In this document: in pieces, positions 1 to 64,000 of the stretch | How positions within the stretch are numbered: the stretch's first letter is position 1 | Layout: every line of letters starts with the position of its first letter | Assembly: GCF_032854445.1 (NCBI RefSeq) | Contig: NW_027018101.1 | Location: forward strand, 18,137-82,136 | DNA length: 64,000 nucleotides | From: Liolophura sinensis | Lineage: Eukaryota; Mollusca; Polyplacophora; Chitonida; Chitonidae | Direction: 5' to 3' | Position numbers and translations under genes: made by a program | The notes under the pieces: model-generated | Database searches by the model: none | What the model was told of the DNA's origin: nothing | Seen by the model: the letters and a program-made list of their open reading frames with translations, nothing else

Positions 1-707
1 TGACTATGTATCTATATGTGTTTTCCGTATATGTCTTTAACTCGGAGCTATATATACTAATACCTGTCTCCCCCCGCCTATCAGCCTAACTTGCCCTGAA
101 CCGTATGTGTACAGGTAGATACAGTAAAATAACGGAAAGTAACAGAGGAAATATGAGCAAGCAAACTCAGTACCACGTAAAGTTGTGGCGTGCATCGCCC
201 ATTCGGGAAAACGTCAGTGCAAACCAAATCCCCCCCCCCCTCCCCAAAACACACACACCGTTGAGTAGAAGACTCCAATAATTTAAGTTCATTATCAGAA
301 AGCGTGGAATCCAACTTATCATCGCCCAACTTACTTAAAACCAGGAAAGATAGGTTGTGTATAATTCCCTTATACACCGCTTATCACGACCGTTCTTCCC
401 AGAAACTGGGCAATACGCAAAATAGAACACTCGTGGGCAACAATAGCGCCAGTATGTAACATACGTTTATATAACGTAATATGTGCAAATTGCATACATA
501 ACGTTTATGGAAGGAGCTACTATGTCTGTATCACTAGCTAGTAACGTGTATCTTACTGAGGTATGACTAAAAATGTAATATATCCAGAGTTAAGTGTTAT
601 CATATCATAAATACCGCCGTCTTGACCTACCCAAAAGTGTGATACACTTATGTAATATGTCATAGCTAGAGGTACACATGCTAATATAACAACACTGTCA
701 TACTTAC
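1..707. other. Left-edge spacer, no gene recognised
   Basis: AT-rich sequence with a short poly-C run near 231-241. The minus-strand receptor gene should continue through here toward its membrane and cytoplasmic exons, but I see no hydrophobic exon with good splice sites. A 98-codon minus-strand open frame at 81-377 has no recognisable domain and was not called. Confidence 0.4.
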
Positions 708-722
708 AAGTCGTCGTTGGTT
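708..722 (-). CDS. 15-base stalk microexon (minus-strand Ig gene)
   Basis: Phase 1-1 exon with acceptor ending CCTTTTCAG and donor GTAAGT. Joined to the preceding exon it reads E-P-T-T-T plus one base, nearly repeating the start of the 42-base exon at 3424-3465. It would extend an O-glycosylated stalk. So short an exon could occur by chance; the perfect donor, matching phase and matching composition favour it. Confidence 0.4.
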
Positions 723-3700
723 CTGAAAAGGGAAACAGAGTAAATGTTAATCAAAGTTAGATGACGTACAGTTAATTCCATAATATTTAGGGTAAAATAC
801 ATGTAAAATTACATAGGGACAAAATTTGCGTTAAGCAAGGTTTCATGTGACTTGTATCGCGAAGTAAAAATAATAAACAAGATGAAAACTCACAGGTGGG
901 TAATGTCAAAAGACGTCAGAGTAAAAAACAAAGATAGGGTTGAGAAATGTATTTCTATGCAGTTTGAAATTATGATTATATGCATTTATACACCACGTAC
1001 AAATACACACAACCGCACTGTGCCTGCATGTTCCATATTATCGGAGGAAAACATAGATTGTATAAACCGGCACACGAGCACGTTCGAACATTTATTGTCA
1101 CCAAGGCCTCACAAGCAGTGACAGGGAGTGGATCTATTCAACTAATACTATTATTAATCGTAGTTTAACTGGCAGTGCGTAATAGAACTCATGTCATTGT
1201 AATAAGGCCTTGTTAAAAAGCGATACCTCAAAATGAGATGGAGACGTATATACTGTATGTGCTCGCATGTTCCATATTATCGGAGGAAAACATAGATTGC
1301 ATAAACCGGCACACGAGCACGGTCGAACACTTATTGTCATCAAGGCCTCACACGCAGTGACAGAGACGGGATCTATTCAACAAATACTATTATTAATCGT
1401 AGTTTGGTTAATACCTTAGCCACCACCATTCTATGCGACACGTATCATTTACATACGGAATCCATAGAGAAAAGCCCATACAAGTTAACCGTCTCTTTCT
1501 GTAAATTATGTTCCAAATGCAGATCCAGACGTACACATACACACACCAGTACGCCTACTTGTAAATATAGGTTAAAGAAATCTTGTGAAATTTTTCTTGT
1601 ACCCCCTCAAAAAGGGCCTTTATATTATCGTTGTTGGTAATGATATTGTTGTTATTATAATTATTGTTTTTCTATAATAGTTTTTCTATCAGCCATGTGA
1701 TATGTTCTTAAACATCGTACATTTATTATTATGATGTGAGGGTCGCATGAATGAATGTAATGTCAAACCCATTTTTATTACTTTGTTGCAGCCTTTGTTG
1801 AGAAGTTGGAAAGCATTATTCTGGGAGGCTCTCCGCTCGGAAGATACGTCTACCGTATAGACCACCACGATGACACTTATGGTAATCTGATGTCTTTACG
1901 AAGAATGATCGGCAGAACACAGTACGACTGTGGGCAAAATGAATAGGGGGAATAGGTGGGCCTCTGAAGCATATGCAGGAGGGAGGATTTGGGGGGAAAG
2001 TGTTCTCAGCAGTTACCAAAGGACAAGGTTTAAAACATTCGGGAAATAAGGAAGTGTGATCTGCATAGACAGGTGTGTTTTTGGCCTGGTTCAGGGACGA
2101 AAAAATGGCCTTACCGGGTGGCTAAGTCGTATTACTTGTGTTAGGGACTGTGGGTGAAGTACCTGATAGATCAAAAATAAGTTTCATAATACACAAAGGA
2201 CCTCTCACAGCTCTCCGTTTCCTCATTTGCGATTTGAGAAATGCCATCTATGGTATTTCAGTGAATGACGTAGAAACAAAGAAACCATATTTTGGGTAAT
2301 TTACTGGAGCTGAAGATAATTTAAAAGATGTGAGGAATACTTTTGTCTTGTCATCTACCCATCAAAAAATTCGTCTATCCAGTGGGAATACATCAAAAAA
2401 TATTTACCTTGTCAATGATATTGTTTCAAACCACATAAACTTACATTCGAAGTTAAGACTATTCACATTAGACACGTCACCCAACATGAACAAATGACCA
2501 GAAAAGGAGCCAGAGTGACACACAGGATATACATCCTTCAAATTGACTTTTAACATGGTGGATGAGATATTTAGCCCCTCTCCATCCGTTTTTAGAAAAT
2601 TCGAACGACATTTTCAACAAAACACAGAATAAAGTTTGCATCAAGACCGTGTATCTTGCATAAGGTGAGCAAACAATACGATTAAAGACACGTGGTAATG
2701 ACAAAACGAGCGTGTCAAACTAAGTACATGAAAGGGCTGTCCCACCACTGCTTGTACCTATGGAGTTTTGCTCTTTACGGCCGAAGAAGAAGTAAAAATC
2801 TATTTCTGGAAATTGTTTTAGAACAACATTGCTCAGCATTCAAGTGAATAGCATTGTTCGAACATTATACATTTAAAAGAGAGTCAGTGACCCTTGTTTT
2901 TCAGCAGGACCTCTAGGTTAAACACAAGTTCACTAAACGTGGGGATGATGTGCCCTTATGAAAATTACAAAGACTAGAGCGTAGTGGTTGTAGTGGTTTG
3001 CTATTGTCTAATCACAAGTACACCCTTAGCAGGTTTCCAGCATTTCAATTGAATCTGTCGATACGGCAGAATTATATACACTGGTCTTTGTAAAAGTTGA
3101 CCATGAAACTGGAAAATTTTATAACGTTACGATTATTCCTCACACACTCCACAAGCAAATCATGGGGAGACCAGGTGCTCGCTACGGGTTTGCCTGAGTA
3201 GAACTTTATAGCCAGCCTTGTGAACGTGCCCAGTTAGAGCTTGTGAGACCATATTAACACAAATGTAGAGCTTGCAAACATACAAGTGATGTCGAATGAT
3301 CTGGACATTACAAATAGGAACTGTGGTGGCCACATTGCTTTGGGTTGATTTCTCGATATAATCTTCATGTATAATGTTGTGCTGTATTAATAAGCTCACC
3401 ACCTGCTAAGGACAAAATCTTACCAGTAGTTGTTGGTGTGGGAGGGATAGTTCTTGTCGTAGGCTCTGGGAAAAAAGCCCAGTGATCGTTAAAACCCGGC
3501 ATGCATGTTTACTGATCAAATGGCACAACTAATTTTTATTTTGATTTATTTATTTGATTGGTGTTTTACGCCGTACTCAAGAATATTTCACTTATACGAC
3601 GGCGGCCAGCATTATGGTGGGTGGAAACCGGGCACAGCTTGGGGGAAACCCACGACCATCCGCAGGTTGCTGTCAGACCTTCCCACTTACGGCCGGAGAG

Positions 3701-5543
3701 AAAGCCAGCATGAGCTGGGCTTGAACTCACAGCAACCGCATTGGTGAGAGGCTCCTGTGTCATTACGCTGCGCTTGCGCGCTAACCAACTGAGCCGGGAG
3801 GCCCCCAACTAGTTTTTAAGCTGTTTCAAAATTACTTTAAGCTTTTATTTCTACACTTAGGTTGTACAGCTTTGAAGTGAACATAAAGACTACCTCTATA
3901 TATACATGTATACTCTATACATATATACTCTATATATACAATACGGCGCAAGTATCACAAAAAAATATTTATTCTTTAAAGTTTGGAAAACAAAGACGAT
4001 GGAACTCAATATTTGAGATATGGACACAGACCCCCATTACCACTTCCGTTTTTCAGTAGGGACGATTGTAGTTCTGTGTATTTTAGGGTGTAAAGTCTTT
4101 TTTTGCTGCCAGCCTACCGTTTTTGGTGTACAGGTGCATGCTTGGTATCAAAATGATGGAAATTGTCTAAGCTCTGGGCAGGTATGAGTTTTAATGATGA
4201 AAATTTGAAATTCTGGGCGAGAGGACACAAGGAGACAGGTGGTGATGAGGCTGCGAGTGACGTCCCCTTGGCGTTGCTAGGCACCCCTCCCAGCTGCCGG
4301 CATGGAAAGGTCCAGATTTTGACGGTCAACCTATGTCAAGATTTTTACAGCTTCTTTCTCACAGGCTGGCCCAGGTATGCCCCAAAGCTTATTGGCTCGG
4401 ATTGTTTGGGACTGAGCTACAGCGCTCAGTAGTAAACGTTAACATTGTCGCTTATGGAAAACTAATGGGGGTCTGTGGCCATATAGCATTAACGGTTATT
4501 ATTTCCGCGTGGCCATGTTGTAGAAACCCTTGTGAAATATTTTCTCTCATGAATGTGAAGAAATAACACCTTAAGAGTTTTTGGGTACAACCATATAACT
4601 TCAGTCAAAACTGACTACGTGTTGCACTTTGAGTATCTTGTTTAAATTGGATAACTCTGTATCTCGGAATAAAGAAATTGTTTTGTTTTATTTGCAAGTA
4701 CGATCCAAGGTATAAAATTTGCGCTTTATATCTTTTTCATAGGGGCAATTGCGAAAGACGAAATTAAAGTAGAAAAATGTACAGAAATTCGTTAGTCAGG
4801 CTAACTGCCTAAATTTTGTCAGCTTTTACGTAATAGACATGACTCCACCATATCTAATTTTCGAAACAAATTTACCTCTTTATTGTATTTCTTATCAGCA
4901 CGTTCCAGTTAACGAAATTAACATTGATCGGTTTATGTTCGACTCGATTTGTTTGATTAGGGATATCACTGTACCGGAAAATCAACTCCAATAACATTTT
5001 GGGCCAAAATACGCTAAATGAAAAAAAGAGATCTACTACCACTGGGGCACACAACAATGGAAGAAAGTACATCTGGATGTTGTCAATGTTTTGAAGAAGG
5101 TTACAATAAATGACTTGGGTTATGCACAGGCATTTCATTACCCCATTACTGTCAACATTTTATTTAATGCTTACTATATTTAAACACTATCTGTTATGTA
5201 CACTATAGTATTGACCTTCAGCTTTGGGGTTTTGAAGAACATCTTTCAGCATGTAATATTTAAGAATGTAAAAATCCAGTAATCGTCAAAGGCATTGATC
5301 GGCGAATCGATTATGAGAGCTATGTTTAGAATGTAATGTACTGATGTAAATTCCCAGTTGGTACAACCAACTATGGGATAAAGTTAATAGGTAAAGAAAC
5401 CTCTGCGATAAAGTATATATTAAATCAAAAATCATTAAACACTGTTCAGAAAAATGATTCGATCAATTTTTTTAACAGTTTTTCCAACCCAGTAAATGGT
5501 TTTAAATCATAAGATACTACGGAGAGTTTTCACATTCTATAGT

Positions 5544-5609
<66 letters not shown>

Positions 5610-8600
5610 TTAAAATAATGAAACCTAGAAGTGTACATGTGGTAAGAGACGAAAACCTGATGTGACACAACAGGCCCCGATATGATCAGAAACCGATGAC
5701 CGGTAGCATCGACACTTTAAAAGCGTTAAAAGCAGGGTTGAAAGAATGATAAACGCATCAATCCATCTATATTTGTAGACAGTGTTTAATCTTCTTTCAT
5801 CTGATATATACTTTCCGTTAGTGTTTTCCTTGTTTTCAAGAAAACAACAGCTGTCACGACTTCACAAAGAAAGAAAAATGCATATGGCAGATGATGGGTC
5901 TTGATGTAATCCAGGTAGGGGAGAGAAAGATTTTAAGTAAAGACTGTTAACATGACGTGAGCGTCAGACGTTTATGACGTTTATGTCTTATGCACTGTAA
6001 ATGTATAGGCATTTTTTTAAAATTTTTATCCCTATAAACAGTAAAGCAAATCTCAAATAAATTCCAAGATATCGAGACTATAGATATATGTACAAAAGTA
6101 AATAAATTATGACAATAAACATGTTAACAAATAAATAGTAGTAAATGCAACAAGAAAAACAACGACACAAAAATATCCAGTCTTTGCAATACTAAGAATT
6201 AAATTAAGAAATCCACACCACTAGCACTCGACAACGATCATGCTTACCACCATTAACGACATTGTCAGAAACAGGAGTGTCAAGGGTTAGATTAGCAGTG
6301 CTCTGAACCGAATCAGTGAAAGTGACATCAGTAGTAAAGCTGGTTTGTGTCGTTAGCTCTTTGGTTGATGTGGATTCAGTGAGTGACTCTGTAAGATGGT
6401 GAGTAACATTATGTGGAGTTGGACCTGACCTTAGACCATAATCAGACAGTTGTGAACAAAGATCAAATTTTATTTACACTTTACATGGAATTTTAAATAA
6501 GCAAAAATTCACCAATACACGTAGCTGTATTAGGCGTTATTATGTTAAAACCACGTGATACGCATAATACTAGGTCTGAATGTCATACATGTAATGACAA
6601 ATATTCATAAGGATCAACTTGTATTTAAAGACCTAAAGGGAAAGTTAACATAAAATATCTCGCAAACATTGGTAAAATATAGCGCGGTAAAAGGGACATC
6701 CAAAGAGTGTTTTTTTTAGTAGATTAAAACCTTATGTTTATGCTATTCCCCCCAAAAGCAGAACCCATGGGTTTAGAATGGGTCTGGTTATTGTAAGGTT
6801 CAATTACAGGATTATAAGGTATTAGCAGCACGAATCTGGATCAACTAATGTAACGGTGCACTGACATACCGAGCAGTGCTGAACCACATTAATCAGTGAT
6901 ATTAAACGGTAGGTCCATCGGATCTATGACTATCGGCTGCAGAAGATAAGGTTTTAAACGATGACTTCGCTAGATTTTTAGGATCTACGTTGATTTCATG
7001 GTGTGGAGGTGCATGTGCTGTAATGCAGTGGATGAAATGAATTTTCTTTTGACTTTGGCCAGAACAAATCTGTAATGCTGAACCTAATTTCGGTAAAGCG
7101 TAGTAGTGCAGTGGTTTGTGTACGACAATGTTTGTCTCCCAGTGACAGAAATTCTCATTTTGTCCCGAATAAAAAATTAATCCAGCACGAACTGAGTGAT
7201 TCGATGACGTTATGCGCAACAAGATGTTGTTTTAACCATGGCCTGGCCGAATCACTGGAAATGCGACCATTTTGTATCATGCAGTTAAGCAGTGTGAACA
7301 GACTACACTAAATTTGTTTTGTAAAAAAAAAAAACATAATTTGACCGGTACTTTATGAACTAAGTAATATGTTTCACAATAAATATGCTTTAGGCGGGTT
7401 TCCATACCCGAAAACCTTACGGAGATGCTAAACCACACTGCGACAGTACACTCTAAAGCTGGAACTACTTTAGTAAATCGGTGACAATTTTCACCACCTT
7501 AGAATTTCCCTCATAGAACTCTTTCCGTTCTGCTTCCAGACCCCATAAACCTGTGGTGAGGTATGACTCCAGATCGTTAGGGCTACACCCTCAAACTGAA
7601 CTCAAGATTGTACATGTAACAAACTTGGACAATATTTTAACCAGTTATTTTGTGTACAGGAACCAATAAGAATGCAGGAAATCGTTATATATGCTATCTT
7701 TACGCACGAATCTAATTGTTTTCCAAACTTAGGTCCTGCACACCAAATTTTATAAAATCCGACAATATTTAGAACAGTCTTGCCACAGAACAAAACGACC
7801 GATGAAATTCTCGGCATTCATTACATATGGAAAACTTATGTAGCGGATCATGCTGGTCTCAATTATCTCTTGCATAACGTGACTTGTGAGTTTTATTATT
7901 CTTCTCGTGTTACTTGTCAAGATATGCGCAAATCATATCGGAATGTCATACAATGATAAGCAAATTTTCAGTCGTATCAACCTTGTTTATTCAATAAGTT
8001 TCTTTTGTTTTGCTTTATATATTTGCTTTCACTGAATTAAATATGGTAGGTCTAGGATGTTATGGTTTACATGTTGTTATGTGAACAACTGCCGTCAGCT
8101 TCTAAATTTAGCTTGCCACTGTTTACATATGCTGAATTCAGAGCCTGCTGTCTGCCTTAGAATTTTCCAGAATACGCTCACTTCGGGGCCTGTTTGTTTA
8201 CAACAAGTTTTCAAGAATTTTCTTATTGTAGACAATTCCACCTGTCTATGTAAGACCTATGAAAGCAGGTCAAAGGATGAGATAGGAGAATTATTGAGAG
8301 TTTTGGATGCTTTCGCTGTGTATTACTTTAGTAGGCCTTTTGTGCTGAATTTTGGTGTCTTTATAGCCTCTGGCTTTGTTATATCATATCTCCACCGAGC
8401 ACTTGTTCAGTCTGAACTTGTATATTTAATTTGTGCTCTTGTGCACACAGTGCTTATTAGTACACAGACCCTGTCTGTGGAATTTTGTGTATATTTCGTC
8501 ATACACTCAGTTATACTGTGAATTTTGCCTCTTGTTTCTCCATTTATGCCTGTATGGTTTTCTGCATTGTGGAATATATGCGCCCGTTTGGACTTGACAC

Positions 8601-11600
8601 CGTTGTACATGTAAGTAATTTAGTATTTGTATAGATACTGCTATCCTTTCTTGTTAAACTTAAGTACTTTAGTATGTGTAAAAGTCTTGTTATCTGTTCT
8701 TGTTAAACGTAATAAATTGTTGTAAAATAAAATCTGCTGGTTTTGGTTACTTTTTTGTGCGGCTAAACTGTCGTGTATATCGAACAAGCCATCTTTTTAT
8801 AATACAGACAGTTTAGGTCGTAACAGTGTATACAACGGTTGGATTTAATTGACGAGAGTACTTATAGGTTATGCTATTGCGTATCGCGAATTTTTTCGTG
8901 ACACCGTGTCTGTGCCAATACAAGGAATACAAGGTCCTGGTAACTCAATTCTAGCTGATCAGCGACAATTCATTAAATTCTACCACAAAGTGACATTTAG
9001 TAGTGTAATATAAGCGCTTTAAATGTAGTTTGTTTCTAGTTAATATTGTAGTTGTACTTCTGTTCCGCAACATTCCGATGTTAGTTCAGCTTTACTCGGT
9101 GGAAAAGTCATTGTGACGTCATGGATGACGTAAATCGTCAATATGGTCCATAACCCTTCAATGTATTTTATCTAGAAAACAAAATCTAAAAAATTGTAAG
9201 TGGACGTGCTTGCAGATACAGTTTGTAATAGTTTTTCTCATGATGCTTATTGAATTCTTGTTTTTTTTTTCACCCATTCTGGTAACCCATACCTCAAAAT
9301 TAAGTAAATGCAGATCAAAAGAATGCAAACTCACCAAAGACAAGTGATTTGCATTCAAGTGTTTCAACACACCCTCCATCTGTTAACACATAGCACAGTG
9401 TGTAGTCTCCCGACTGCTGCCCTTGGGTGTTGTCCAAGACAATAGTTGAGGTGCGATTATCACCGCCAGTGGCACATGAGACAGATGAACTGCTGTTCTG
9501 GAAACTAACATCTGTTCCGATGTTGTGCTTAAAGATAAATAGTGTTAACATAATAGTTACTGACCCCCAAAATTTGCTTATTGTGACGTACATGTATCAT
9601 GCATAATGGCTTAGTGCAGCCCCCACCAGTCTGTCAATACAACTGAAAGGTCGAGCCGGGGTACGGGAGGAGTAATAACAAAATCGGTTAACTACATCTC
9701 AGTTCCCAGTAACTATCCCAGTACAGTAGGCGAGGATCCATGGGCTCTGAAACTGTAGACTGCCGTCGATGAGATCCCGGCCATTGTCGGCAGTTTAAAA
9801 GTCTACTGGAGCACATTGGGCGAGAGTCTAGAGGCGGCGTTAAGACTGGGAACTTCACGACCCTAGTTTGCAGTATAGATTAGTTTTCAGTCATTCAGAG
9901 TTAAAGGTAACCAAAAACTGACAAAAAATATAAAAGACTAGATTTATTTTTAGCATTAACCGAAATATTTTCACTATGTAGAGGGCTTCGTAAAAGAGTC
10001 TTATTTGATCGACAAAAATTTCAAAATTTCAAAATTCTTAATACAATTGTCAGCCCTCTCTTATTCACATTATTTGTGGAAACCAAAAATAATCTAGCTC
10101 TAACTTGCCAAAAACGCAGATGTGTATATCTCTGTAAGAATCAATGACGTAAGCACTTAATCTTTTTGATTGGGAAATAGTGTTTTTTTCTGTTTTCTGT
10201 GCTGTTCACTTTAGTACAGTAAAGAACTCAAATTTTTCGAACTAGGGACTACTACCGTATATTCTTGCATTCGTACCGGATCAAATTCTCCCTGGCACTT
10301 AGTGGACTGGGGCATGCATATCTAGGCCCCAACCTATAGAAATATGTGGGTGCCGAAAGCACCTAACCTCTAACCCCAAATCTCGGTTCCAACGCCACTG
10401 CATGGATAGAATTGTATTAAGCAGCTGGTTTTAACTAAAATGACTCAATTCTGTAAGACATAAATTTTAACGGTGGCGTTTAGAATACATGACGTTTAGT
10501 AGTGTGCATTTACCTCGAGGCTGAAGGTTAGGATCGAGCTTCCAGGGATACATTCGGTGGAACATTTTACGTTGTGTGTTGAACCACTCTTTACGACGAT
10601 GGTCTCATTCTGCGGCCAATCACAGAACACATGAACCGCTGTAAGATTGACTGATAAAACCAAAAGGAATAGAAACAGAACAATGATTTACAGCATTTCA
10701 CTCTTGTCTATCAGTGTTTTACATATAGCTGATTATCTTTCTAGTCAGCCTTAAAGGTTACATATACACTCAAAATATGAATGTGTTAATTTTAACAGAA
10801 TGTCGTATTCTGTAATTATAACATAACACTATGTCATATTCAACATAATACCCTATTCGTCTAATGCAATATTTTCGTTGAATTGATAAAATATGTGTGA
10901 TATGTTTAACAGAATAATCTGTAGCAATAGCAGAATACATTCTAGCATAAGTCAGACAACAGACTTTCTGTGAAAGTTAACAGATTAATTTTCTGAGTGT
11001 TTGGTACGTATAATTAGGCAGTATGTATAGATTTTCACACAAACAATGTCTTATTTCATTAAATTTAATATAAGAAATACTGACCAGATAGTAATGCAAG
11101 GTTGAAGGAAATATCATTGTTTAAATCCTTGAACGTCCAATTCCCACTGTCAATGTTACTAGCTGATTGTATTACAATCGTGTAGTTCAATCCGGAGTTG
11201 TCTTGGGATATAGAATATCCGTCCTTGGGTTTGTCACATGCTTTATCTGGCTCACAGGAAGCCACAGAAAGGCCACCTCTTAGCCACTGAACAGGATCTG
11301 TAGGGAGGGTATCAAACGTTCCTCTTATCACGATCTCACTCCCAAGTATTCTGCGACATTCCGAAGTGAGAATGTAAACATCTAGATATGGAAGAAAATA
11401 GAGCTGATGTATACCTTACAAATATAAAATATATGCGCCTATATACCATATGGTGTTGAATAACAAATGAAATAAACAGATTTATAACTTTACATATATA
11501 ATTACATGTATTTTATCTGGCAAACATGAGCAAAGTTTTATTGTCCCGAGAGAGTTGTACATACACTTTTAAGCTTTTACACCAATTTGTGCCTATATAC

Positions 11601-14600
11601 AACATGAGACACCGTAATATAAGCTTAAGACCTCAAATGGGAAATCGATATTGTTCTACCTGACGTCGACATCACTGAAAACTGTTTCATGAATGCATTT
11701 TTTTAGTATTTTAAAGGAGTCTCTTTTGTGTGTGTGTTCAGATGGTGTGTGTTCAGATGGTGTGTGCTCAGATGGTGTGTGCCCAGATGGTGTGTGTTCA
11801 GATGGTGTGTGCTCAGATGGTGTGTGTTCAGATGGTGTGTGTTCAGATGGTGTGTGCTCAGATGGTGTGTGCTCAGATGGTGTGTGTTCAGATGGTGTGT
11901 GCTCAGATGGTGTGTGCTCAGATGGTGTGTGTTCAGATGGTGTGTGTTCAGATGGTGTGTGCTCAGATGGTGTGTGTTATAGGGAAAGGTTGAGCAAGGT
12001 AGTGAATGTGTCGCAAAGGATCATTGTGATCATCAGCTCTGAATGCCTTCGTTTGGGTTAACTAGTGGTCTACTATAACATCGGATTTATTACTTATATT
12101 TTCTAATTCACATGTTTTCTCCTATAACGGCAGTTCCAACACATCCAAAACCAACGAACAAAAAAAACAGTGTGAGTGAGCGAGTGCTTTGGGTTTAACG
12201 TCGTACTTAACAATTTTTCAGTCATATGGCGACGAAGGAATCCTTAGAGTGCATGTAATGTGCCTCCTTGTTGCAGGACGGATTTCCGCCGCTCGTTTAT
12301 CTAGTGCTGCTTCACTGAGACGCCTTACCGAAGGCACGTAAACCACCTCGCCCGAGCCATTATACTGATACGGGTCAACCAGTCATTACATTATCCCCTT
12401 CATGCTGAACACCAAGCGAGGAAATTACAACTTCCCTTTAGATGTGATTAGACCCAGGATTGACCCTAAATCTATCGCTCCAGAAGCGGACGCTCTATCA
12501 AATGTGCTATCGGGGTGGGTGAAAAATAAAAAAAAAAACCAAGAATATTCTACTTGTGTGACGGCGCCCAGCGTTATTGTGAGAGGAAAATGGACAGAGC
12601 CCTCTGCAACCCCGCGACCATCCGGGTGTTGCATAAATGATCGGTTGAACGACTTCTATTGAAGTCCACTGGACTTTTGTCATTGATTACATGTGTTGAA
12701 ACATGAAACCAATGGTGAACTCGTAAAACTCCTTCCCGCCTCTATAAATATGATCCAAAGCTGTGAAATCATTTATTACGTCACAATTATCGGTGCAGGT
12801 GTGCGCAGAAAACATATATGAATTACACACGTGCTGCAACGTCACATAAGAAAACGATGCGTTTTACTGTCGTTTGGACCGTCTGTGTGGCTCGAACCTC
12901 GAGTCTCCTATTAGCTGTAGTGATTTGTTGGTTTTAGCGCATGTGAATTTACGGTCGTTACATGGAACATATATATGTACACGTAGTATAGACTTTATAT
13001 ACACTCGATTGGCACCGGTAGATCCAGGATCAATCCCTGATCGAGTCAAACCTAAGACTTTAAAAGAGGCAGTTGTAACTTCCTCGCTTGGCGTTCAGCA
13101 TGAAGGGGATAGTGCAACGACTGGTTGAGCCGTATCGTATAATGGCTCGGGCGGGGCGGCTTACTTGCCTTCGGTAACTCGTCTCAGTGAAGCAGCACTA
13201 GATAAAAGAGCGGTGGAAATCCGTCCTGCTACAAGGAGGCACATTACACGTACATGCACCCTAAGGATTCCTTCGTTGTCATATGACTGAAAAATTGTTG
13301 AGTACGACGTTAAACCCCAGCATTCACTCACTCAATTGGCTTCTGTCGAAGGTAAAGTAATTATCAGTGCTAAAGATGAACACAAAGTTAACTTCCCATG
13401 TTTAATGTGTAATGTAAAAGTTTATGTCTGGCATTTCCATTCCAATATCATGTCTAACATTTCCTTTGTTAGGGAGTCCGCCTTTATCCTTATTACAAGC
13501 CCCGATTTACAAGCATGCCGAACACATGGTTTCAGTGGGTTTGTTTGCGTCCCGAAGATATAAAGCCTTGGTATCGATTTTGACCTATATATGCCAAACA
13601 TTAAAGCTGAAATGTACAGGAGAAAAGCTTGAAATGGTAAACGGTAGTGTATTTTACACTGTGTTCTTATTTCAATGTACTATTATTATTAGCTGGTTAT
13701 CGGGCCACACTTAAAGAGAAAATTTGTCCAATGCTGGCCCCTGTGTTCTGGCAATTAGGTACACTAAAGAGACATTTCGGCATTGATTTATTTATTTATT
13801 TGATTGGCGTTTTACGCCGTACTCAAGAATTTCGGCATTAAAATAATTCCGTGTTCTTGTTTCAATGTACAAGTAATATCAGCTGGTTATTGGGCCACAC
13901 TTAAAGAGAAAATATGACCAATGCTGGCCCCTGTGTTCTGGCGATTAGGTACACTAAAGAGACATTTCGGCATTGATTTATTGATTTATTTATTTATTTG
14001 ATTGGCGTTTTACGCCGTACCCAAGAATTTCGGCATTAAAATAATTCCGTGTCCTTGTTTCAATGTACAAGTAATATCAACTGGTTACGGTGCACACTCT
14101 TAAAAGGAAAATATGACCACAGCTGACCCCTGCGATTTTGGTGGCTAGGTACAATCAATTTCAAAATCAATTTCGGCACTGATTTATTTATTTATTTGAT
14201 TGGCGTTTTACGCCGCACTCAAGAATGTCCGCATTGAAATAATGCAGTAAATTAACGCAAAAGTAAATGGGGCCACCTTGATGTGACAGCGTGGTCGATA
14301 AGTCCTGTCTGTGATGAGTAAATTCGCACCGATTCATGCGACTCTAATTCCAACCAATATGTTTTATTTAGTAAATTATCTCTCTTGTCATAAACTGCCA
14401 TAGAACATTTTTATCTACGAGAAAAGTAACGAGAGAAAAGTGTGAGAAACGGAGGTTTGTGAATGAGGCTCACATTGCGCAGACGCAGAGTGGCGGACAG
14501 TTGAAAACATACTGAATGACTTCTTCTGCACTGGTATTTCTACTCTCTGTCGTCCTTTTAGAACGAATATTTCAGACTTGATATACAAAAAAAAATCGGT

Positions 14601-14731
14601 TTAGATGTACATGTATGCACTTACTTGGGGTTTGGGCATCTATCCACCGAAGTACAATCGAGCACAAGAACACACATTTGAATTGCCAAAATGAATTTGA
14701 CATGTTCCTAGGTCTTCGTAGAAACGACTTC
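708..14731 (-). CDS. Immunoglobulin-superfamily surface protein with mucin-like stalk, 3' end incomplete
   Basis: Gene model on the minus strand, 5' to 3': exon 14731-14625 (5'UTR plus signal peptide, start codon at 14703-14701), 11381-11085 (Ig-like domain 1), 10638-10514 and 9527-9335 (Ig-like domain 2 split by a phase-0 intron), 6424-6248 (Thr/Ser-rich stalk), 3465-3424 and 722-708 (stalk microexons). Every other junction is phase 1, the usual rule for metazoan Ig exons, and the frame stays open through 928 coding bases (about 309 residues). Acceptors are AG and donors GT throughout (GTAAGT, GTCAGT, GTAAAT, GTGAGT, GTAAGC, GTAAGA, GTAAGT). No transmembrane exon was found, so the gene probably runs past the left edge, or the product is secreted. 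It points away from the plus-strand receptor gene, whose start codon is about 10 kb to the right, suggesting a divergent receptor pair. Ligand and function unknown. Confidence 0.7.
723..3423. other. Putative intron of the minus-strand Ig gene
   Basis: No further exon could be supported. It contains the 141-base direct repeat at 1026-1405. Short open frames on both strands (for example 1816-2019 and 2477-2704, minus) show no domain and no splice context. Confidence 0.4.
1026..1405. repeat. 141-base direct repeat, period 239
   Basis: Bases 1026-1166 recur at 1265-1405 with roughly 10 substitutions and no visible length change; both end in the same AATCGTAGTTT. The intervening 98 bases are not repeated. 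It looks like a local duplication; no gene is recognised in it. Confidence 0.85.
3424..3465 (-). CDS. 42-base Thr/Pro stalk exon (minus-strand Ig gene)
   Basis: Phase 1-1 exon reading EPTTRTIPPTPTTT, preceded by a pyrimidine-rich acceptor (TTTTTTCCCAG) and followed by donor GTAAGA. Threonine and proline make up most of it, as in O-glycosylated membrane-proximal stalks. It follows the Thr/Ser-rich exon 6424-6248 in frame. Confidence 0.55.
3539..3806 (-). mobile_element. SINE, family A, full length, minus orientation
   Basis: tRNA-derived SINE. Its right end holds the tRNA-like head (complement of a CGGCTCAGTTGG-type A box, and a B box reading GAGTTCAAGCCC on the minus strand); its left end holds the ACGCCGTACTCAAG tail with (ATTT)n. 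Flanking 12-base direct repeats AACTAATTTTTA (3527-3538) and AACTAGTTTTTA (3807-3818) look like an imperfect target-site duplication. Nearly collinear with the copy at 31001-31264. Open frames inside it are not genes. Confidence 0.9.
3819..6247. other. Intron of minus-strand Ig gene, no exon seen
   Basis: AT-rich, with a TA microsatellite at 5546-5605. An 89-codon plus-strand frame at 4163-4432 is somewhat GC-richer than its surroundings but carries no recognisable domain. Confidence 0.4.
5546..5605. repeat. (TA)n microsatellite
   Basis: About 30 uninterrupted TA dinucleotides. Confidence 0.98.
6248..6424 (-). CDS. Thr/Ser-rich stalk exon (minus-strand Ig gene)
   Basis: Phase 1-1 exon of 177 bases, 59 residues including the split codons, dominated by Thr, Ser and Val (for example HHLTESLTESTSTKELTTQT). 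Acceptor GGTCAG and donor GTAAGC. It contains Asn-x-Ser/Thr sequons (NVT, NLT). The composition is that of a mucin-like stalk between Ig domains and the membrane. Confidence 0.7.
6425..9334. other. Intron of minus-strand Ig gene, contains one anonymous open frame
   Basis: Mostly featureless. A 154-codon plus-strand frame (8057-8521) is rich in Phe, Leu, Val and Cys and is followed at 8620-8710 by an imperfect duplication of about 50 bases and an AATAAA at 8711. I recognise no protein family; it may be part of an old retroelement or chance. Confidence 0.3.
9335..9527 (-). CDS. Ig-like domain 2, second half (minus-strand Ig gene)
   Basis: 193-base exon, phase 0 in and phase 1 out; acceptor ...TTATCTTTAAG, donor GTGAGT. 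It encodes 64 residues with an SVSCATGG strand and the Ig F-strand signature SGDYTLCY (D-x-x-x-C), then a second cysteine pair in DGGCVETLEC. Together with the 10514-10638 exon it forms one Ig fold. Confidence 0.8.
9528..10513. other. Intron of minus-strand Ig gene
   Basis: No exon seen. A GC-richer patch at about 9605-9890 contains short inverted words (GTAGACTGCCG and CGGCAGTTTAAAAGTCTAC) and is probably an unrecognised repeat. Confidence 0.35.
10514..10638 (-). CDS. Ig-like domain 2, first half (minus-strand Ig gene)
   Basis: 125-base exon, phase 1 in and phase 0 out, acceptor CAATCTTACAG and donor GTAAAT. Product begins AVHVFCDWPQNETIVVKSGS and includes the C-x-x-x-C stretch KCSTEC. A phase-0 intron inside an Ig domain also occurs in some other invertebrate and vertebrate Ig genes. 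Confidence 0.75.
11085..11381 (-). CDS. Ig-like domain 1 (minus-strand Ig gene)
   Basis: 297-base phase 1-1 exon; acceptor TTCCATATCTAG, donor GTCAGT. The 99 residues contain an early Cys (LTSEC), a W (VQWLRGG), further cysteines (VASC, DKAC) and an F-strand-like ASNIDSGNWTFKDL in which Trp and Phe replace the usual Y-x-C. It is therefore a diverged V or I-type Ig domain with nonstandard disulfides. Sequon NYT present. Confidence 0.8.
11732..11976. repeat. 15-base minisatellite, 16 units
   Basis: Tandem units GTGTGTTCAGATGGT, varying chiefly by T/C at one position. Because the unit is a multiple of three, every plus frame stays open; one frame reads the pentapeptide CSDGV sixteen times (one unit is CPDGV). 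It lies in the first coding intron of the minus-strand Ig gene, and no splice sites or gene context support translation. Confidence 0.95.
12171..12515 (-). mobile_element. SINE, family B, minus orientation
   Basis: The body carries GGGTTTAACGTCGTACTTAA and GACGAAGGAATCCTTAGAGT. The tRNA-like head is at the right end: on the minus strand TTTGATAGAGCGTCCGC (A box) then the B-box region AGGGTCAATCCTGGGT. Same family as 13012-13345 and 19818-20132. Confidence 0.8.
13012..13345 (+). mobile_element. SINE, family B, plus orientation, head truncated
   Basis: Reverse complement of the copy at 12171-12515 over more than 300 bases, beginning within the B-box region (GATCCAGGATCAATCCCTGA) and ending GTACGACGTTAAACCCCAGC. 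The two form an inverted pair around a roughly 500-base spacer. Confidence 0.8.
13650..14250. repeat. Three tandem ~190-base units, each containing a SINE tail
   Basis: Units with spacings of about 190 and 206 bases (compare TTTCGGCATT at 13775, 13965 and TTTCGGCACT at 14171). Each holds a family A SINE tail (GATTGGCGTTTTACGCCG) bracketed in the first two units by TTTCGGCATT on both sides, which reads as a 10-base target duplication. A short SINE tail apparently inserted once and the host segment was then amplified; the third unit is most diverged. Confidence 0.85.
14625..14731 (-). CDS. Signal-peptide exon (minus-strand Ig gene)
   Basis: After acceptor TTTATTTACAG come 28 bases of 5'UTR, an ATG at 14703-14701 and 26 codons beginning MSNSFWQFKCVFLCSIVLRW, then donor GTAAGT in phase 1. 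A short N-region, a hydrophobic core (VFLCSIVL) and a small residue near IDAQ fit a cleavable signal peptide. The outgoing phase matches the Ig exon at 11381. The upstream acceptor implies a further noncoding exon to the right, which I did not find. Confidence 0.65.
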
Positions 14732-16107
14732 CTGTAAATAAAAAACAAAATAAAGTTACCTAAACAAAAGTGATGCACTATATGTTGGTACATCTAGAGT
14801 CCATTTGCTTTTTTTAATCATAGTTTCACCGTGTTTCGGTTTTTTCGTCAAATAAGTTTATGTTGGTGTATACAATATATTCTCGACGTTGAAAGATTCA
14901 AAGCTGGTTTGGAACTAGTTTGTTGGGATACCTTGCATGCTTCATCATCGAAAGCTAATCAATAAATAAAGAAATAACTAAAATATATCGAACTTTAACT
15001 AAGCATACATCTGGGTTTAATGTATTGATTGTATTGTGTACTTTATCCAGGGATTCAGTTGCTATGGTTAATTGAAGGACTATTAGCCCAGTTGGAATGG
15101 TTTTGTGGAGGGAACTGAAACTACAGCCACGGCAAATGCAGAGGCTACTGGGAAAAAAATGATGGTTTGAAGCAAATATCACTTTCTACAGTGTAGCTCA
15201 CTTCATGTAGCTAAATCGTTAGCGGATCTCGCGATTTTGTGTGACGAGCTTCTGTAGTACAGTGACGTTGGCACCAGTAGTTATAAATTTGAAATAACAA
15301 AAATAACGTTAGAATTACGATTATTAAAGCAGCAATGATTTAAATAATTTGGCATGGTTTTACTAAATATTCGCTTTTTTAAAAAGTTTAATGGGATTTT
15401 GTTTATTCATCAAACATTTACAATATAAAAGTTATATTTCAGATGAAACAGTATGGCCGGAATAAATCTGCATAGAGCTTGTTCTATCTCTATATCGGTT
15501 AAACATATAATTATATGTATTAAAGCATTACCAACACGCGAGATAAAATTATTCCATAATCGTGGGATTTACCACGACCGAATTCATGTAAATGATGCAG
15601 TTTTAATTTCGATTTATTAAGGATGTGCATCAATCATCCGAAAACTGAGGGTTAATATGTTTCATTACCTGGGCCCTGATTTTTATATAAATACATGTAA
15701 ATGCATTTTAGATTGGTTTTCTAACTTGGTGTGTCTAAACATCGTTGCAGTTTAGAAATATGACGTTTCACAACATTGTGGCTGTTAAATAATTGTAAAA
15801 TGCGTGGGAGTTATATCAGGGTGATTAAAAAAATGTCAGTAATAAGCTCGTAGTCTGAAGCATGTATTTAGTAGATATAGAGGCAATGCGTGTAGGTGAA
15901 TGAATAAAGGTGCAGAGCGGACCAAGGATTTTGATAAGCTGATGATAGGAATTGCACACTTTTGAAGTATACATGTTGGCTAAATGTATGTTTTATAAGT
16001 AATTTCCGAGAGAGTATTTCCATGTATTAAACAGGGGTAAATGAGAGCGTATCACAGTCTTCTTTATGTTGTATTTAATGTGATTCATAACACATTCCAG
16101 GAATTGT

Positions 16108-16386
16108 TTAACAAATGCAATTTATGTGAGACTTCCAATTCAGGTTTTCATCTAACAGTATTCTCAGAAATTTGAAATTATCAACTTGCTCTTTTTTCGA
16201 ATTACATATAAAGAGTCCTGGTAAAAAGTTTACCCTGTTCTGTAATAGTGTGTCCGGAAATGGGCATAAATTTAATTGTATACGTTTAATTAGACTAGAT
16301 TTGAACAGAGCCATACACTTATTCCTTCTAGATCTTGACTCATGATATCTATGGTGTTGACACGCAATTTTTGCAGCTCGTGTCAT
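16108..16386 (-). pseudogene. LINE reverse-transcriptase fragment
   Basis: The minus-strand frame includes EQVDNFKFLRILLDENLNWK followed by SHINCIC. This is the conserved stretch downstream of the catalytic region in CR1/Jockey-like non-LTR reverse transcriptases (typically FKFLGI-LDE-L-WK-HI). No catalytic YADD block remains nearby, and the frame ends at once. A dead fragment. Confidence 0.7.
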
Positions 16387-17316
16387 AAGGAAATAAAATG
16401 AAATTCAAGAGATTTGTAACATTGTTTATGCCATTTATATAAAGGAGAGGTTGTCTGAATGATCTGAGTAATAGCCCAAAGAGATTAGACATACCTCGGA
16501 AACCATGTAGTGATCGAGATCAAGTAATGGACTGCCATAATTAACTGTGTCAAGAAAATCTGTATTTCTTAGGATCTTTAGTTTGACATAGAGAACATAG
16601 ACACCAAATTATGTGTAGTGATTTGCTTGAAAACCATATTGTTCTTTTTTATAATATCATGTACATTAATAACTACATAATAGTTATTTCCTCCAGGACT
16701 TTAATTGAGCAAGAACAGAGATCGCGTGGTAGTCCCCAACTAGATCATTCTATTCCAGTTTAAATCGGGGCAAAACGTTTGCTACTTTCAAGGATTCCCG
16801 GCCAAACAGTCAGCACGAATTTGTTTTATATTTTTCCAGGGATACAATTAGGGCAGAATTTCTATGATTGTACTTGTTAAGAACAGATTCCTAATCCGTG
16901 CCATGGACACAGTACCAACAGTGTAATCAGTTCCATGTACACATACCTCAACAAAGAAACATTCCAGAATCTCCGATGTTACTTAAACCATTTCTTATAA
17001 ATAAAATTTATATTCTCATTGACAAACATCACTGGACTTCCTTCGGGATGTTTGTGATAATATAACTGACTTATGTCAGGTCAAATCAAACAGAGTATCT
17101 GTAGATAAAAATGGCCAGCTTTGACGAAAGCCCATCAGAGAAAAAGAATGGCTCAGGGAATGTTTTAGTGAAGATATTTTTGTACAGTGTTTGTTCAGAC
17201 TTCTAGCAGTAAGAATTAGAAATGATTGATGACCATTTAAGCCAATGTCATTCTGGACACGTTCCTACTGAAATTTTTTTATTGATAAGGCCATCATCTT
17301 ACTATCGTAGGATGGT

Positions 17317-17463
17317 TCCATCGATTGTCGATGACACGAAACGATGATACGATGATGCGAAACACTGACACGATGGTTCGAAGCGGTGAAACGATTGCTT
17401 TGTACCATCGCTTCGTTTCATCTTGTCATCGCTTCGTCCCATCGTACCATCGCATCGTACCAT
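17317..17463. repeat. ATCG-rich inverted repeat
   Basis: Repeated words CGATGATACGATG, CGATGGTTCGAAGCG and their complements CGCTTCGTTTCATC and CCATCGTACCATCGCATCG give a stretch that can pair with itself. Similar words recur at 19200-19250 (TCGTGCCATCGCGAGGTGATGGCACG). Likely a simple or foldback repeat rather than a gene. Confidence 0.7.
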
Positions 17464-18963
17464 CAGCCTGAATGCAAGTGGTGGCGTGGCCCATCATGAT
17501 ACATGCATTTTTTTGCTATAGTCTTTTTCCTTTAGCCAGTTGCCTATATTCAGCTGTCTGTAAAATCAGCCATGCTACCAAAATTACCTTGGCATTTTTT
17601 GCACGTAATACCACAAGTCTACACATTTATATGTTGTACGTTTATAGTATTACAAGGAAAATGCTGTTAGAATTTTTTTCCTAGTTCATAATGTAAATTC
17701 CATAAACTTGGTTTTAACACCAAGAACTCATTGTCTCGGGTTACTTCATAATTATTCAAGATGGTATGCTGGAAAATGAACGTGGAGAGTAATTTGTTTT
17801 ACAGTGGTGCACCAGTATGCGGTTAACTTCACGCAGTGACACGGCATAACGCACTGTCTCAGCGAATAGTTTACACCCAGCGAATAATCTACATCCACCT
17901 CTTAAAACCATACTGCCGTGAGATCACATACTACAAGAGATACGGTAAAATTCGTTTACGAAGGTTATATTATACCAAAATGTGCGAACAATGTCAAATA
18001 TGCATGGCAACAGGGTTCAAATTAAAGTCGATACCAGTTTAGGTCAGTGCTGTCACCCTTCATCAAAACATTGAACTTCGTCCAATATCCAACATGTCAC
18101 TGTTTTTTAATAACTATGATATCATCCGCGGCAATGAGGTCTTGTTGTCAAAATTGAGCGTATTCAGTTTAACAATATAAGTTAGAAAAAAGTGTTCTAA
18201 CTTAACATTTTCTGTGCAAGAATATGGACTGCCAGCATATCCATGTGTAGAGCTTCTGTTATTACGTGTCACTGACTAAAGGCCATTTTGGTAGCTAGTA
18301 GGACTGATTTTACACACAACTGATTATAGGCGACTCGCTAAAAGAAATGCACTATAGTTCCACTTAATGTGTGTACACGGTTAAGAATCAACGCTCGACA
18401 AATCCATATGGGAATTAATAAAAAAAAATTTGACAATTGTCAGTTACGGAAAGTGAAAATAAAGACCACAATGCACTGCTCTGTTCAGGTGAGTATTTTA
18501 TTTTCATTTTTATTTCATTTTTATCAGGTATACACCAGGACAAATGAAATCATTTTGCATCAGTTGTATACATAAACAAAGAAGACTGCTAAAAAAAGTA
18601 TATACGCCAGTGATGTGGTGCTCCGAGGCGGGAACGGAAACCGCAAAAGGTTTGTTTTATCCCGTTCAGGGGTTGATGTAACGGATATACGGATATAGGA
18701 CAGAAAGGCACTTGGTAGACATCAGACTAATAAATCCTGTAACCAGAACAATCGGAAATCTTGAAACAAATTCTTACTGTGACCAGCTAGGGTCAAAATT
18801 GCGTACGTATTAATGTGTACATATTGTGAAAGATATGCCTCGTTAAACTAAGAATAGGTAAGCGTAACTATAATACTGACTGGAGTGACGATATTTCCAA
18901 AAGTGAATTCACATTAACGTATATACATTTGGATGGAAGCGATTGAAATACACTGTAGTCTGG

Positions 18964-19287
18964 CTAACGGAAATCACTAATATAAGACTTTAAATCTCTG
19001 AGAAAAAGAGAAACTGAATCACAATATTTTAAGACAGAGGACAAGTCATTCCATTGTACGGAACTTTTTATCTTACAAGTATGGAAACTCAAACTGGTTT
19101 TATTGACAGGGCTCTGTAAGTTGACTGTCGAAGATCTCGTGAAGTAACGATACACCGATGATTGTTTAATAAAATCAGAATGGAGATCAGAAGGTAGACA
19201 CGTGCTTCGTGTCATCGCTTCGTGCCATCGCGAGGTGATGGCACGGTCAGTAGACGATACTTGTACACTGGATTGACACACTAACAT
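18964..19287 (-). pseudogene. LINE ORF2 C-terminal fragment
   Basis: The frame has RYFTRSS, then SSVQWNDLSSVLKYCDSVS and LFLRDLKSYISDF before a stop. This matches the C-terminal pattern of many non-LTR reverse transcriptases (Y-TR, WN-LP, S---F---LK-YL). It lies upstream, in its own orientation, of the 16.1-kb scrap, so the two are separate remnants. Confidence 0.65.
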
Positions 19288-19817
19288 TCTAGCAAATCCA
19301 AGGCAATTCGGTATATCCTCGAATTACACGTAGATAAATATACAAGATCAGGTAGAAACCGTTCATGGGAAAATAGGAAAAGTAAAATTTACTGAAAACC
19401 GGCAAGTGGCAAAAAGTATTGATTGTTTTGTGATAAACGCACAAAATGTAACACATGACAGTTATAGATGACCAGTTCGTATTTGCCGTGCGGTTGGAAA
19501 TGTCTAAACAGACATCCGTCAACTGAAAACTCAGTGGCTGTAGTCTGTTCAGTGCCGTCTGACATAAAATTGAGCCTAAAGGTCGCCCACTGCTGTTTCA
19601 AATTCATACTTTGTTGTGGTTGCTTCTGTGTACAGTTGGTGTTTAAATTCCCTAAATTGACACCGTTTTGATACGAGTCCACAGATTAAAAAGCAAACTT
19701 GTTCAACAAGTGGTCGACTGTGACGCTACCGTTGAAGTAGGGGTGGCTGAATAGAGACAGGCCATAAGGAAGAAAATTGATTGTATTTAGGGAATGTAAA
19801 GTTATTATTGCGTTTCT

Positions 19818-20132
19818 TAAAGAGAATGAGGGAGTGCTTGGGGTTTAACGTCGTACTTAACAATTTTTCGGTCATATGACGACGAAGGAATCCTTAGAGT
19901 GCATGTAAAACGCCCCCTTGTTGCCGGACGGATTTCCACCGCTCTTTTATCTAGTGCTGCTTCACTGAGACTCCTTACCGAAGGCAAGAAAGCCGGCCCG
20001 CTCGAGACATTATACTAAAACGGGTCAACCAGTCGTTGCATTATCCCCCTCATTCTGAACACAAAGCGAGGGAGTTACAACTGCCTCTTTTAAAGTCATA
20101 GGTGTGACTCGACCCAGGATTGACCCTGGATA
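19818..20132 (-). mobile_element. SINE, family B, minus orientation, head truncated
   Basis: Collinear with 12171-12515: GGGTTTAACGTCGTACTTAA, GACGAAGGAATCCTTAGAGT, and at the right the B-box complement GACCCAGGATTGACCCTGG. The A-box end is missing. Confidence 0.85.
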
Positions 20133-22283
20133 GTATAATAGTTTAAGAGCATGTAATCATTGAATTTCATGCTGAAAATGTTAAATATTGAAAACAAAAG
20201 TAGCAAAAAACAGTGAAACATCAATTCGTGCCAGCTGCAGAGGTACCCTGCTCACACAACACACAGTACATGTTCTCAGTACAGCATCTAAGGCGAGACA
20301 ATATATATCTATACAGAATACATAAGGAAGCTAGGGACTGTCCGATAGTCATGATATATTCTGCGCGTATCATCTGCACATCTTACGCGGATCCTACGGA
20401 TATGATGGGCAGCCTATGGACGGATGGTACCCTCATCACATCTTAAACGGATCTTCGTTGGCCGGTTCACGTAGTCCCGTTTAGACCGTTTTACGACACT
20501 TTAGCATTTGCCTACACGCTAGCTGTAAACATGGCGTGATGTGTCCTTAATTTGCCTACATGGTAAGGCAGGCCTGGATATGTCAGCCGTGTAGTATATA
20601 CGGAATGTATTGTGAAAGGTTTTTAATTGGCGTAACCCTCACTCATTCAAGCCAGTAAAAAGCTAGTCTAATTCATGACTTCATAGTTTTGCTTTGCCGT
20701 TATTCGACATTTTTATTAGTGTCAGTGGATATGTAAGATTGTAACCGCATTTATGGACGACGAGAGATGATATACATGTAGGTTCTCGACAAACGCTGTA
20801 CTTGTATTATAAAATAGTCACTCGTAGTGCTGAATTGTACAAGTTTGGTTATAACTATACACTATATTTAGCACTTAACTTGACTTTCTTACAAAAAAAA
20901 CAAAACAAAAAGGAAAACGTGTAGTTAGGCTATGTTTTTGCGGAAACAGGCAAAACTCAATCGGCATTTGATCTTAATTATGTGCAAATTAGTAACTACG
21001 TTGGGCACTAGATCTTTCCGTTTATGAGTATGTTTTTTTTAATCCGAGAGAACAAACATAGATGGTGTCGAACAACGTGGCTTTTGTTATAAATTAGATC
21101 AGTTTATGTGTGACTGGTAGTGTACGTCGTAAAGCCCCAGGCGGATGCTGGTCCGATACTACGCCCATCATACGCGCAAAGTACACTCATCTTGGCTGTA
21201 TGATCGGTGTATCATGTGAACATCTGCAACCGATATTACACCCTTTCCACGCGGATGTTCCGAACCACATGCGTGCCAGCACGCTGAAACTAATTTCATA
21301 CCAATTCGCGTCGAAACAGATTTTTCGTATAAAAATATATGTTCCAGGTTAATTCCCAAACCGATTTGTTGCACAAACCACCAAAGAAAGTGTATACAAT
21401 ATGAAATTAGGGAGAAATCATGCCATTAGAAGCAGTCAGCAGTTTCGGTGATGTTGGAAAGATTCACGAAATGTTCTGAACACATGCATGAAATCAGTAT
21501 TCAAATCCTGTATACATGGCATGCTAATATCCATGTATCTCACTTGCGCTTTGATTATAATTGCTCTAATAGCCAAGGTGGCCATCTTCTTCAACACGAT
21601 CACTATAGGGCTCATAGGCGTGAACTAACCGGAACTAGACACAATTACAGAGTATGTAAGATCGAAAAATGGTTGTTACAAGTGACTCGGTGGGTTGGAG
21701 TTTTGTGCAACACTAAAAACTTCAGATCTAGGCTATATTGAGTGTGACATGTTGTCATCATGTCCGAACCCGAGAGGGACTGTCATAAGTTAGCAACCGA
21801 TACTAAAACATCTCTCATCTTTATGCTCAAGGTACAGCATCAATTACTAATTGAAAGACTGGCGCATATATATTCATCTGATTCAATGTATCAGCTGCAT
21901 GCAACAAGTTTTATCATATTTGTTTGTTGACAGAAAACAGCCTTTATTTCCGCACCACTAATATGCATTTAAAACATCGGATTCTACGGCGGACATATCC
22001 ATATATTGGTTGAAATATTTCGCTGCAATGTCCATTTTTCGATTCCATTTATAGCTCCATATGCTCTCATGCATATTGAGTATTTGTGTGGTAAGTCAAA
22101 ACAATGATGCGACGACTAGGTCTTCGTATCTTTCCAATACCATAGAAAATCAAGATTTTAATCGATAGTTCGATGGAAAAAATCATCGGTCTCATAGCCC
22201 ATATGAATATATCTGTTGAACGATTATAGCCGAGTTTATCAAACATACAAAATGCCAGCTTTGGACTGTATGTTTTGCCTTAC
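20133..22283. other. Spacer, no gene recognised
   Basis: Several open frames of 70-97 codons occur on the plus strand, none with a domain or splice context. Confidence 0.4.
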
Positions 22284-22403
22284 CTTCGACAAAATTTTTA
22301 ATGTCTTTTGGGTCATTTCCGTTATATTTCGTAATAGCTTTGTAAAGAAGATGTCTCTCTGGGGTATCTAGGGAACCTTGATTAAACTTGTACCACGGGT
22401 GCA
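22284..22403 (-). CDS. Possible isolated exon, unidentified
   Basis: About 40 codons containing KFNQGSLDTPERHLLYKAIT and KYNGNDPKDIKNFVEG, ending at a strong donor (GTCGAAG then GTAAGG) in phase 1, with an AG directly before the frame opens. The charged composition looks coding. No family recognised and no partner exon of matching phase found; it could be part of a mobile element. Confidence 0.3.
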
Positions 22404-22856
22404 CTTAGTCACGTAGAAGAATTTTGCTATTAGGAAGGAAGTTTGAAAAAGTTCTAAATGCTTAACATGTTACATTAAGTGCTAAGGTAATGTTAGGATA
22501 AGATTTATATCACTGACACTTACGCTAATGTAAAAGCAAACATGTTTCATGTGTGAAAATATTGTGCTTGAGCAGAGGTTTGGCAGGGGAGCGTTTAACC
22601 ACGCGGCTACTCAATTTATTATTCACCGGCTATCAGGGAAGTGTTATAAGCACAAGACAAGTAAACTGGTTTTCAAAATTAACAGTTACGTAAACGATTA
22701 CCAGCAAATAAGTATGATTGGAAAATGGCTCCATTGGCATGTTAGTTTATGGTGCTTCCAGTAACTCAATCAACACGGGTTCTGGACATTCTCTTGACCT
22801 GCAGCGCAGTCTTTAATAGTTTTACTAGATATATTTTTCTCTTGATTTCCCTAAAA

Positions 22857-23306
22857 TTACAATGAGAGCTGGAAATCAGGCGTTATTTTAGAATTTTTGA
22901 ATGTCACGTGACCAGAAACCATCGCCTGTATGGCACTAAAAGTAGATGCTAGTAAGGAACCATATGCGATTTTTCCGTTCATATCAAAACTGTACAGCCC
23001 TAATGATCGGTTTCCGAACATGCACTCAAATTTATAACATGTTACACATGTGAACCACATGTATTCAGTTATCTGGGGCAATGGGCTATATACATATTTA
23101 TCGGTGTTACATAAACAGCTAGATATTTGACTTGAGATTGCTAAGGTTAGGGTGTTGTTGTTGCAGCCTGTGCAAGAGTAGTGGGTAGTAGGAGAATTGT
23201 AACTACTCAGACAAGTGTCATAAGCCGACACGGCTTTGTACATGTACCTTAAATTACTGTTACGACTATGCTTATTTACAACTGTCACAAACATCGCTAT
23301 TCCCAA
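22857..23306 (-). CDS. Anonymous 149-codon cysteine-rich open frame
   Basis: Long for this AT-rich DNA and containing a coding-like block (WFTCVTCYKFECMFGNRSLG, then FDMNGKIAYGSLLAST). Paired cysteines C-x-x-C-x-x-x-x-C could bind metal. No known domain recognised; a decayed transposon protein or a single exon of an unknown gene are both possible. The start codon is uncertain. Confidence 0.25.
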   Translation of the reverse strand: MGIAMFVTVVNKHSRNSNLRYMYKAVSAYDTCLSSYNSPTTHYSCTGCNNNTLTLAISSQISSCLCNTDKYVYSPLPQITEYMWFTCVTCYKFECMFGNRSLGLYSFDMNGKIAYGSLLASTFSAIQAMVSGHVTFKNSKITPDFQLSL

Positions 23307-23567
23307 AAACTGATATGAACAGAAGCTTTAACGCCTGTTATGACTTCACTCTTTTCAGAAACCGTAATTTACCCTTAACGAAAGTACGGCAGTGGTAATT
23401 TCCTAAATTCGTTCAACCAAGTATATCTTGTTCATGTCCATAAAGAATCATAACTAAACATATCCGCCATGCTATGTGCATGTCCCCACTTATACCCCCC
23501 CCCCCTCCTCCTCCACACACACACACACACACACCACACCATACCACACTACACACATCCACACTCA

Positions 23568-23690
23568 CAAACCGCTAAATGATTGGTATTTTAAGCCATA
23601 CTCAGGAATATTTCACTTATGCAATGGTGGCCAGCATTATGGTGGGAGGAAACCGGGCATGCGCAGGTTGCTGGCCAAACGGCTAAACAC
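23568..23690 (-). mobile_element. SINE family A, truncated
   Basis: Tail and part of the body (TATTTTAAGCCATACTCAGG, GGTGGCCAGCATTATGGTGG) without the tRNA head. Preceded by poly-C and (CA)n runs at about 23497-23535. Confidence 0.8.
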
Positions 23691-24386
23691 AGGAATCGTT
23701 TATAATGTAACACCAATGTAACATGTTTAACATGTGACTCTGCCTGTTCCCCTACCCCAGAATATGAAAACCTTTCGTGAAGACTGTTTACAAGCCGGAG
23801 AACTATCAATAGTACTAATTTGTTTTTTCTTTACCCTTCTTTTTGAACGAATGATTCTCTATAAGGAATTGTGAAAAACGTGCAGCGTTAAAATTAATTA
23901 CAGCATAAGTGTAGTTGTAAATATGATAATATAAAGAGTGAAAACGCCGTAGTCCTTAAGTCTTCTAAAATAATGATTATTTCCATTAGCCATTTGAGAA
24001 TGACATTTGAATATTTTCAAACTTCACATTAAATAAGATAGGTTTCATTTGAATGGTGGATTTAATACTGTGACATATCATGTATGCTCGGCAGGTCGAC
24101 TTGAGGATGAAATCAATACATTTGATTCATGAATGCGGATGTCTCTGAACTTATGCTTGATCCACTATATACATAAATTTGTTTTTGCCAGGTACAGATT
24201 TCGTCTAGTAGATTGTTGTTTCTATGAACTGTACATGTATATTTATACACAATTGTGGGAGTTACAAACCATGCACCGTGGGATAAGTTTCTTAGTACAA
24301 TAGTAAAACGTAACTGACTTGTATTGCAATATAAAACAATTCTTAGCAATCCAAATTTGAATGCATCTTTCAGTGTAAGTACTTAC

Positions 24387-24479
24387 ACAAAAGGCAACGC
24401 TTGCTTTTGCTTCTCCCCTTGGTAAACATCTGTCACAAAAACGTTGTGCCAGAATTTTGCTGATCCGGTATTCAGCCAT
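24387..24479 (-). CDS. Possible first exon with half a B-box-like zinc finger
   Basis: ATG-initiated 31-codon frame, MAEYRISKILAQRFC then DRCLPRGEAKASVAFC, ending exactly at a perfect donor GTAAGT. C-x2-C-x11-C resembles the first half of the B-box seen in invertebrate TRIM-like proteins, which often start MAE. The second half was not located. It lies about 410 bases from the plus-strand receptor start, head to head. Could be chance. Confidence 0.3.
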
Positions 24480-24887
24480 ATAAAAGGTAGCGAATGCGCA
24501 TGGCCGAATAATTGTATCGCGTCAAACAGTAAATGTATGCACGAATGTGCTCAGCACTCGTATAGCTGCCTACGTCGTGTATGAAGAAATCCAACTTTTT
24601 ATCTTGAGCTGCAGTAAGTAAATGTCTGGTAGTACTCCATGAAAAGGTCCGCGGCCACATTTACAAAGCGGCGTATGACATTTTTATCGTACATTTGTCG
24701 CACGATATTTTGTACATATCTCTTAACCTACAATTGTCCCACATGTGCGACATCTTTGTGAAACCAGGTGCCGATTTTGGACGACGTATTGCTTTGATGG
24801 AAATGAGAGATGTAGGCTACAAGAGTTGTCGCCCTTGAGAGGTTCATCTGACAAGTCCCAGCTATTTACGTCAAACCGACGGTGAAA

Positions 24888-24930
24888 ATGGCAGTGACTT
24901 TATTTGAAATCATTTATTTGGTAACAGCAG
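24888..24930 (+). CDS. Receptor exon 1: signal peptide
   Basis: Reads MAVTLFEIIYLVTA plus one base, donor GTTAGT, phase 1. Joined to exon 2 it gives a hydrophobic leader continuing V-V-S-V-S-S-Q before the first Ig strand. Chosen as the nearest upstream ATG with a hydrophobic run, a donor and the required phase; an alternative first exon cannot be excluded. Confidence 0.6.
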
Positions 24931-27900
24931 GTTAGTAGATTTTTTAGGTTTTTGGTATCTAGTCAATTGCTGTACATGTGCATTTTAGGGTTTAGTCATT
25001 TGTTGTATGGAGACGCTTATTATTTAACGATATTGAATTTGATTATTTTTAGTATTGCATGTCCATTCATGTGGTCATACGCATGAAAATTCAATTTTTC
25101 AGAATAATAAAACATAATCAGCAAAAAAGCAGCCTTCAGAAAAGGTGAAAACGCTGCGGTTGTTTGCGGGAAGTTCTAACACATATATAGCATGCAGCAC
25201 AAAGTATACTGAACTAAAATATAAAGGCTCGAAGAAATTTTATATTGTTTTATCTCACTATTAAATAACGTGTTAACTCACCAATTGGAGTAAGCATTCA
25301 TTATCAATTGTGACTTCAATTTCCACCAGAATTTCACATCTTAGGACAATAATCCAGGAGCTATGATAACGTGAAAACACAGTGGCCGGTAATCACAGTT
25401 CACAGCAGTCATTACGGAATGTGTCCACCTTTAGCATCACGAAGAACGTCAAATGTGATTACGGACGTGATTCACGCTGCCATAAATTATGAAAATATGA
25501 TCAAATTGATCATGTATAGTTTATCGTTACCATCTTGTGATTATTTTGGGACATATTATCAGTATGCATGTTTACAGAAACATTTTGCAAATATAAATCT
25601 ATACCTCAGTGAAATATAGGGCCAGATGTATTGCAGTTAAAGGGAAAATATTCCTTTGTCGCTGAATAGTCTTATGTGATAGGTCAAATATGCAAACCTG
25701 GCGTGCACCTCGCACCTTCACATATGCCACTTGGTTAAAATTAATCTAGTTTTGTCAAGGTAAGCTTTATAATGTTTTAATTCATGATACAATGTTGTTT
25801 AATTGGTACATGTTTAATTCACATACATATAATACTTATTTCATCCAAATAATCCAAATTTAATAACAATAATTAAGGTAATAATCATTGCATTGTCAAA
25901 GCGCTAGAAATCAGTTATGCTGACATGTTAGGAGAGCTCCATTGCACCCAAATTTAGGGTACATGTGTAAGGTTTTTGCAGGATGCAAAATGCATGCATG
26001 GTTTCTTGTATATACATGTACATTTACACGCATTTGAAATAATGAACACTCTTTAAAAGTAGCCATTAAGAATAAATAATTTTGTACATGTCTGTTGTTT
26101 CCATTTTAGTAGTATCCGTATCCAGTCAGTCAGTCACAACACCGGGAGATGTCATAGCCGGTCGTCCATTTACTCTGGGGTGTAAGATAACCAGACCGGC
26201 AGGTGACAGGAATATAACGACCTGGTATTACAGCTATAATCAGAACTTACGCCAAATATACAACTCCCGTGAGTGTACACCGTCAATACCAGTATTAGAA
26301 CAATCACCAGCAGGGTTATCAGGGGGATGTCAACACGTCAACGGTGAGGAAGTTTACACAGTGACGATACAGAACGTCACGCAAGACACAGCCCGGGCCA
26401 CATGGGCATGTCAGTACAAAGGAGAGTATATCAAGGTTACCCTGGATGTTAAAGGTGATTTGTGAGAAGTCAGTTTTATTATAGAGAAACACATAGCTTA
26501 GCACAGTATGTTTTTCACAATGACAATTTTTTTCGGACTGGTAACAGTTCAAGGTCAGTGCAACATGAATAACTGATCTCCTCCGCGTACTGAGGTGAAT
26601 AATATCGCCTGTGATGTTCCAAGTATTCTTTCAATGTGTTCAACATTTAATCGCGTTTCAAATCAAGACAGGCTTCAAAAGTGCTCCATGTTTGAGACAT
26701 GGGCTCCATGATTAAGACGTGCTCTATCTTTAAGACATATGCTTTATCGTTAAGACATGTGCTTAATGTTTAAGACATGTTCTAAGCTTGAGACATAAGC
26801 TCCATGTTTAAGACATGTGCTCCATGTTAAAGACATGTACTCCATGTTCGAGACACGTGCTCCATGTTTGAGACATGTGCTCCATGTTTAAAACATGTAC
26901 TTCATGTTTGAGACAATTAAAATTTAAAAACATAATTGCATTATGCCCCACACTTACATAACTATTGTCTCATTACATGCATCGCACACTTTCATGACTA
27001 TCGTCTTATTACATACATCGCACACTTACATTACTATCGTCTTATTACATACATCCAGCTTGTCTGTTGATGAATTTTTGGTATTTATATATAGGTTACG
27101 TACACGTGTATGCACCGTAATAGTTCACCTAACACGTACAAGCCACAGCCGTTACACCTATACGCCGATGTGTACATCCGAAAATCCACTTGATAACCAT
27201 TTGCTTATAAAGGAACATTATACAGACTCGCGTTAGTTTTAAGCAGATATTTCGGTCGTTTAAAATTATTTTTATCAAAGAAAAAGTAGCTCGTCCATTT
27301 AAACCAAACTCTAATTTTTTGTCAAAATGTTTCTGAAAATAATTGAAATAAAAATCGTTTGTCTTTATGTTATTAGGCAAACAATTGTTTCTTAGACATA
27401 AAGATTTCTAAAAAAAAAATGTAATGCCCGACTAGGGGCTCCTCAGTCTACAGTCAAAGATACAAATATTTAAGTCTGTTAAAACCTTGTTCAGTGTGAC
27501 GGACCATTTAAGCACAAAACACAAATTTAGCAACATTCACTGGTCTCGATCTCCGCCTTTATTATATGGCATTCTGCATGTCGTCAAAGAGATGTTTTAC
27601 AAGGGTTGTTGTTGTGTCTTGAGTGAGTTTCTGGTCATTTAGATAGATACCAGAGTGGACTGGCTGACAGCTATGCCACGCAGTCATTGTGAGAAGGCTA
27701 ATAAGGATTACTTTATCTACAAATGGCAAGAGAAATGAACAGATGTCAGATAAAGGGAAAATTCTGTTTCTTGTCCAGCCTTCTCTAATGATCACTAACT
27801 TTAATCCACCGTCGTGTGAGACCGATGTTTTAACTTGTCACGTGATTTTACACCACTTTCCTGTAAACATGCATCTTTTCCGTTTAGGTCGCTGCCCCAT

Positions 27901-30900
27901 TGGGAACTGTCAAAATTGTCCATGTCAGCTCTCACTTACAGCAGGAAAAAGATATTTGAGGCGGTTGTCAGATTTGACATGCAAACAATTACATATGTCC
28001 TCTTTTTGAAGTGACTGGTGCATGCTATATACTAGAGAAGGGTATCTGGTTTTTTGTGTGTTTTGTCAAGCTTAATTCATTATTTATTTTGATTCTGAAG
28101 CCCAGATGTGGTGTGAATAGTGTAAAAGTTTCCATGCGCCAATAATTCAAGAGACCGGCCAACCAAGCAGTCAGTCGGATATTATAGGGAGATTTTTTTC
28201 CGCAAATGATATTATAACCATTTTTTCAGATGGAGAAGGGCTTAAAACTGCACAATAGTTTTAAAATAGCATTCTCCGGATGTCGGCATGACATGAACAG
28301 TTGTTATATAGAAACAACTATACATTTTCCCAAAAATTGAATGGTCACAAAATCCAAGCAAGTATTTTTTATAAGAACACTGACGAAAGTTTAAAACCAA
28401 TAATGTTTCTGCCTCTTATGGAACACACTGTACTGAAAATGGAATAACAAAACACTCAGTTGCCCTGTTATTGATCTGTGGCACAGTATTTGTGGTATAG
28501 AGTGCTTATAAAAGATTGGTGGACTGTGGCAGTAAATGAGTTGATCAGCGTTAATCACAAGCTGATCTCTAGAATTACTAGGTTTTCGTTTTATTTATGT
28601 TATACATATGTTATTATCGGTTGTAGAGGATGTAATACTTTTATGTTACCGCCTTTTGACGTACGAAAGTATAGATAAATAAAGGACTCGAAACAGCGTA
28701 TCCATTCAGACAGTCACTTTATTCCACTCACTTCATCAACTTGAGCAGTCCCGCAGTATGTTACTTACGTATTATTAGACAATAGCTATGCTGCAAAGTC
28801 ATGAATATTTATATACATTGATCATGTGATGTAAACATACACATGTGCTATGATGTAAACAAATGCACGTGGCAAACTATGACAATATCACATCCCCCTT
28901 CTTTTGAAGGAAAGCTAGTGGTATTACATTCTTTACAAATTTTGCTTCTAAAGGACTGCCCAAGTATACATTTCAAATGCAACTAATTTCAATTTAAAAC
29001 AAAACAGAATACACTGCAAACTGTAAGTATTTGTACTCAGTTTGATACTTAAAACTGGAGTTGGAGTCAAATGTCAAATGATATCAGTGGTTCGCCAGGT
29101 TTTAAAACTAAACACAAATTTATTCATCCATTAAACTTTCATAAAAATGTCAAGATCACACAATTCGGAACAATTTAACATAGCAAATAATATTATTATA
29201 GCACTTTGAATCATCCAAATTTGAGTGATGGAAAAACTGAACCTATCTCTAAATGCATCATTTATTTCAGTGCCAAGGATTGATGTAATCCAGTAAACTG
29301 AATAGAATGCACACATTAATCACTGATTCGCAAATTCACTGTTGGAGTTGGAATTTGCATTCCGACTGAGATCTGCAACTGAGAGCAAAACAAACTGTGC
29401 TCACAATAACACACACAACACTTCCACTTTATCCAGTTATGAAATAAGATAAAATCTTGGGCTTAATACGTCGACCAACACGTGAGAACTGTGAAGTTGG
29501 TGATGTGTCAGGTGGTTTCGGGGTCTCAGGATGAGTTGGATTTTCCAGCGGTGGAGGTGTCGAGTCTGTTGATTTGTTGTTCGGACTGTTGACTAACGGG
29601 GCTGGTTTGGACAGAATAATGTGACGACGGTTTCGTTGATAATTTCCACTCTCAGATGTGGGGACAATATATGATCGTGGTACTCGGCTTCTTTTCTCAC
29701 TATCGCTGGTTTCCATTTCCCACTGAGCTGTTGCATGTACACATCCTCTCCTTCCCTTAATGGTTTTTGAGATTGGGTGTTACAGTTGTAGTATTTCTCA
29801 CTGTTCACCCGTTTCTGTGAAAGTCGCCTTAGTACATCTTTTGCGTTTTGTACAGATGGACGGAGCTGTTTTGTTGGACTGGGAGGTTGTCTCTAAGACG
29901 ACGACTCATTAGGAGTTGAGCTGGGATAGCGGTTCCATCAGTGGGTGTATTTCTGTAGGGTCACTACTGTCGGTCTGGGCTTTCCTCATGATCCGTTTTG
30001 CTATACCGACATACTTTTCAGCAAGTCCGTTAGATTGGTGATGATAGGTGCTGTTCATGGTGTGCTTGAAACTCCATTCTGCAGCGAATCTTTTGAATTC
30101 TGCAGATGTGTATTGGCTTCCATTCTCAGGTATCAGTTCTTCAAATATGCCATGCCGGGTAAAGATTGATTTCATGTGATTGATGACACTGTTGGTGGTG
30201 ATATTAGGTAACAGGCTGATCCTCAAAATAGTGACTATAATAATCAGCCACAATGAGATAGTTACGCTTGTGCCACTCAAACAGGTCTGTGGCTAACAAT
30301 TTCCATGGCCCATTTGGTATCGGCGGCGACATCATCGGTTCCAACAGTAGGGAGGAGCTGTGTTCAAGACATGTGCTACATCTGTTCACATAGTCTTCAA
30401 TTTGTGAACACATATGTGGCCAGTAGAGAAATTCTCTAGCACGTCGTTTGCAAAGTTCCATGCCGAAATGTCCTGCATGTATCCGTTGCAGCATGTCGAC
30501 ATGCAGTGATGCTGGAATCACAATTTTGTCACTTTTGAACAATATGCCGTTCAAAACAGTCAGTTCGTCTCGCACATGCCAGAATTCTTTCAGATCAGCG
30601 TCCACTTGTCGTTTAGTCTGTGGCCAGCCTCTGTGAATGACAGATTTAAGTTTGATGAGAGTTTGAATCTTTTGTTTTTCCGATTTGATTTTTTCCAGTT
30701 TTTGATCAGTTACTGGGATCCGTTCAAGTACTGCATGAACGTGCTCTTCCAGGGTTGGATCTTCATGTGCGTCGTGTCCAGATTTGTAATTTCTCGAGAG
30801 TGTGTCCGCAATCGGAATTTCCTTTCCGGGGCGAAAAACTACGTTCAAATCGTAGAGTTGTAAGCTCAGCATCATGCGCTGTATTCTGGGTGGTGCTAAA

Positions 30901-33900
30901 GCCAGTGGCTTGCGCATGATTATCTCAAGTAGCTTGTGATCGCTGTGTACTGGCACTTGTTTTCCATAGATATAAGAATAAAACTTCTCACACCCAAACT
31001 CTCCGTGGCTCAGTCGGTTAGCACGCTAGCGCAGCGTAATGACCCAGGAGCCTCCGACCAATGCGGTCGCTGTGAGTTCAAGTCCAGCTCATGCTGGCTT
31101 CCTCTCCGGCCGTAAGTGGGAAGATCTGCCAGCAACCCGCGGATGGTCGTGGGTTTCCCCCGGGCTCTGCCCGGTTTCCACCCACCATAATGCTGGCCGC
31201 CGTCGTATAAGTGAAATATTCTTGAGTACGGCGTAAAACACCAATCAAAAAAAAAAAAAAAAAATCTCACACCCAAACTGAATTGGCACAATTTCTTTTT
31301 CTATCTGTTCATAGTTTTGTTGTGTCGGCGTAAGTGCTCGCGAGGCGTAGACAACTGGTTTGCCTTCTTGAAGAATGACTGCGCCAAGGCCTGATTTTGA
31401 CGCGTTTACTTGGAGGGTTACGTCCTTGGTGACGTCATAGTATGCTAATACCGGTCCTGGTGTTCGCGTGATGATGGATTTCACCTGTTCAAATGCTTTG
31501 TCACAATTTCACGGCCTTCCGACGTGAGAGTGTGCCCGTAGAACTTTGTCTCTGTGACCCCTATTTCCATTTTTGCCGAATTCAGGTACAGCTTTTTGTC
31601 ACGGTATCTCTGAAGTAGTACTGGAGAATTAAATATTGTGAGTTTACTGCTTTCATCATCTAGCTGGATATGTCAGTACCCGGACTTTGCGTCGAGCCGA
31701 CTGAAGTATTTCGCACCTGCCAGTTTATGTGTTATGTCCTCCGTTGTAGGAAGTTGATAGTGCTCTCGCACTATGTTTTCGTTCGAATCCTTCGGGTCGA
31801 TACATATCCGCAGTGTGCTGTCTTTTTTCGCGACGGCCACCATTGAGCTTACCCATTCTGTGGGCTCGTCAATGGCCCTGATAACGCCCATTGACTCCAT
31901 ACGTTTTAGTTCATTTTTGACACGATCCCTTAATGCTACGGGTACGCGCCGTGGTGCGTGCACAACTGGTAGTGCGTTGTCTTGCAGTCTAATTTTGGCT
32001 TTTGCTGGAAGACAACTAAGCTCTGTGAAGATACCCTTGTTCTCCTTGACCACTGATTCTTTAGTCAAAAACTGCTTTGTGATTGGTTGATCAATTGTCA
32101 TAACCACTTTCACCAGGTGTAGCAGATTACAGGCGTTGAAACATATGAGGGGTTTAGCTGGGCTATCCACAACTACAAACTCTAAGTTCTGAATAATGTT
32201 TTTGTACTTGCATGGTACCGTGCATTTACCTGTGACTTTGAGTTGATCACTACCATACCCTGACAACTTGGGGAGAAAGCGTGTTTGTAGAGGTACTTCG
32301 CTTGACAGTACTCTTTCGTATGTTTCTGTGGGAATGCAGTTTTCCTAAAAATAACACATTGTCTTCAGTGTCAGTCTCTGTATTATGATTATCTTCACAA
32401 ACAACATAAGCTGATTTAGACCTACACATTATCCTGAAGTGATTTTTGATGCCACATTTTATACAAGTATAGATAAATAAAGAACTCGAAACAGCGTCTC
32501 CATTCAGACAGTCACTCTATTCCACTCACTTCGTCACCTTGAGCAGTCCCGCAATATGTTACTTACGTATTATTAGCAAATCGCTATGCTGCAACGTCAT
32601 GAATATTAATATAGGGGAGCTGATCATGTGATGTAAACATACACATGTGCTATGATGTAAACAAATGCACGTGGCAAACTATGACAATATCACAGAGGAT
32701 TTCTTGATTTTTGATGAAGCATGTATATTGTGTGTGGAAGCGTATATAAAGTGACAAGTCTTTGCGTGTACTCTTGTTCAGAATTACGTTTTAAGCGAAT
32801 AAGAATGTAGATAAAAGTTAAGAAAATAACTGTATTCATCGGTTTGATGCCTTTGTTTGCTTTAATTTTTCGAGTGAGAAATGTATGCTTAAATTAAACC
32901 TATCGTTAGGTTTTGTATTGTTTTGTAGGGCTTGTTTATCCTTGCTGGTGCGCAGAAATTTATTGTGTGTCAGGTCCATATTTAAATAAGCAATGATGCC
33001 GCCAGCTGTGAAGTTGTCCGCACCACAACACATTTGTATATCTAAACCCATGGTGAACATCCATTGTATGTAGACGAGGTCATGAGATCTAGTTAGATTG
33101 AATGTATCTCTCAATCGGTTTTTGATGATAGATTTGCCCTCAAATATCGGAATATGCAACAAAACTATTCTGATGCGAAGTATACAGTGCTAAGAATCGT
33201 CTGTTAGAGTACAACAGCTGGGTTAGTGTATATTTTTCCGCAAACCATAGAAACAATTTCAGTATGCATTGCATCATATATTAGAGATATTTTATGTATC
33301 ACAGGTATTTACAGGCAGAGAGGTCATCGCCCAGATGCAAATCATTTATACCCATTATGACTAGAGTTTACACAGAATCCAAAACTTCTTGAGATTGTGT
33401 TTTGGAACTAAAGGTGCTGCAGGCATAGCTGTCTCACCGGAAGTATGTTCAAATGACAAATATAAAGATGACAAACTTTGACTTAGTTCAGACTTGCTGA
33501 ATTTGACAGTTTGCCTTTATAAATATTTTCCGATTGTCATCAGTCAATTCAAGAATCAAGAAAAATGGGTAATATTTCATGTTCTCAGTACCCGTGACCC
33601 AGCTGACTTTGACGAACCTTCCAGATACAGTGCTAGCTGGTAAACCCACCAACGTAACCTGTGTGACCTCGGCCAGTAAGCCCCCGGCCTTCATAAGGGC
33701 GTACATTGGAAGATCCGGTAATGTCCGGGAGATAGGCCCGCGTGCCTGTAACCAAGACTCCAGCTCGGTACAGGTCACAACCCGGACATTGACGTTTACA
33801 TCTAGTGTCGAGGAGAACAGAGCTGAATTGTACTGTAACGCCTCCAACAGTGTGACGGATCCTCCTGTACGCTCAGAAGTCTACACAATAAATGTACAGT

Positions 33901-36900
33901 GTGAGTATTCACTTGAATGGCAATCACAGTGTACATATTATGTGAGTAGTCATATATATAGAGAGAACAAGGTCTTAAATGCATCCATGCAATTTCGATG
34001 TGTAGCTAATATGTATGTGGTCTGCTGAGTAAAAATATTTGAGACCAAAGTTTGCTGATCTTAAATAAATCATCATACCCAGGTAAGCTGGATCAACCCA
34101 TGTAAAGACAATGCTTAAGTATGATTACTTTTCTGGAAAACCTATAAGAACAGTTGGAACGGAACCACCTCCGAAGTCGGGGGATAAGGATAAACTTAAG
34201 CCAGGGTCCAGGGATCCTCCTGTGGAAAATGACTGCGTTGTAGTAAAACAGTGTCTTGATATGTGCTAATGCAGCTACACGTTTTAAGCACCGCGGGATA
34301 ATTTCGTCGGGAACTTTTCCGTGGCAAAATTTTAAAGACTCACGGCAGTGCCCAGTTTCAAATGCCCTATTTTAGGGGATCGGTCACCTGGGCGATACCC
34401 TCTTCGAATCAGTCAGGGCCCAGTTTCATAAAGATATTCACCCTGTACCATAATCGCACATATAGGACAATGGTGCGGCAATGGTGACGTACAGAATATC
34501 TTACGACAAATGTACGATCAAAAATGTCGTACAATGCTTTGTGAAACTGGGCCCAGAAGAAAATATCAAAAACATGTAGCCCTATGTCATATGACTAGGC
34601 GGTCATTATGAACTTATATGAAAAATGTTAGCGAATATCAATCTTTTCCATAGCGAAGTTAGGCCTTAACTGGTTAGTGAAAGTAGTACAAAAGTGAACG
34701 AACTGTAAATAAAGCAAAATTGGATCAAACAAAAACATTTCTGAGATCTCCTTGTCTCATGGATTGTCTCTATTCAGAAATCGTTCGAATTTTCTTCACA
34801 ATTTAACATGTGGCCTAAATCCTGATGAGACTGCAAAGCGTGTCACAGCAATTTGCAGTGGGAAAGGGTTCAAGTGTGCAACAGTGCATTGTTTCTGTCT
34901 TTTATTCAAACTTAAATAATCTCTAGGCTGGCCTATATCACTGGTCATTTGGTATGTGATACCTGGTAGTCCCGGGTTCAAATCCAAGACATTATTTTTT
35001 CACTTTTGTTTCGCTTTTTCTGCTGACCGCAGTCGTATAAGTGAAATATTCTTGAGTACGGCGTAAAACACCAATCAAATAAATAAATAAATAAATAAAT
35101 TTTAACAAAGACTGAACGTTTTTATAAGTGTTTTTTATTATTATCTGCTTTAAATCTATACTATAACTATATACTATAAGGGAGGCTGCAAAAAAGACAT
35201 TAGAGAAAATGATGCAAATGAGATAAGCAATTTCACCTGTTGTTCTAATTAATCACTTTACAGGCTATAATGTTTTCTCCAGAATTAATTTTATTCACTC
35301 CCGGAAGTATTAAGCAGCAACATTTGTTTACTAAATCGGTCCCGTCTTATTTATAAATACCCGTTTTTGACAGGGATCCAGGCTAATAAAGCTTTTTTTT
35401 AAATTTACTTGTATAGATATGTTAGCTGTAGACACCTGAAACATTCAAGTCTATGATTAACTTGTACTTGTATGAGATTTGGTTATACACATGCATTTAG
35501 ACTTTGGTGGCTTTAATGTTTCCACGGTTATAGTTAGTTCTTTGTTGGTTTGTGTTAAAACTCATTAAGGGAAATGATTGTAATTATTGACCCGAAATAT
35601 ACATTTGAATTGACGACCCTTATATAAATGTCTCTTTGGAAGCATAGATGTATGTGCTATGTTGATCAACGTATTCCATACAAGTATTGGGCCTCTGTTT
35701 TGTTTTTAGATTTTCACCTTTAAGAAAACTAAATAAATCAATAAATTGTGCACAATAAACTGGGGATAATTTCGTGTAAGATACGGCCATCAAAGCTACA
35801 AGTATGCCGGCGTGGTTAACGCAGATGTGTACCTTATACCTCTCCATTTTCTTTCCCAGCTCGACCACTGTTTCCCAGACAAAGCAACCAACAAGCAGCA
35901 GCCCTCGGTGAAAATGTCAAACTGATGTTTAAGTTTGTGTCTTATCCAGCCTATGTGAACCTCAAGTGGTATAAACTTATCAATGGTACAGCTGAAAAAC
36001 TAACGGTCTCTAACTCATCCAAGAGTAAATACCGAAGTCGCGTGACAGAGGCTAACCACGAGTTTCTGCTTAACAAGGCCAAAGTCCTGCTTTCCGGTCT
36101 CGTGGCGGAACTAGAAATCTCTGACGTTCAACCTGATGATTTTGGGGAATACAAATTTGTTGTTGAAAATGACGTGGGATCTTCTGAGACCATCATGTCT
36201 TTTAACTTAATAGGTAATGTATTGTTCTTGCTGCTCGGGTAAATCTTGAAGGTTAGTCACTTTATATGACTGATCACTTCTTTCACCCACGTGCACACAC
36301 TTAACAGATCTCCTTCGTGTACGGGAAACAATCCTGAATACGGCAACAAACACCAGTCAAACAAATAAACATACATGGTATATAAACAAGTTACTAATCA
36401 CCGCATTTAGATAAAGTCTGCATGCTCAGGTCATTGGTTTTCAATAGTATGAAGTAAGTTACATATACATGCACACTGTAACTCAAACTGAAGTAGGTGT
36501 ATTGCAAGACAAATGTACAACGACTTATAGCTGGAAAAATTCAGTTTTGTGAAGTCGCTAGGTCACAAAGGGCACACAGCTAATTACTAGAAACATGCTA
36601 CATGAAAAAATAAAACATACCTAGATAGTATAATGCTGGTCGCCCTCGTATAAGTGAAATATGCTTGAGTATTGCCTTAAACACCAATCAAATAAATAAA
36701 TATACATTCTCCATATTGTTTCATTGTGAATGTGTTGCTAAATCTGATAAAACCCTCTTAGCGTCCCTGGCACCGGTAGTGAACTTGTGCACGTCGACGA
36801 TCGATTTAATCATACCAAATTGAAATTCAAACGCATCCTAGACAAAATTATCACGAATTTTCGAAAAGAATTTGTAAAACAATTATTAATTGCAGTTTAA

Positions 36901-39900
36901 AAATCATATAAGGCATCTTCAGCTTCAAGTATTAACTTGCGGCAAGCAATTGATGCACAAAACAAAAATTGAAATCTACATCTATATCTTCATTCGTTGT
37001 CTAATATTCCAGATCGCCCTTGTCTACCTACTTTATCAACCACATTTTGTGAAAACCGTATAGCCAATGTGACGTGGATTTCCTGTTTCGATGGCGGTTC
37101 AACTCAGACGTTTAAACTCCAGTACAAAAAGAGGGGTGGCAATTGGGTTGTATCAACTGACAACATAACAGATCCGGGAGAGGATATGGCTGTGAGCGAG
37201 ATAGTGGAGGGTCTAGAGGAGAGGGCAGAATACAGCTTCAGAGTGTACGGTGTCAACAGGTGGAATAAAAGTGACACGGTAGAGACGAATTGTACAGTTA
37301 CAGGTAAATGTGAAGGTCATGTGGCATGCAAACAATAGAACGGAAACACAAATTTACACACTTCATATAGACGTGTTTCAATCGGTACCGAGTGTTACGG
37401 TATTGAAAACAGCAACAGAAAACAGACTTAGTGACTCAATATTACAATGTAAACAATGGCTTTATATATAAAATGAGACGTACAGTTTACAGACAGTTCA
37501 ACAACAACAACATAAAAAACATACACATCAGTATTACCGGTCTTTAAAAGTTTCCAGTTCACCTTTGCATCCCAAGGAACGTATTCCAGGAGATCCAACG
37601 TAAAGACCATGGGATAAACACACAATTCACACAAGTCACAAATTGTCCCAGTCAGGTACATCGCTAGGTTAGCGAACTATTGCGCCATAAAATATGTCAG
37701 ATACCAGAAAATGGGCAGTGGTTTTCCCTGATCACTGTCTAATATACTCCATTGTAATGCTTGATTATCATTATGTAACAAAAATTATACACTCCTCAAT
37801 AAATCAAAAAAAAAATGTAAAAGTGTAAATAAAAAGTAGAGCTATTTCAAATAAACGAGCTATATATGTATATTACTCCTTAGGGTTTTAAGACTGCACA
37901 CTCATGTTCCTGTTCAATTTCTGTTCCAGGTCCAGGTAACCCCATGCTCGTCCCCCTGGCAGGCGGTATCTCCGGAGCTAGCGTTTTACTGGGAGTTATA
38001 GTTGTAGTCGTGGTCATCTTCCGTAGGAGACAGAAAGGTAATAACGAACTTTGAAAAAAAATATCTTATTAAGTAAAATAGCAAAATGCCTATATGTACA
38101 GAAAGAAGCAAAAATTCGTTTCCAATAAAAATTTCATTTTTGCGTTATTATAGCTTTGAAATCTGTTGTTTTCCTGTCGCTGCTTTATTGTTCTTTTACG
38201 AAGCAATAACGGCCGCCCGTTGACTTTCCAAAATTCTAAGATTATTTTTTCTATCCTGTTGTAAGCTGTAACATTTAACTAAGACTGCTCCTTTTGATCT
38301 ATATTTAGTCATTTTCCCTGAATCCCAATTAACTGTATTCATGATGAATCTTTTTTGTCGGAATAATTCTGTTTATGTATGACTTAAAGATGGTGGGAGA
38401 TCAGTATGAGCATTGATCTTTTTGAATGCCATTGCTAAGTCTTGCTGATAGAATTTTGAAAACTTCAATACAAATGTCACACTTTCCATGATGTAGTCTT
38501 ATGCAATGTATTGTATGTGTTTCCAAGAAAAAATAATACCAAATGAATATAGAAATTATTTCCGTAAGCATGCATACATTGTCCACACACCTCTAGGCTG
38601 TCAACAAATGTAACCTTGACTCTGTATATTCTTTCAGGTAGCCGTTCCTCAGGAGAAACAGAGTAAGTTTGGTCAGATGAATCACATGTGTGACATATTA
38701 ACGCTTTATCAGTTCAAGTTATCACAGTTCTAGTGTCAACATGTCATAAGACGTTTAAATTACTCGCTCATGTAAATAAACAAGTGTATGATAATTGTTA
38801 TGTATGACTATTTAACGTCTTCATGTACTGTTAGTCTGCGGACCTTTGTGTTATATGTTATAAGCATAACAGGCCCTGTTATATATGTACAGTGCGGACC
38901 TGGCCGAAAGCACCTTGTTCAATGCTCTGTTTATTTAACTGGATGTTCATTGGCTGTTAATTCTGTGTCTAAGAATAGTTGAATCCACCTGGCACGTATA
39001 TAAGCCGTGTTTTCTGTGCAGAGTGGGGGTATTTTTGCTGCATCCACTGGGAGCCAGGAGAGTGTGAGACGCTCTCGTATCGAGTCCATTATTTTGATAT
39101 GAGCTGCTGATGCCAGTTTCATTTGGGAGGACAGTTTTTTTATGCCGGCACCGTTTGTGTACCACTGTAGTACTGATGTCTGGTTTATGTGAATTTCTGC
39201 GGAAGTCACGTTTATTGGTGTTCGGATCTTTATTATGATTATACAGTGTGGACTGTGTAATTTGTTTAACACGCTGACCTCACCTGACCGACAAGGTCGT
39301 CAAGGACTCTAAACTGAAGTTTTCAGTTTTGCAAAGGACGTTCGTTCTGCCACAAGGTGACATTACTCTACGTCTCTGAACGGCTCGTTTGTGAGCTTCT
39401 GCGGGAGCTGTGACTGATCTGAAGTGGATTATACCTCCATGCCTGTATTTACCCTGTGTTGTGCTCTGCGGGTGTGACGTCATTCAAAGGTTTGACCGTT
39501 CCAGTTCTGTGTAACCTGTGTACTGTGTTCGTGTTCGCTAACCTAGCGAAGTACCTGTCTGGGACAATTTGTGACTTGTGTGAATTGTGTGTTTATCCCA
39601 TGGATGAAAAGGTGAACTGGAAACTTTTAAAGACCGGTAATACTGATGTGTATGTTTTTTATGTTGTTGTTGTTGTTGAACTGTCTGTAAAACTGTACGT
39701 CTCATTTTTATATATATATATATATATAAAGCATTGTTTACATTGTAATATTGAGTCACTGAGTCTGTTTTCTGTTGCCGTTTTCAATACCGTAACATAA
39801 TAACATACTATAGAGCTGTATAGATTGAAGTTTTGGTTCTCATGTAGTCGGTAAAGAGGTTTTTGCTTCCCTCAGGAAGATGAGACCGGATGATGTATCA

Positions 39901-42900
39901 AGTGGTGTGCAATCAACCAGACATTATGAAAACGTTGCAGGTGAGATGTGGCCATTCTGTGGATCACTCAGTGGTTTGGGTTGTAATAACTATTTATTGA
40001 TTTATTTATTTATTTATTTATTTACTTATTTCTTTAATGGTTGTTTAACGTCATTATCAGGCATTTTCATTTCTACATTGACGTTCAGGTGTATCAGTTA
40101 AGGAAACTGGAGTGAACATGTGTTTTAGTGCGCAAACGATCACACGGGCAGTGAGAGCGAGGAAATCTGCATACAAGTTTCGTGTACAAAGTCGGCTTCG
40201 AACCCGCACTTCGTGTGTCCCAGTGATTAATGTTTCAATGCCATGTTGTCTGACTGTATGGCATATCTAATTGGTGACAGGCAGAAAAAACTTCATTCAC
40301 TTTGGTCACAGAAAAAGAAAGCCTTTACGTACGAGCACTTGCGTCTCTTACCTACACTTACAGCTGTTAACGGAAGGTACATGTAGTGTAGAACATACGT
40401 TTCCGCAGTCTCTGACAATACTACAAACTTACAGACTTATAAGTAATAAATTTATTTATCTAATTAACAAACATACAGTATAGATTTAAAACAACTTTTT
40501 CTCCTCTTTTCCAGGTACTGAGTCACCGACAAACGAACAGTAAGTAAGGCGCATAAACACCCACTTAAGCCGAAGCACACACTCCAGATCTATATCCCTA
40601 ATTTAAAAGTAGACACTGGCATTTTGCTTTTAGTGATGATGGTATCTTTAGGTCGAAAACAATCAACATTTAAAATCAATTTTACGTTCGATTGGACACT
40701 AAAGAGTTGTCATTTCAAATACTGAAGTGGTGGAAAGAACACAAATAAGATCGATCAGGACAATTTTGTGATTCTAAATTTGCTTGCAAAACCACAATTT
40801 GTTTTTAAAAAAATTGAGATACTGGTTGTGTGCTTAAAACTATGCTTAAAGATTCCTTTCACAGTAACGGGTAATATTTCACATCTTGAGACAGATGAAA
40901 ACAAGATACTTGTTTAACTGAGCCATTATCTGTTTAAAAATCACGAATACATTCCATTTTGTAATTTCTTCCAGTGAAACCACAGCTTCTGTTGGCCATA
41001 CGGGGCCCTATGGAAATGTTGATCTGATACCCAGCTCCTCACCCTTAGGTTAATATGCCCCATTAAAGAGGTCATTGTTAACCGACTGAGTTTACCCCGC
41101 CGTGTGTTAGAGCAAAGATCTGAAGTTCTCATTCGTGCAATGTTTTATGAACAAAAGAGCTGACACAATTAAGTCGGTCTCTCTGATATTTCAATAACAC
41201 GTCAGCCCAGTGGCATGTACATAGCATGTTTCCAGTATAAGATCATGTTTCCAGTAAGAATCCATAATGCTTTCAAGGGTATTGTTCCAGGTGGGTCATT
41301 TTATAACTGGGTTGCCTAGTGGTAGCGTGTCAGCCAAGTACAATGAACCAGGAACCTTTCAGCCATGTGATCTCTGTAAGTTCAGATCCATGTAAATCAT
41401 TCTGGCTTCTGTGGTCGCACCCGTGCCAGCAGCGTGCGGGTGGCTATGGGTTTCCACCGGGCTCTTCCCTGCTTTGTCCGCCATTAATAATCACTAGTAA
41501 TTATTGCTAGTAATACGAGCCGCTGTTATAAACGTAAAATATTCTTGAATACGGCATAAAATCAAAACTCCATTTAAATAGATAAATAAATAAATAAATA
41601 AATGTTTCCTTACTTGAATAAATGTTTATATGTGTTTGATGATTATAAAATGAAGTCAAAGCACCACGAAATCGCCCTTTTTACTCTTCCCGGTGTTGTG
41701 TCCGTTAAATTAAAGGAAAACCATCAGATCATTTATTTGTTGATTGATTTGATTGGTGTTGTACGCTGTACTCAAGAAAATCAGATTAAGTAGATAAACA
41801 AATAAAATAGGTAGCTTTCTTGGCGGGCCCATATAGAGGATCTATAAATAAGTATAGGGTCCGTTAAACAGAAGCCAGAATTTCCGGGAAAGCCAATCCT
41901 AACTTGGTTGTGCACACACATTACACAGCTCCCACCTTGACTCTTAACATGTTCCAATGAACTACCACAATCGACATTTGCTTTTCCGCTCACACACATG
42001 CTAATGGTTAGCCTCACAGCAATGTACTTATGCTTCTGGTATGGATCGACCGATGAAATTATCTGTAAAAGTCACAAAAAGTGAATCCTGACTTACCACT
42101 ACTTTTTCACATACAGTTATGACTAGAATGAAAGTTTGAAGTCTCTCCTCCGAAATCATATCACCCAACAAGCAGAACAAAACAAGAAGAGGCAGCTCCG
42201 AAAGCAGAAGAATCTTTTTTCAACTGTTCTGTTGACTAAAAAATAGTAGAGGATTACATTCGACCTAGAACCATGTAAGACGTTTTCAGTTTGACCGCTA
42301 AACGTAACAAGTCCTTTTGTATTATCTGTAACGAACGTTAGACAAATTTGTTGATATTAATCTACCGTTCACCTGTTTCACCATGTTGCGGAGGTACGAA
42401 TGGCACCTCTGTCCTTCGGGAAACATCTTAAGTTCCCCGACGTTCAGCTCCTAAAATTTATCTATCGTTCGTCTACTTCAAATAACACTTTTGTGAAGCA
42501 TTTTCTTTTTCAGACGCCCATTTTCTGATAAATGTAATCAGAAATAGCCGTCTAACTTTTTTGATGGTCACAGGGTACAGCATGACATTTTTAGCACTAG
42601 CAATAAAAGAGTTCCAATTTGAAATTCCCCTGTTGTAAACTGTGGCAAGAAATTGTCAGCGAGGTGAATGCGCAAATTTGCCATGGCGAACATCACCGCC
42701 CCCAAATACTTGAATTTAAAAAGCAACCACTGTTCCATTGCTAGCCTGTAAAATATCATGCATAAATCCTGAACACGGCGAATACAACCTTTAAACAATC
42801 AGATGTGAATGAAATTATGCTCTGTCATGGATCATTCTGTTTTTGTCCACATAAACGGCTTTACTTTATGCCTATGATTTTCAAATAATGTTGCTGAAAG

Positions 42901-45900
42901 AGCTTTACAAAAATAAATCGAAACCCAAAACCAATAAGCCAATCTTATACTCCCGTTTTTTATTATATAAGCCGATCTAAACTTGTAAATATCATCTAAG
43001 CGAATTTATCCTTCCGAAAAAAGTGCGTATTAAACGTTGTCAGCATGAATTTGAGAAGTTCATGTTACAGTTGACTAGTAATTTAGGTGGCACAGCAGAC
43101 AAAAATCTCTAATGGGGGCTCCTCAGCCCTTTGCAAAGGGAAGTAAATCTTGTACCTCATTGCACAGTATGGTCTTCCTTTACTTTATAAAAATTCCCAT
43201 GATGTAAATAACAATACAAGTGACCATGGATAGCATTAGCTATTACTGTAATTGAAGTAGGCAGACGGCTCTTCTTTCCCATGTGTAACAAGATTTACTT
43301 CCCTTTGTAATGGGCTAAAGTGCTCCATTATTATGGTTTGCAGACTCCTGAATTCCTGGCACATTTTCGATTTTTATAGATTTGTCCTTGTTACTAAAAT
43401 AACATTTTGTCGAAATATCCCCCTTTACGCCTAAAATGAGTTTTCCATTAGCTGATAATCCAAATAATTTAATCATGGAACCATACTGGATAGTATATTT
43501 AGCTTAAGTTGTAACCATATGTACATGTATCTCTATTATGAAATCACCCAGTTATGCCTACTTTCATGATGGATTTCAGGCCCACCGGTCTACACTGAGG
43601 TAAACAAGCCAGAGACGGCCCACAAACCGACAAAAGGTTTGTTAGCTGCTATGAAAACTGTTGGGCGTTTTCTTTCTTTTAACCCTCTTCCCCGACATAT
43701 CACTTAAAATTAAAAAATCAGTGCATACATGCCGTATATGATCGTGATATAACATCAGTGATAAAGATGACCATCGAAGTTGCTCTGAACATTATATACA
43801 CATGCAAATTTGAAGGTTTAACAAGTATCTCTCTTGTTTACATCCCCAAGCACTCACTCACTCACTCACTCTTGTTATTAATACTTTTTGACGTATTAAG
43901 ACAAAGAAGCGTAACGGTGGCTAGTTGTGGTCGGCTAGGAAAGTCTAGGATTAACGAATATACGCCATTTTTTGGCATTAGTCAGCGCCCGATGGGGGTA
44001 AATATGGCGTATGTATTCTTTTTACTTATATACTTATATAATTTTCTGGTTTGTTGTACACGTGTTCGATCTTAAAAATATATACAACGTATACACGAAA
44101 TACAATAAACTGTTTTGTATTTTTCGTTGTATGAGGTAATCTTGGATTTTTTCTTCTGTGATTAGTGGTCTGTAAAACAAGAGAAGCATTTCCTGTTGGT
44201 AGTCTTTGGGTTTTCTGACGTGCACGAAAGAATTTTAGTCCACAGTTTACCCTGATATAAACTGATAAATGTCTAAGTAAATTTATCCTTCCGGATATAT
44301 GGGATTAATCACGTCTATGGTGAAATCCCATATATTACAGTACCTTACAGTGTAACGCCTTTAATTTCAGAACAAGCACCACCGGTTTACGCTGAAGTAA
44401 ACAAACCAAAGAAGACTGGCCAAACTGCGAAAGGTCAGGTTGATAGCTGCTTTTTACTATTTTCTCTTTACTATAATTTGTATTTTTTTAATTCACATTT
44501 AAGAGATTTTTCAAGGCTTCAGCAGCAAAAGTACTCGCTTTCTGCGGAGGTAAAAACATCAAATATGTAATTTTTGTATATCAGCAGATTATTCAAAATT
44601 TGACATGTTTTGTTATACGTTGTGTGTGTACAAAAGGGAAATACGGAAAGAGTAACTACAATATGAAAATGACCTAGTAATTACATATCACAATTCATTT
44701 TTAGCACTAAAGGGCCCGGTGTATGCCGAAGTGAACAAAACTCATAAGAAAGCCAATGAGGAAACAGGTTTGTTTTCTTTAAATGCTGGCTGACATTGGA
44801 TTTATGTCAAACGTTAATGTTAATGCAAGTGCGAGATTATTTTCCTCACAAACCTTGTACATGAAACCTGATCCTGAACAAGCCAAAGCTTCACCCTAGT
44901 CTGCGACATAATGTCTTACAATGTAATATCCGTTCAGTTGGAGAGAGCTCAGTTCTTTAAGCTCCTTACTTGTCATAACACTGCATTTTATACCAATTCC
45001 ACGATAGTAGTGAATGTATAAATTCCTACTCTTTAAGCATTTACATGAAGAGATAAATCTTAAAAATCCCGAGGTAAATTGACAAGAGTCTGGATTTCCA
45101 CCGTCTGTTGTGTATGACCATTTCCCCCTCTGTCATACTGTTGTCCCTGTTTTGCTGTATTCTCTTACACCGTACTATATTTCTGCGCAGATCAGCATTC
45201 TGCTAGACTAAGCATCACCCAGATCTGGTATCTTGGTATTGTTTTCACATAAATATTTATTACATGTGATGACAAAACTGCATTTTTAGAAATTCTTGAC
45301 CAGTGATGTCTAATAAACTGCCAATATCATGAGTGAATCTTTAAAACTAATTCCCCTTAAACTTTGGTGCTAAGGAATGTATGTTTCCCCTATTTAAGCC
45401 TTTACATGAACAGTTAGAATATCCTAACTGACCTTAACGGACATGATTTCCGATTTCATCGGTTACGTGTGACAATGTACTGACAATGTATCACATGCAC
45501 TGTCGTCCCTGCTCTGGATTTGCTCTGAAAATTGCAGTCATTTATTTTATTTTCCCATTTGTTTTGTTTACAATGGATGAATAAATGTCAAATCAGATTA
45601 AGGCCCATTTTTCGGTTTACTTTTATGAAGGTGCCTTCGGTAAAGCTACGGGGATCTCCAAGCCAAAGCCAGGGATATCAAAAGGCAAGTCGACACTTCG
45701 GACGAATTATCACCTAAGCAATATGTTTTGCCTGTTGGAAGTGTAGTATAGTCGTTATGCATGTTTGTATGTGTAGTCAGTTAGAATGTATTTATGTGTA
45801 GTTAGTGTGTGTGTGTGTGTGTGTGATAAACCCCTAAAATGTTCTATCGAACGTATTGAGCTTGGCTCTCAAAGATTGATCACTAAATGTTCTCTCATTT

Positions 45901-46522
45901 AAATCATAATTATGTCTTTACCTGTATTGTGTTTTTAAGCAAAAGAGTCATGCACTTTGTATATAGCTTAGTGTCTCTTTGTGCTCAAGTTGCTATATTT
46001 ATCATAAAAATCTCATTATAATTTGGGATTATTTAACAGGAAAACCTACGCCTGCTAACAAGGCTGGTGTAATCAGTGGCAAAAAGAAGGATGGAAATGG
46101 TGAGTGTTACTATGTAAATAAATAATTTATTGTATCGAACCTGAAAAATATTCGCAGTAGCACGCTCATGTTAGCAGCGTGTAGATTCAAGGCAATTACA
46201 GACGTTACTGAGCTGCAAAAATATTGGAGAGTATTTTGTTTTTATGGTGTAATTATAGTTGAGCCATTAGTAGCATATTGTTTACAGATTAGGAGGCTGA
46301 ATGAGACTGTTCATTTATAAAGTGGCGGTGAAGTGATTGACTGCTCGATGTATGTCTTCATTGTTGGTTATAATTTAGCAGGAATACAAATATAGAAACA
46401 ATCAAAACAAAAAGATGAAAGCAGCAATGAGAAACAAGTTTAAGATCGTCCATTTTATTGGGAACTCGACATCTTCTGTTTCTATTTTCCAAGCCTTTTG
46501 AAAATTTATAAACATTAGACAC

Positions 46523-46578
<56 letters not shown>

Positions 46579-49475
46579 ATTATGAAAACTAACATACGCA
46601 AAAGAAAAAAAGGCTAACGCTTGAACCCCTGACTTGGAATTACGATGTTATAGCTGGTAGAAGAAATAGTTCTATAGGTAAGTAAATGTATAGATATGTT
46701 TTAGTTACATATACTGTTTTATGCTCTATGACAGCCGGCTATGGACCAGCAGAGGTATGTACAGAGCTAAGTGATCACGTGATGTCTTTTTTCATTCATT
46801 ACACTTCGTGAAAATTAACAGTTTTCTTATTATCTTCAATTCATGTGTACACCGGGCAATTTTGACCTACCATACTAGACAGAATCACAGACTTCTCTTG
46901 TTTTATCACATGAATATTTTTAAATAATTTAAATGCCATTCTTTGAAAACTTACTATACCATTGGCCTGTGATTATTATGTTCATCTTACAATTGTTAGA
47001 GATGTAAGGGATGTTATTTAGCAAATTTCACATTGATGTTGATCCGATTAGCACATTTGAGTCCGATCTTCCTTTTTTAACTTTCAACAAAAGAAATAAA
47101 TTGGTGATATTAGTATAAACATATTATGGACACATTTGGCGAACTGTCTCCAATATAATGTTAATAATATAAATTAATCATTAGAGATGATAAGAAGATA
47201 AAGATATCTGATAACCTCTTCATCCAACGCTGTTGAACAATCGTTCTCTGTTGTGTATTGGTAACTTTGCATCTACATATCTCGTCTATTAGCATTTGTT
47301 ACATTCTGTGTAGTCTGATGATTTTAAGATACGTCACAAGTCATTTATTAAAAGTAGTATATCAAACGCCTTCGCTCTAATTTCGTTAAATTCTACAGAG
47401 CGTTCAGTGTCCTATTCATTTTCGCTTAACCAAGGGCTAGGTGCCTTTATGAACAGTTGAAATCTAAAAGAAACTGAAGTATCTGAATTTGTGTTCGACT
47501 TATATTATCAACGTCGTATAAGTGAAATATTCTTGAGTACGGCGTAAAATACTAATCAAATAAATATATTATCAAATGAAAACGAGTTGGAAATTTCAGT
47601 TGTATGTCTTGTCTGGAATATCAATGTATAAACAGTTGTAATCAAAGAGAAACTGAGATACCTGTTTTATCATGGACAACTTAATTGTGTACTGGCAAGG
47701 TACATGTACGTTATTTGAACACTGATTTCACTTATTTGCCGAGAACATTCCGTGCGTCATCGTGAACAGCGTTGACTGCTTCTCTTTGCTTGATTCCTTC
47801 CTAGTTTTGTACTTTATTATTGCTATCTGATTTTGTCACCATGGTTGACTGCTTCTCTTTGCATGATTCCTTCCTAGTTTTGTACTTTATTATTGCTATC
47901 TGATTTTGTCACCATGGAAAGCAGTAGTGGTCATATGTTTTCTTTCCACAATGTGGCACATTTTTATTTTGTTTATTTCTTTATTCATTTCTTGTTTAAC
48001 TGCATACTCAGTTTTCATTCATACGATAGCGGTCCGTTTTATATTTGAAACAGGAGAGGTCGTCATAAAACTCCGAAGCATGGCAAGTTACTAACAAACT
48101 TTCCCACACGTACATGTATGTATGCATGTATATATAAGTTGGGGTTTTACGTCGGTTATTGAAATATCGTACTGAAGATACCGGACATGACATCCCACCC
48201 AGTCATACTATACTGACTCTTGCACAACCAGTCATGTTTTATTGCTCTGACTTCTCGTTGGTGAGCGCCAAGAGAACCAGAAACAAGTGTGATTTTCAAA
48301 GTTTTCGGTACGGTCCGCCATGAATCGCGGGTTTCCGGACCTCGAGGTGAACGCTCTAAAAACTAGGCCACCGAAGCGGTTCACCTTACACGTCTGTGGT
48401 CACTCAGGCAACACAAGCAGTGTGGCACATTTTACTGGGATATGCAGTACACTGTACAATATAATACCTGACTTAAAACAACGTTTGAGGTGAAAGTTGC
48501 CTGGTGGATAAGCAAGCAATGTAGCCTTAGTATGACGTTTAAATCCGATTTAGTGTAAGAGAAAATTTGGACGTGCCCAGCTATTCTCAGGTTCTTCCTG
48601 GATAAGATGTTGCTGGAAATGAATATTCCACACATGATCTTTACCTCAGTCTAGATAAACTGTTTTCTGAGGTTTACAGGTTCGTGCTTTGTCTTTACAC
48701 AGGCCAAAGCTCTGCTAACACCCTTGATAATGCGGCTTTTACTGGGGATGAAGTGATGTATTCTAACTCTGGAGAAGTTGAACGAACGGAACCATCTGGC
48801 AGACCTGGTCAGGTACATGTAACTGTCAATCTCATTTGTTATGTTTTTTCTCGTGTTTAATTCAGACATCTGATGAGACCAATATTGCTCTGTTATGTAC
48901 ATGTAAGTGGCAAAAATACTCTACGGCAATCTACAAGGTCTCAACGAGGCGTTGTTGTGTACAGGCTCATTTTTCCTCGATTCAGAGAAACGAGGTGATT
49001 TAACACTAAAATGTATACCATTGTCCAAGAAGACAAAGGGGAATAACTCTTGGGCAAATGAGATAAAGCCTTGTATGACATAAGGATACAGGTTTTAGAT
49101 ACTGACATACTATACATGGATATAAAACATGAATAAAACACAGGTGATACATATAACATACATATAAACTAACGTTCCAGAATAGAATGTAAACTTTCAA
49201 TAGGACAGAATTCGAACAGAAGGGGTTAAATGGTTAAGGATCCGTTTGAGATTGATCTCCCGATATTTTTGTTGTTATTCTTTGCTAAATTTCAACTATT
49301 GCAGATAAGAGGTCCCCACGACCTGGTATACGCAGACACGGACTTCGTGGGCACCCAACCCATCATGCACCCTGCTGAGAACACAACCACCTACGCCAGC
49401 ATTGCGGTTGGGCAGGTGGGACCGCCAGTTGTATATGACAATGATGAAGAGGACGGCCATTCGAACAGTTCCTAA
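24888..49475 (+). CDS. Type I transmembrane receptor: 3 Ig domains, FN3, tyrosine-motif cytoplasmic tail (17 exons)
   Basis: Exons: 24888-24930, 26110-26454, 33589-33900, 35860-36213, 37013-37303, 37930-38037, 38638-38662, 39876-39940, 40515-40539, 40975-41048, 43580-43636, 44371-44433, 44705-44767, 45631-45684, 46040-46099, 48703-48812, 49305-49475. They total 2220 bases, 739 codons plus TAA, with every junction phase-compatible. Order of parts: signal peptide, Ig V/C2-like, Ig C2-like, Ig I-like without the core disulfide, fibronectin III, one transmembrane helix followed by RRRQK, then a tail with nine candidate tyrosine motifs. Known families with this plan (nephrin-like, CEACAM/Siglec-like and other Ig receptors) act in adhesion and in recruiting SH2-domain proteins after tyrosine phosphorylation; by analogy this is a plasma-membrane signalling receptor, with ligand unknown. 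I assign no orthologue. A Ty3/gypsy element sits in intron 2. The start has a good context (GAAAATGG). Exon 1 and exon 14 are the weakest calls. Confidence 0.85.
24931..26109. other. Receptor intron 1
   Basis: No exon or repeat recognised. An 82-codon plus frame at 25371-25619 has no domain. Confidence 0.45.
26110..26454 (+). CDS. Receptor exon 2: Ig domain 1
   Basis: Phase 1-1, 345 bases, acceptor GTTTCCATTTTAG, donor GTGATT. Canonical Ig landmarks: B-strand RPFTLGCKI, C-strand TTWYYSYN, E-strand VYTVTIQNVT, F-strand ATWACQYKG. An extra cysteine pair (NSREC and SGGCQH) probably forms a second disulfide. Sequons NIT and NVT. Confidence 0.92.
26682..26915. repeat. ~20-base minisatellite, about 12 units
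   Basis: Imperfect units of GCTCCATGTTTGAGACATGT with numerous substitutions and slight length changes. Confidence 0.9.
26946..27056. repeat. ~37-base tandem repeat, three units
   Basis: Units share CACACTTACAT, ACTATCGTCTTATTACATAC and ATCG; the third is truncated. Confidence 0.8.
28631..28892 (-). repeat. 3' LTR, complete
   Basis: 262 bases; on the minus strand it starts TGTGATATTG and ends AAGTATTACA. The adjoining purine-rich run at 28893-28907 (minus strand TCAAAAGAAGGGGGA) is the polypurine tract. Confidence 0.9.
29429..29808 (-). pseudogene. Retroelement integrase C-terminal region
   Basis: Two overlapping minus frames: one with LREGEDVYMQQLSGKWKPAI, the usual chromodomain-proximal GK-W--a segment of Ty3/gypsy integrases, the other Pro/Ser/Thr-rich and ending SRVGRRIKPK. 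The frame change between them indicates a frameshift around 29.6-29.7 kb. Confidence 0.75.
29909..30956 (-). pseudogene. Retroelement integrase, frameshifted
   Basis: Upstream part (30956-30204): RNase H tail, then the HHCC finger (HAGHFGMELC with RCSTCLEH) and the start of the core (LATDLFEW, VADYYSHY). Downstream part (30280-29909), in another frame, carries IPENGSQYTSAEF, where the second catalytic Asp is Glu, and the final Glu in SNGLAEKYVG. The frame switch falls at about 30204-30280. Confidence 0.85.
31001..31264 (+). mobile_element. SINE, family A, complete, nested in the LTR element
   Basis: Starts at the tRNA-like head with A box TGGCTCAGTCGG (31006-31017) and B box GAGTTCAAGTCC, then body, GAGTACGGCGTAAAACACC tail and a poly-A of about 18. 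Flanked by a perfect 15-base target duplication TCTCACACCCAAACT (30986-31000 and 31265-31279). Opposite in orientation to its host element, it splits the RNase H coding region. The perfect duplication and clean poly-A suggest a fairly recent insertion. Confidence 0.97.
31245..31500 (-). pseudogene. Retroelement RNase H domain, interrupted
   Basis: Reads LAYYDVTKDVTLQVNASKSG, then LGAVILQEGKPVVYASRALT. The catalytic Asp expected before ASKSGLGA is Asn (codon AAC on the minus strand). Continues past the SINE into the 30956 frame. Confidence 0.85.
31560..32465 (-). pseudogene. Retroelement gag end, protease end and reverse transcriptase, internally deleted
   Basis: Zinc knuckle C-x2-C-x4-H-x4-C at 32465-32424 (CIKCGIKNHFRIMC), then retropepsin C-terminal sequence, then RT (VVHAPRRVPVALRDRVKNEL, MVAVAKKDSTLRICIDPKDS, FSRLDAKSGY). 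After a stop at DAKSGY, sequence resumes with HIQLDDESSKLTIFNSP and jumps to RYRDKKLYLNSAKMEIG: the segment holding the Y-x-D-D catalytic motif is absent. Confidence 0.88.
32466..32694 (-). repeat. 5' LTR, 3'-truncated
   Basis: Matches the 28631-28892 LTR from TGTGATATTG to CTATACTT with about 15 differences and small indels, then breaks off into gag coding sequence. Confidence 0.9.
32700..33588. other. Receptor intron 2, right part
   Basis: No exon recognised. A 108-codon minus frame (32836-33162) lacks a known domain. Confidence 0.4.
33589..33900 (+). CDS. Receptor exon 3: Ig domain 2
   Basis: Phase 1-1, 312 bases, acceptor CATGTTCTCAG, donor GTGAGT. B-strand GKPTNVTCVTSASKPP, E/F strands RTLTFTSSVEENRAELYCNA and sequons NVT and NAS. 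The pattern resembles C2-set (CD80-like) domains of nephrin-type adhesion proteins. The open minus-strand frame here is a shadow. Confidence 0.92.
34416..34554. mobile_element. MITE-like element with terminal inverted repeats
   Basis: 139 bases. Left end GGGCCCAGTTTCATAAAG; the right end reads GGGCCCAGTTTCACAAAG on the minus strand. No coding capacity and no clear target duplication. Confidence 0.85.
34900..35101 (+). mobile_element. SINE family A, diverged head
   Basis: B-box-like GTCCCGGGTTCAAATCC, a shortened body, then CGTATAAGTGAAATATTCTT and GAGTACGGCGTAAAACACC, ending in (AAAT)n. The A box is not clear. Confidence 0.75.
35860..36213 (+). CDS. Receptor exon 4: Ig domain 3 without the core disulfide
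   Basis: Phase 1-1, 354 bases, acceptor TTTTCTTTCCCAG, donor GTAATG. I-set landmarks: GENVKLMFKF, VNLKWYKL, LVAELEISDVQPDDFGEYKF, VVENDVGSSE. Both canonical cysteine positions are Phe (MFKF and EYKF), so this domain would fold without the B-F disulfide, as some Ig domains do. Confidence 0.92.
36214..37012. other. Receptor intron 4 with SINE tails
   Basis: Family A tails at 36638-36703 (GTATAAGTGAAATATGCTTG) and a diverged one at about 36315-36372; nothing else seen. Confidence 0.6.
37013..37303 (+). CDS. Receptor exon 5: fibronectin type III domain
   Basis: Phase 1-1, 291 bases, acceptor TCTAATATTCCAG, donor GTAAAT. FN3 landmarks: Trp in NVTWISCFDGG, QTFKLQYKKRGGNW, the pre-F Leu in EIVEGLEERAEYSFRVYGVN, and sequons NVT, NIT, NKS, NCT. 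The Tyr of the EYSFRVYGVN strand is conserved. A cysteine pair (TFCEN/ISCF region) may add a disulfide. Confidence 0.93.
37385..37676 (-). repeat. Inverted partial copy of the 39.5-39.8 kb sequence
   Basis: About 290 bases matching the reverse complement of roughly 39535-39797, ending at the shared CAATACCGTAACA. Possibly the 3' part of an LTR. Confidence 0.85.
37930..38037 (+). CDS. Receptor exon 6: transmembrane helix
   Basis: Phase 1-1, 108 bases. Encodes MLVPLAGGISGASVLLGVIV then VVVVIF, followed by the stop-transfer RRRQK; this fixes a type I topology. The acceptor is CTGTTCCAG; a second in-phase AG six bases on (GGTCCAG) could give a two-residue splice variant. Confidence 0.92.
38638..38662 (+). 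CDS. Receptor exon 7: 25-base juxtamembrane exon
   Basis: Phase 1 in, phase 2 out; acceptor TATTCTTTCAG, donor GTAAGT. Adds GSRSSGET. Same length and phases as exon 9 (40515-40539), suggesting a duplicated exon pair. Confidence 0.65.
38877..39797 (+). repeat. LTR-like sequence, possible solo LTR
   Basis: Begins TGTTATATATG (alternative starts at 38829 or 38849) and ends CCGTAACA, consistent with TG...CA ends; carries a TATA-like ACGTATATAAGCCG at about 38994. Its last ~290 bases recur inverted at 37385-37676. No coding region or target duplication found, so the start is uncertain. It lies in receptor intron 7. Confidence 0.5.
39876..39940 (+). CDS. Receptor exon 8: YENV motif
   Basis: 65 bases, phase 2 in and 1 out, acceptor TTGCTTCCCTCAG, donor GTGAGA. 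Reads KMRPDDVSSGVQSTRHYENV. Y-E-N fits the YxN rule for Grb2-type SH2 binding; whether it is phosphorylated is unknown. Confidence 0.8.
39990..40232 (-). mobile_element. SINE-like element, minus orientation
   Basis: (TTTA)n at the left, TGGTTGTTTAACGTCATTATC, and near the right a B-box-like GTGCGGGTTCGAAGCC on the minus strand. Related in plan to family B but diverged. Confidence 0.6.
40515..40539 (+). CDS. Receptor exon 9: 25-base exon
   Basis: Phase 1 in, phase 2 out, acceptor CTCTTTTCCAG, donor GTAAGT. Adds GTESPTNE. Confidence 0.65.
40975..41048 (+). CDS. Receptor exon 10: YGNV motif
   Basis: 74 bases, phase 2 in and 1 out, acceptor ATTTCTTCCAG, donor GTTAAT. Includes GHTGPYGNVDLIPSSSPL, where Y-G-N-V parallels Y-E-N-V of exon 8; the exon 9-10 pair mirrors the exon 7-8 pair. 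Confidence 0.75.
41293..41603 (+). mobile_element. SINE family A, diverged full-length copy
   Basis: Head GGGTTGCCTAGTGGTAGCGTG, B-box-like AAGTTCAGATCC, body GGTTTCCACCGGGCTCTTCC, tail AATATTCTTGAATACGGC and (ATAA)n. Short open frames inside are not genes. Confidence 0.8.
41604..43109. other. Receptor intron 10, no exon seen
   Basis: Holds a family A tail at about 41727-41778 (minus orientation). A candidate acceptor at 42512 lacks a credible donor. Confidence 0.45.
43110..43330. mobile_element. MITE-like element, TA-flanked
   Basis: Ends TAATGGGGGCTCC and, on the minus strand, TAATGGAGCACTT; inner parts of the inverted repeats share AAAGGGAAGTAAATCTTGT. About 45 bases of terminal inverted repeat with mismatches. 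TA ends fit a Tc1/mariner-type derivative, unproven. Confidence 0.8.
43580..43636 (+). CDS. Receptor exon 11: PVYTEVNK cassette
   Basis: 57 bases, phase 1-1, acceptor GATGGATTTCAG, donor GTTTGT. Reads GPPVYTEVNKPETAHKPTKG. First of three homologous tyrosine cassettes. Confidence 0.85.
44371..44433 (+). CDS. Receptor exon 12: PVYAEVNK cassette
   Basis: 63 bases, phase 1-1, acceptor TTTAATTTCAG, donor GTCAGG. Reads EQAPPVYAEVNKPKKTGQ then TAKG. YxxV matches the core of ITIM-type motifs, but the -2 residue is Pro, so it is not a canonical ITIM. Confidence 0.88.
44705..44767 (+). CDS. Receptor exon 13: PVYAEVNK cassette
   Basis: 63 bases, phase 1-1, acceptor ATTCATTTTTAG, donor GTTTGT. Reads ALKGPVYAEVNKTHKKANEE. 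The same cassette as exons 11 and 12. Confidence 0.88.
45631..45684 (+). CDS. Receptor exon 14: Lys/Pro linker with GC donor
   Basis: 54 bases, phase 1-1. Reads GAFGKATGISKPKPGISKG. Acceptor TTTTATGAAG is weak and the donor would be GCAAGT, a rare GC-AG intron. Frame and composition match exon 15, which supports it, but it may be skipped or inactive. Confidence 0.5.
46040..46099 (+). CDS. Receptor exon 15: Lys-rich linker
   Basis: 60 bases, phase 1-1, acceptor GATTATTTAACAG, donor GTGAGT. Reads GKPTPANKAGVISGKKKDGN; no tyrosine. Confidence 0.72.
47771..47917. repeat. 73-base tandem duplication
   Basis: TTGACTGCTTCTCTTTGC through CACCATGG occurs twice in a row with one substitution; young by its identity. 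Confidence 0.95.
48136..48382 (-). mobile_element. SINE with tRNA-like head, minus orientation
   Basis: Body GGGGTTTTACGTCGGTTATT; the head at the right reads CGGTGGCCTAGTTTTTAGAG on the minus strand (A box), followed by CGAGGTCCGGAAACCCGCGA. A different body from family A. Confidence 0.7.
48703..48812 (+). CDS. Receptor exon 16: YSNS motif
   Basis: 110 bases, phase 1 in and 0 out, acceptor GTCTTTACACAG, donor GTACAT. Reads GQSSANTLDNAAFTGDEVMY then SNSGEVERTE. Y-S-N again fits YxN. Confidence 0.78.
49305..49475 (+). CDS. Receptor exon 17: terminal tyrosine motifs and stop
   Basis: Phase 0 in, acceptor TTTCAACTATTGCAG. 56 residues with DLVYADTDF, NTTTYASIAVG and PPVVYDNDEEDG, then TAA at 49473-49475. 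T-x-Y-x-x-I in TTYASI matches the ITSM consensus used by vertebrate lymphocyte receptors; this is motif similarity only. Confidence 0.9.
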   Translation: MRGPHDLVYADTDFVGTQPIMHPAENTTTYASIAVGQVGPPVVYDNDEEDGHSNSS

Positions 49476-50000
49476 AGCTAAATAGCTTAACAATCCTCAA
49501 GATAACCACTGTGCTGCTCAGTAAGTCAGCAGAAAACCTGTGGCTTGGTACTCAACATATTTAAATACTTAAGCCGCGTTAACACGGTAAGCTTGTCGAA
49601 TGAAATGATGAACCCCGCTTTTTCATGCGATTGTAACATTTAACATATCGCACAGTTTGAACCTGATTGATGACTTCATCAATTTGTCGAATTCAGCCAG
49701 TTCAGCGAGACGTGTAACGCGGCTTTATGCAGGTATATGTATCTTTGGGTTATTTTTTCTTCTTCCGTACCATCGAATGAAGTATTAATTGGTAGGATGA
49801 ATTTGTTAACTACACGGTTTAGGGCCATATTAATTGGCCTGAACAAAAAAAAAGCACTACTGACAGCGATATAATTACAGCCGGACTATAGAGACCTGTC
49901 CCTATACTGACTTCTGCCTGTAAATTGCACTGAAGTAAGCCTTGTTGGTGTAGAGAGTGGCTGCCAGATCTGACTTTTGTAAGGTTAAACAGAGTGTTTT
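49476..50000. other. Receptor 3'UTR and flank
   Basis: No clear polyadenylation signal could be singled out before the duplicated region begins. Confidence 0.4.
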
Positions 50001-51059
50001 CCGAAAATTTATTTTTGTTCAAAATAGTATGTTTATTTTTTGTCCTCACACAACAAGGTGAAAACCAATCCAAAGATTTCACTGACGATGTAACTGCAGA
50101 CTTTGTTAATATCACTCATACATCAAAATAACAGCGGTTGAACGCATAGAGCATCACATTATATGAGAGCCGTCGTCGTATTAGTGAAATATTCAGTGCG
50201 GCGTAAAACACCAATAAAATGAATAAATAAATAAAATACGAGGCATTACTTTTCGAAGCCATAAGCTGCAACACAAATACCTACTATTTATTTTTATCCA
50301 TAAGACTAGAATTCCCTTATATTGTACACAACTTTTGCTCCCTTAATTTTGAAATTATATACGTGTGCTTCTTAATACATACAATTCTGCTTAAGCCTGC
50401 CCCGACTAGGTCAAACTTGTGATGTTTGAAATAATACATGTATATACTAACTCGTGTTTTTTTTCTTTATTCCATTTTTATCTCATAAACAAGAGAAATT
50501 ATTAAACTAAACATAAACAGTATAATTCGTGTATTTTTTCATTGTCTTTTTCCATTTTGGTCGAAATAGAATAAATGAAAAAAAATGTGTCAGTTTGGCT
50601 GTTCCTTAATAATTTGTAAATGTAGTTCGGAGGTCCTATACATGAGCGGAAAGGTAGATCCGATGTAGTTGCTGAGCGTGAGAGTTTAGCGCCTAACGAT
50701 ATTGGCCTCTCTTAGATGCATCTGTATGCCTTTTGCTGTAACAAATATCACTGTAAACTGCAAAGCATTGTGTATTGTTCTTTGAATTGATATATATGTT
50801 TATTTTGTGTGTATTCTCAGCATGATATGTTTGACATGATTTGTTAGCACATAAATATATGTATATGATATTGAACAGATTACTTTTAAGGTATTTTTTA
50901 TTTAGCTGAATGCAGTTTTAACAAAGCAAGCCTTAAGACGCATGTACTTACTACACATGTTACACCATGTTTAAACAGGTGGATTTATAAGTGAGAATTT
51001 TAAACACATTAATTTAAACATTTACCTAGGATTTGAGATATGCGCCATATATAATATAT
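50001..51059. repeat. Tandem duplication, copy 1 (1059 bases)
   Basis: Starts CCGAAAATTT and recurs from 51060. It contains a family A SINE tail (50166-50232), also present in copy 2 at 51221-51290, so the SINE predates the duplication. Confidence 0.93.
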
Positions 51060-51466
51060 CCGAAAATTTATTTTTGTACAAAATAGTATGTTTTAGTCCT
51101 CACACAACAAGGTGAAAACCAATCCAAAGATTTCATTGACGATGTAACTCCAGACTTTGTTAATATCACTCATACATCAAAATAACAGCGGTTGAACGCA
51201 TAGGGCATCACATAATATGAGGGCCGTCGTCGTATAAGTGAAATATTCAGTACGGCGTAAAACACCAATAAAAAGAATAAATAAATAAAATACGAGGCAT
51301 TACTTTTCGAAGCCATAAGCTGCAACACAAATACCTAATATTTATTTTTATCCACAAGACTAGAATTCCCTTATATTGTATATAAATTTTGCTCACTTAA
51401 TTTTGAATTGATGTATGTATGCTTCTTAATACATAATTTTTTTCGAAAGGGGTAAAAAAGAATAAG
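51060..51466. repeat. Tandem duplication, copy 2, left part
   Basis: Matches 50001-50400 until the hAT insertion point. It ends with AATAAG, the target duplication. A ~40-base stretch around the insertion site is absent from copy 1. Confidence 0.9.
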
Positions 51467-51798
51467 CAGGGTTCGCACGCCTCCTGGAAAGTCCTGGAAA
51501 CTCCTTGAAAAAAAAATCCGACCTGGAAACTCCTGGAAAGTCCTGGAATTTAAATAAAAACTCCTGGAAAGTCCTGAAATTCTGATAAATATAAAAAAAC
51601 TAGCCGGTCGGTAATCTAACGCTGTTTGTGCAAGGGAGATAACTTTGCATTTTTACGACATTAACGTATGTTATATATAAACCGTAAAGCGTTCTAACTT
51701 TTAACGACAGTTGGCTTTACTTTCTGTCTCGAGGTCCCGCCAAATTTCTCCGTTTCTTTGTTCTGATTACTGAAGTGGGTCACGGGCTATTTGTCATC

Positions 51799-52464
51799 AT
51801 GCATCCAGGCAAATGTTTATTCAACCCACGTTGGCTGAAACAGGCTGAGTACGCCAGATGGCTGGAGTCGGACCCAGGAAACAAATTAAGCGCCAAATGC
51901 AAGATCTGCGTTAAATCGATTGACGTATCAAACATGGGAGAACCAGCATTGCGCAGTCATGCCAAGGGACAGAAACACCAACAACGTCTCGAGGAATTAT
52001 CTTCTGGATTTGTCATTAGAGACTTTTTTCAACCTAAACGCACAACTGCCACAATAACAGCACAGTCATGTGAAGATCTCCCTACGACCTCTGCAGCCTC
52101 AAGTACCGGTAGACCAACTTCGACTTCCGTGCCTAGTTTTGTAACAAAGTCGGAATGTTTGCACGCGGAAATATTGTGGACACTAAAAGTGATCGCATCT
52201 CATTACTCCTTCAAATCCTGTGCAGATACCCAGCACCTGTTTGCAGAAATGTTCCCAGACTCTGATATAGCCAAACAGTTTGCTTGTGGCGAGAGGAAAT
52301 GTGCGTATTTATGTACATTCGGAATCGCGCCATACCTGAAACACAGACTGTCAAAAAAAATCTCAGACGCAGACGGTTACGTCCTCCTCTTCGACGAAAG
52401 TTTAAACAAGGTGACTAGAAATAAGCAAATGGACATACACGCCAGGATTTGGGATGAAGGACTG
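51799..52464 (+). CDS. hAT transposase exon 1
   Basis: 222 codons from the ATG in CATCATGCATCC, donor GTATGT in phase 0. An N-terminal zinc finger C-x2-C...H-x5-H (KCKICVKS with RSHAKGQKH) would bind DNA, much like BED fingers. Near the end, LLFDESLNKVTRNKQMDIHA probably supplies the first catalytic Asp. An upstream in-frame extension without ATG is not used. Confidence 0.85.
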
Positions 52465-53258
52465 GTATGTACATGTACTAGAATTGATTTTTTTTTTATT
52501 GCGAGCCATTTTAACCATTACGTCTAGCCAGCCTGCAGAAGTGTAGGCCTCTTGTCAGGGACTTTTCCCCTTTTATGCCAGACTGTCGGGCTGTCATATA
52601 TTTAGAACAGCCATAATACAGATCTGACACGGCCATTGATAATTAATATCCCTTGTTTCTCGTGCCCCTATCTCCTGTATTTTTATCTTTGTTAAAATAA
52701 TTGGGATTTGTAAAGTTTATGGATCGACTGATCCTTGACGTCACCGGAAGAGCTGCTTCTCTTTAAGTACATATTGAAAAGCTGCTTCTTCATTGGACGG
52801 CTGTGATTCCCACGGTCCAAATTGGGGAATAGATCCGCCAACTTCACTTTCGCTAAATAATTAAAATACATGGAGGATTTTGTCATTATTCTAGAATTTT
52901 TATAATTTCCTTTTCTCTAAGTTTATATGTATTTTAGGCCAAAATTCATGATTAATACTCAGTAATAATCGTATCTAGCTTATTTGTTTTTTGTTGAACA
53001 GGTCATGAAAAATAAGATATTAACTATCAATGGCTCAAAATCAAGAAAGAAAATAAAAGCTGACTTTTGCCTCGCTTTGCATGTGTATTTTTAATTAAAT
53101 GTATTAACACAATTGAACCAGTTACATTATCATTGTTTGAGCACATGGGACAGCTTTAGTATTTGGTGCTAGCCTTGCATGTGTTGCTCATCATGCTAGG
53201 AAAATAAATCTTTTGATATATGATGATTTATTTAAGTTTAATCCTTTTCTCTTTTCAG
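52465..53258. other. hAT transposase intron
   Basis: 794 bases, GTATGT to TCTCTTTTCAG; AT-rich, multiple stops, no other feature. Confidence 0.8.
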
Positions 53259-54983
53259 GTTGGCACCCATTACTTCACCTCTCTATTCATGGGACATGCC
53301 ACAGCTGAGGACATGATCGAACACTTTGAAACTGGCACGGACGGGCTCAATATGAGAAGACTTCTACAGCTGTCCATGGATGGACCTTCCGTCAACTGGA
53401 AATTTCATCGCATGTTCCAAACCAAGATCTCTTCCACTTATGACCACTTTCTTCTGAATGTTGGGAGCTGTGGGCTTCATATCGTACATGGAGCATTTAA
53501 GGATGGTGCAAGTGCATCTGGTTGGCAGATTCAGGATGTGTTGAGAGGCCTTTACACGTTATTCAAGGACACGCCTGCACGAAGGGAAGATTTCATTAAA
53601 TGTACAGAATCAACCACTTTCCCAATGAAATTTTGCCCCCACAGATGGGTGGAGAATGTTCCTGTGGTTGAACGAGCACTCTCCATATGGCTTAACATTC
53701 AGAAGTATGTGAAACAGGTTAATAAAGGACATTGTGACAACCCAAAGACAGTTTCATACAAGACTGTATCAGATGCAACCAAAGACAAGATTATTGTTGT
53801 AAAACTTTTGTCATTTTTGTCTATTGCCAAAACTATTCAGCCATTTTTGACACAATACCAAACTGACAAACCAATGCTACCATTCCTGGCTGAGGATTTG
53901 TTTCATCTGATACGATCTTTAATGAAAAGGTTCCTCAAAGAAGATGTGGACATAAGCACGGTAAACAAACTTGTTAAGGTCAATCTTGAAGACAGAGATC
54001 TTCACAAGAGCTACACTGATGTTGATCTCGGGTTTGCGGCAGAAAAGGAGCTCAAGAAAATCAAGAGCTCTTCATCTGGGCCTAAAGTTAGTGACAGAGA
54101 GATCCTTGAGCTACGCATGCAATGCAAAGGGTTTCTTATCAAACTTGTTAGCAAGCTCCTTGAAAAATCTCCTCTTAAATACCCCCTTACTTTGCAAATT
54201 TCTTGTTTGGACCCAAGACAAATGGCAACAAACAAAACCGTGTGCATCACTAACATGAAAAAACTGTTGGCCACATTACTGGACGCCAACCAAATGCGTG
54301 GAGGAGCATCTGCATGCGACACTGTACTCCTACAGTTTGAAGAATTTCTGGAAACAACTGTTATTGGTAACATGTCAACATTTTCCAACTTTGACCCACA
54401 TAAACCTGAGAGTAGACTAGATGCCCTGATGTTTGAATCTGTTGCCCTAAATCAGCGAATGGCACCTTTGTGGAATGTTATGAAAAACCTTCTTCTCCTG
54501 TCGCATGGACAAGCGACGATCGAAAGAGGCTTCTCAGTGAACCGACAGATTGAAACAGAAAACATGATTGAACAAACTGTTGTATCTGAACGACTTGTGT
54601 GTGATCACCTCAAGGGAATCGGCGGATTGAAAAACATTGAAGTAACAAAGGAAATGTTGACGTACTGTTCTTCTGCTAGACAGAAGTATTCCTTGTACTT
54701 AGATTCCAAGAGGGAAGAGAAACTTAATGCAGAAAAACTTGCCAAAAGAAAGCATGTTCTGGACACAATAGATGAACTGAAAACAAAGCGTAAGCGCATT
54801 GAAAGAGACATTGAATCCTTGACACAATCTGCAGATAAATTTGCAGAAAAAGCAGAAGAGACAGGGCAGTTGGACTTTGTTACAAAGTCCAACAGTTTGC
54901 GAAGAACAGCGAAGCAGAAGAAACAAGAACTTGCCACCATTGCTTCTACCTTGGATGAGAGACTGCAAGAGTTAAAAAAGTGA
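53259..54983 (+). CDS. hAT transposase exon 2
   Basis: 574 codons and TGA. LSMDGPSVNWKFHRMF resembles the second-Asp region of hAT transposases; CPHRWVENVPVVERAL holds the conserved RW; LLLLSHGQATIERGFSVNR matches the C-terminal dimerisation block with the ER-FS signature and the likely catalytic Glu nearby. The last ~80 residues are a lysine/glutamate-rich coiled coil. Joined to exon 1 the protein has 796 residues with no stop or frameshift. It cuts and rejoins the element ends in the nucleus; activity is untested. Confidence 0.92.
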   Translation, partial: VGTHYFTSLFMGHATAEDMIEHFETGTDGLNMRRLLQLSMDGPSVNWKFHRMFQTKISSTYDHFLLNVGSCGLHIVHGAFKDGASASGWQIQDVLRGLYTLFKDTPARREDFIKCTESTTFPMKFCPHRWVENVPVVERALSIWLNIQKYVKQVNKGHCDNPKTVSYKTVSDATKDKIIVVKLLSFLSIAKTIQPFLTQYQTDKPMLPFLAEDLFHLIRSLMKRFLKEDVDISTVNKLVKVNLEDRDLHKSYTDVDLGFAAEKELKKIKSSSSGPKVSDREILELRMQCKGFLIKLVSKLLEKSPLKYPLTLQISCLDPRQMATNKTVCITNMKKLLATLLDANQMRGGASACDTVLLQFEEFLETTVIGNMSTFSNFDPHKPESRLDALMFESVALNQRMAPLWNVMKNLLLLSHGQATIERGFSVNRQIETENMIEQTVVSERLVCDHLKGIGGLKNIEVTKEMLTYCSSARQKYSLYLDSKREEKLNAEKLAKRKHVLDTIDELKTKRKRIERDIESLTQSADKFAEKAEETGQLDFVTKSNSLRRTAKQKKQELATIASTLDERLQELKK

Positions 54984-55842
54984 CTGCTGTTGGACATCTT
55001 GTCATGATCAGGGAAATCAGTTTGACTGTCTCTGTCATGTACTCCTACTTTTTATGATGCAAAACAATACTGTTGCATGAATAAAGTATCATAAACTTGT
55101 GAGATTGTCTCCCTTGTGAAAATACTAAACAGCCAGGGCAGTTAAATATACTATCACTACTTGACTTCAAATTCAAATGTAGATATCAAAATTTCACAGT
55201 TTATAATTTTGTGATTTGGGATCACAAAAACGTTTTGATGCCTGGATTGGGTCCTGGCTGTTATAAGTTTTGAAATAGACCGGTTCAGTTTAAGAATTCA
55301 GACTTGCGCATTGGTTGGGTTGGAGAGCTATGTGAAATGTGACATCATTCAACAGGTTAGGGAGATCCACCTCTTTTGAAATGGTGGTAGAAAAGGTATG
55401 TGTTGTCAAACCATACATATGTTTACCATGCAGGGGCATTACTGCCTTCCCCTTACATAGTATTATTGTGCAAATGAGAAGGGAATGATAGGCAATGATT
55501 TCTTGAAAGAATGTAATTTGGTGTTTGACTGACAGGTCAAATAGTGTTGAAGTTAAATATCATTTTTTACCTCCAATTTATAAGGGGTTAATCTCCCTAA
55601 ACTCTTCTATGCACAGCAGTGTTTTGTTATATAAGTGAATTTCACAATCCTTCATTCTTAAACTGAACTGGTCTGTGGAAGTCCTTTTGATGATGAAGGC
55701 ATAACTCCGGACAACTAACTGAAATGTGGTTTGGTTTGACTTCGGCCAAAGTGAACAATTATCACTCCTGGAAAATTACTGTGACACACCTGGAAAACTC
55801 CTGGAATTTCATCTGTGAATGAGTGTATGAACCCTGAATAAG

Positions 55843-56448
55843 GAAATAATAAAAAAGTGAATTCGGCTAAAGCCTGCCCCGACTAGGTCAAACAATGAAA
55901 TTATGATGTTTGAAATAATACATGTATATACTAACTCGTGTTAGCGGAAGTGTTATTTTTTTTCTTTATTTCATTTTTATCTCATAAACAAGAGAAATTA
56001 TTAAACTAAACATAAACAATGTAATTCGTGTATATTTTCATTGTCTTTTTCATTTTAAGTTTGGTCGTTCTTTGATAATTTGTAAATGTAGTTCGGAGGT
56101 CCTATACGTGATCGGATAGGCTGATCTGATGTTGTTGCTGAGCGTGAGAGTTTAGCGCATATCGATATTGGCCTCTCTTAGATGTATCTGTGCGTCTGTT
56201 ACTCTCTCAAATTTCACTGTAAACTGCAATGCATTGTGTATTGTTCTTTGAGTTGATAAATGTGTTTATTTTGTGTGTATTCTCAGCATGATATGTTTGA
56301 GATGCTTTGTTAGCACATGCATATATGTATATGATATTGAACAGATTACTTTTAAGGTATTTTAATTTAGCCGAATGCAATTTTAACAAAAGCAGGCCTT
56401 GAGGCGCATATACTTACTACACGTTACACAATATTTAAAAAGATGGAT
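55843..56448. repeat. Tandem duplication, copy 2, right part
   Basis: From GCCTGCCCCGACTAGGTCAA onward it matches 50394-51000, fading after GATGGATT near 56448. Confidence 0.9.
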
Positions 56449-56734
56449 TGCTTCATATATAATGGATAATGTATTTGGACGCAAGCTGTGATGTGCTGAT
56501 ATGTGCACACATTTATGTTACAGATGTAGTTTTATATTATAAGATACTTTCTATTTTCCACAATTAACACCTTTTTCATCATTGATATAAAATATAACTT
56601 TTCTATTGAAGGTTTGTATGTTCTTTAATTATGTTGTTTTGATATTTGTAAATAACATTTTAAATATAACGGCATTTTATTCAGTGAAATATTTCAGAAA
56701 AGGATGTATTTGAATTGTACGTTTTGAGGAGGGG

Positions 56735-56781
<47 letters not shown>

Positions 56782-58845
56782 TAAATGTTTGTTTCAAAAA
56801 AAATTTACAGTTCGGTAAATATGAACATCTTTATCAACTGTTCCAGTAGCTGACGACAAGAAGGGAAAGAAAAATCATCGATTCATTCTCTGTGCACACA
56901 CTTTCATCAACACTTTGAATCGTCAACCCATAATTCATTTCACACTGAAAAGAGGAATGAAACAAACATAGACGTATCTTTGTGCGGGGTGCAAAAACGA
57001 GGAATCGTCGTCTTTAACAACACCAAGTCCCACTGGTTTTATTTGCGTTATACAGTTTTGTATCTGGGCTTTCACACTAGCTGATTTAAAATAATTTACA
57101 AGACAAACACTATGCCAGAAAATGTTTAAATATTAAAATGTACATATTTGTTATAACGCGTATAATCAGAAAAAAGGGTTTGTGGCAATTGTATTTTTCC
57201 ACGCACACCAGTGAGTAAGCTTATGCTTCTGTTTTCAACCCGATTTAATCGTGTGATATTTTAACATTTTTGAAGAACGCAAGAAATAATAAAGCTTTTA
57301 TTTTCATTACAATTTTGTGTCCTTTTTTAATTTCCATATACTATTTTAGTATACAGTTTTCACCTCTCTGTGTTTCGTGTACGTCTTTGAATCGGGAGGC
57401 TTGTCAGGTACTTGTCGAAAGTCAGTGGTTTACTCCAGGCACCCAAGCGTTCTCATCCATAAGCATTAAACCTGCACCCATAGTACAATTGATTATTGAG
57501 ACTGCTTATGCACACGCCTAGCTGAGACTCCGCAGTATTAAGGTGTGTAACCGAAATAATGGCTTTTGTTTAGTACCTTGCACTACTGCGAAAACCCCTC
57601 CGAATGAAAAAGGATACAAAGTTATGGCACACAGAACAAGCTGTAGCACCAGTCTAAGGGAAGATAACTCACAGTGATCCACAAATAATATTGAGTTATG
57701 GCCCATGGAGCTAAGAGATATACTCGAAGTTTTCATAAATGTGCCAGGGGTTAATAGCCATCAACCCCATTTCACATGGCATGTACTTGTCTGTTTAAAA
57801 TGTGACGTGAACACATCACATGCTTAATAGGGTAACTATTCATCGGACACGTTATGAATGAACACAATATCACAATAACTACAGGTACTTTGCTGGACAC
57901 ATAGCTTGCCAAGACAGCATACTCTGTCGGACTTCTAGTATTCCTGCATAAATTAGAATTGTATTGGTGGAAATCCCCAAGACCCCGTCCCTTTCGCACT
58001 GTTTATTGTGATTGTACGTTAAATGTGACGATACACTGCATTTTGAGTAATTCTAGACTTGTGAAGTCTAAATATTTGCAACTCTCATCACTCATTTTTT
58101 AAAATAATTCTGATTAGGCCATGTTTCTAGGGGATATGCAGGCTGCTACTTTTTAGGCAAAAGATGGAACAAAACTCTAACTTGAGTAAATTGAGAAGAC
58201 GCCGTATTTTACCTTTTGGGTCTGACAATTTGCCAACTTAGACACTGTCGTCCCTTATCTGGTTTTATTTTATGTGTTGTAAGTCTGTCTTTTATATTCA
58301 CTCTATTAGACTCAGATTTCATTCCAAGAGTGCACAAGCGCCTTTTCCCGTGAAGATGAGTTTAAGCTACAATTGAAACAATCTCACGCCAATCTGTCTA
58401 CAAAATTACGGAAATTAACATCTCCATATTATCTCTGTGAGTCCTGCTGTTAATACTTGAAAGGTAATCAGTCCCTCTGACAATGAGATGGCGTCATCAG
58501 CGATACAGAGATCAAAACACCGTTTTCCTTTAAAATTTCAGCTTCGAGTGGAGGGCAATTATGTCACAAAGGCCTTCTAAATGAAAATTTGCGTGTGCTG
58601 TCCTTTTACCTCTCCACGTGCTGACCAAAAAATTTCAATCTAATTTGCTTTAAGAATCATGACTTTCATATCCCGGCGTCAACTCATCCAGAATATCGGT
58701 TGCGCGCGCATTAGCAACATTTGTTGTTCGCTTTTCAATATTCCAGCGGCAAAAAATGGCTACTCGCCTCGCCTGAAACATAGTCACATGCCATAGTCAT
58801 GCACGAAAAATCATTGACGTATATATACCACAGTGTTCACAAATT
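56449..58845. other. Spacer with (TA)n and one candidate exon
   Basis: (TA)n at 56736-56778; the candidate exon at 56847 is listed separately. No other feature supported. Confidence 0.45.
56847..56971 (+). CDS. Possible alternative 3' exon
   Basis: A good acceptor (TTTATCAACTGTTCCAG) followed by a phase-1 frame V-A-D-D-K-K-G-K-K-N and about 30 more residues to TAG at 56969. The lysine-rich start resembles receptor exons 14-15, so an alternative tail is conceivable; it lies 7 kb past the main stop and has no tyrosine. Chance is quite possible. Confidence 0.2.
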
Positions 58846-59180
58846 AAAGAACTTAAATCTGTGGATCCATTTTTCAAGGGTCAGGATGAATCTTTGTTGC
58901 GGAGACAAGAAATTTTGTCCGTGTACACTGGACTTGACGCAAGGATCAGGCTTGTGAGGTGGTTGTCAGTTGTGCTGCTGAATTACGATCTTTGTGGGAC
59001 AATTTCAGTCACAAACATCTGAGCTCTACCAATGATGATACAGTGGTCCCAGCTCCTGCTCCTAGGCTAAACTTCCTACAGAACTGCCTTCCCTACATTG
59101 CGAAGTCCGTCTGCGGATTCGGTGATCCATTTGTCCAACGACTGACTGCTGGTTTACATGTAGTGACCTATGTTGTATGA
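58846..59180 (+). pseudogene. Frameshifted coding-like remnant, unidentified
   Basis: One frame reads KELKSVDPFFKGQDESLLRR and continues to a stop near 59021; an overlapping frame then reads ELRSLWDNFSHKHLSSTNDD to a stop at 59180. The composition suggests a decayed protein gene, perhaps of a retroelement; no family recognised. Confidence 0.3.
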
Positions 59181-59884
59181 GTAACTGAAATTACAGCAGA
59201 AGTTTATAACACAGGGGAGATCACAGTGTATTACACTTCAAGCGAGCGATGTAGATAAGCCACTTTTGAGCAATTAATTAGAAAGTATGCCGTGGTTTAG
59301 ATAATGGGCGAATAACGATTGCTCTGATGAGGAACTAGTGGCGTTTCTGAGCATTTGCCGGAACGATTTTATCTTTCCGTCCCATTAACACTAAATAGTC
59401 TGGTGTGTTGCAAGTTTAAGCAACTGTTAAGGCAAAGCAATTTGGCTGCTTTTTTCATGTTCTCAACTTTAGAGCACAAGCGACTTGTACGACAAGTTTC
59501 ATATGTGAGCAGTTTCCATCTACTGTGTTACATTATTTTAATGTCATTGTATGTTAAATGTGGTAGACAACACAGCATTATGAGTAACTCTAGTCCAATG
59601 ATATTTTCTCCCAATTCTGCTTGAGCAATGGCGCTAGCGCGTGTGTAATTTGTTACGGTTTAGGCATTTAACTAAATATATTGTAACGCAGAGCATAATT
59701 TAGCATTGTTTCAGGCAACAGCCACCCGTTTTACGGGTTCCTAAGTTGTTGTTGTGAAACCCGTAGATGTTCTGTTCCACAGCTACTGCTGTAAATCCCA
59801 ATAAAGAACTAACAGCCAGAAACTTATACTTTCCACTTCATTCCTAAAACGCCCCGGCTAGAATAGCAATAAGGAAGATTCAGA

Positions 59885-60530
59885 CAGCGACGACTCAACC
59901 GTGACCAATCAGAGAGAAGCTACAACAACACCAACATGTAGGCCTACACCTCAGTCGTCTACAAAAGCGGCTGACACGACTGGAATGTTTCAAATTCAGA
60001 TCTAAGGGAACGGAGATAAAGAATGAAATAAAAGACGTAAAACTGAGGTGACCGTGTTACTGATAGATTTACCCAAAATAGAAGAAAGCATTATTTTCAC
60101 TACTGAAAAAATCTGCACTCTTGAGAAAACTATCCCTGAAACAGAAGTTAAGTTGAGAACATATGTCTCTGACTTGGAAAAGAAAGTCATGCGCCTAGAA
60201 GTCCACGACAAAAAAACCCACCCTTTTGCTCTATGGAACTGATCAAAATGGCAAAAAATGAAAACACAGAATCGGTTGTCGGTGATTTCCTATCATCTGA
60301 AATGGACTTAGACAAAGATTGGACACAAAATTTTCTAATTGATAATATATATTGTATACCTAAATATAATAATCCCCTCCAACAATAATGATGACATTAG
60401 TACATGCCAAGTATAAAAATATGATTCTCAAATGTACTACTGCTCTTCGTGGAAAGAAAAATAGCGTTCGAACCGACCTTCCACTTGAACTGGCCAATAT
60501 ACCATATAACCCCTGGATATCTTAGGGTAA
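59885..60530 (+). pseudogene. LINE ORF1-like remnant
   Basis: A coiled-coil segment (KIEESIIFTTEKICTLEKTI, then VSDLEKKVMRLEVHDKK) and, after frameshifts, IMMTLVHAKYKNMILK and CTTALRGKKNSVRTDLPLEL. This order matches ORF1 RNA-binding proteins of L1-like LINEs (coiled coil, RRM-like part, C-terminal domain). At least two frame changes; no reverse transcriptase follows. Confidence 0.7.
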
Positions 60531-61540
60531 ACAAACTGAGATAAGGGTGGCAGATACAGCCGTTGTCCTCGAAACTAGACCCAGCAATGGCATAGGACCA
60601 TTGTTGGAATCTTTATTGTAGATGTATCTTTGATACAGTCATGGTGATTATAGAAGAATTCTCTAATAACTACCTTCCCTAAGCGAAACTATTTGATATC
60701 TTCTGTGAAATTTTCTCCCTTTCAGAGATCCCGAATTGTTTTTGCTTAAATTACGACCAGCCATTTATATGTAATACTAGACGAATTCTCGACACAGAAT
60801 ACACTATCTACATTTATTTTGGTAGATCTCTGTGTAGCATGTTTATAGCCCTAATGCATTGCCCATTTTTTTAATGGTATCTGGTGTGGTAAATATCGGT
60901 TAACAATTGTACACATAGTGTTAGAAGCCATATGTATGGTGGGTATATATTTCATCCTCACTTCCTCTGCAGAACACCTGATGAATGCAGAACATCTAAT
61001 GAATCGTAACCAAATCCGTTACCTAAATATCTATTGACAAGTATGCACATCGTGTCATCACCCATAGGCATGGTGGGCGGATATTTCATCCCCACTTCCT
61101 CCACAGAACACGTGATGAATTCTAACCAAATCCCTCACCTTCTGTATTTTGTAAACCATATGGGCTATGTATGACTGTTGAGTAACTGTCCAGTGATATG
61201 TTCAGTAAGTATGTGTAGCTTGTATTTATAAACATGTCATGTACGACTGCAGTCGTAATTGGTGAATATCCTGTTTGCACATGTTTGGTAATTTCTGAGT
61301 ATTATAAACATTCTTACAGTAGCAGACTCACCAAATACATAACAGGCCTAATATATTTTACGATTTTACTCTTTGTATGATAGCTACGTGTATGGTGTGC
61401 TGGACATACACATGTAGTTTGTTTACCACTGCACATAAACAACATGTAGTATGTATTCTGATGACATTGTAGATCTGATGTTGTAAGCATTCACTGGTGG
61501 TTTCGATCTTGTTTGCATATTGTATAATACAAGACATGAA
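60531..61540. other. Spacer
   Basis: A short imperfect duplication at about 60935-61000 and 61065-61130 shares GGTGGG, ATATTTCATCC and CACTTCCTC; otherwise nothing seen. Confidence 0.45.
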
Positions 61541-62406
61541 TCTTGGTACGGTGCCTGTATCTATCATGTCTCTACTGGTACGGTTCCCGTATCTATCATG
61601 TCTATACTGGTACGGTGCCTGTGTCTGTCATGTCTATACTGGTACGGTACCTGTGTCTGTCATGTCTATACTGGTGCAGTGCCTGTATTTATCATGTCTA
61701 TACTGGTACTGTGTCTGTGTCTATCGTGTTTATACTGGTACGGTGCCTGTATCTATCATGTCTATGCTGGTGCGGTGCCTGTTTCTACCATGTCTATGCT
61801 GGTACGGTGCCTGTATCTATCATGTCTATGCTGGTATGGTGCCTGTGTCTATCATGTCTATGCTGGTACGGTGCCTGTATCTATTATGTCTATACTGGTA
61901 CAGTGTCTGTATCTATCATATCTATACTGGTACCGTGCCTGTATCTATCATGTCTATACTGGTACGGTGCCAGTATCTATCATGTCTATACTGGTACGGT
62001 ACCTGTGTCCGTCATGTTTATACTGGTACTGTGCCTGTATCTATCATGTCTATACTGGTACGGTGCCTGTATATATCATGTCTATGCTGGTACGGTGCCT
62101 GTATCTATCATGTCTATACTGGTACTGTGCCTGTATCTATAATGTCTATACTGGTACGGTGCCTGTATCTATAATGTCTATACTGGTATGGTGCCTGTAT
62201 CTATAATGTCTATACTGGTACGGTGCCTGTATCTATCATGTCTATACTGGTATGGTGCCTGTATCTATTATGTCTATACTGGTACGGTGCCTGTATCTAT
62301 CATGTCTATACTAGTACTGTGCCTGTATCTATCATGTCTATACTGGTACGGTGCCTGTATCTGTCATGTCTATACTGGCACGGTGCCTGTATCTATCATG
62401 TCTATG
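61541..62406. repeat. 32-base minisatellite, about 27 units
   Basis: Consensus unit GGTACGGTGCCTGTATCTAT followed by CATGTCTATACT. Unit length is 2 modulo 3 and the unit has no stop in any plus frame, so all three plus frames stay open for about 600-690 bases. This is arithmetic, not evidence of coding. Confidence 0.97.
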
Positions 62407-64000
62407 CACTGTTAGTAAACATTTTATAATGCTGAGTAAATGCCTAATGCAACATGGTGTGTATAAGCTGTAAAGACTTTTGATTTATGTCGTTGCATTT
62501 TACTTATGTGGATTACGCCATTATCAGACAGCCGGTATGTCCATCACGAATTCTACTTTGTGACCATTATTGATTCAACTCTCAGCCTGGTTTCTTGGAA
62601 AGAAGCCCTCTACTCTTTCTCCCTTGTTCTTTTTATTATTATTCATATATCCGTTTGTTGTGGAAAGTTGTGCTGTAAACATCTCTTTTTTGTGGGTGGC
62701 ACTCAAGCTCGTCCTAAAACTAGTACAATTTATTTCATTATGGAATTGATACATGTGACCTTTCAACTGTTTTTCTTATACCTTATACTGGGAACTGTAT
62801 GTGTGTGTGTCATTTGCACTGAGTGTGTGTGTGTGTTTTCTAGTTCAAAAGAAGGCTCTTTTCCGTTGCTAAAAGTAACCGAATCACCGCTGGGTAGTCA
62901 GTGCATAAGCCCACAAGAGTATTCTCCCTTGAAAATGAAAACAATGGAATTTGCATTTATTGACGAGTGTAACATTCACCAACCGCTTGAGGACGGATAT
63001 ACGTATTGTATATAAACTCATCGCGGCTGCCGAATTATATATTTTGTTATATTCCGAAATAATACACGTTCATTGTCACACTACTGTAATTCTGGAGAGT
63101 ATTTCGTGGAGTTTGCCTTCAACGAACATCAGTTTGTATACTAGCTATAGATACTTTCGCCTTATTTTGATAATTAACAGTTTTGTAATGACTTTTTATC
63201 AAATAATTACAGAGGTACAGCATACTGAGTACAACCAGAGCAGCCATGACAGTGCGATGACTGGCAACTAGTCACACGTAGCCAGTAAAATACATGCAAG
63301 GACACTTGTCAATTTACCTCAGTCATGGTTTTATTTTGACTGTTCATGTTGATGTTTAAACAGTAACAAATTTCACGCCCCTTAGCACAGATAGACGCAT
63401 CAGAAATTATTTAATATTCATAGATTTCTCTACAAATCACTGTAGATCTCATGAAACCCTATAGAAACTGTTGTCCAGCAATTACGTTCGGATTCTAAGA
63501 GCCTACAATGCGTGCATTACGGACGCCGTGTTCAGTATCCCCTAGTGAACTGTTTCACACTGTATCTAATTCTTCTTAGCCCGGGGCTCGGGGGTGTATA
63601 AGCATCGTATTGAGTAAAATCTCCATATTGACTATTTGAACAATATCAGTCAAACTGCAACGTGTATCCATTATTTAAATAATGTAACATGCGTTCACGG
63701 CATCACCGACGATTGTTGACAGTTTTTCTTTACGAGACCATGTCTTAATTTCTTTGTATACATTCTTAGTGCCTTGTGGCATTGTGTTAGTCCTTGGTTT
63801 GGAAACTGGTCAGTTAATTACTGGACCTAGAATATATATAATCTTTGACGGAGTAATAATACAACTTGCATGTTGCCAGCAATATTTAATGTAATAGTTT
63901 GACTCAACAATGAGCCTTTGTGGTCGAGAAGTAGAACATACATATTCAATTTGACACATATCATAACTACATGTGACCATTTGCCAGCTATCACACTGTC
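62407..64000. other. Right-edge spacer with candidate 3' exons
   Basis: Apart from GT-rich runs near 62800-62836 and the candidate at 62844-63271 I see no gene, RNA or mobile element. Confidence 0.4.
62844..63271 (+). CDS. Possible 3'-terminal exons of an unidentified gene
   Basis: After acceptor GTGTTTTCTAG the frame reads SKEGSFPLLKVTESPLGSQC, then PQEYSPLKMKTMEFAF. A second segment at 63211-63271 follows TCAAATAATTACAG and reads EVQHTEYNQSSHDSAMTGN then TAG. The tyrosine contexts (YSPL, YNQS) look like receptor-tail motifs. I could not find a donor joining the two, so the model is unproven. Confidence 0.22.

What the first reader, a model, noticed from the sequence alone, without database searches (positions are those of the whole stretch)
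24888..49475. Ig/FN3 receptor whose cytoplasmic tail is built from tiny one-tyrosine exons
Seventeen exons join into one 739-codon frame. The tail has eleven exons (seven of 25-65 bases), and nine tyrosines sit in SH2-type contexts: two YxNV, three [P]VY[AT]EV, a YSNS, VYADT, an ITSM-like TTYASI and VYDND. Exons 11 to 15 are all phase 1-1, so any subset can be skipped without a frameshift: a potential means of tuning signalling by splicing. This is a plausible invertebrate immune-type or adhesion receptor.
Basis: partly seen in the sequence, partly recalled or inferred. Interest (0 to 1): 0.78.

Follow-up and report, generated by a model that had tools for sequence, protein, structure and literature searches.

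The report
Chiton immune-type receptor with modular tail
In a chiton (a marine mollusc) genome, this is one gene of a large, clustered family of cell-surface receptors whose outermost domain seems driven to diversify and whose inner signalling tail is assembled from small exons that related genes have gained and lost, much like immune recognition receptors of other animals.

Summary
The 17 exons rebuild exactly to 739 codons, and related loci in the same genome support every exon. Four sister loci keep the tail exons with the same phases and splice sites, including an unusual GC donor; one exon of one sister has an extra base. Corrections: eight, not seven, tail exons are 25-65 bases; six of eleven carry one tyrosine, four none, the last three. 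The assembly is very probably the chiton Liolophura sinensis. The gene belongs to a clustered family (59 Ig1 and 45 Ig2 matches). The outermost Ig domain shows diversifying change at 35 of 121 columns, Ig2 at 0 of 103. The tail carries an ITSM (18 of 19 last exons read), YxN and YxEV sites, but no canonical ITIM and no ITAM. One-tyrosine exons vary in number: the window has three YxEV-type exons, its sisters four; 491 bases holding the extra one are missing here, frame intact. Best reading: a diversifying recognition receptor that recruits SH2 proteins. Splicing control is possible but unshown; no RNA was seen. Against: tail dN/dS is 0.81-1.04 between window and sisters.

The parts
24888..24930 (+). 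exon 1, start codon and signal-peptide part (MAVTLFEIIYLVTA)
   Evidence: conserved upstream of Ig1 at C43 and C172 with the same donor phase
26110..26454 (+). exon 2, Ig1: outermost, hypervariable V/I-like domain, phase 1-1
   Evidence: 59 matches in genome; Ig_3 in 9 and V-set in 4 of 16 paralogues scanned, none for the window copy itself; diversifying columns
33589..33900 (+). exon 3, Ig2, conserved domain, phase 1-1
   Evidence: 45 matches; 0 of 103 diversifying columns
35860..36213 (+). exon 4, Ig3 (Pfam Ig_3), phase 1-1
   Evidence: 20 matches
37013..37303 (+). exon 5, FN3 domain, phase 1-1
   Evidence: fn3 21 bits, below the 25-bit cut-off; FN3-containing PDB chains
37930..38037 (+). 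exon 6, transmembrane helix and stop-transfer RRRQK, phase 1-1
   Evidence: sequence
38638..38662 (+). tail exon 7, 25 bases, phase 1-2, no Tyr
   Evidence: found with AG/GT in 4 of 4 sister loci
39876..39940 (+). tail exon 8, HYENV (YxN, Grb2-type), phase 2-1; two copies at one C18 locus, C43, C172 and C1:60.74 Mb
40515..40539 (+). tail exon 9, 25 bases, phase 1-2, no Tyr
40975..41048 (+). tail exon 10, PYGNV (YxN), phase 2-1; AYEDV in three sisters, Tyr absent in one
43580..43636 (+). tail exon 11, VYTEVNK, phase 1-1
44033..44039 (+). point where 491 bases present in C310 and C1:60.64 Mb, carrying one further YxEV-type exon, are absent
44371..44433 (+). tail exon 12, VYAEVNK, phase 1-1
44705..44767 (+). 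tail exon 13, VYAEVNK, phase 1-1
45631..45684 (+). tail exon 14, no Tyr, phase 1-1, GC donor
   Evidence: GC donor also in the four sister loci
46040..46099 (+). tail exon 15, Lys-rich, no Tyr, phase 1-1
48703..48812 (+). tail exon 16, VMYSNS (YxN), phase 1-0
49305..49475 (+). tail exon 17, VYADT, ITSM TTYASI, VYDND, stop codon

Best explanation
The window holds an intact gene of a large clustered family of chiton type I membrane receptors: signal peptide, three Ig domains, FN3, one membrane helix and a 260-residue tail. The outermost Ig domain varies most and probably binds variable ligands (non-self, or self/allotype markers), most likely on haemocytes or epithelia. Ligand-driven clustering would let Src-type kinases phosphorylate the tail; YxN sites would then recruit Grb2-type adaptors, and the ITSM plus YxEV sites SHP2- or SAP-type SH2 proteins. 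Docking sites sit largely on separate small exons, so duplication, deletion or (not shown) exon skipping can change valency without breaking the frame. Shown: gene structure, family, clustering, excess amino-acid change in Ig1, motif presence, conservation of the ITSM, and frame-neutral gain and loss of tail exons. Inferred: ligand binding, phosphorylation, partners, cell type, immune role and splicing control.
For: Exact reading frame. Family matches Ig1 59, Ig2 45, Ig3 20 (one exon may give more than one match), nearly all at C1:58.26-58.59, 60.49-60.79 and 62.79-62.83 Mb and on short contigs C18, C32, C43, C62, C93, C162, C172, C186, C310. Ig1: 35 of 121 columns with P(beta>alpha)>0.9, 32 of them at residues 29-65 or 97-108; lnL gain 17.9, against at most 5.2 and at most 6 columns in 40 null simulations; Ig2 0 of 103. 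With separate trees per part the N-terminal half gains 13.6 and the middle third 12.4. ITSM TxYxx[VI] in 18 of 19 last exons read. 8 of 9 tail tyrosines in YxN or Yxx[VILM] contexts. Clean absence of one YxEV-type exon in the window relative to sisters; exon 8 in two copies at four other loci.
Against: Tail dN/dS is 0.81-1.04 between the window and four sisters (all ten pairs: 0.37-1.09) and 0.88 for 36 codons of exon 17 against six C18 copies, so overall tail constraint is weak. Against the two nearest sisters, tail exons differ more (6.2-6.4%) than well-aligned introns (3.8-4.3%). Tyr columns are not clearly better kept than others among the sisters (9 of 10 invariant against 173 of 252). 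The YADT and YDND contexts are absent in the C18 copies. The two nearest sister loci have broken frames and no FN3 match. In two distant loci some tail matches lack the expected splice sites. The Ig1 signal is weak outside the middle: C-terminal half gains only 3.7, first and last thirds 2.7 each. No expression, ligand or phosphorylation data. Gene conversion between paralogues can inflate codon tests.
Confidence: 0.62

Rival explanations
1. A cell-adhesion or guidance receptor (PECAM-, L1- or Dscam-like in role) with homophilic binding and a signalling tail, not an immune receptor; diversity would serve cell identity.
For: Ig+FN3 architecture, with PDB relatives such as titin, a Cdon-binding protein, sidekick 2 and (E 0.02) Dscam; multi-exon tails with SH2 sites are known in PECAM-1 and Dscam.
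Against: Tens of clustered paralogue matches with diversifying change strongest in the outermost domain, weaker in Ig3 and none in Ig2, are more typical of immune or allorecognition families.
Confidence: 0.22
2. An endocytic or phagocytic receptor: the repeated Yxx[hydrophobic] motifs are AP-2 sorting signals and the YxN sites recruit Grb2, so exon number sets uptake rate rather than SH2 signalling.
For: Six of nine tail tyrosines fit Yxx[VI] (contexts); that such motifs can be sorting signals is recalled.
Against: The motif TxYxx[VI] is kept in 18 of 19 last exons read; AP-2 signals do not need Thr at -2 (recalled).
Confidence: 0.15
3. A decaying or non-functional copy (divergent haplotig or recent pseudogene) whose tail is drifting.
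For: The window lies on short contig C162; near-neutral tail dN/dS; nearest relatives C310 and C1:60.64 Mb have broken frames.
Against: The window copy is open over 17 exons with all splice sites; FN3 and Ig2 show median omega 0.34 and 0.40 across the family; against the two farther sisters, tail exons differ less than well-aligned introns (7.6% vs about 12%, p<0.001).
Confidence: 0.1

Closest known systems
PECAM-1 (CD31), vertebrate
   Same: Ig-domain adhesion/signalling receptor; cytoplasmic domain with eight exons subject to alternative splicing; variants without exon 14 cannot bind SHP-2 (passages of PMC5664058).
   Different: Six Ig domains, no FN3 (recalled), not a large clustered family (recalled); the chiton tail has an ITSM and YxN sites but no canonical ITIM; splicing untested.
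Hydractinia Alr genes / allorecognition complex
   Same: Clustered invertebrate IgSF family; 41 Alr members in one complex, with V-set and I-set domains (passages of review PMC11999971).
   Different: Cnidarian; homology not tested; no allorecognition phenotype known here.
Arthropod Dscam-hv
   Same: Ig/FN3 receptor with hypervariable Ig exons and many tail exons; Daphnia tails can include or exclude an ITIM or ITAM (passages of PMC6851185).
   Different: Dscam is a single long gene with more Ig and FN3 domains (recalled); here diversity lies mainly in many gene copies, and exclusive splicing is untested.
Biomphalaria FREP family
   Same: Diversified molluscan IgSF family in immunity (search listing of PMC7588048; passages of PMC11999971).
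   Different: FREPs carry a fibrinogen domain; Pfam found none here, and this gene has a membrane helix and tail.
PD-1 / BTLA-type ITSM receptors
   Same: TxYxx[VI] switch motif, docking site for SHP1/SHP2 (passages of PMC8631942).
   Different: No canonical ITIM in the window tail; several YxN and YxEV sites instead; no homology claimed.

Membership tests
Immunoglobulin superfamily | Ig fold domains by profile | tested here: met
   Ig_3 E 1.1e-9 and I-set 9.6e-7, both above cut-off; for Ig1, Ig_3 matches 9 and V-set 4 of 16 paralogues
Immunoglobulin superfamily | FN3 domain above Pfam cut-off (accessory) | tested here: inconclusive
   fn3 21 bits against cut-off 25; FN3-type PDB chains cover it, e.g. 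1x4z at E 2e-6
ITSM-bearing receptors | TxYxx[VI] in the cytoplasmic tail | tested here: met
   TTYASI in window; 17 of 18 last exons counted plus C186 printed, so 18 of 19
ITIM-bearing receptors | [SIVL]xYxx[IVL] in the tail | tested here: not met
   0 of 9 window tail tyrosines by the contexts printed; consensus
ITAM-bearing receptors | two Yxx[LI] about 6-12 residues apart | tested here: not met
   only one Yxx[LI] (YASI) in the tail (contexts); spacing rule recalled
PECAM-1 | six Ig domains | tested here: not met
   three Ig plus FN3; two further Ig types of relatives not found in the window
PECAM-1 | alternative splicing of tail exons | not testable with these tools
   no RNA data; phases permit it
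Hydractinia Alr family | sequence homology to Alr proteins | not tested
   no Alr sequence was compared
Dscam | long multi-Ig, multi-FN3 ectodomain | tested here: not met
   three Ig and one FN3; Dscam layout recalled
FREP | fibrinogen domain | tested here: not met
   no fibrinogen model among Pfam hits up to E 1

The most novel reading that the evidence does not exclude
Chitons hold a highly variable IgSF recognition complex in which both ends of the receptor are combinatorial: V-like Ig1 exons are multiplied (gene copies, and in-line exon arrays such as five tandem Ig1 exons at C1:58.336-58.343 Mb), and one-tyrosine tail exons are gained, lost and possibly skipped, so specificity and signal valency are tuned independently, as a molluscan counterpart of an allorecognition or NK-receptor complex.
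Probability: 0.2. Interest if true: 0.85.

Novelty: new variant of a known kind. Interest (0 to 1): 0.58.

Why it matters
Receptor families with a diversifying outer Ig domain and tyrosine-docking tails are well known in vertebrates (recalled) and, for Ig-based allorecognition, in Hydractinia. My one search for chiton work (terms chiton, Polyplacophora, immunoglobulin, immune genes) found no paper holding all four terms; searches with molluscan ITIM terms (two papers) and molluscan hypervariable Ig exon terms (twelve papers) listed nothing of this kind, judged by titles and abstract beginnings. The library holds open-licence papers only. If the receptor works as proposed, it shows how docking valency can evolve by adding or removing single-tyrosine exons while the frame is kept, and gives a concrete locus for testing self/non-self or pathogen recognition in a chiton.

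Tried and rejected
Considered a start codon inside the exon-2 reading frame (an in-frame ATG lies upstream of the acceptor); less likely than exon 1, because exon 1 with its donor is conserved at C43 and C172. Looked for further Ig domains of related genes (C1:60.51 and C1:58.27 Mb): not found in the window at E<=1. Considered by eye a skippable 20-base exon near 46.74 kb; it would shift the frame and was not pursued. AlphaFold of the single Ig1 exon gave mean pLDDT 48.7, too poor for a fold search, so none was run. A profile of 16 Ig1 paralogues against PDB gave only weak antibody and nectin-like hits (best E 0.014). The COX1 search and mitochondrial reading served only to place the organism; genes other than COX1 were named by eye. 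Whether C162 is an alternative haplotype of C1:60.6 Mb could not be decided: nearest intron mismatch is about 4%, against 1.24% heterozygosity in the genome paper. FN3 was not put through the site test, and the null simulations were run for Ig1 only.

Full report
What is there. Every acceptor is AG; donors are GT except a GC donor at exon 14. Pfam recognises Ig_3 and I-set above cut-off and fn3 just below it. Two wording slips: eight tail exons, not seven, are 25-65 bases; and six of eleven tail exons hold exactly one tyrosine (four hold none, the last holds three).

Which organism. The assembly has 632 contigs and contig C1 has 96,433,062 bases. These equal the scaffold number and longest scaffold in the passages I read of the Liolophura chiton genome paper (PMC11068029), later renamed L. 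sinensis (PMC12441733, whole text); the total length differs slightly (609,464,459 against 609,495,693). The mitochondrial strand split (nad1 and nad6 against cox1, nad2, nad3, cox3, genes other than COX1 named by eye) agrees with passages on the L. japonica mitogenome (PMC12111177). The name is an inference, a strong one.

Family. Searching the genome with single exons gave 59 matches for Ig1, 45 for Ig2, 20 for Ig3 and 27 for FN3 at E<=0.01. These are matches, not exon counts: some exons give two pieces, some hold stops, the FN3 list includes distant FN3s, and the tool calls its counts lower bounds. Nearly all lie at C1:58.26-58.59, 60.49-60.79 and 62.79-62.83 Mb and on short contigs; C18 carries six copies of the last tail exon. 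The last exon has 20 matches up to E 10; I read 19 of these, 16 of them on contigs other than C1. The C1:58 Mb group shares Ig1 and Ig2 but its FN3 is distant (26-29% identity); one such locus (L017) shows, by eye, further Ig-like frames and a short tail ending in HYEEL...VYENATVL.

Comparative support for the exons. Four sister loci (C1:60.64 Mb, C310, C62, C32) hold the tail exons in the same order. Of 46 exons entered, 46 have AG; of 42 donors 39 are GT and 3 are GC, the three being exon 14; lengths differ from the window only by multiples of three. I set the boundaries by homology; C310 exon 8, with one extra base, was left out, and C32 exon 14, present with a GC donor, was not entered. 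Exon 1 is conserved at two loci. In two more distant loci (one on C18, one at C1:60.74 Mb) the exon-13-like match lacks both splice dinucleotides at the expected places and the exon-16 donor lies elsewhere.

Modularity. The codon pattern VY[AT]EVNK occurs 18 times genome-wide against 1 for the reversed control; 17 of 18 lie at family loci. The four sisters carry four exons of this type (the extra one reads VYTEENK in C62 and VYADINK in C32); the window carries three. Alignment shows that 491 bases of C310, and likewise of C1:60.64 Mb, holding the extra exon, are absent at window 44033-44039, with flanks 92-94% identical. Four other loci (one on C18, C43, C172, C1:60.74 Mb) carry two copies of exon 8. 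So single-tyrosine exons have been gained and lost without frame damage. This is evolution of gene structure; it is not evidence of splicing regulation.

Motifs. Eight of nine tail tyrosines are YxN or Yxx[VILM] (5 of 19 before the membrane helix; Fisher p = 0.0036; shuffles P = 0.00005). That YxN is a Grb2-type site is recalled. The ITSM consensus (passages of PMC8631942) is met by TTYASI and by 18 of 19 last exons read; the exception, on C93, has Phe for Tyr (17 of 18 counted, plus the C186 exon printed there). No tyrosine meets the ITIM consensus and there is no ITAM. YADT and YDND are lineage-limited: the six C18 copies have Asp at the first and YGA[DE] at the last.

Selection. I extracted 40 Ig1 exons (33 fetched singly, five from L016, one from L017, and the window) and used 38, dropping one identical copy and one with a divergent end. 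My own grid version of a per-site codon test gave 35 of 121 columns with P(beta>alpha)>0.9, 32 of them at residues 29-65 or 97-108, and an lnL gain of 17.9 over beta<=alpha. In 40 null simulations the largest gain was 5.2 and the most columns 6. With separate trees the N-terminal half gains 13.6 (20 columns) and the middle third 12.4 (20), but the C-terminal half only 3.7 (3) and the outer thirds 2.7 each (4 each), so the signal is firm in the middle and weak elsewhere; two random halves of the sequences gain 8.0 and 8.8. Ig2 (32 sequences, one duplicate dropped) gave 0 of 103; Ig3 (14 sequences) 10 of 121 with a gain of 6.0, no simulations run. One-rate omega was 0.90 for Ig1, 0.50 for Ig2 and 1.10 for Ig3. 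Median pairwise omega: Ig1 0.75, Ig2 0.40, Ig3 0.62, FN3 0.34; in close pairs 0.99, 0.62, 0.62, 0.55. Gene conversion remains a possible inflator.

Results against a simple story. Tail dN/dS is 0.81-1.04 between the window and its sisters (ten pairs in all: 0.37-1.09) and 0.88 in exon 17 at greater distance. Against the two nearest sisters, tail exons differ more than well-aligned introns (6.2-6.4% vs 3.8-4.3%, p = 0.011 and 0.003), about as much as all introns (5.8-6.0%); against the two farther ones they differ less (7.6% vs about 12% in well-aligned introns). The two nearest sisters have broken frames and no FN3 match. So the tail changes fast apart from motif islands, as disordered tails with short motifs do, and some copies appear to be decaying.

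Mechanism. Best reading: a diversifying surface receptor that binds variable ligands through Ig1 and, after phosphorylation, recruits SH2 proteins through the tail, with docking number set by exon content. The nearest analogue in how the tail works is PECAM-1, whose cytoplasmic domain has eight exons subject to alternative splicing and whose variants without exon 14 cannot bind SHP-2 (passages of PMC5664058); Daphnia Dscam tails can include or exclude an ITIM or ITAM (passages of PMC6851185). It is not a member of either. The Hydractinia allorecognition complex, with 41 Alr genes (passages of review PMC11999971), is the nearest invertebrate parallel in genome organisation; homology was not tested.

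Verdict.

Noticed in passing
L016 (G000:C1:58334000-58343999), 2803-8976: Five tandem Ig1 exons, 91-96% identical in the stretches compared, mostly about 1.08 kb apart; four keep phase-1 splice sites, the fifth has a divergent end; a transposase-like ORF (type recalled) lies between the second and third. Could be a Dscam-like exon array or tandem domains; the next Ig2 match listed on that strand is about 65 kb on and holds a stop.
   Followed up: partly
window 9315-11415, minus strand: Three open stretches, two with weak Pfam ig/I-set matches (E 0.016 and 0.036), one with none; perhaps a second IgSF gene on the other strand.
   Followed up: no
window about 28650-32700: Retroelement-like ORFs on the minus strand (by eye integrase, RNase H and reverse transcriptase) with similar flanking stretches, inside intron 2, interrupted by a SINE-like repeat near 31.0-31.26 kb. 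Described only.
   Followed up: no
window 51688-54983: Two long ORFs that look like a hAT-type transposase (recalled); Pfam gave no credible match.
   Followed up: no
window 11656-12061 and 61479-62429: Minisatellites open in several frames (HTPSE-type repeat and a CLYWY-type repeat); not taken as genes.
   Followed up: no
L017 (G000:C1:58270900-58280899): Relative sharing Ig1 and Ig2 but with, by eye, three further Ig-like frames, a distant FN3 and a short tail with HYEEL and VYENATVL: a possible sister class with different signalling.
   Followed up: partly
G000:C99 (L109, L110): COX1 recurs about every 15.5 kb along the contig, as if the mitochondrial genome were assembled head to tail several times; probably an assembly artefact.
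   Followed up: partly
contigs C18, C32, C43, C62, C93, C162, C172, C186, C310: 16 of the 19 last exons read lie on these short contigs rather than on C1, which suggests a region too variable or repetitive to assemble, or unpurged haplotypes.
   Followed up: partly
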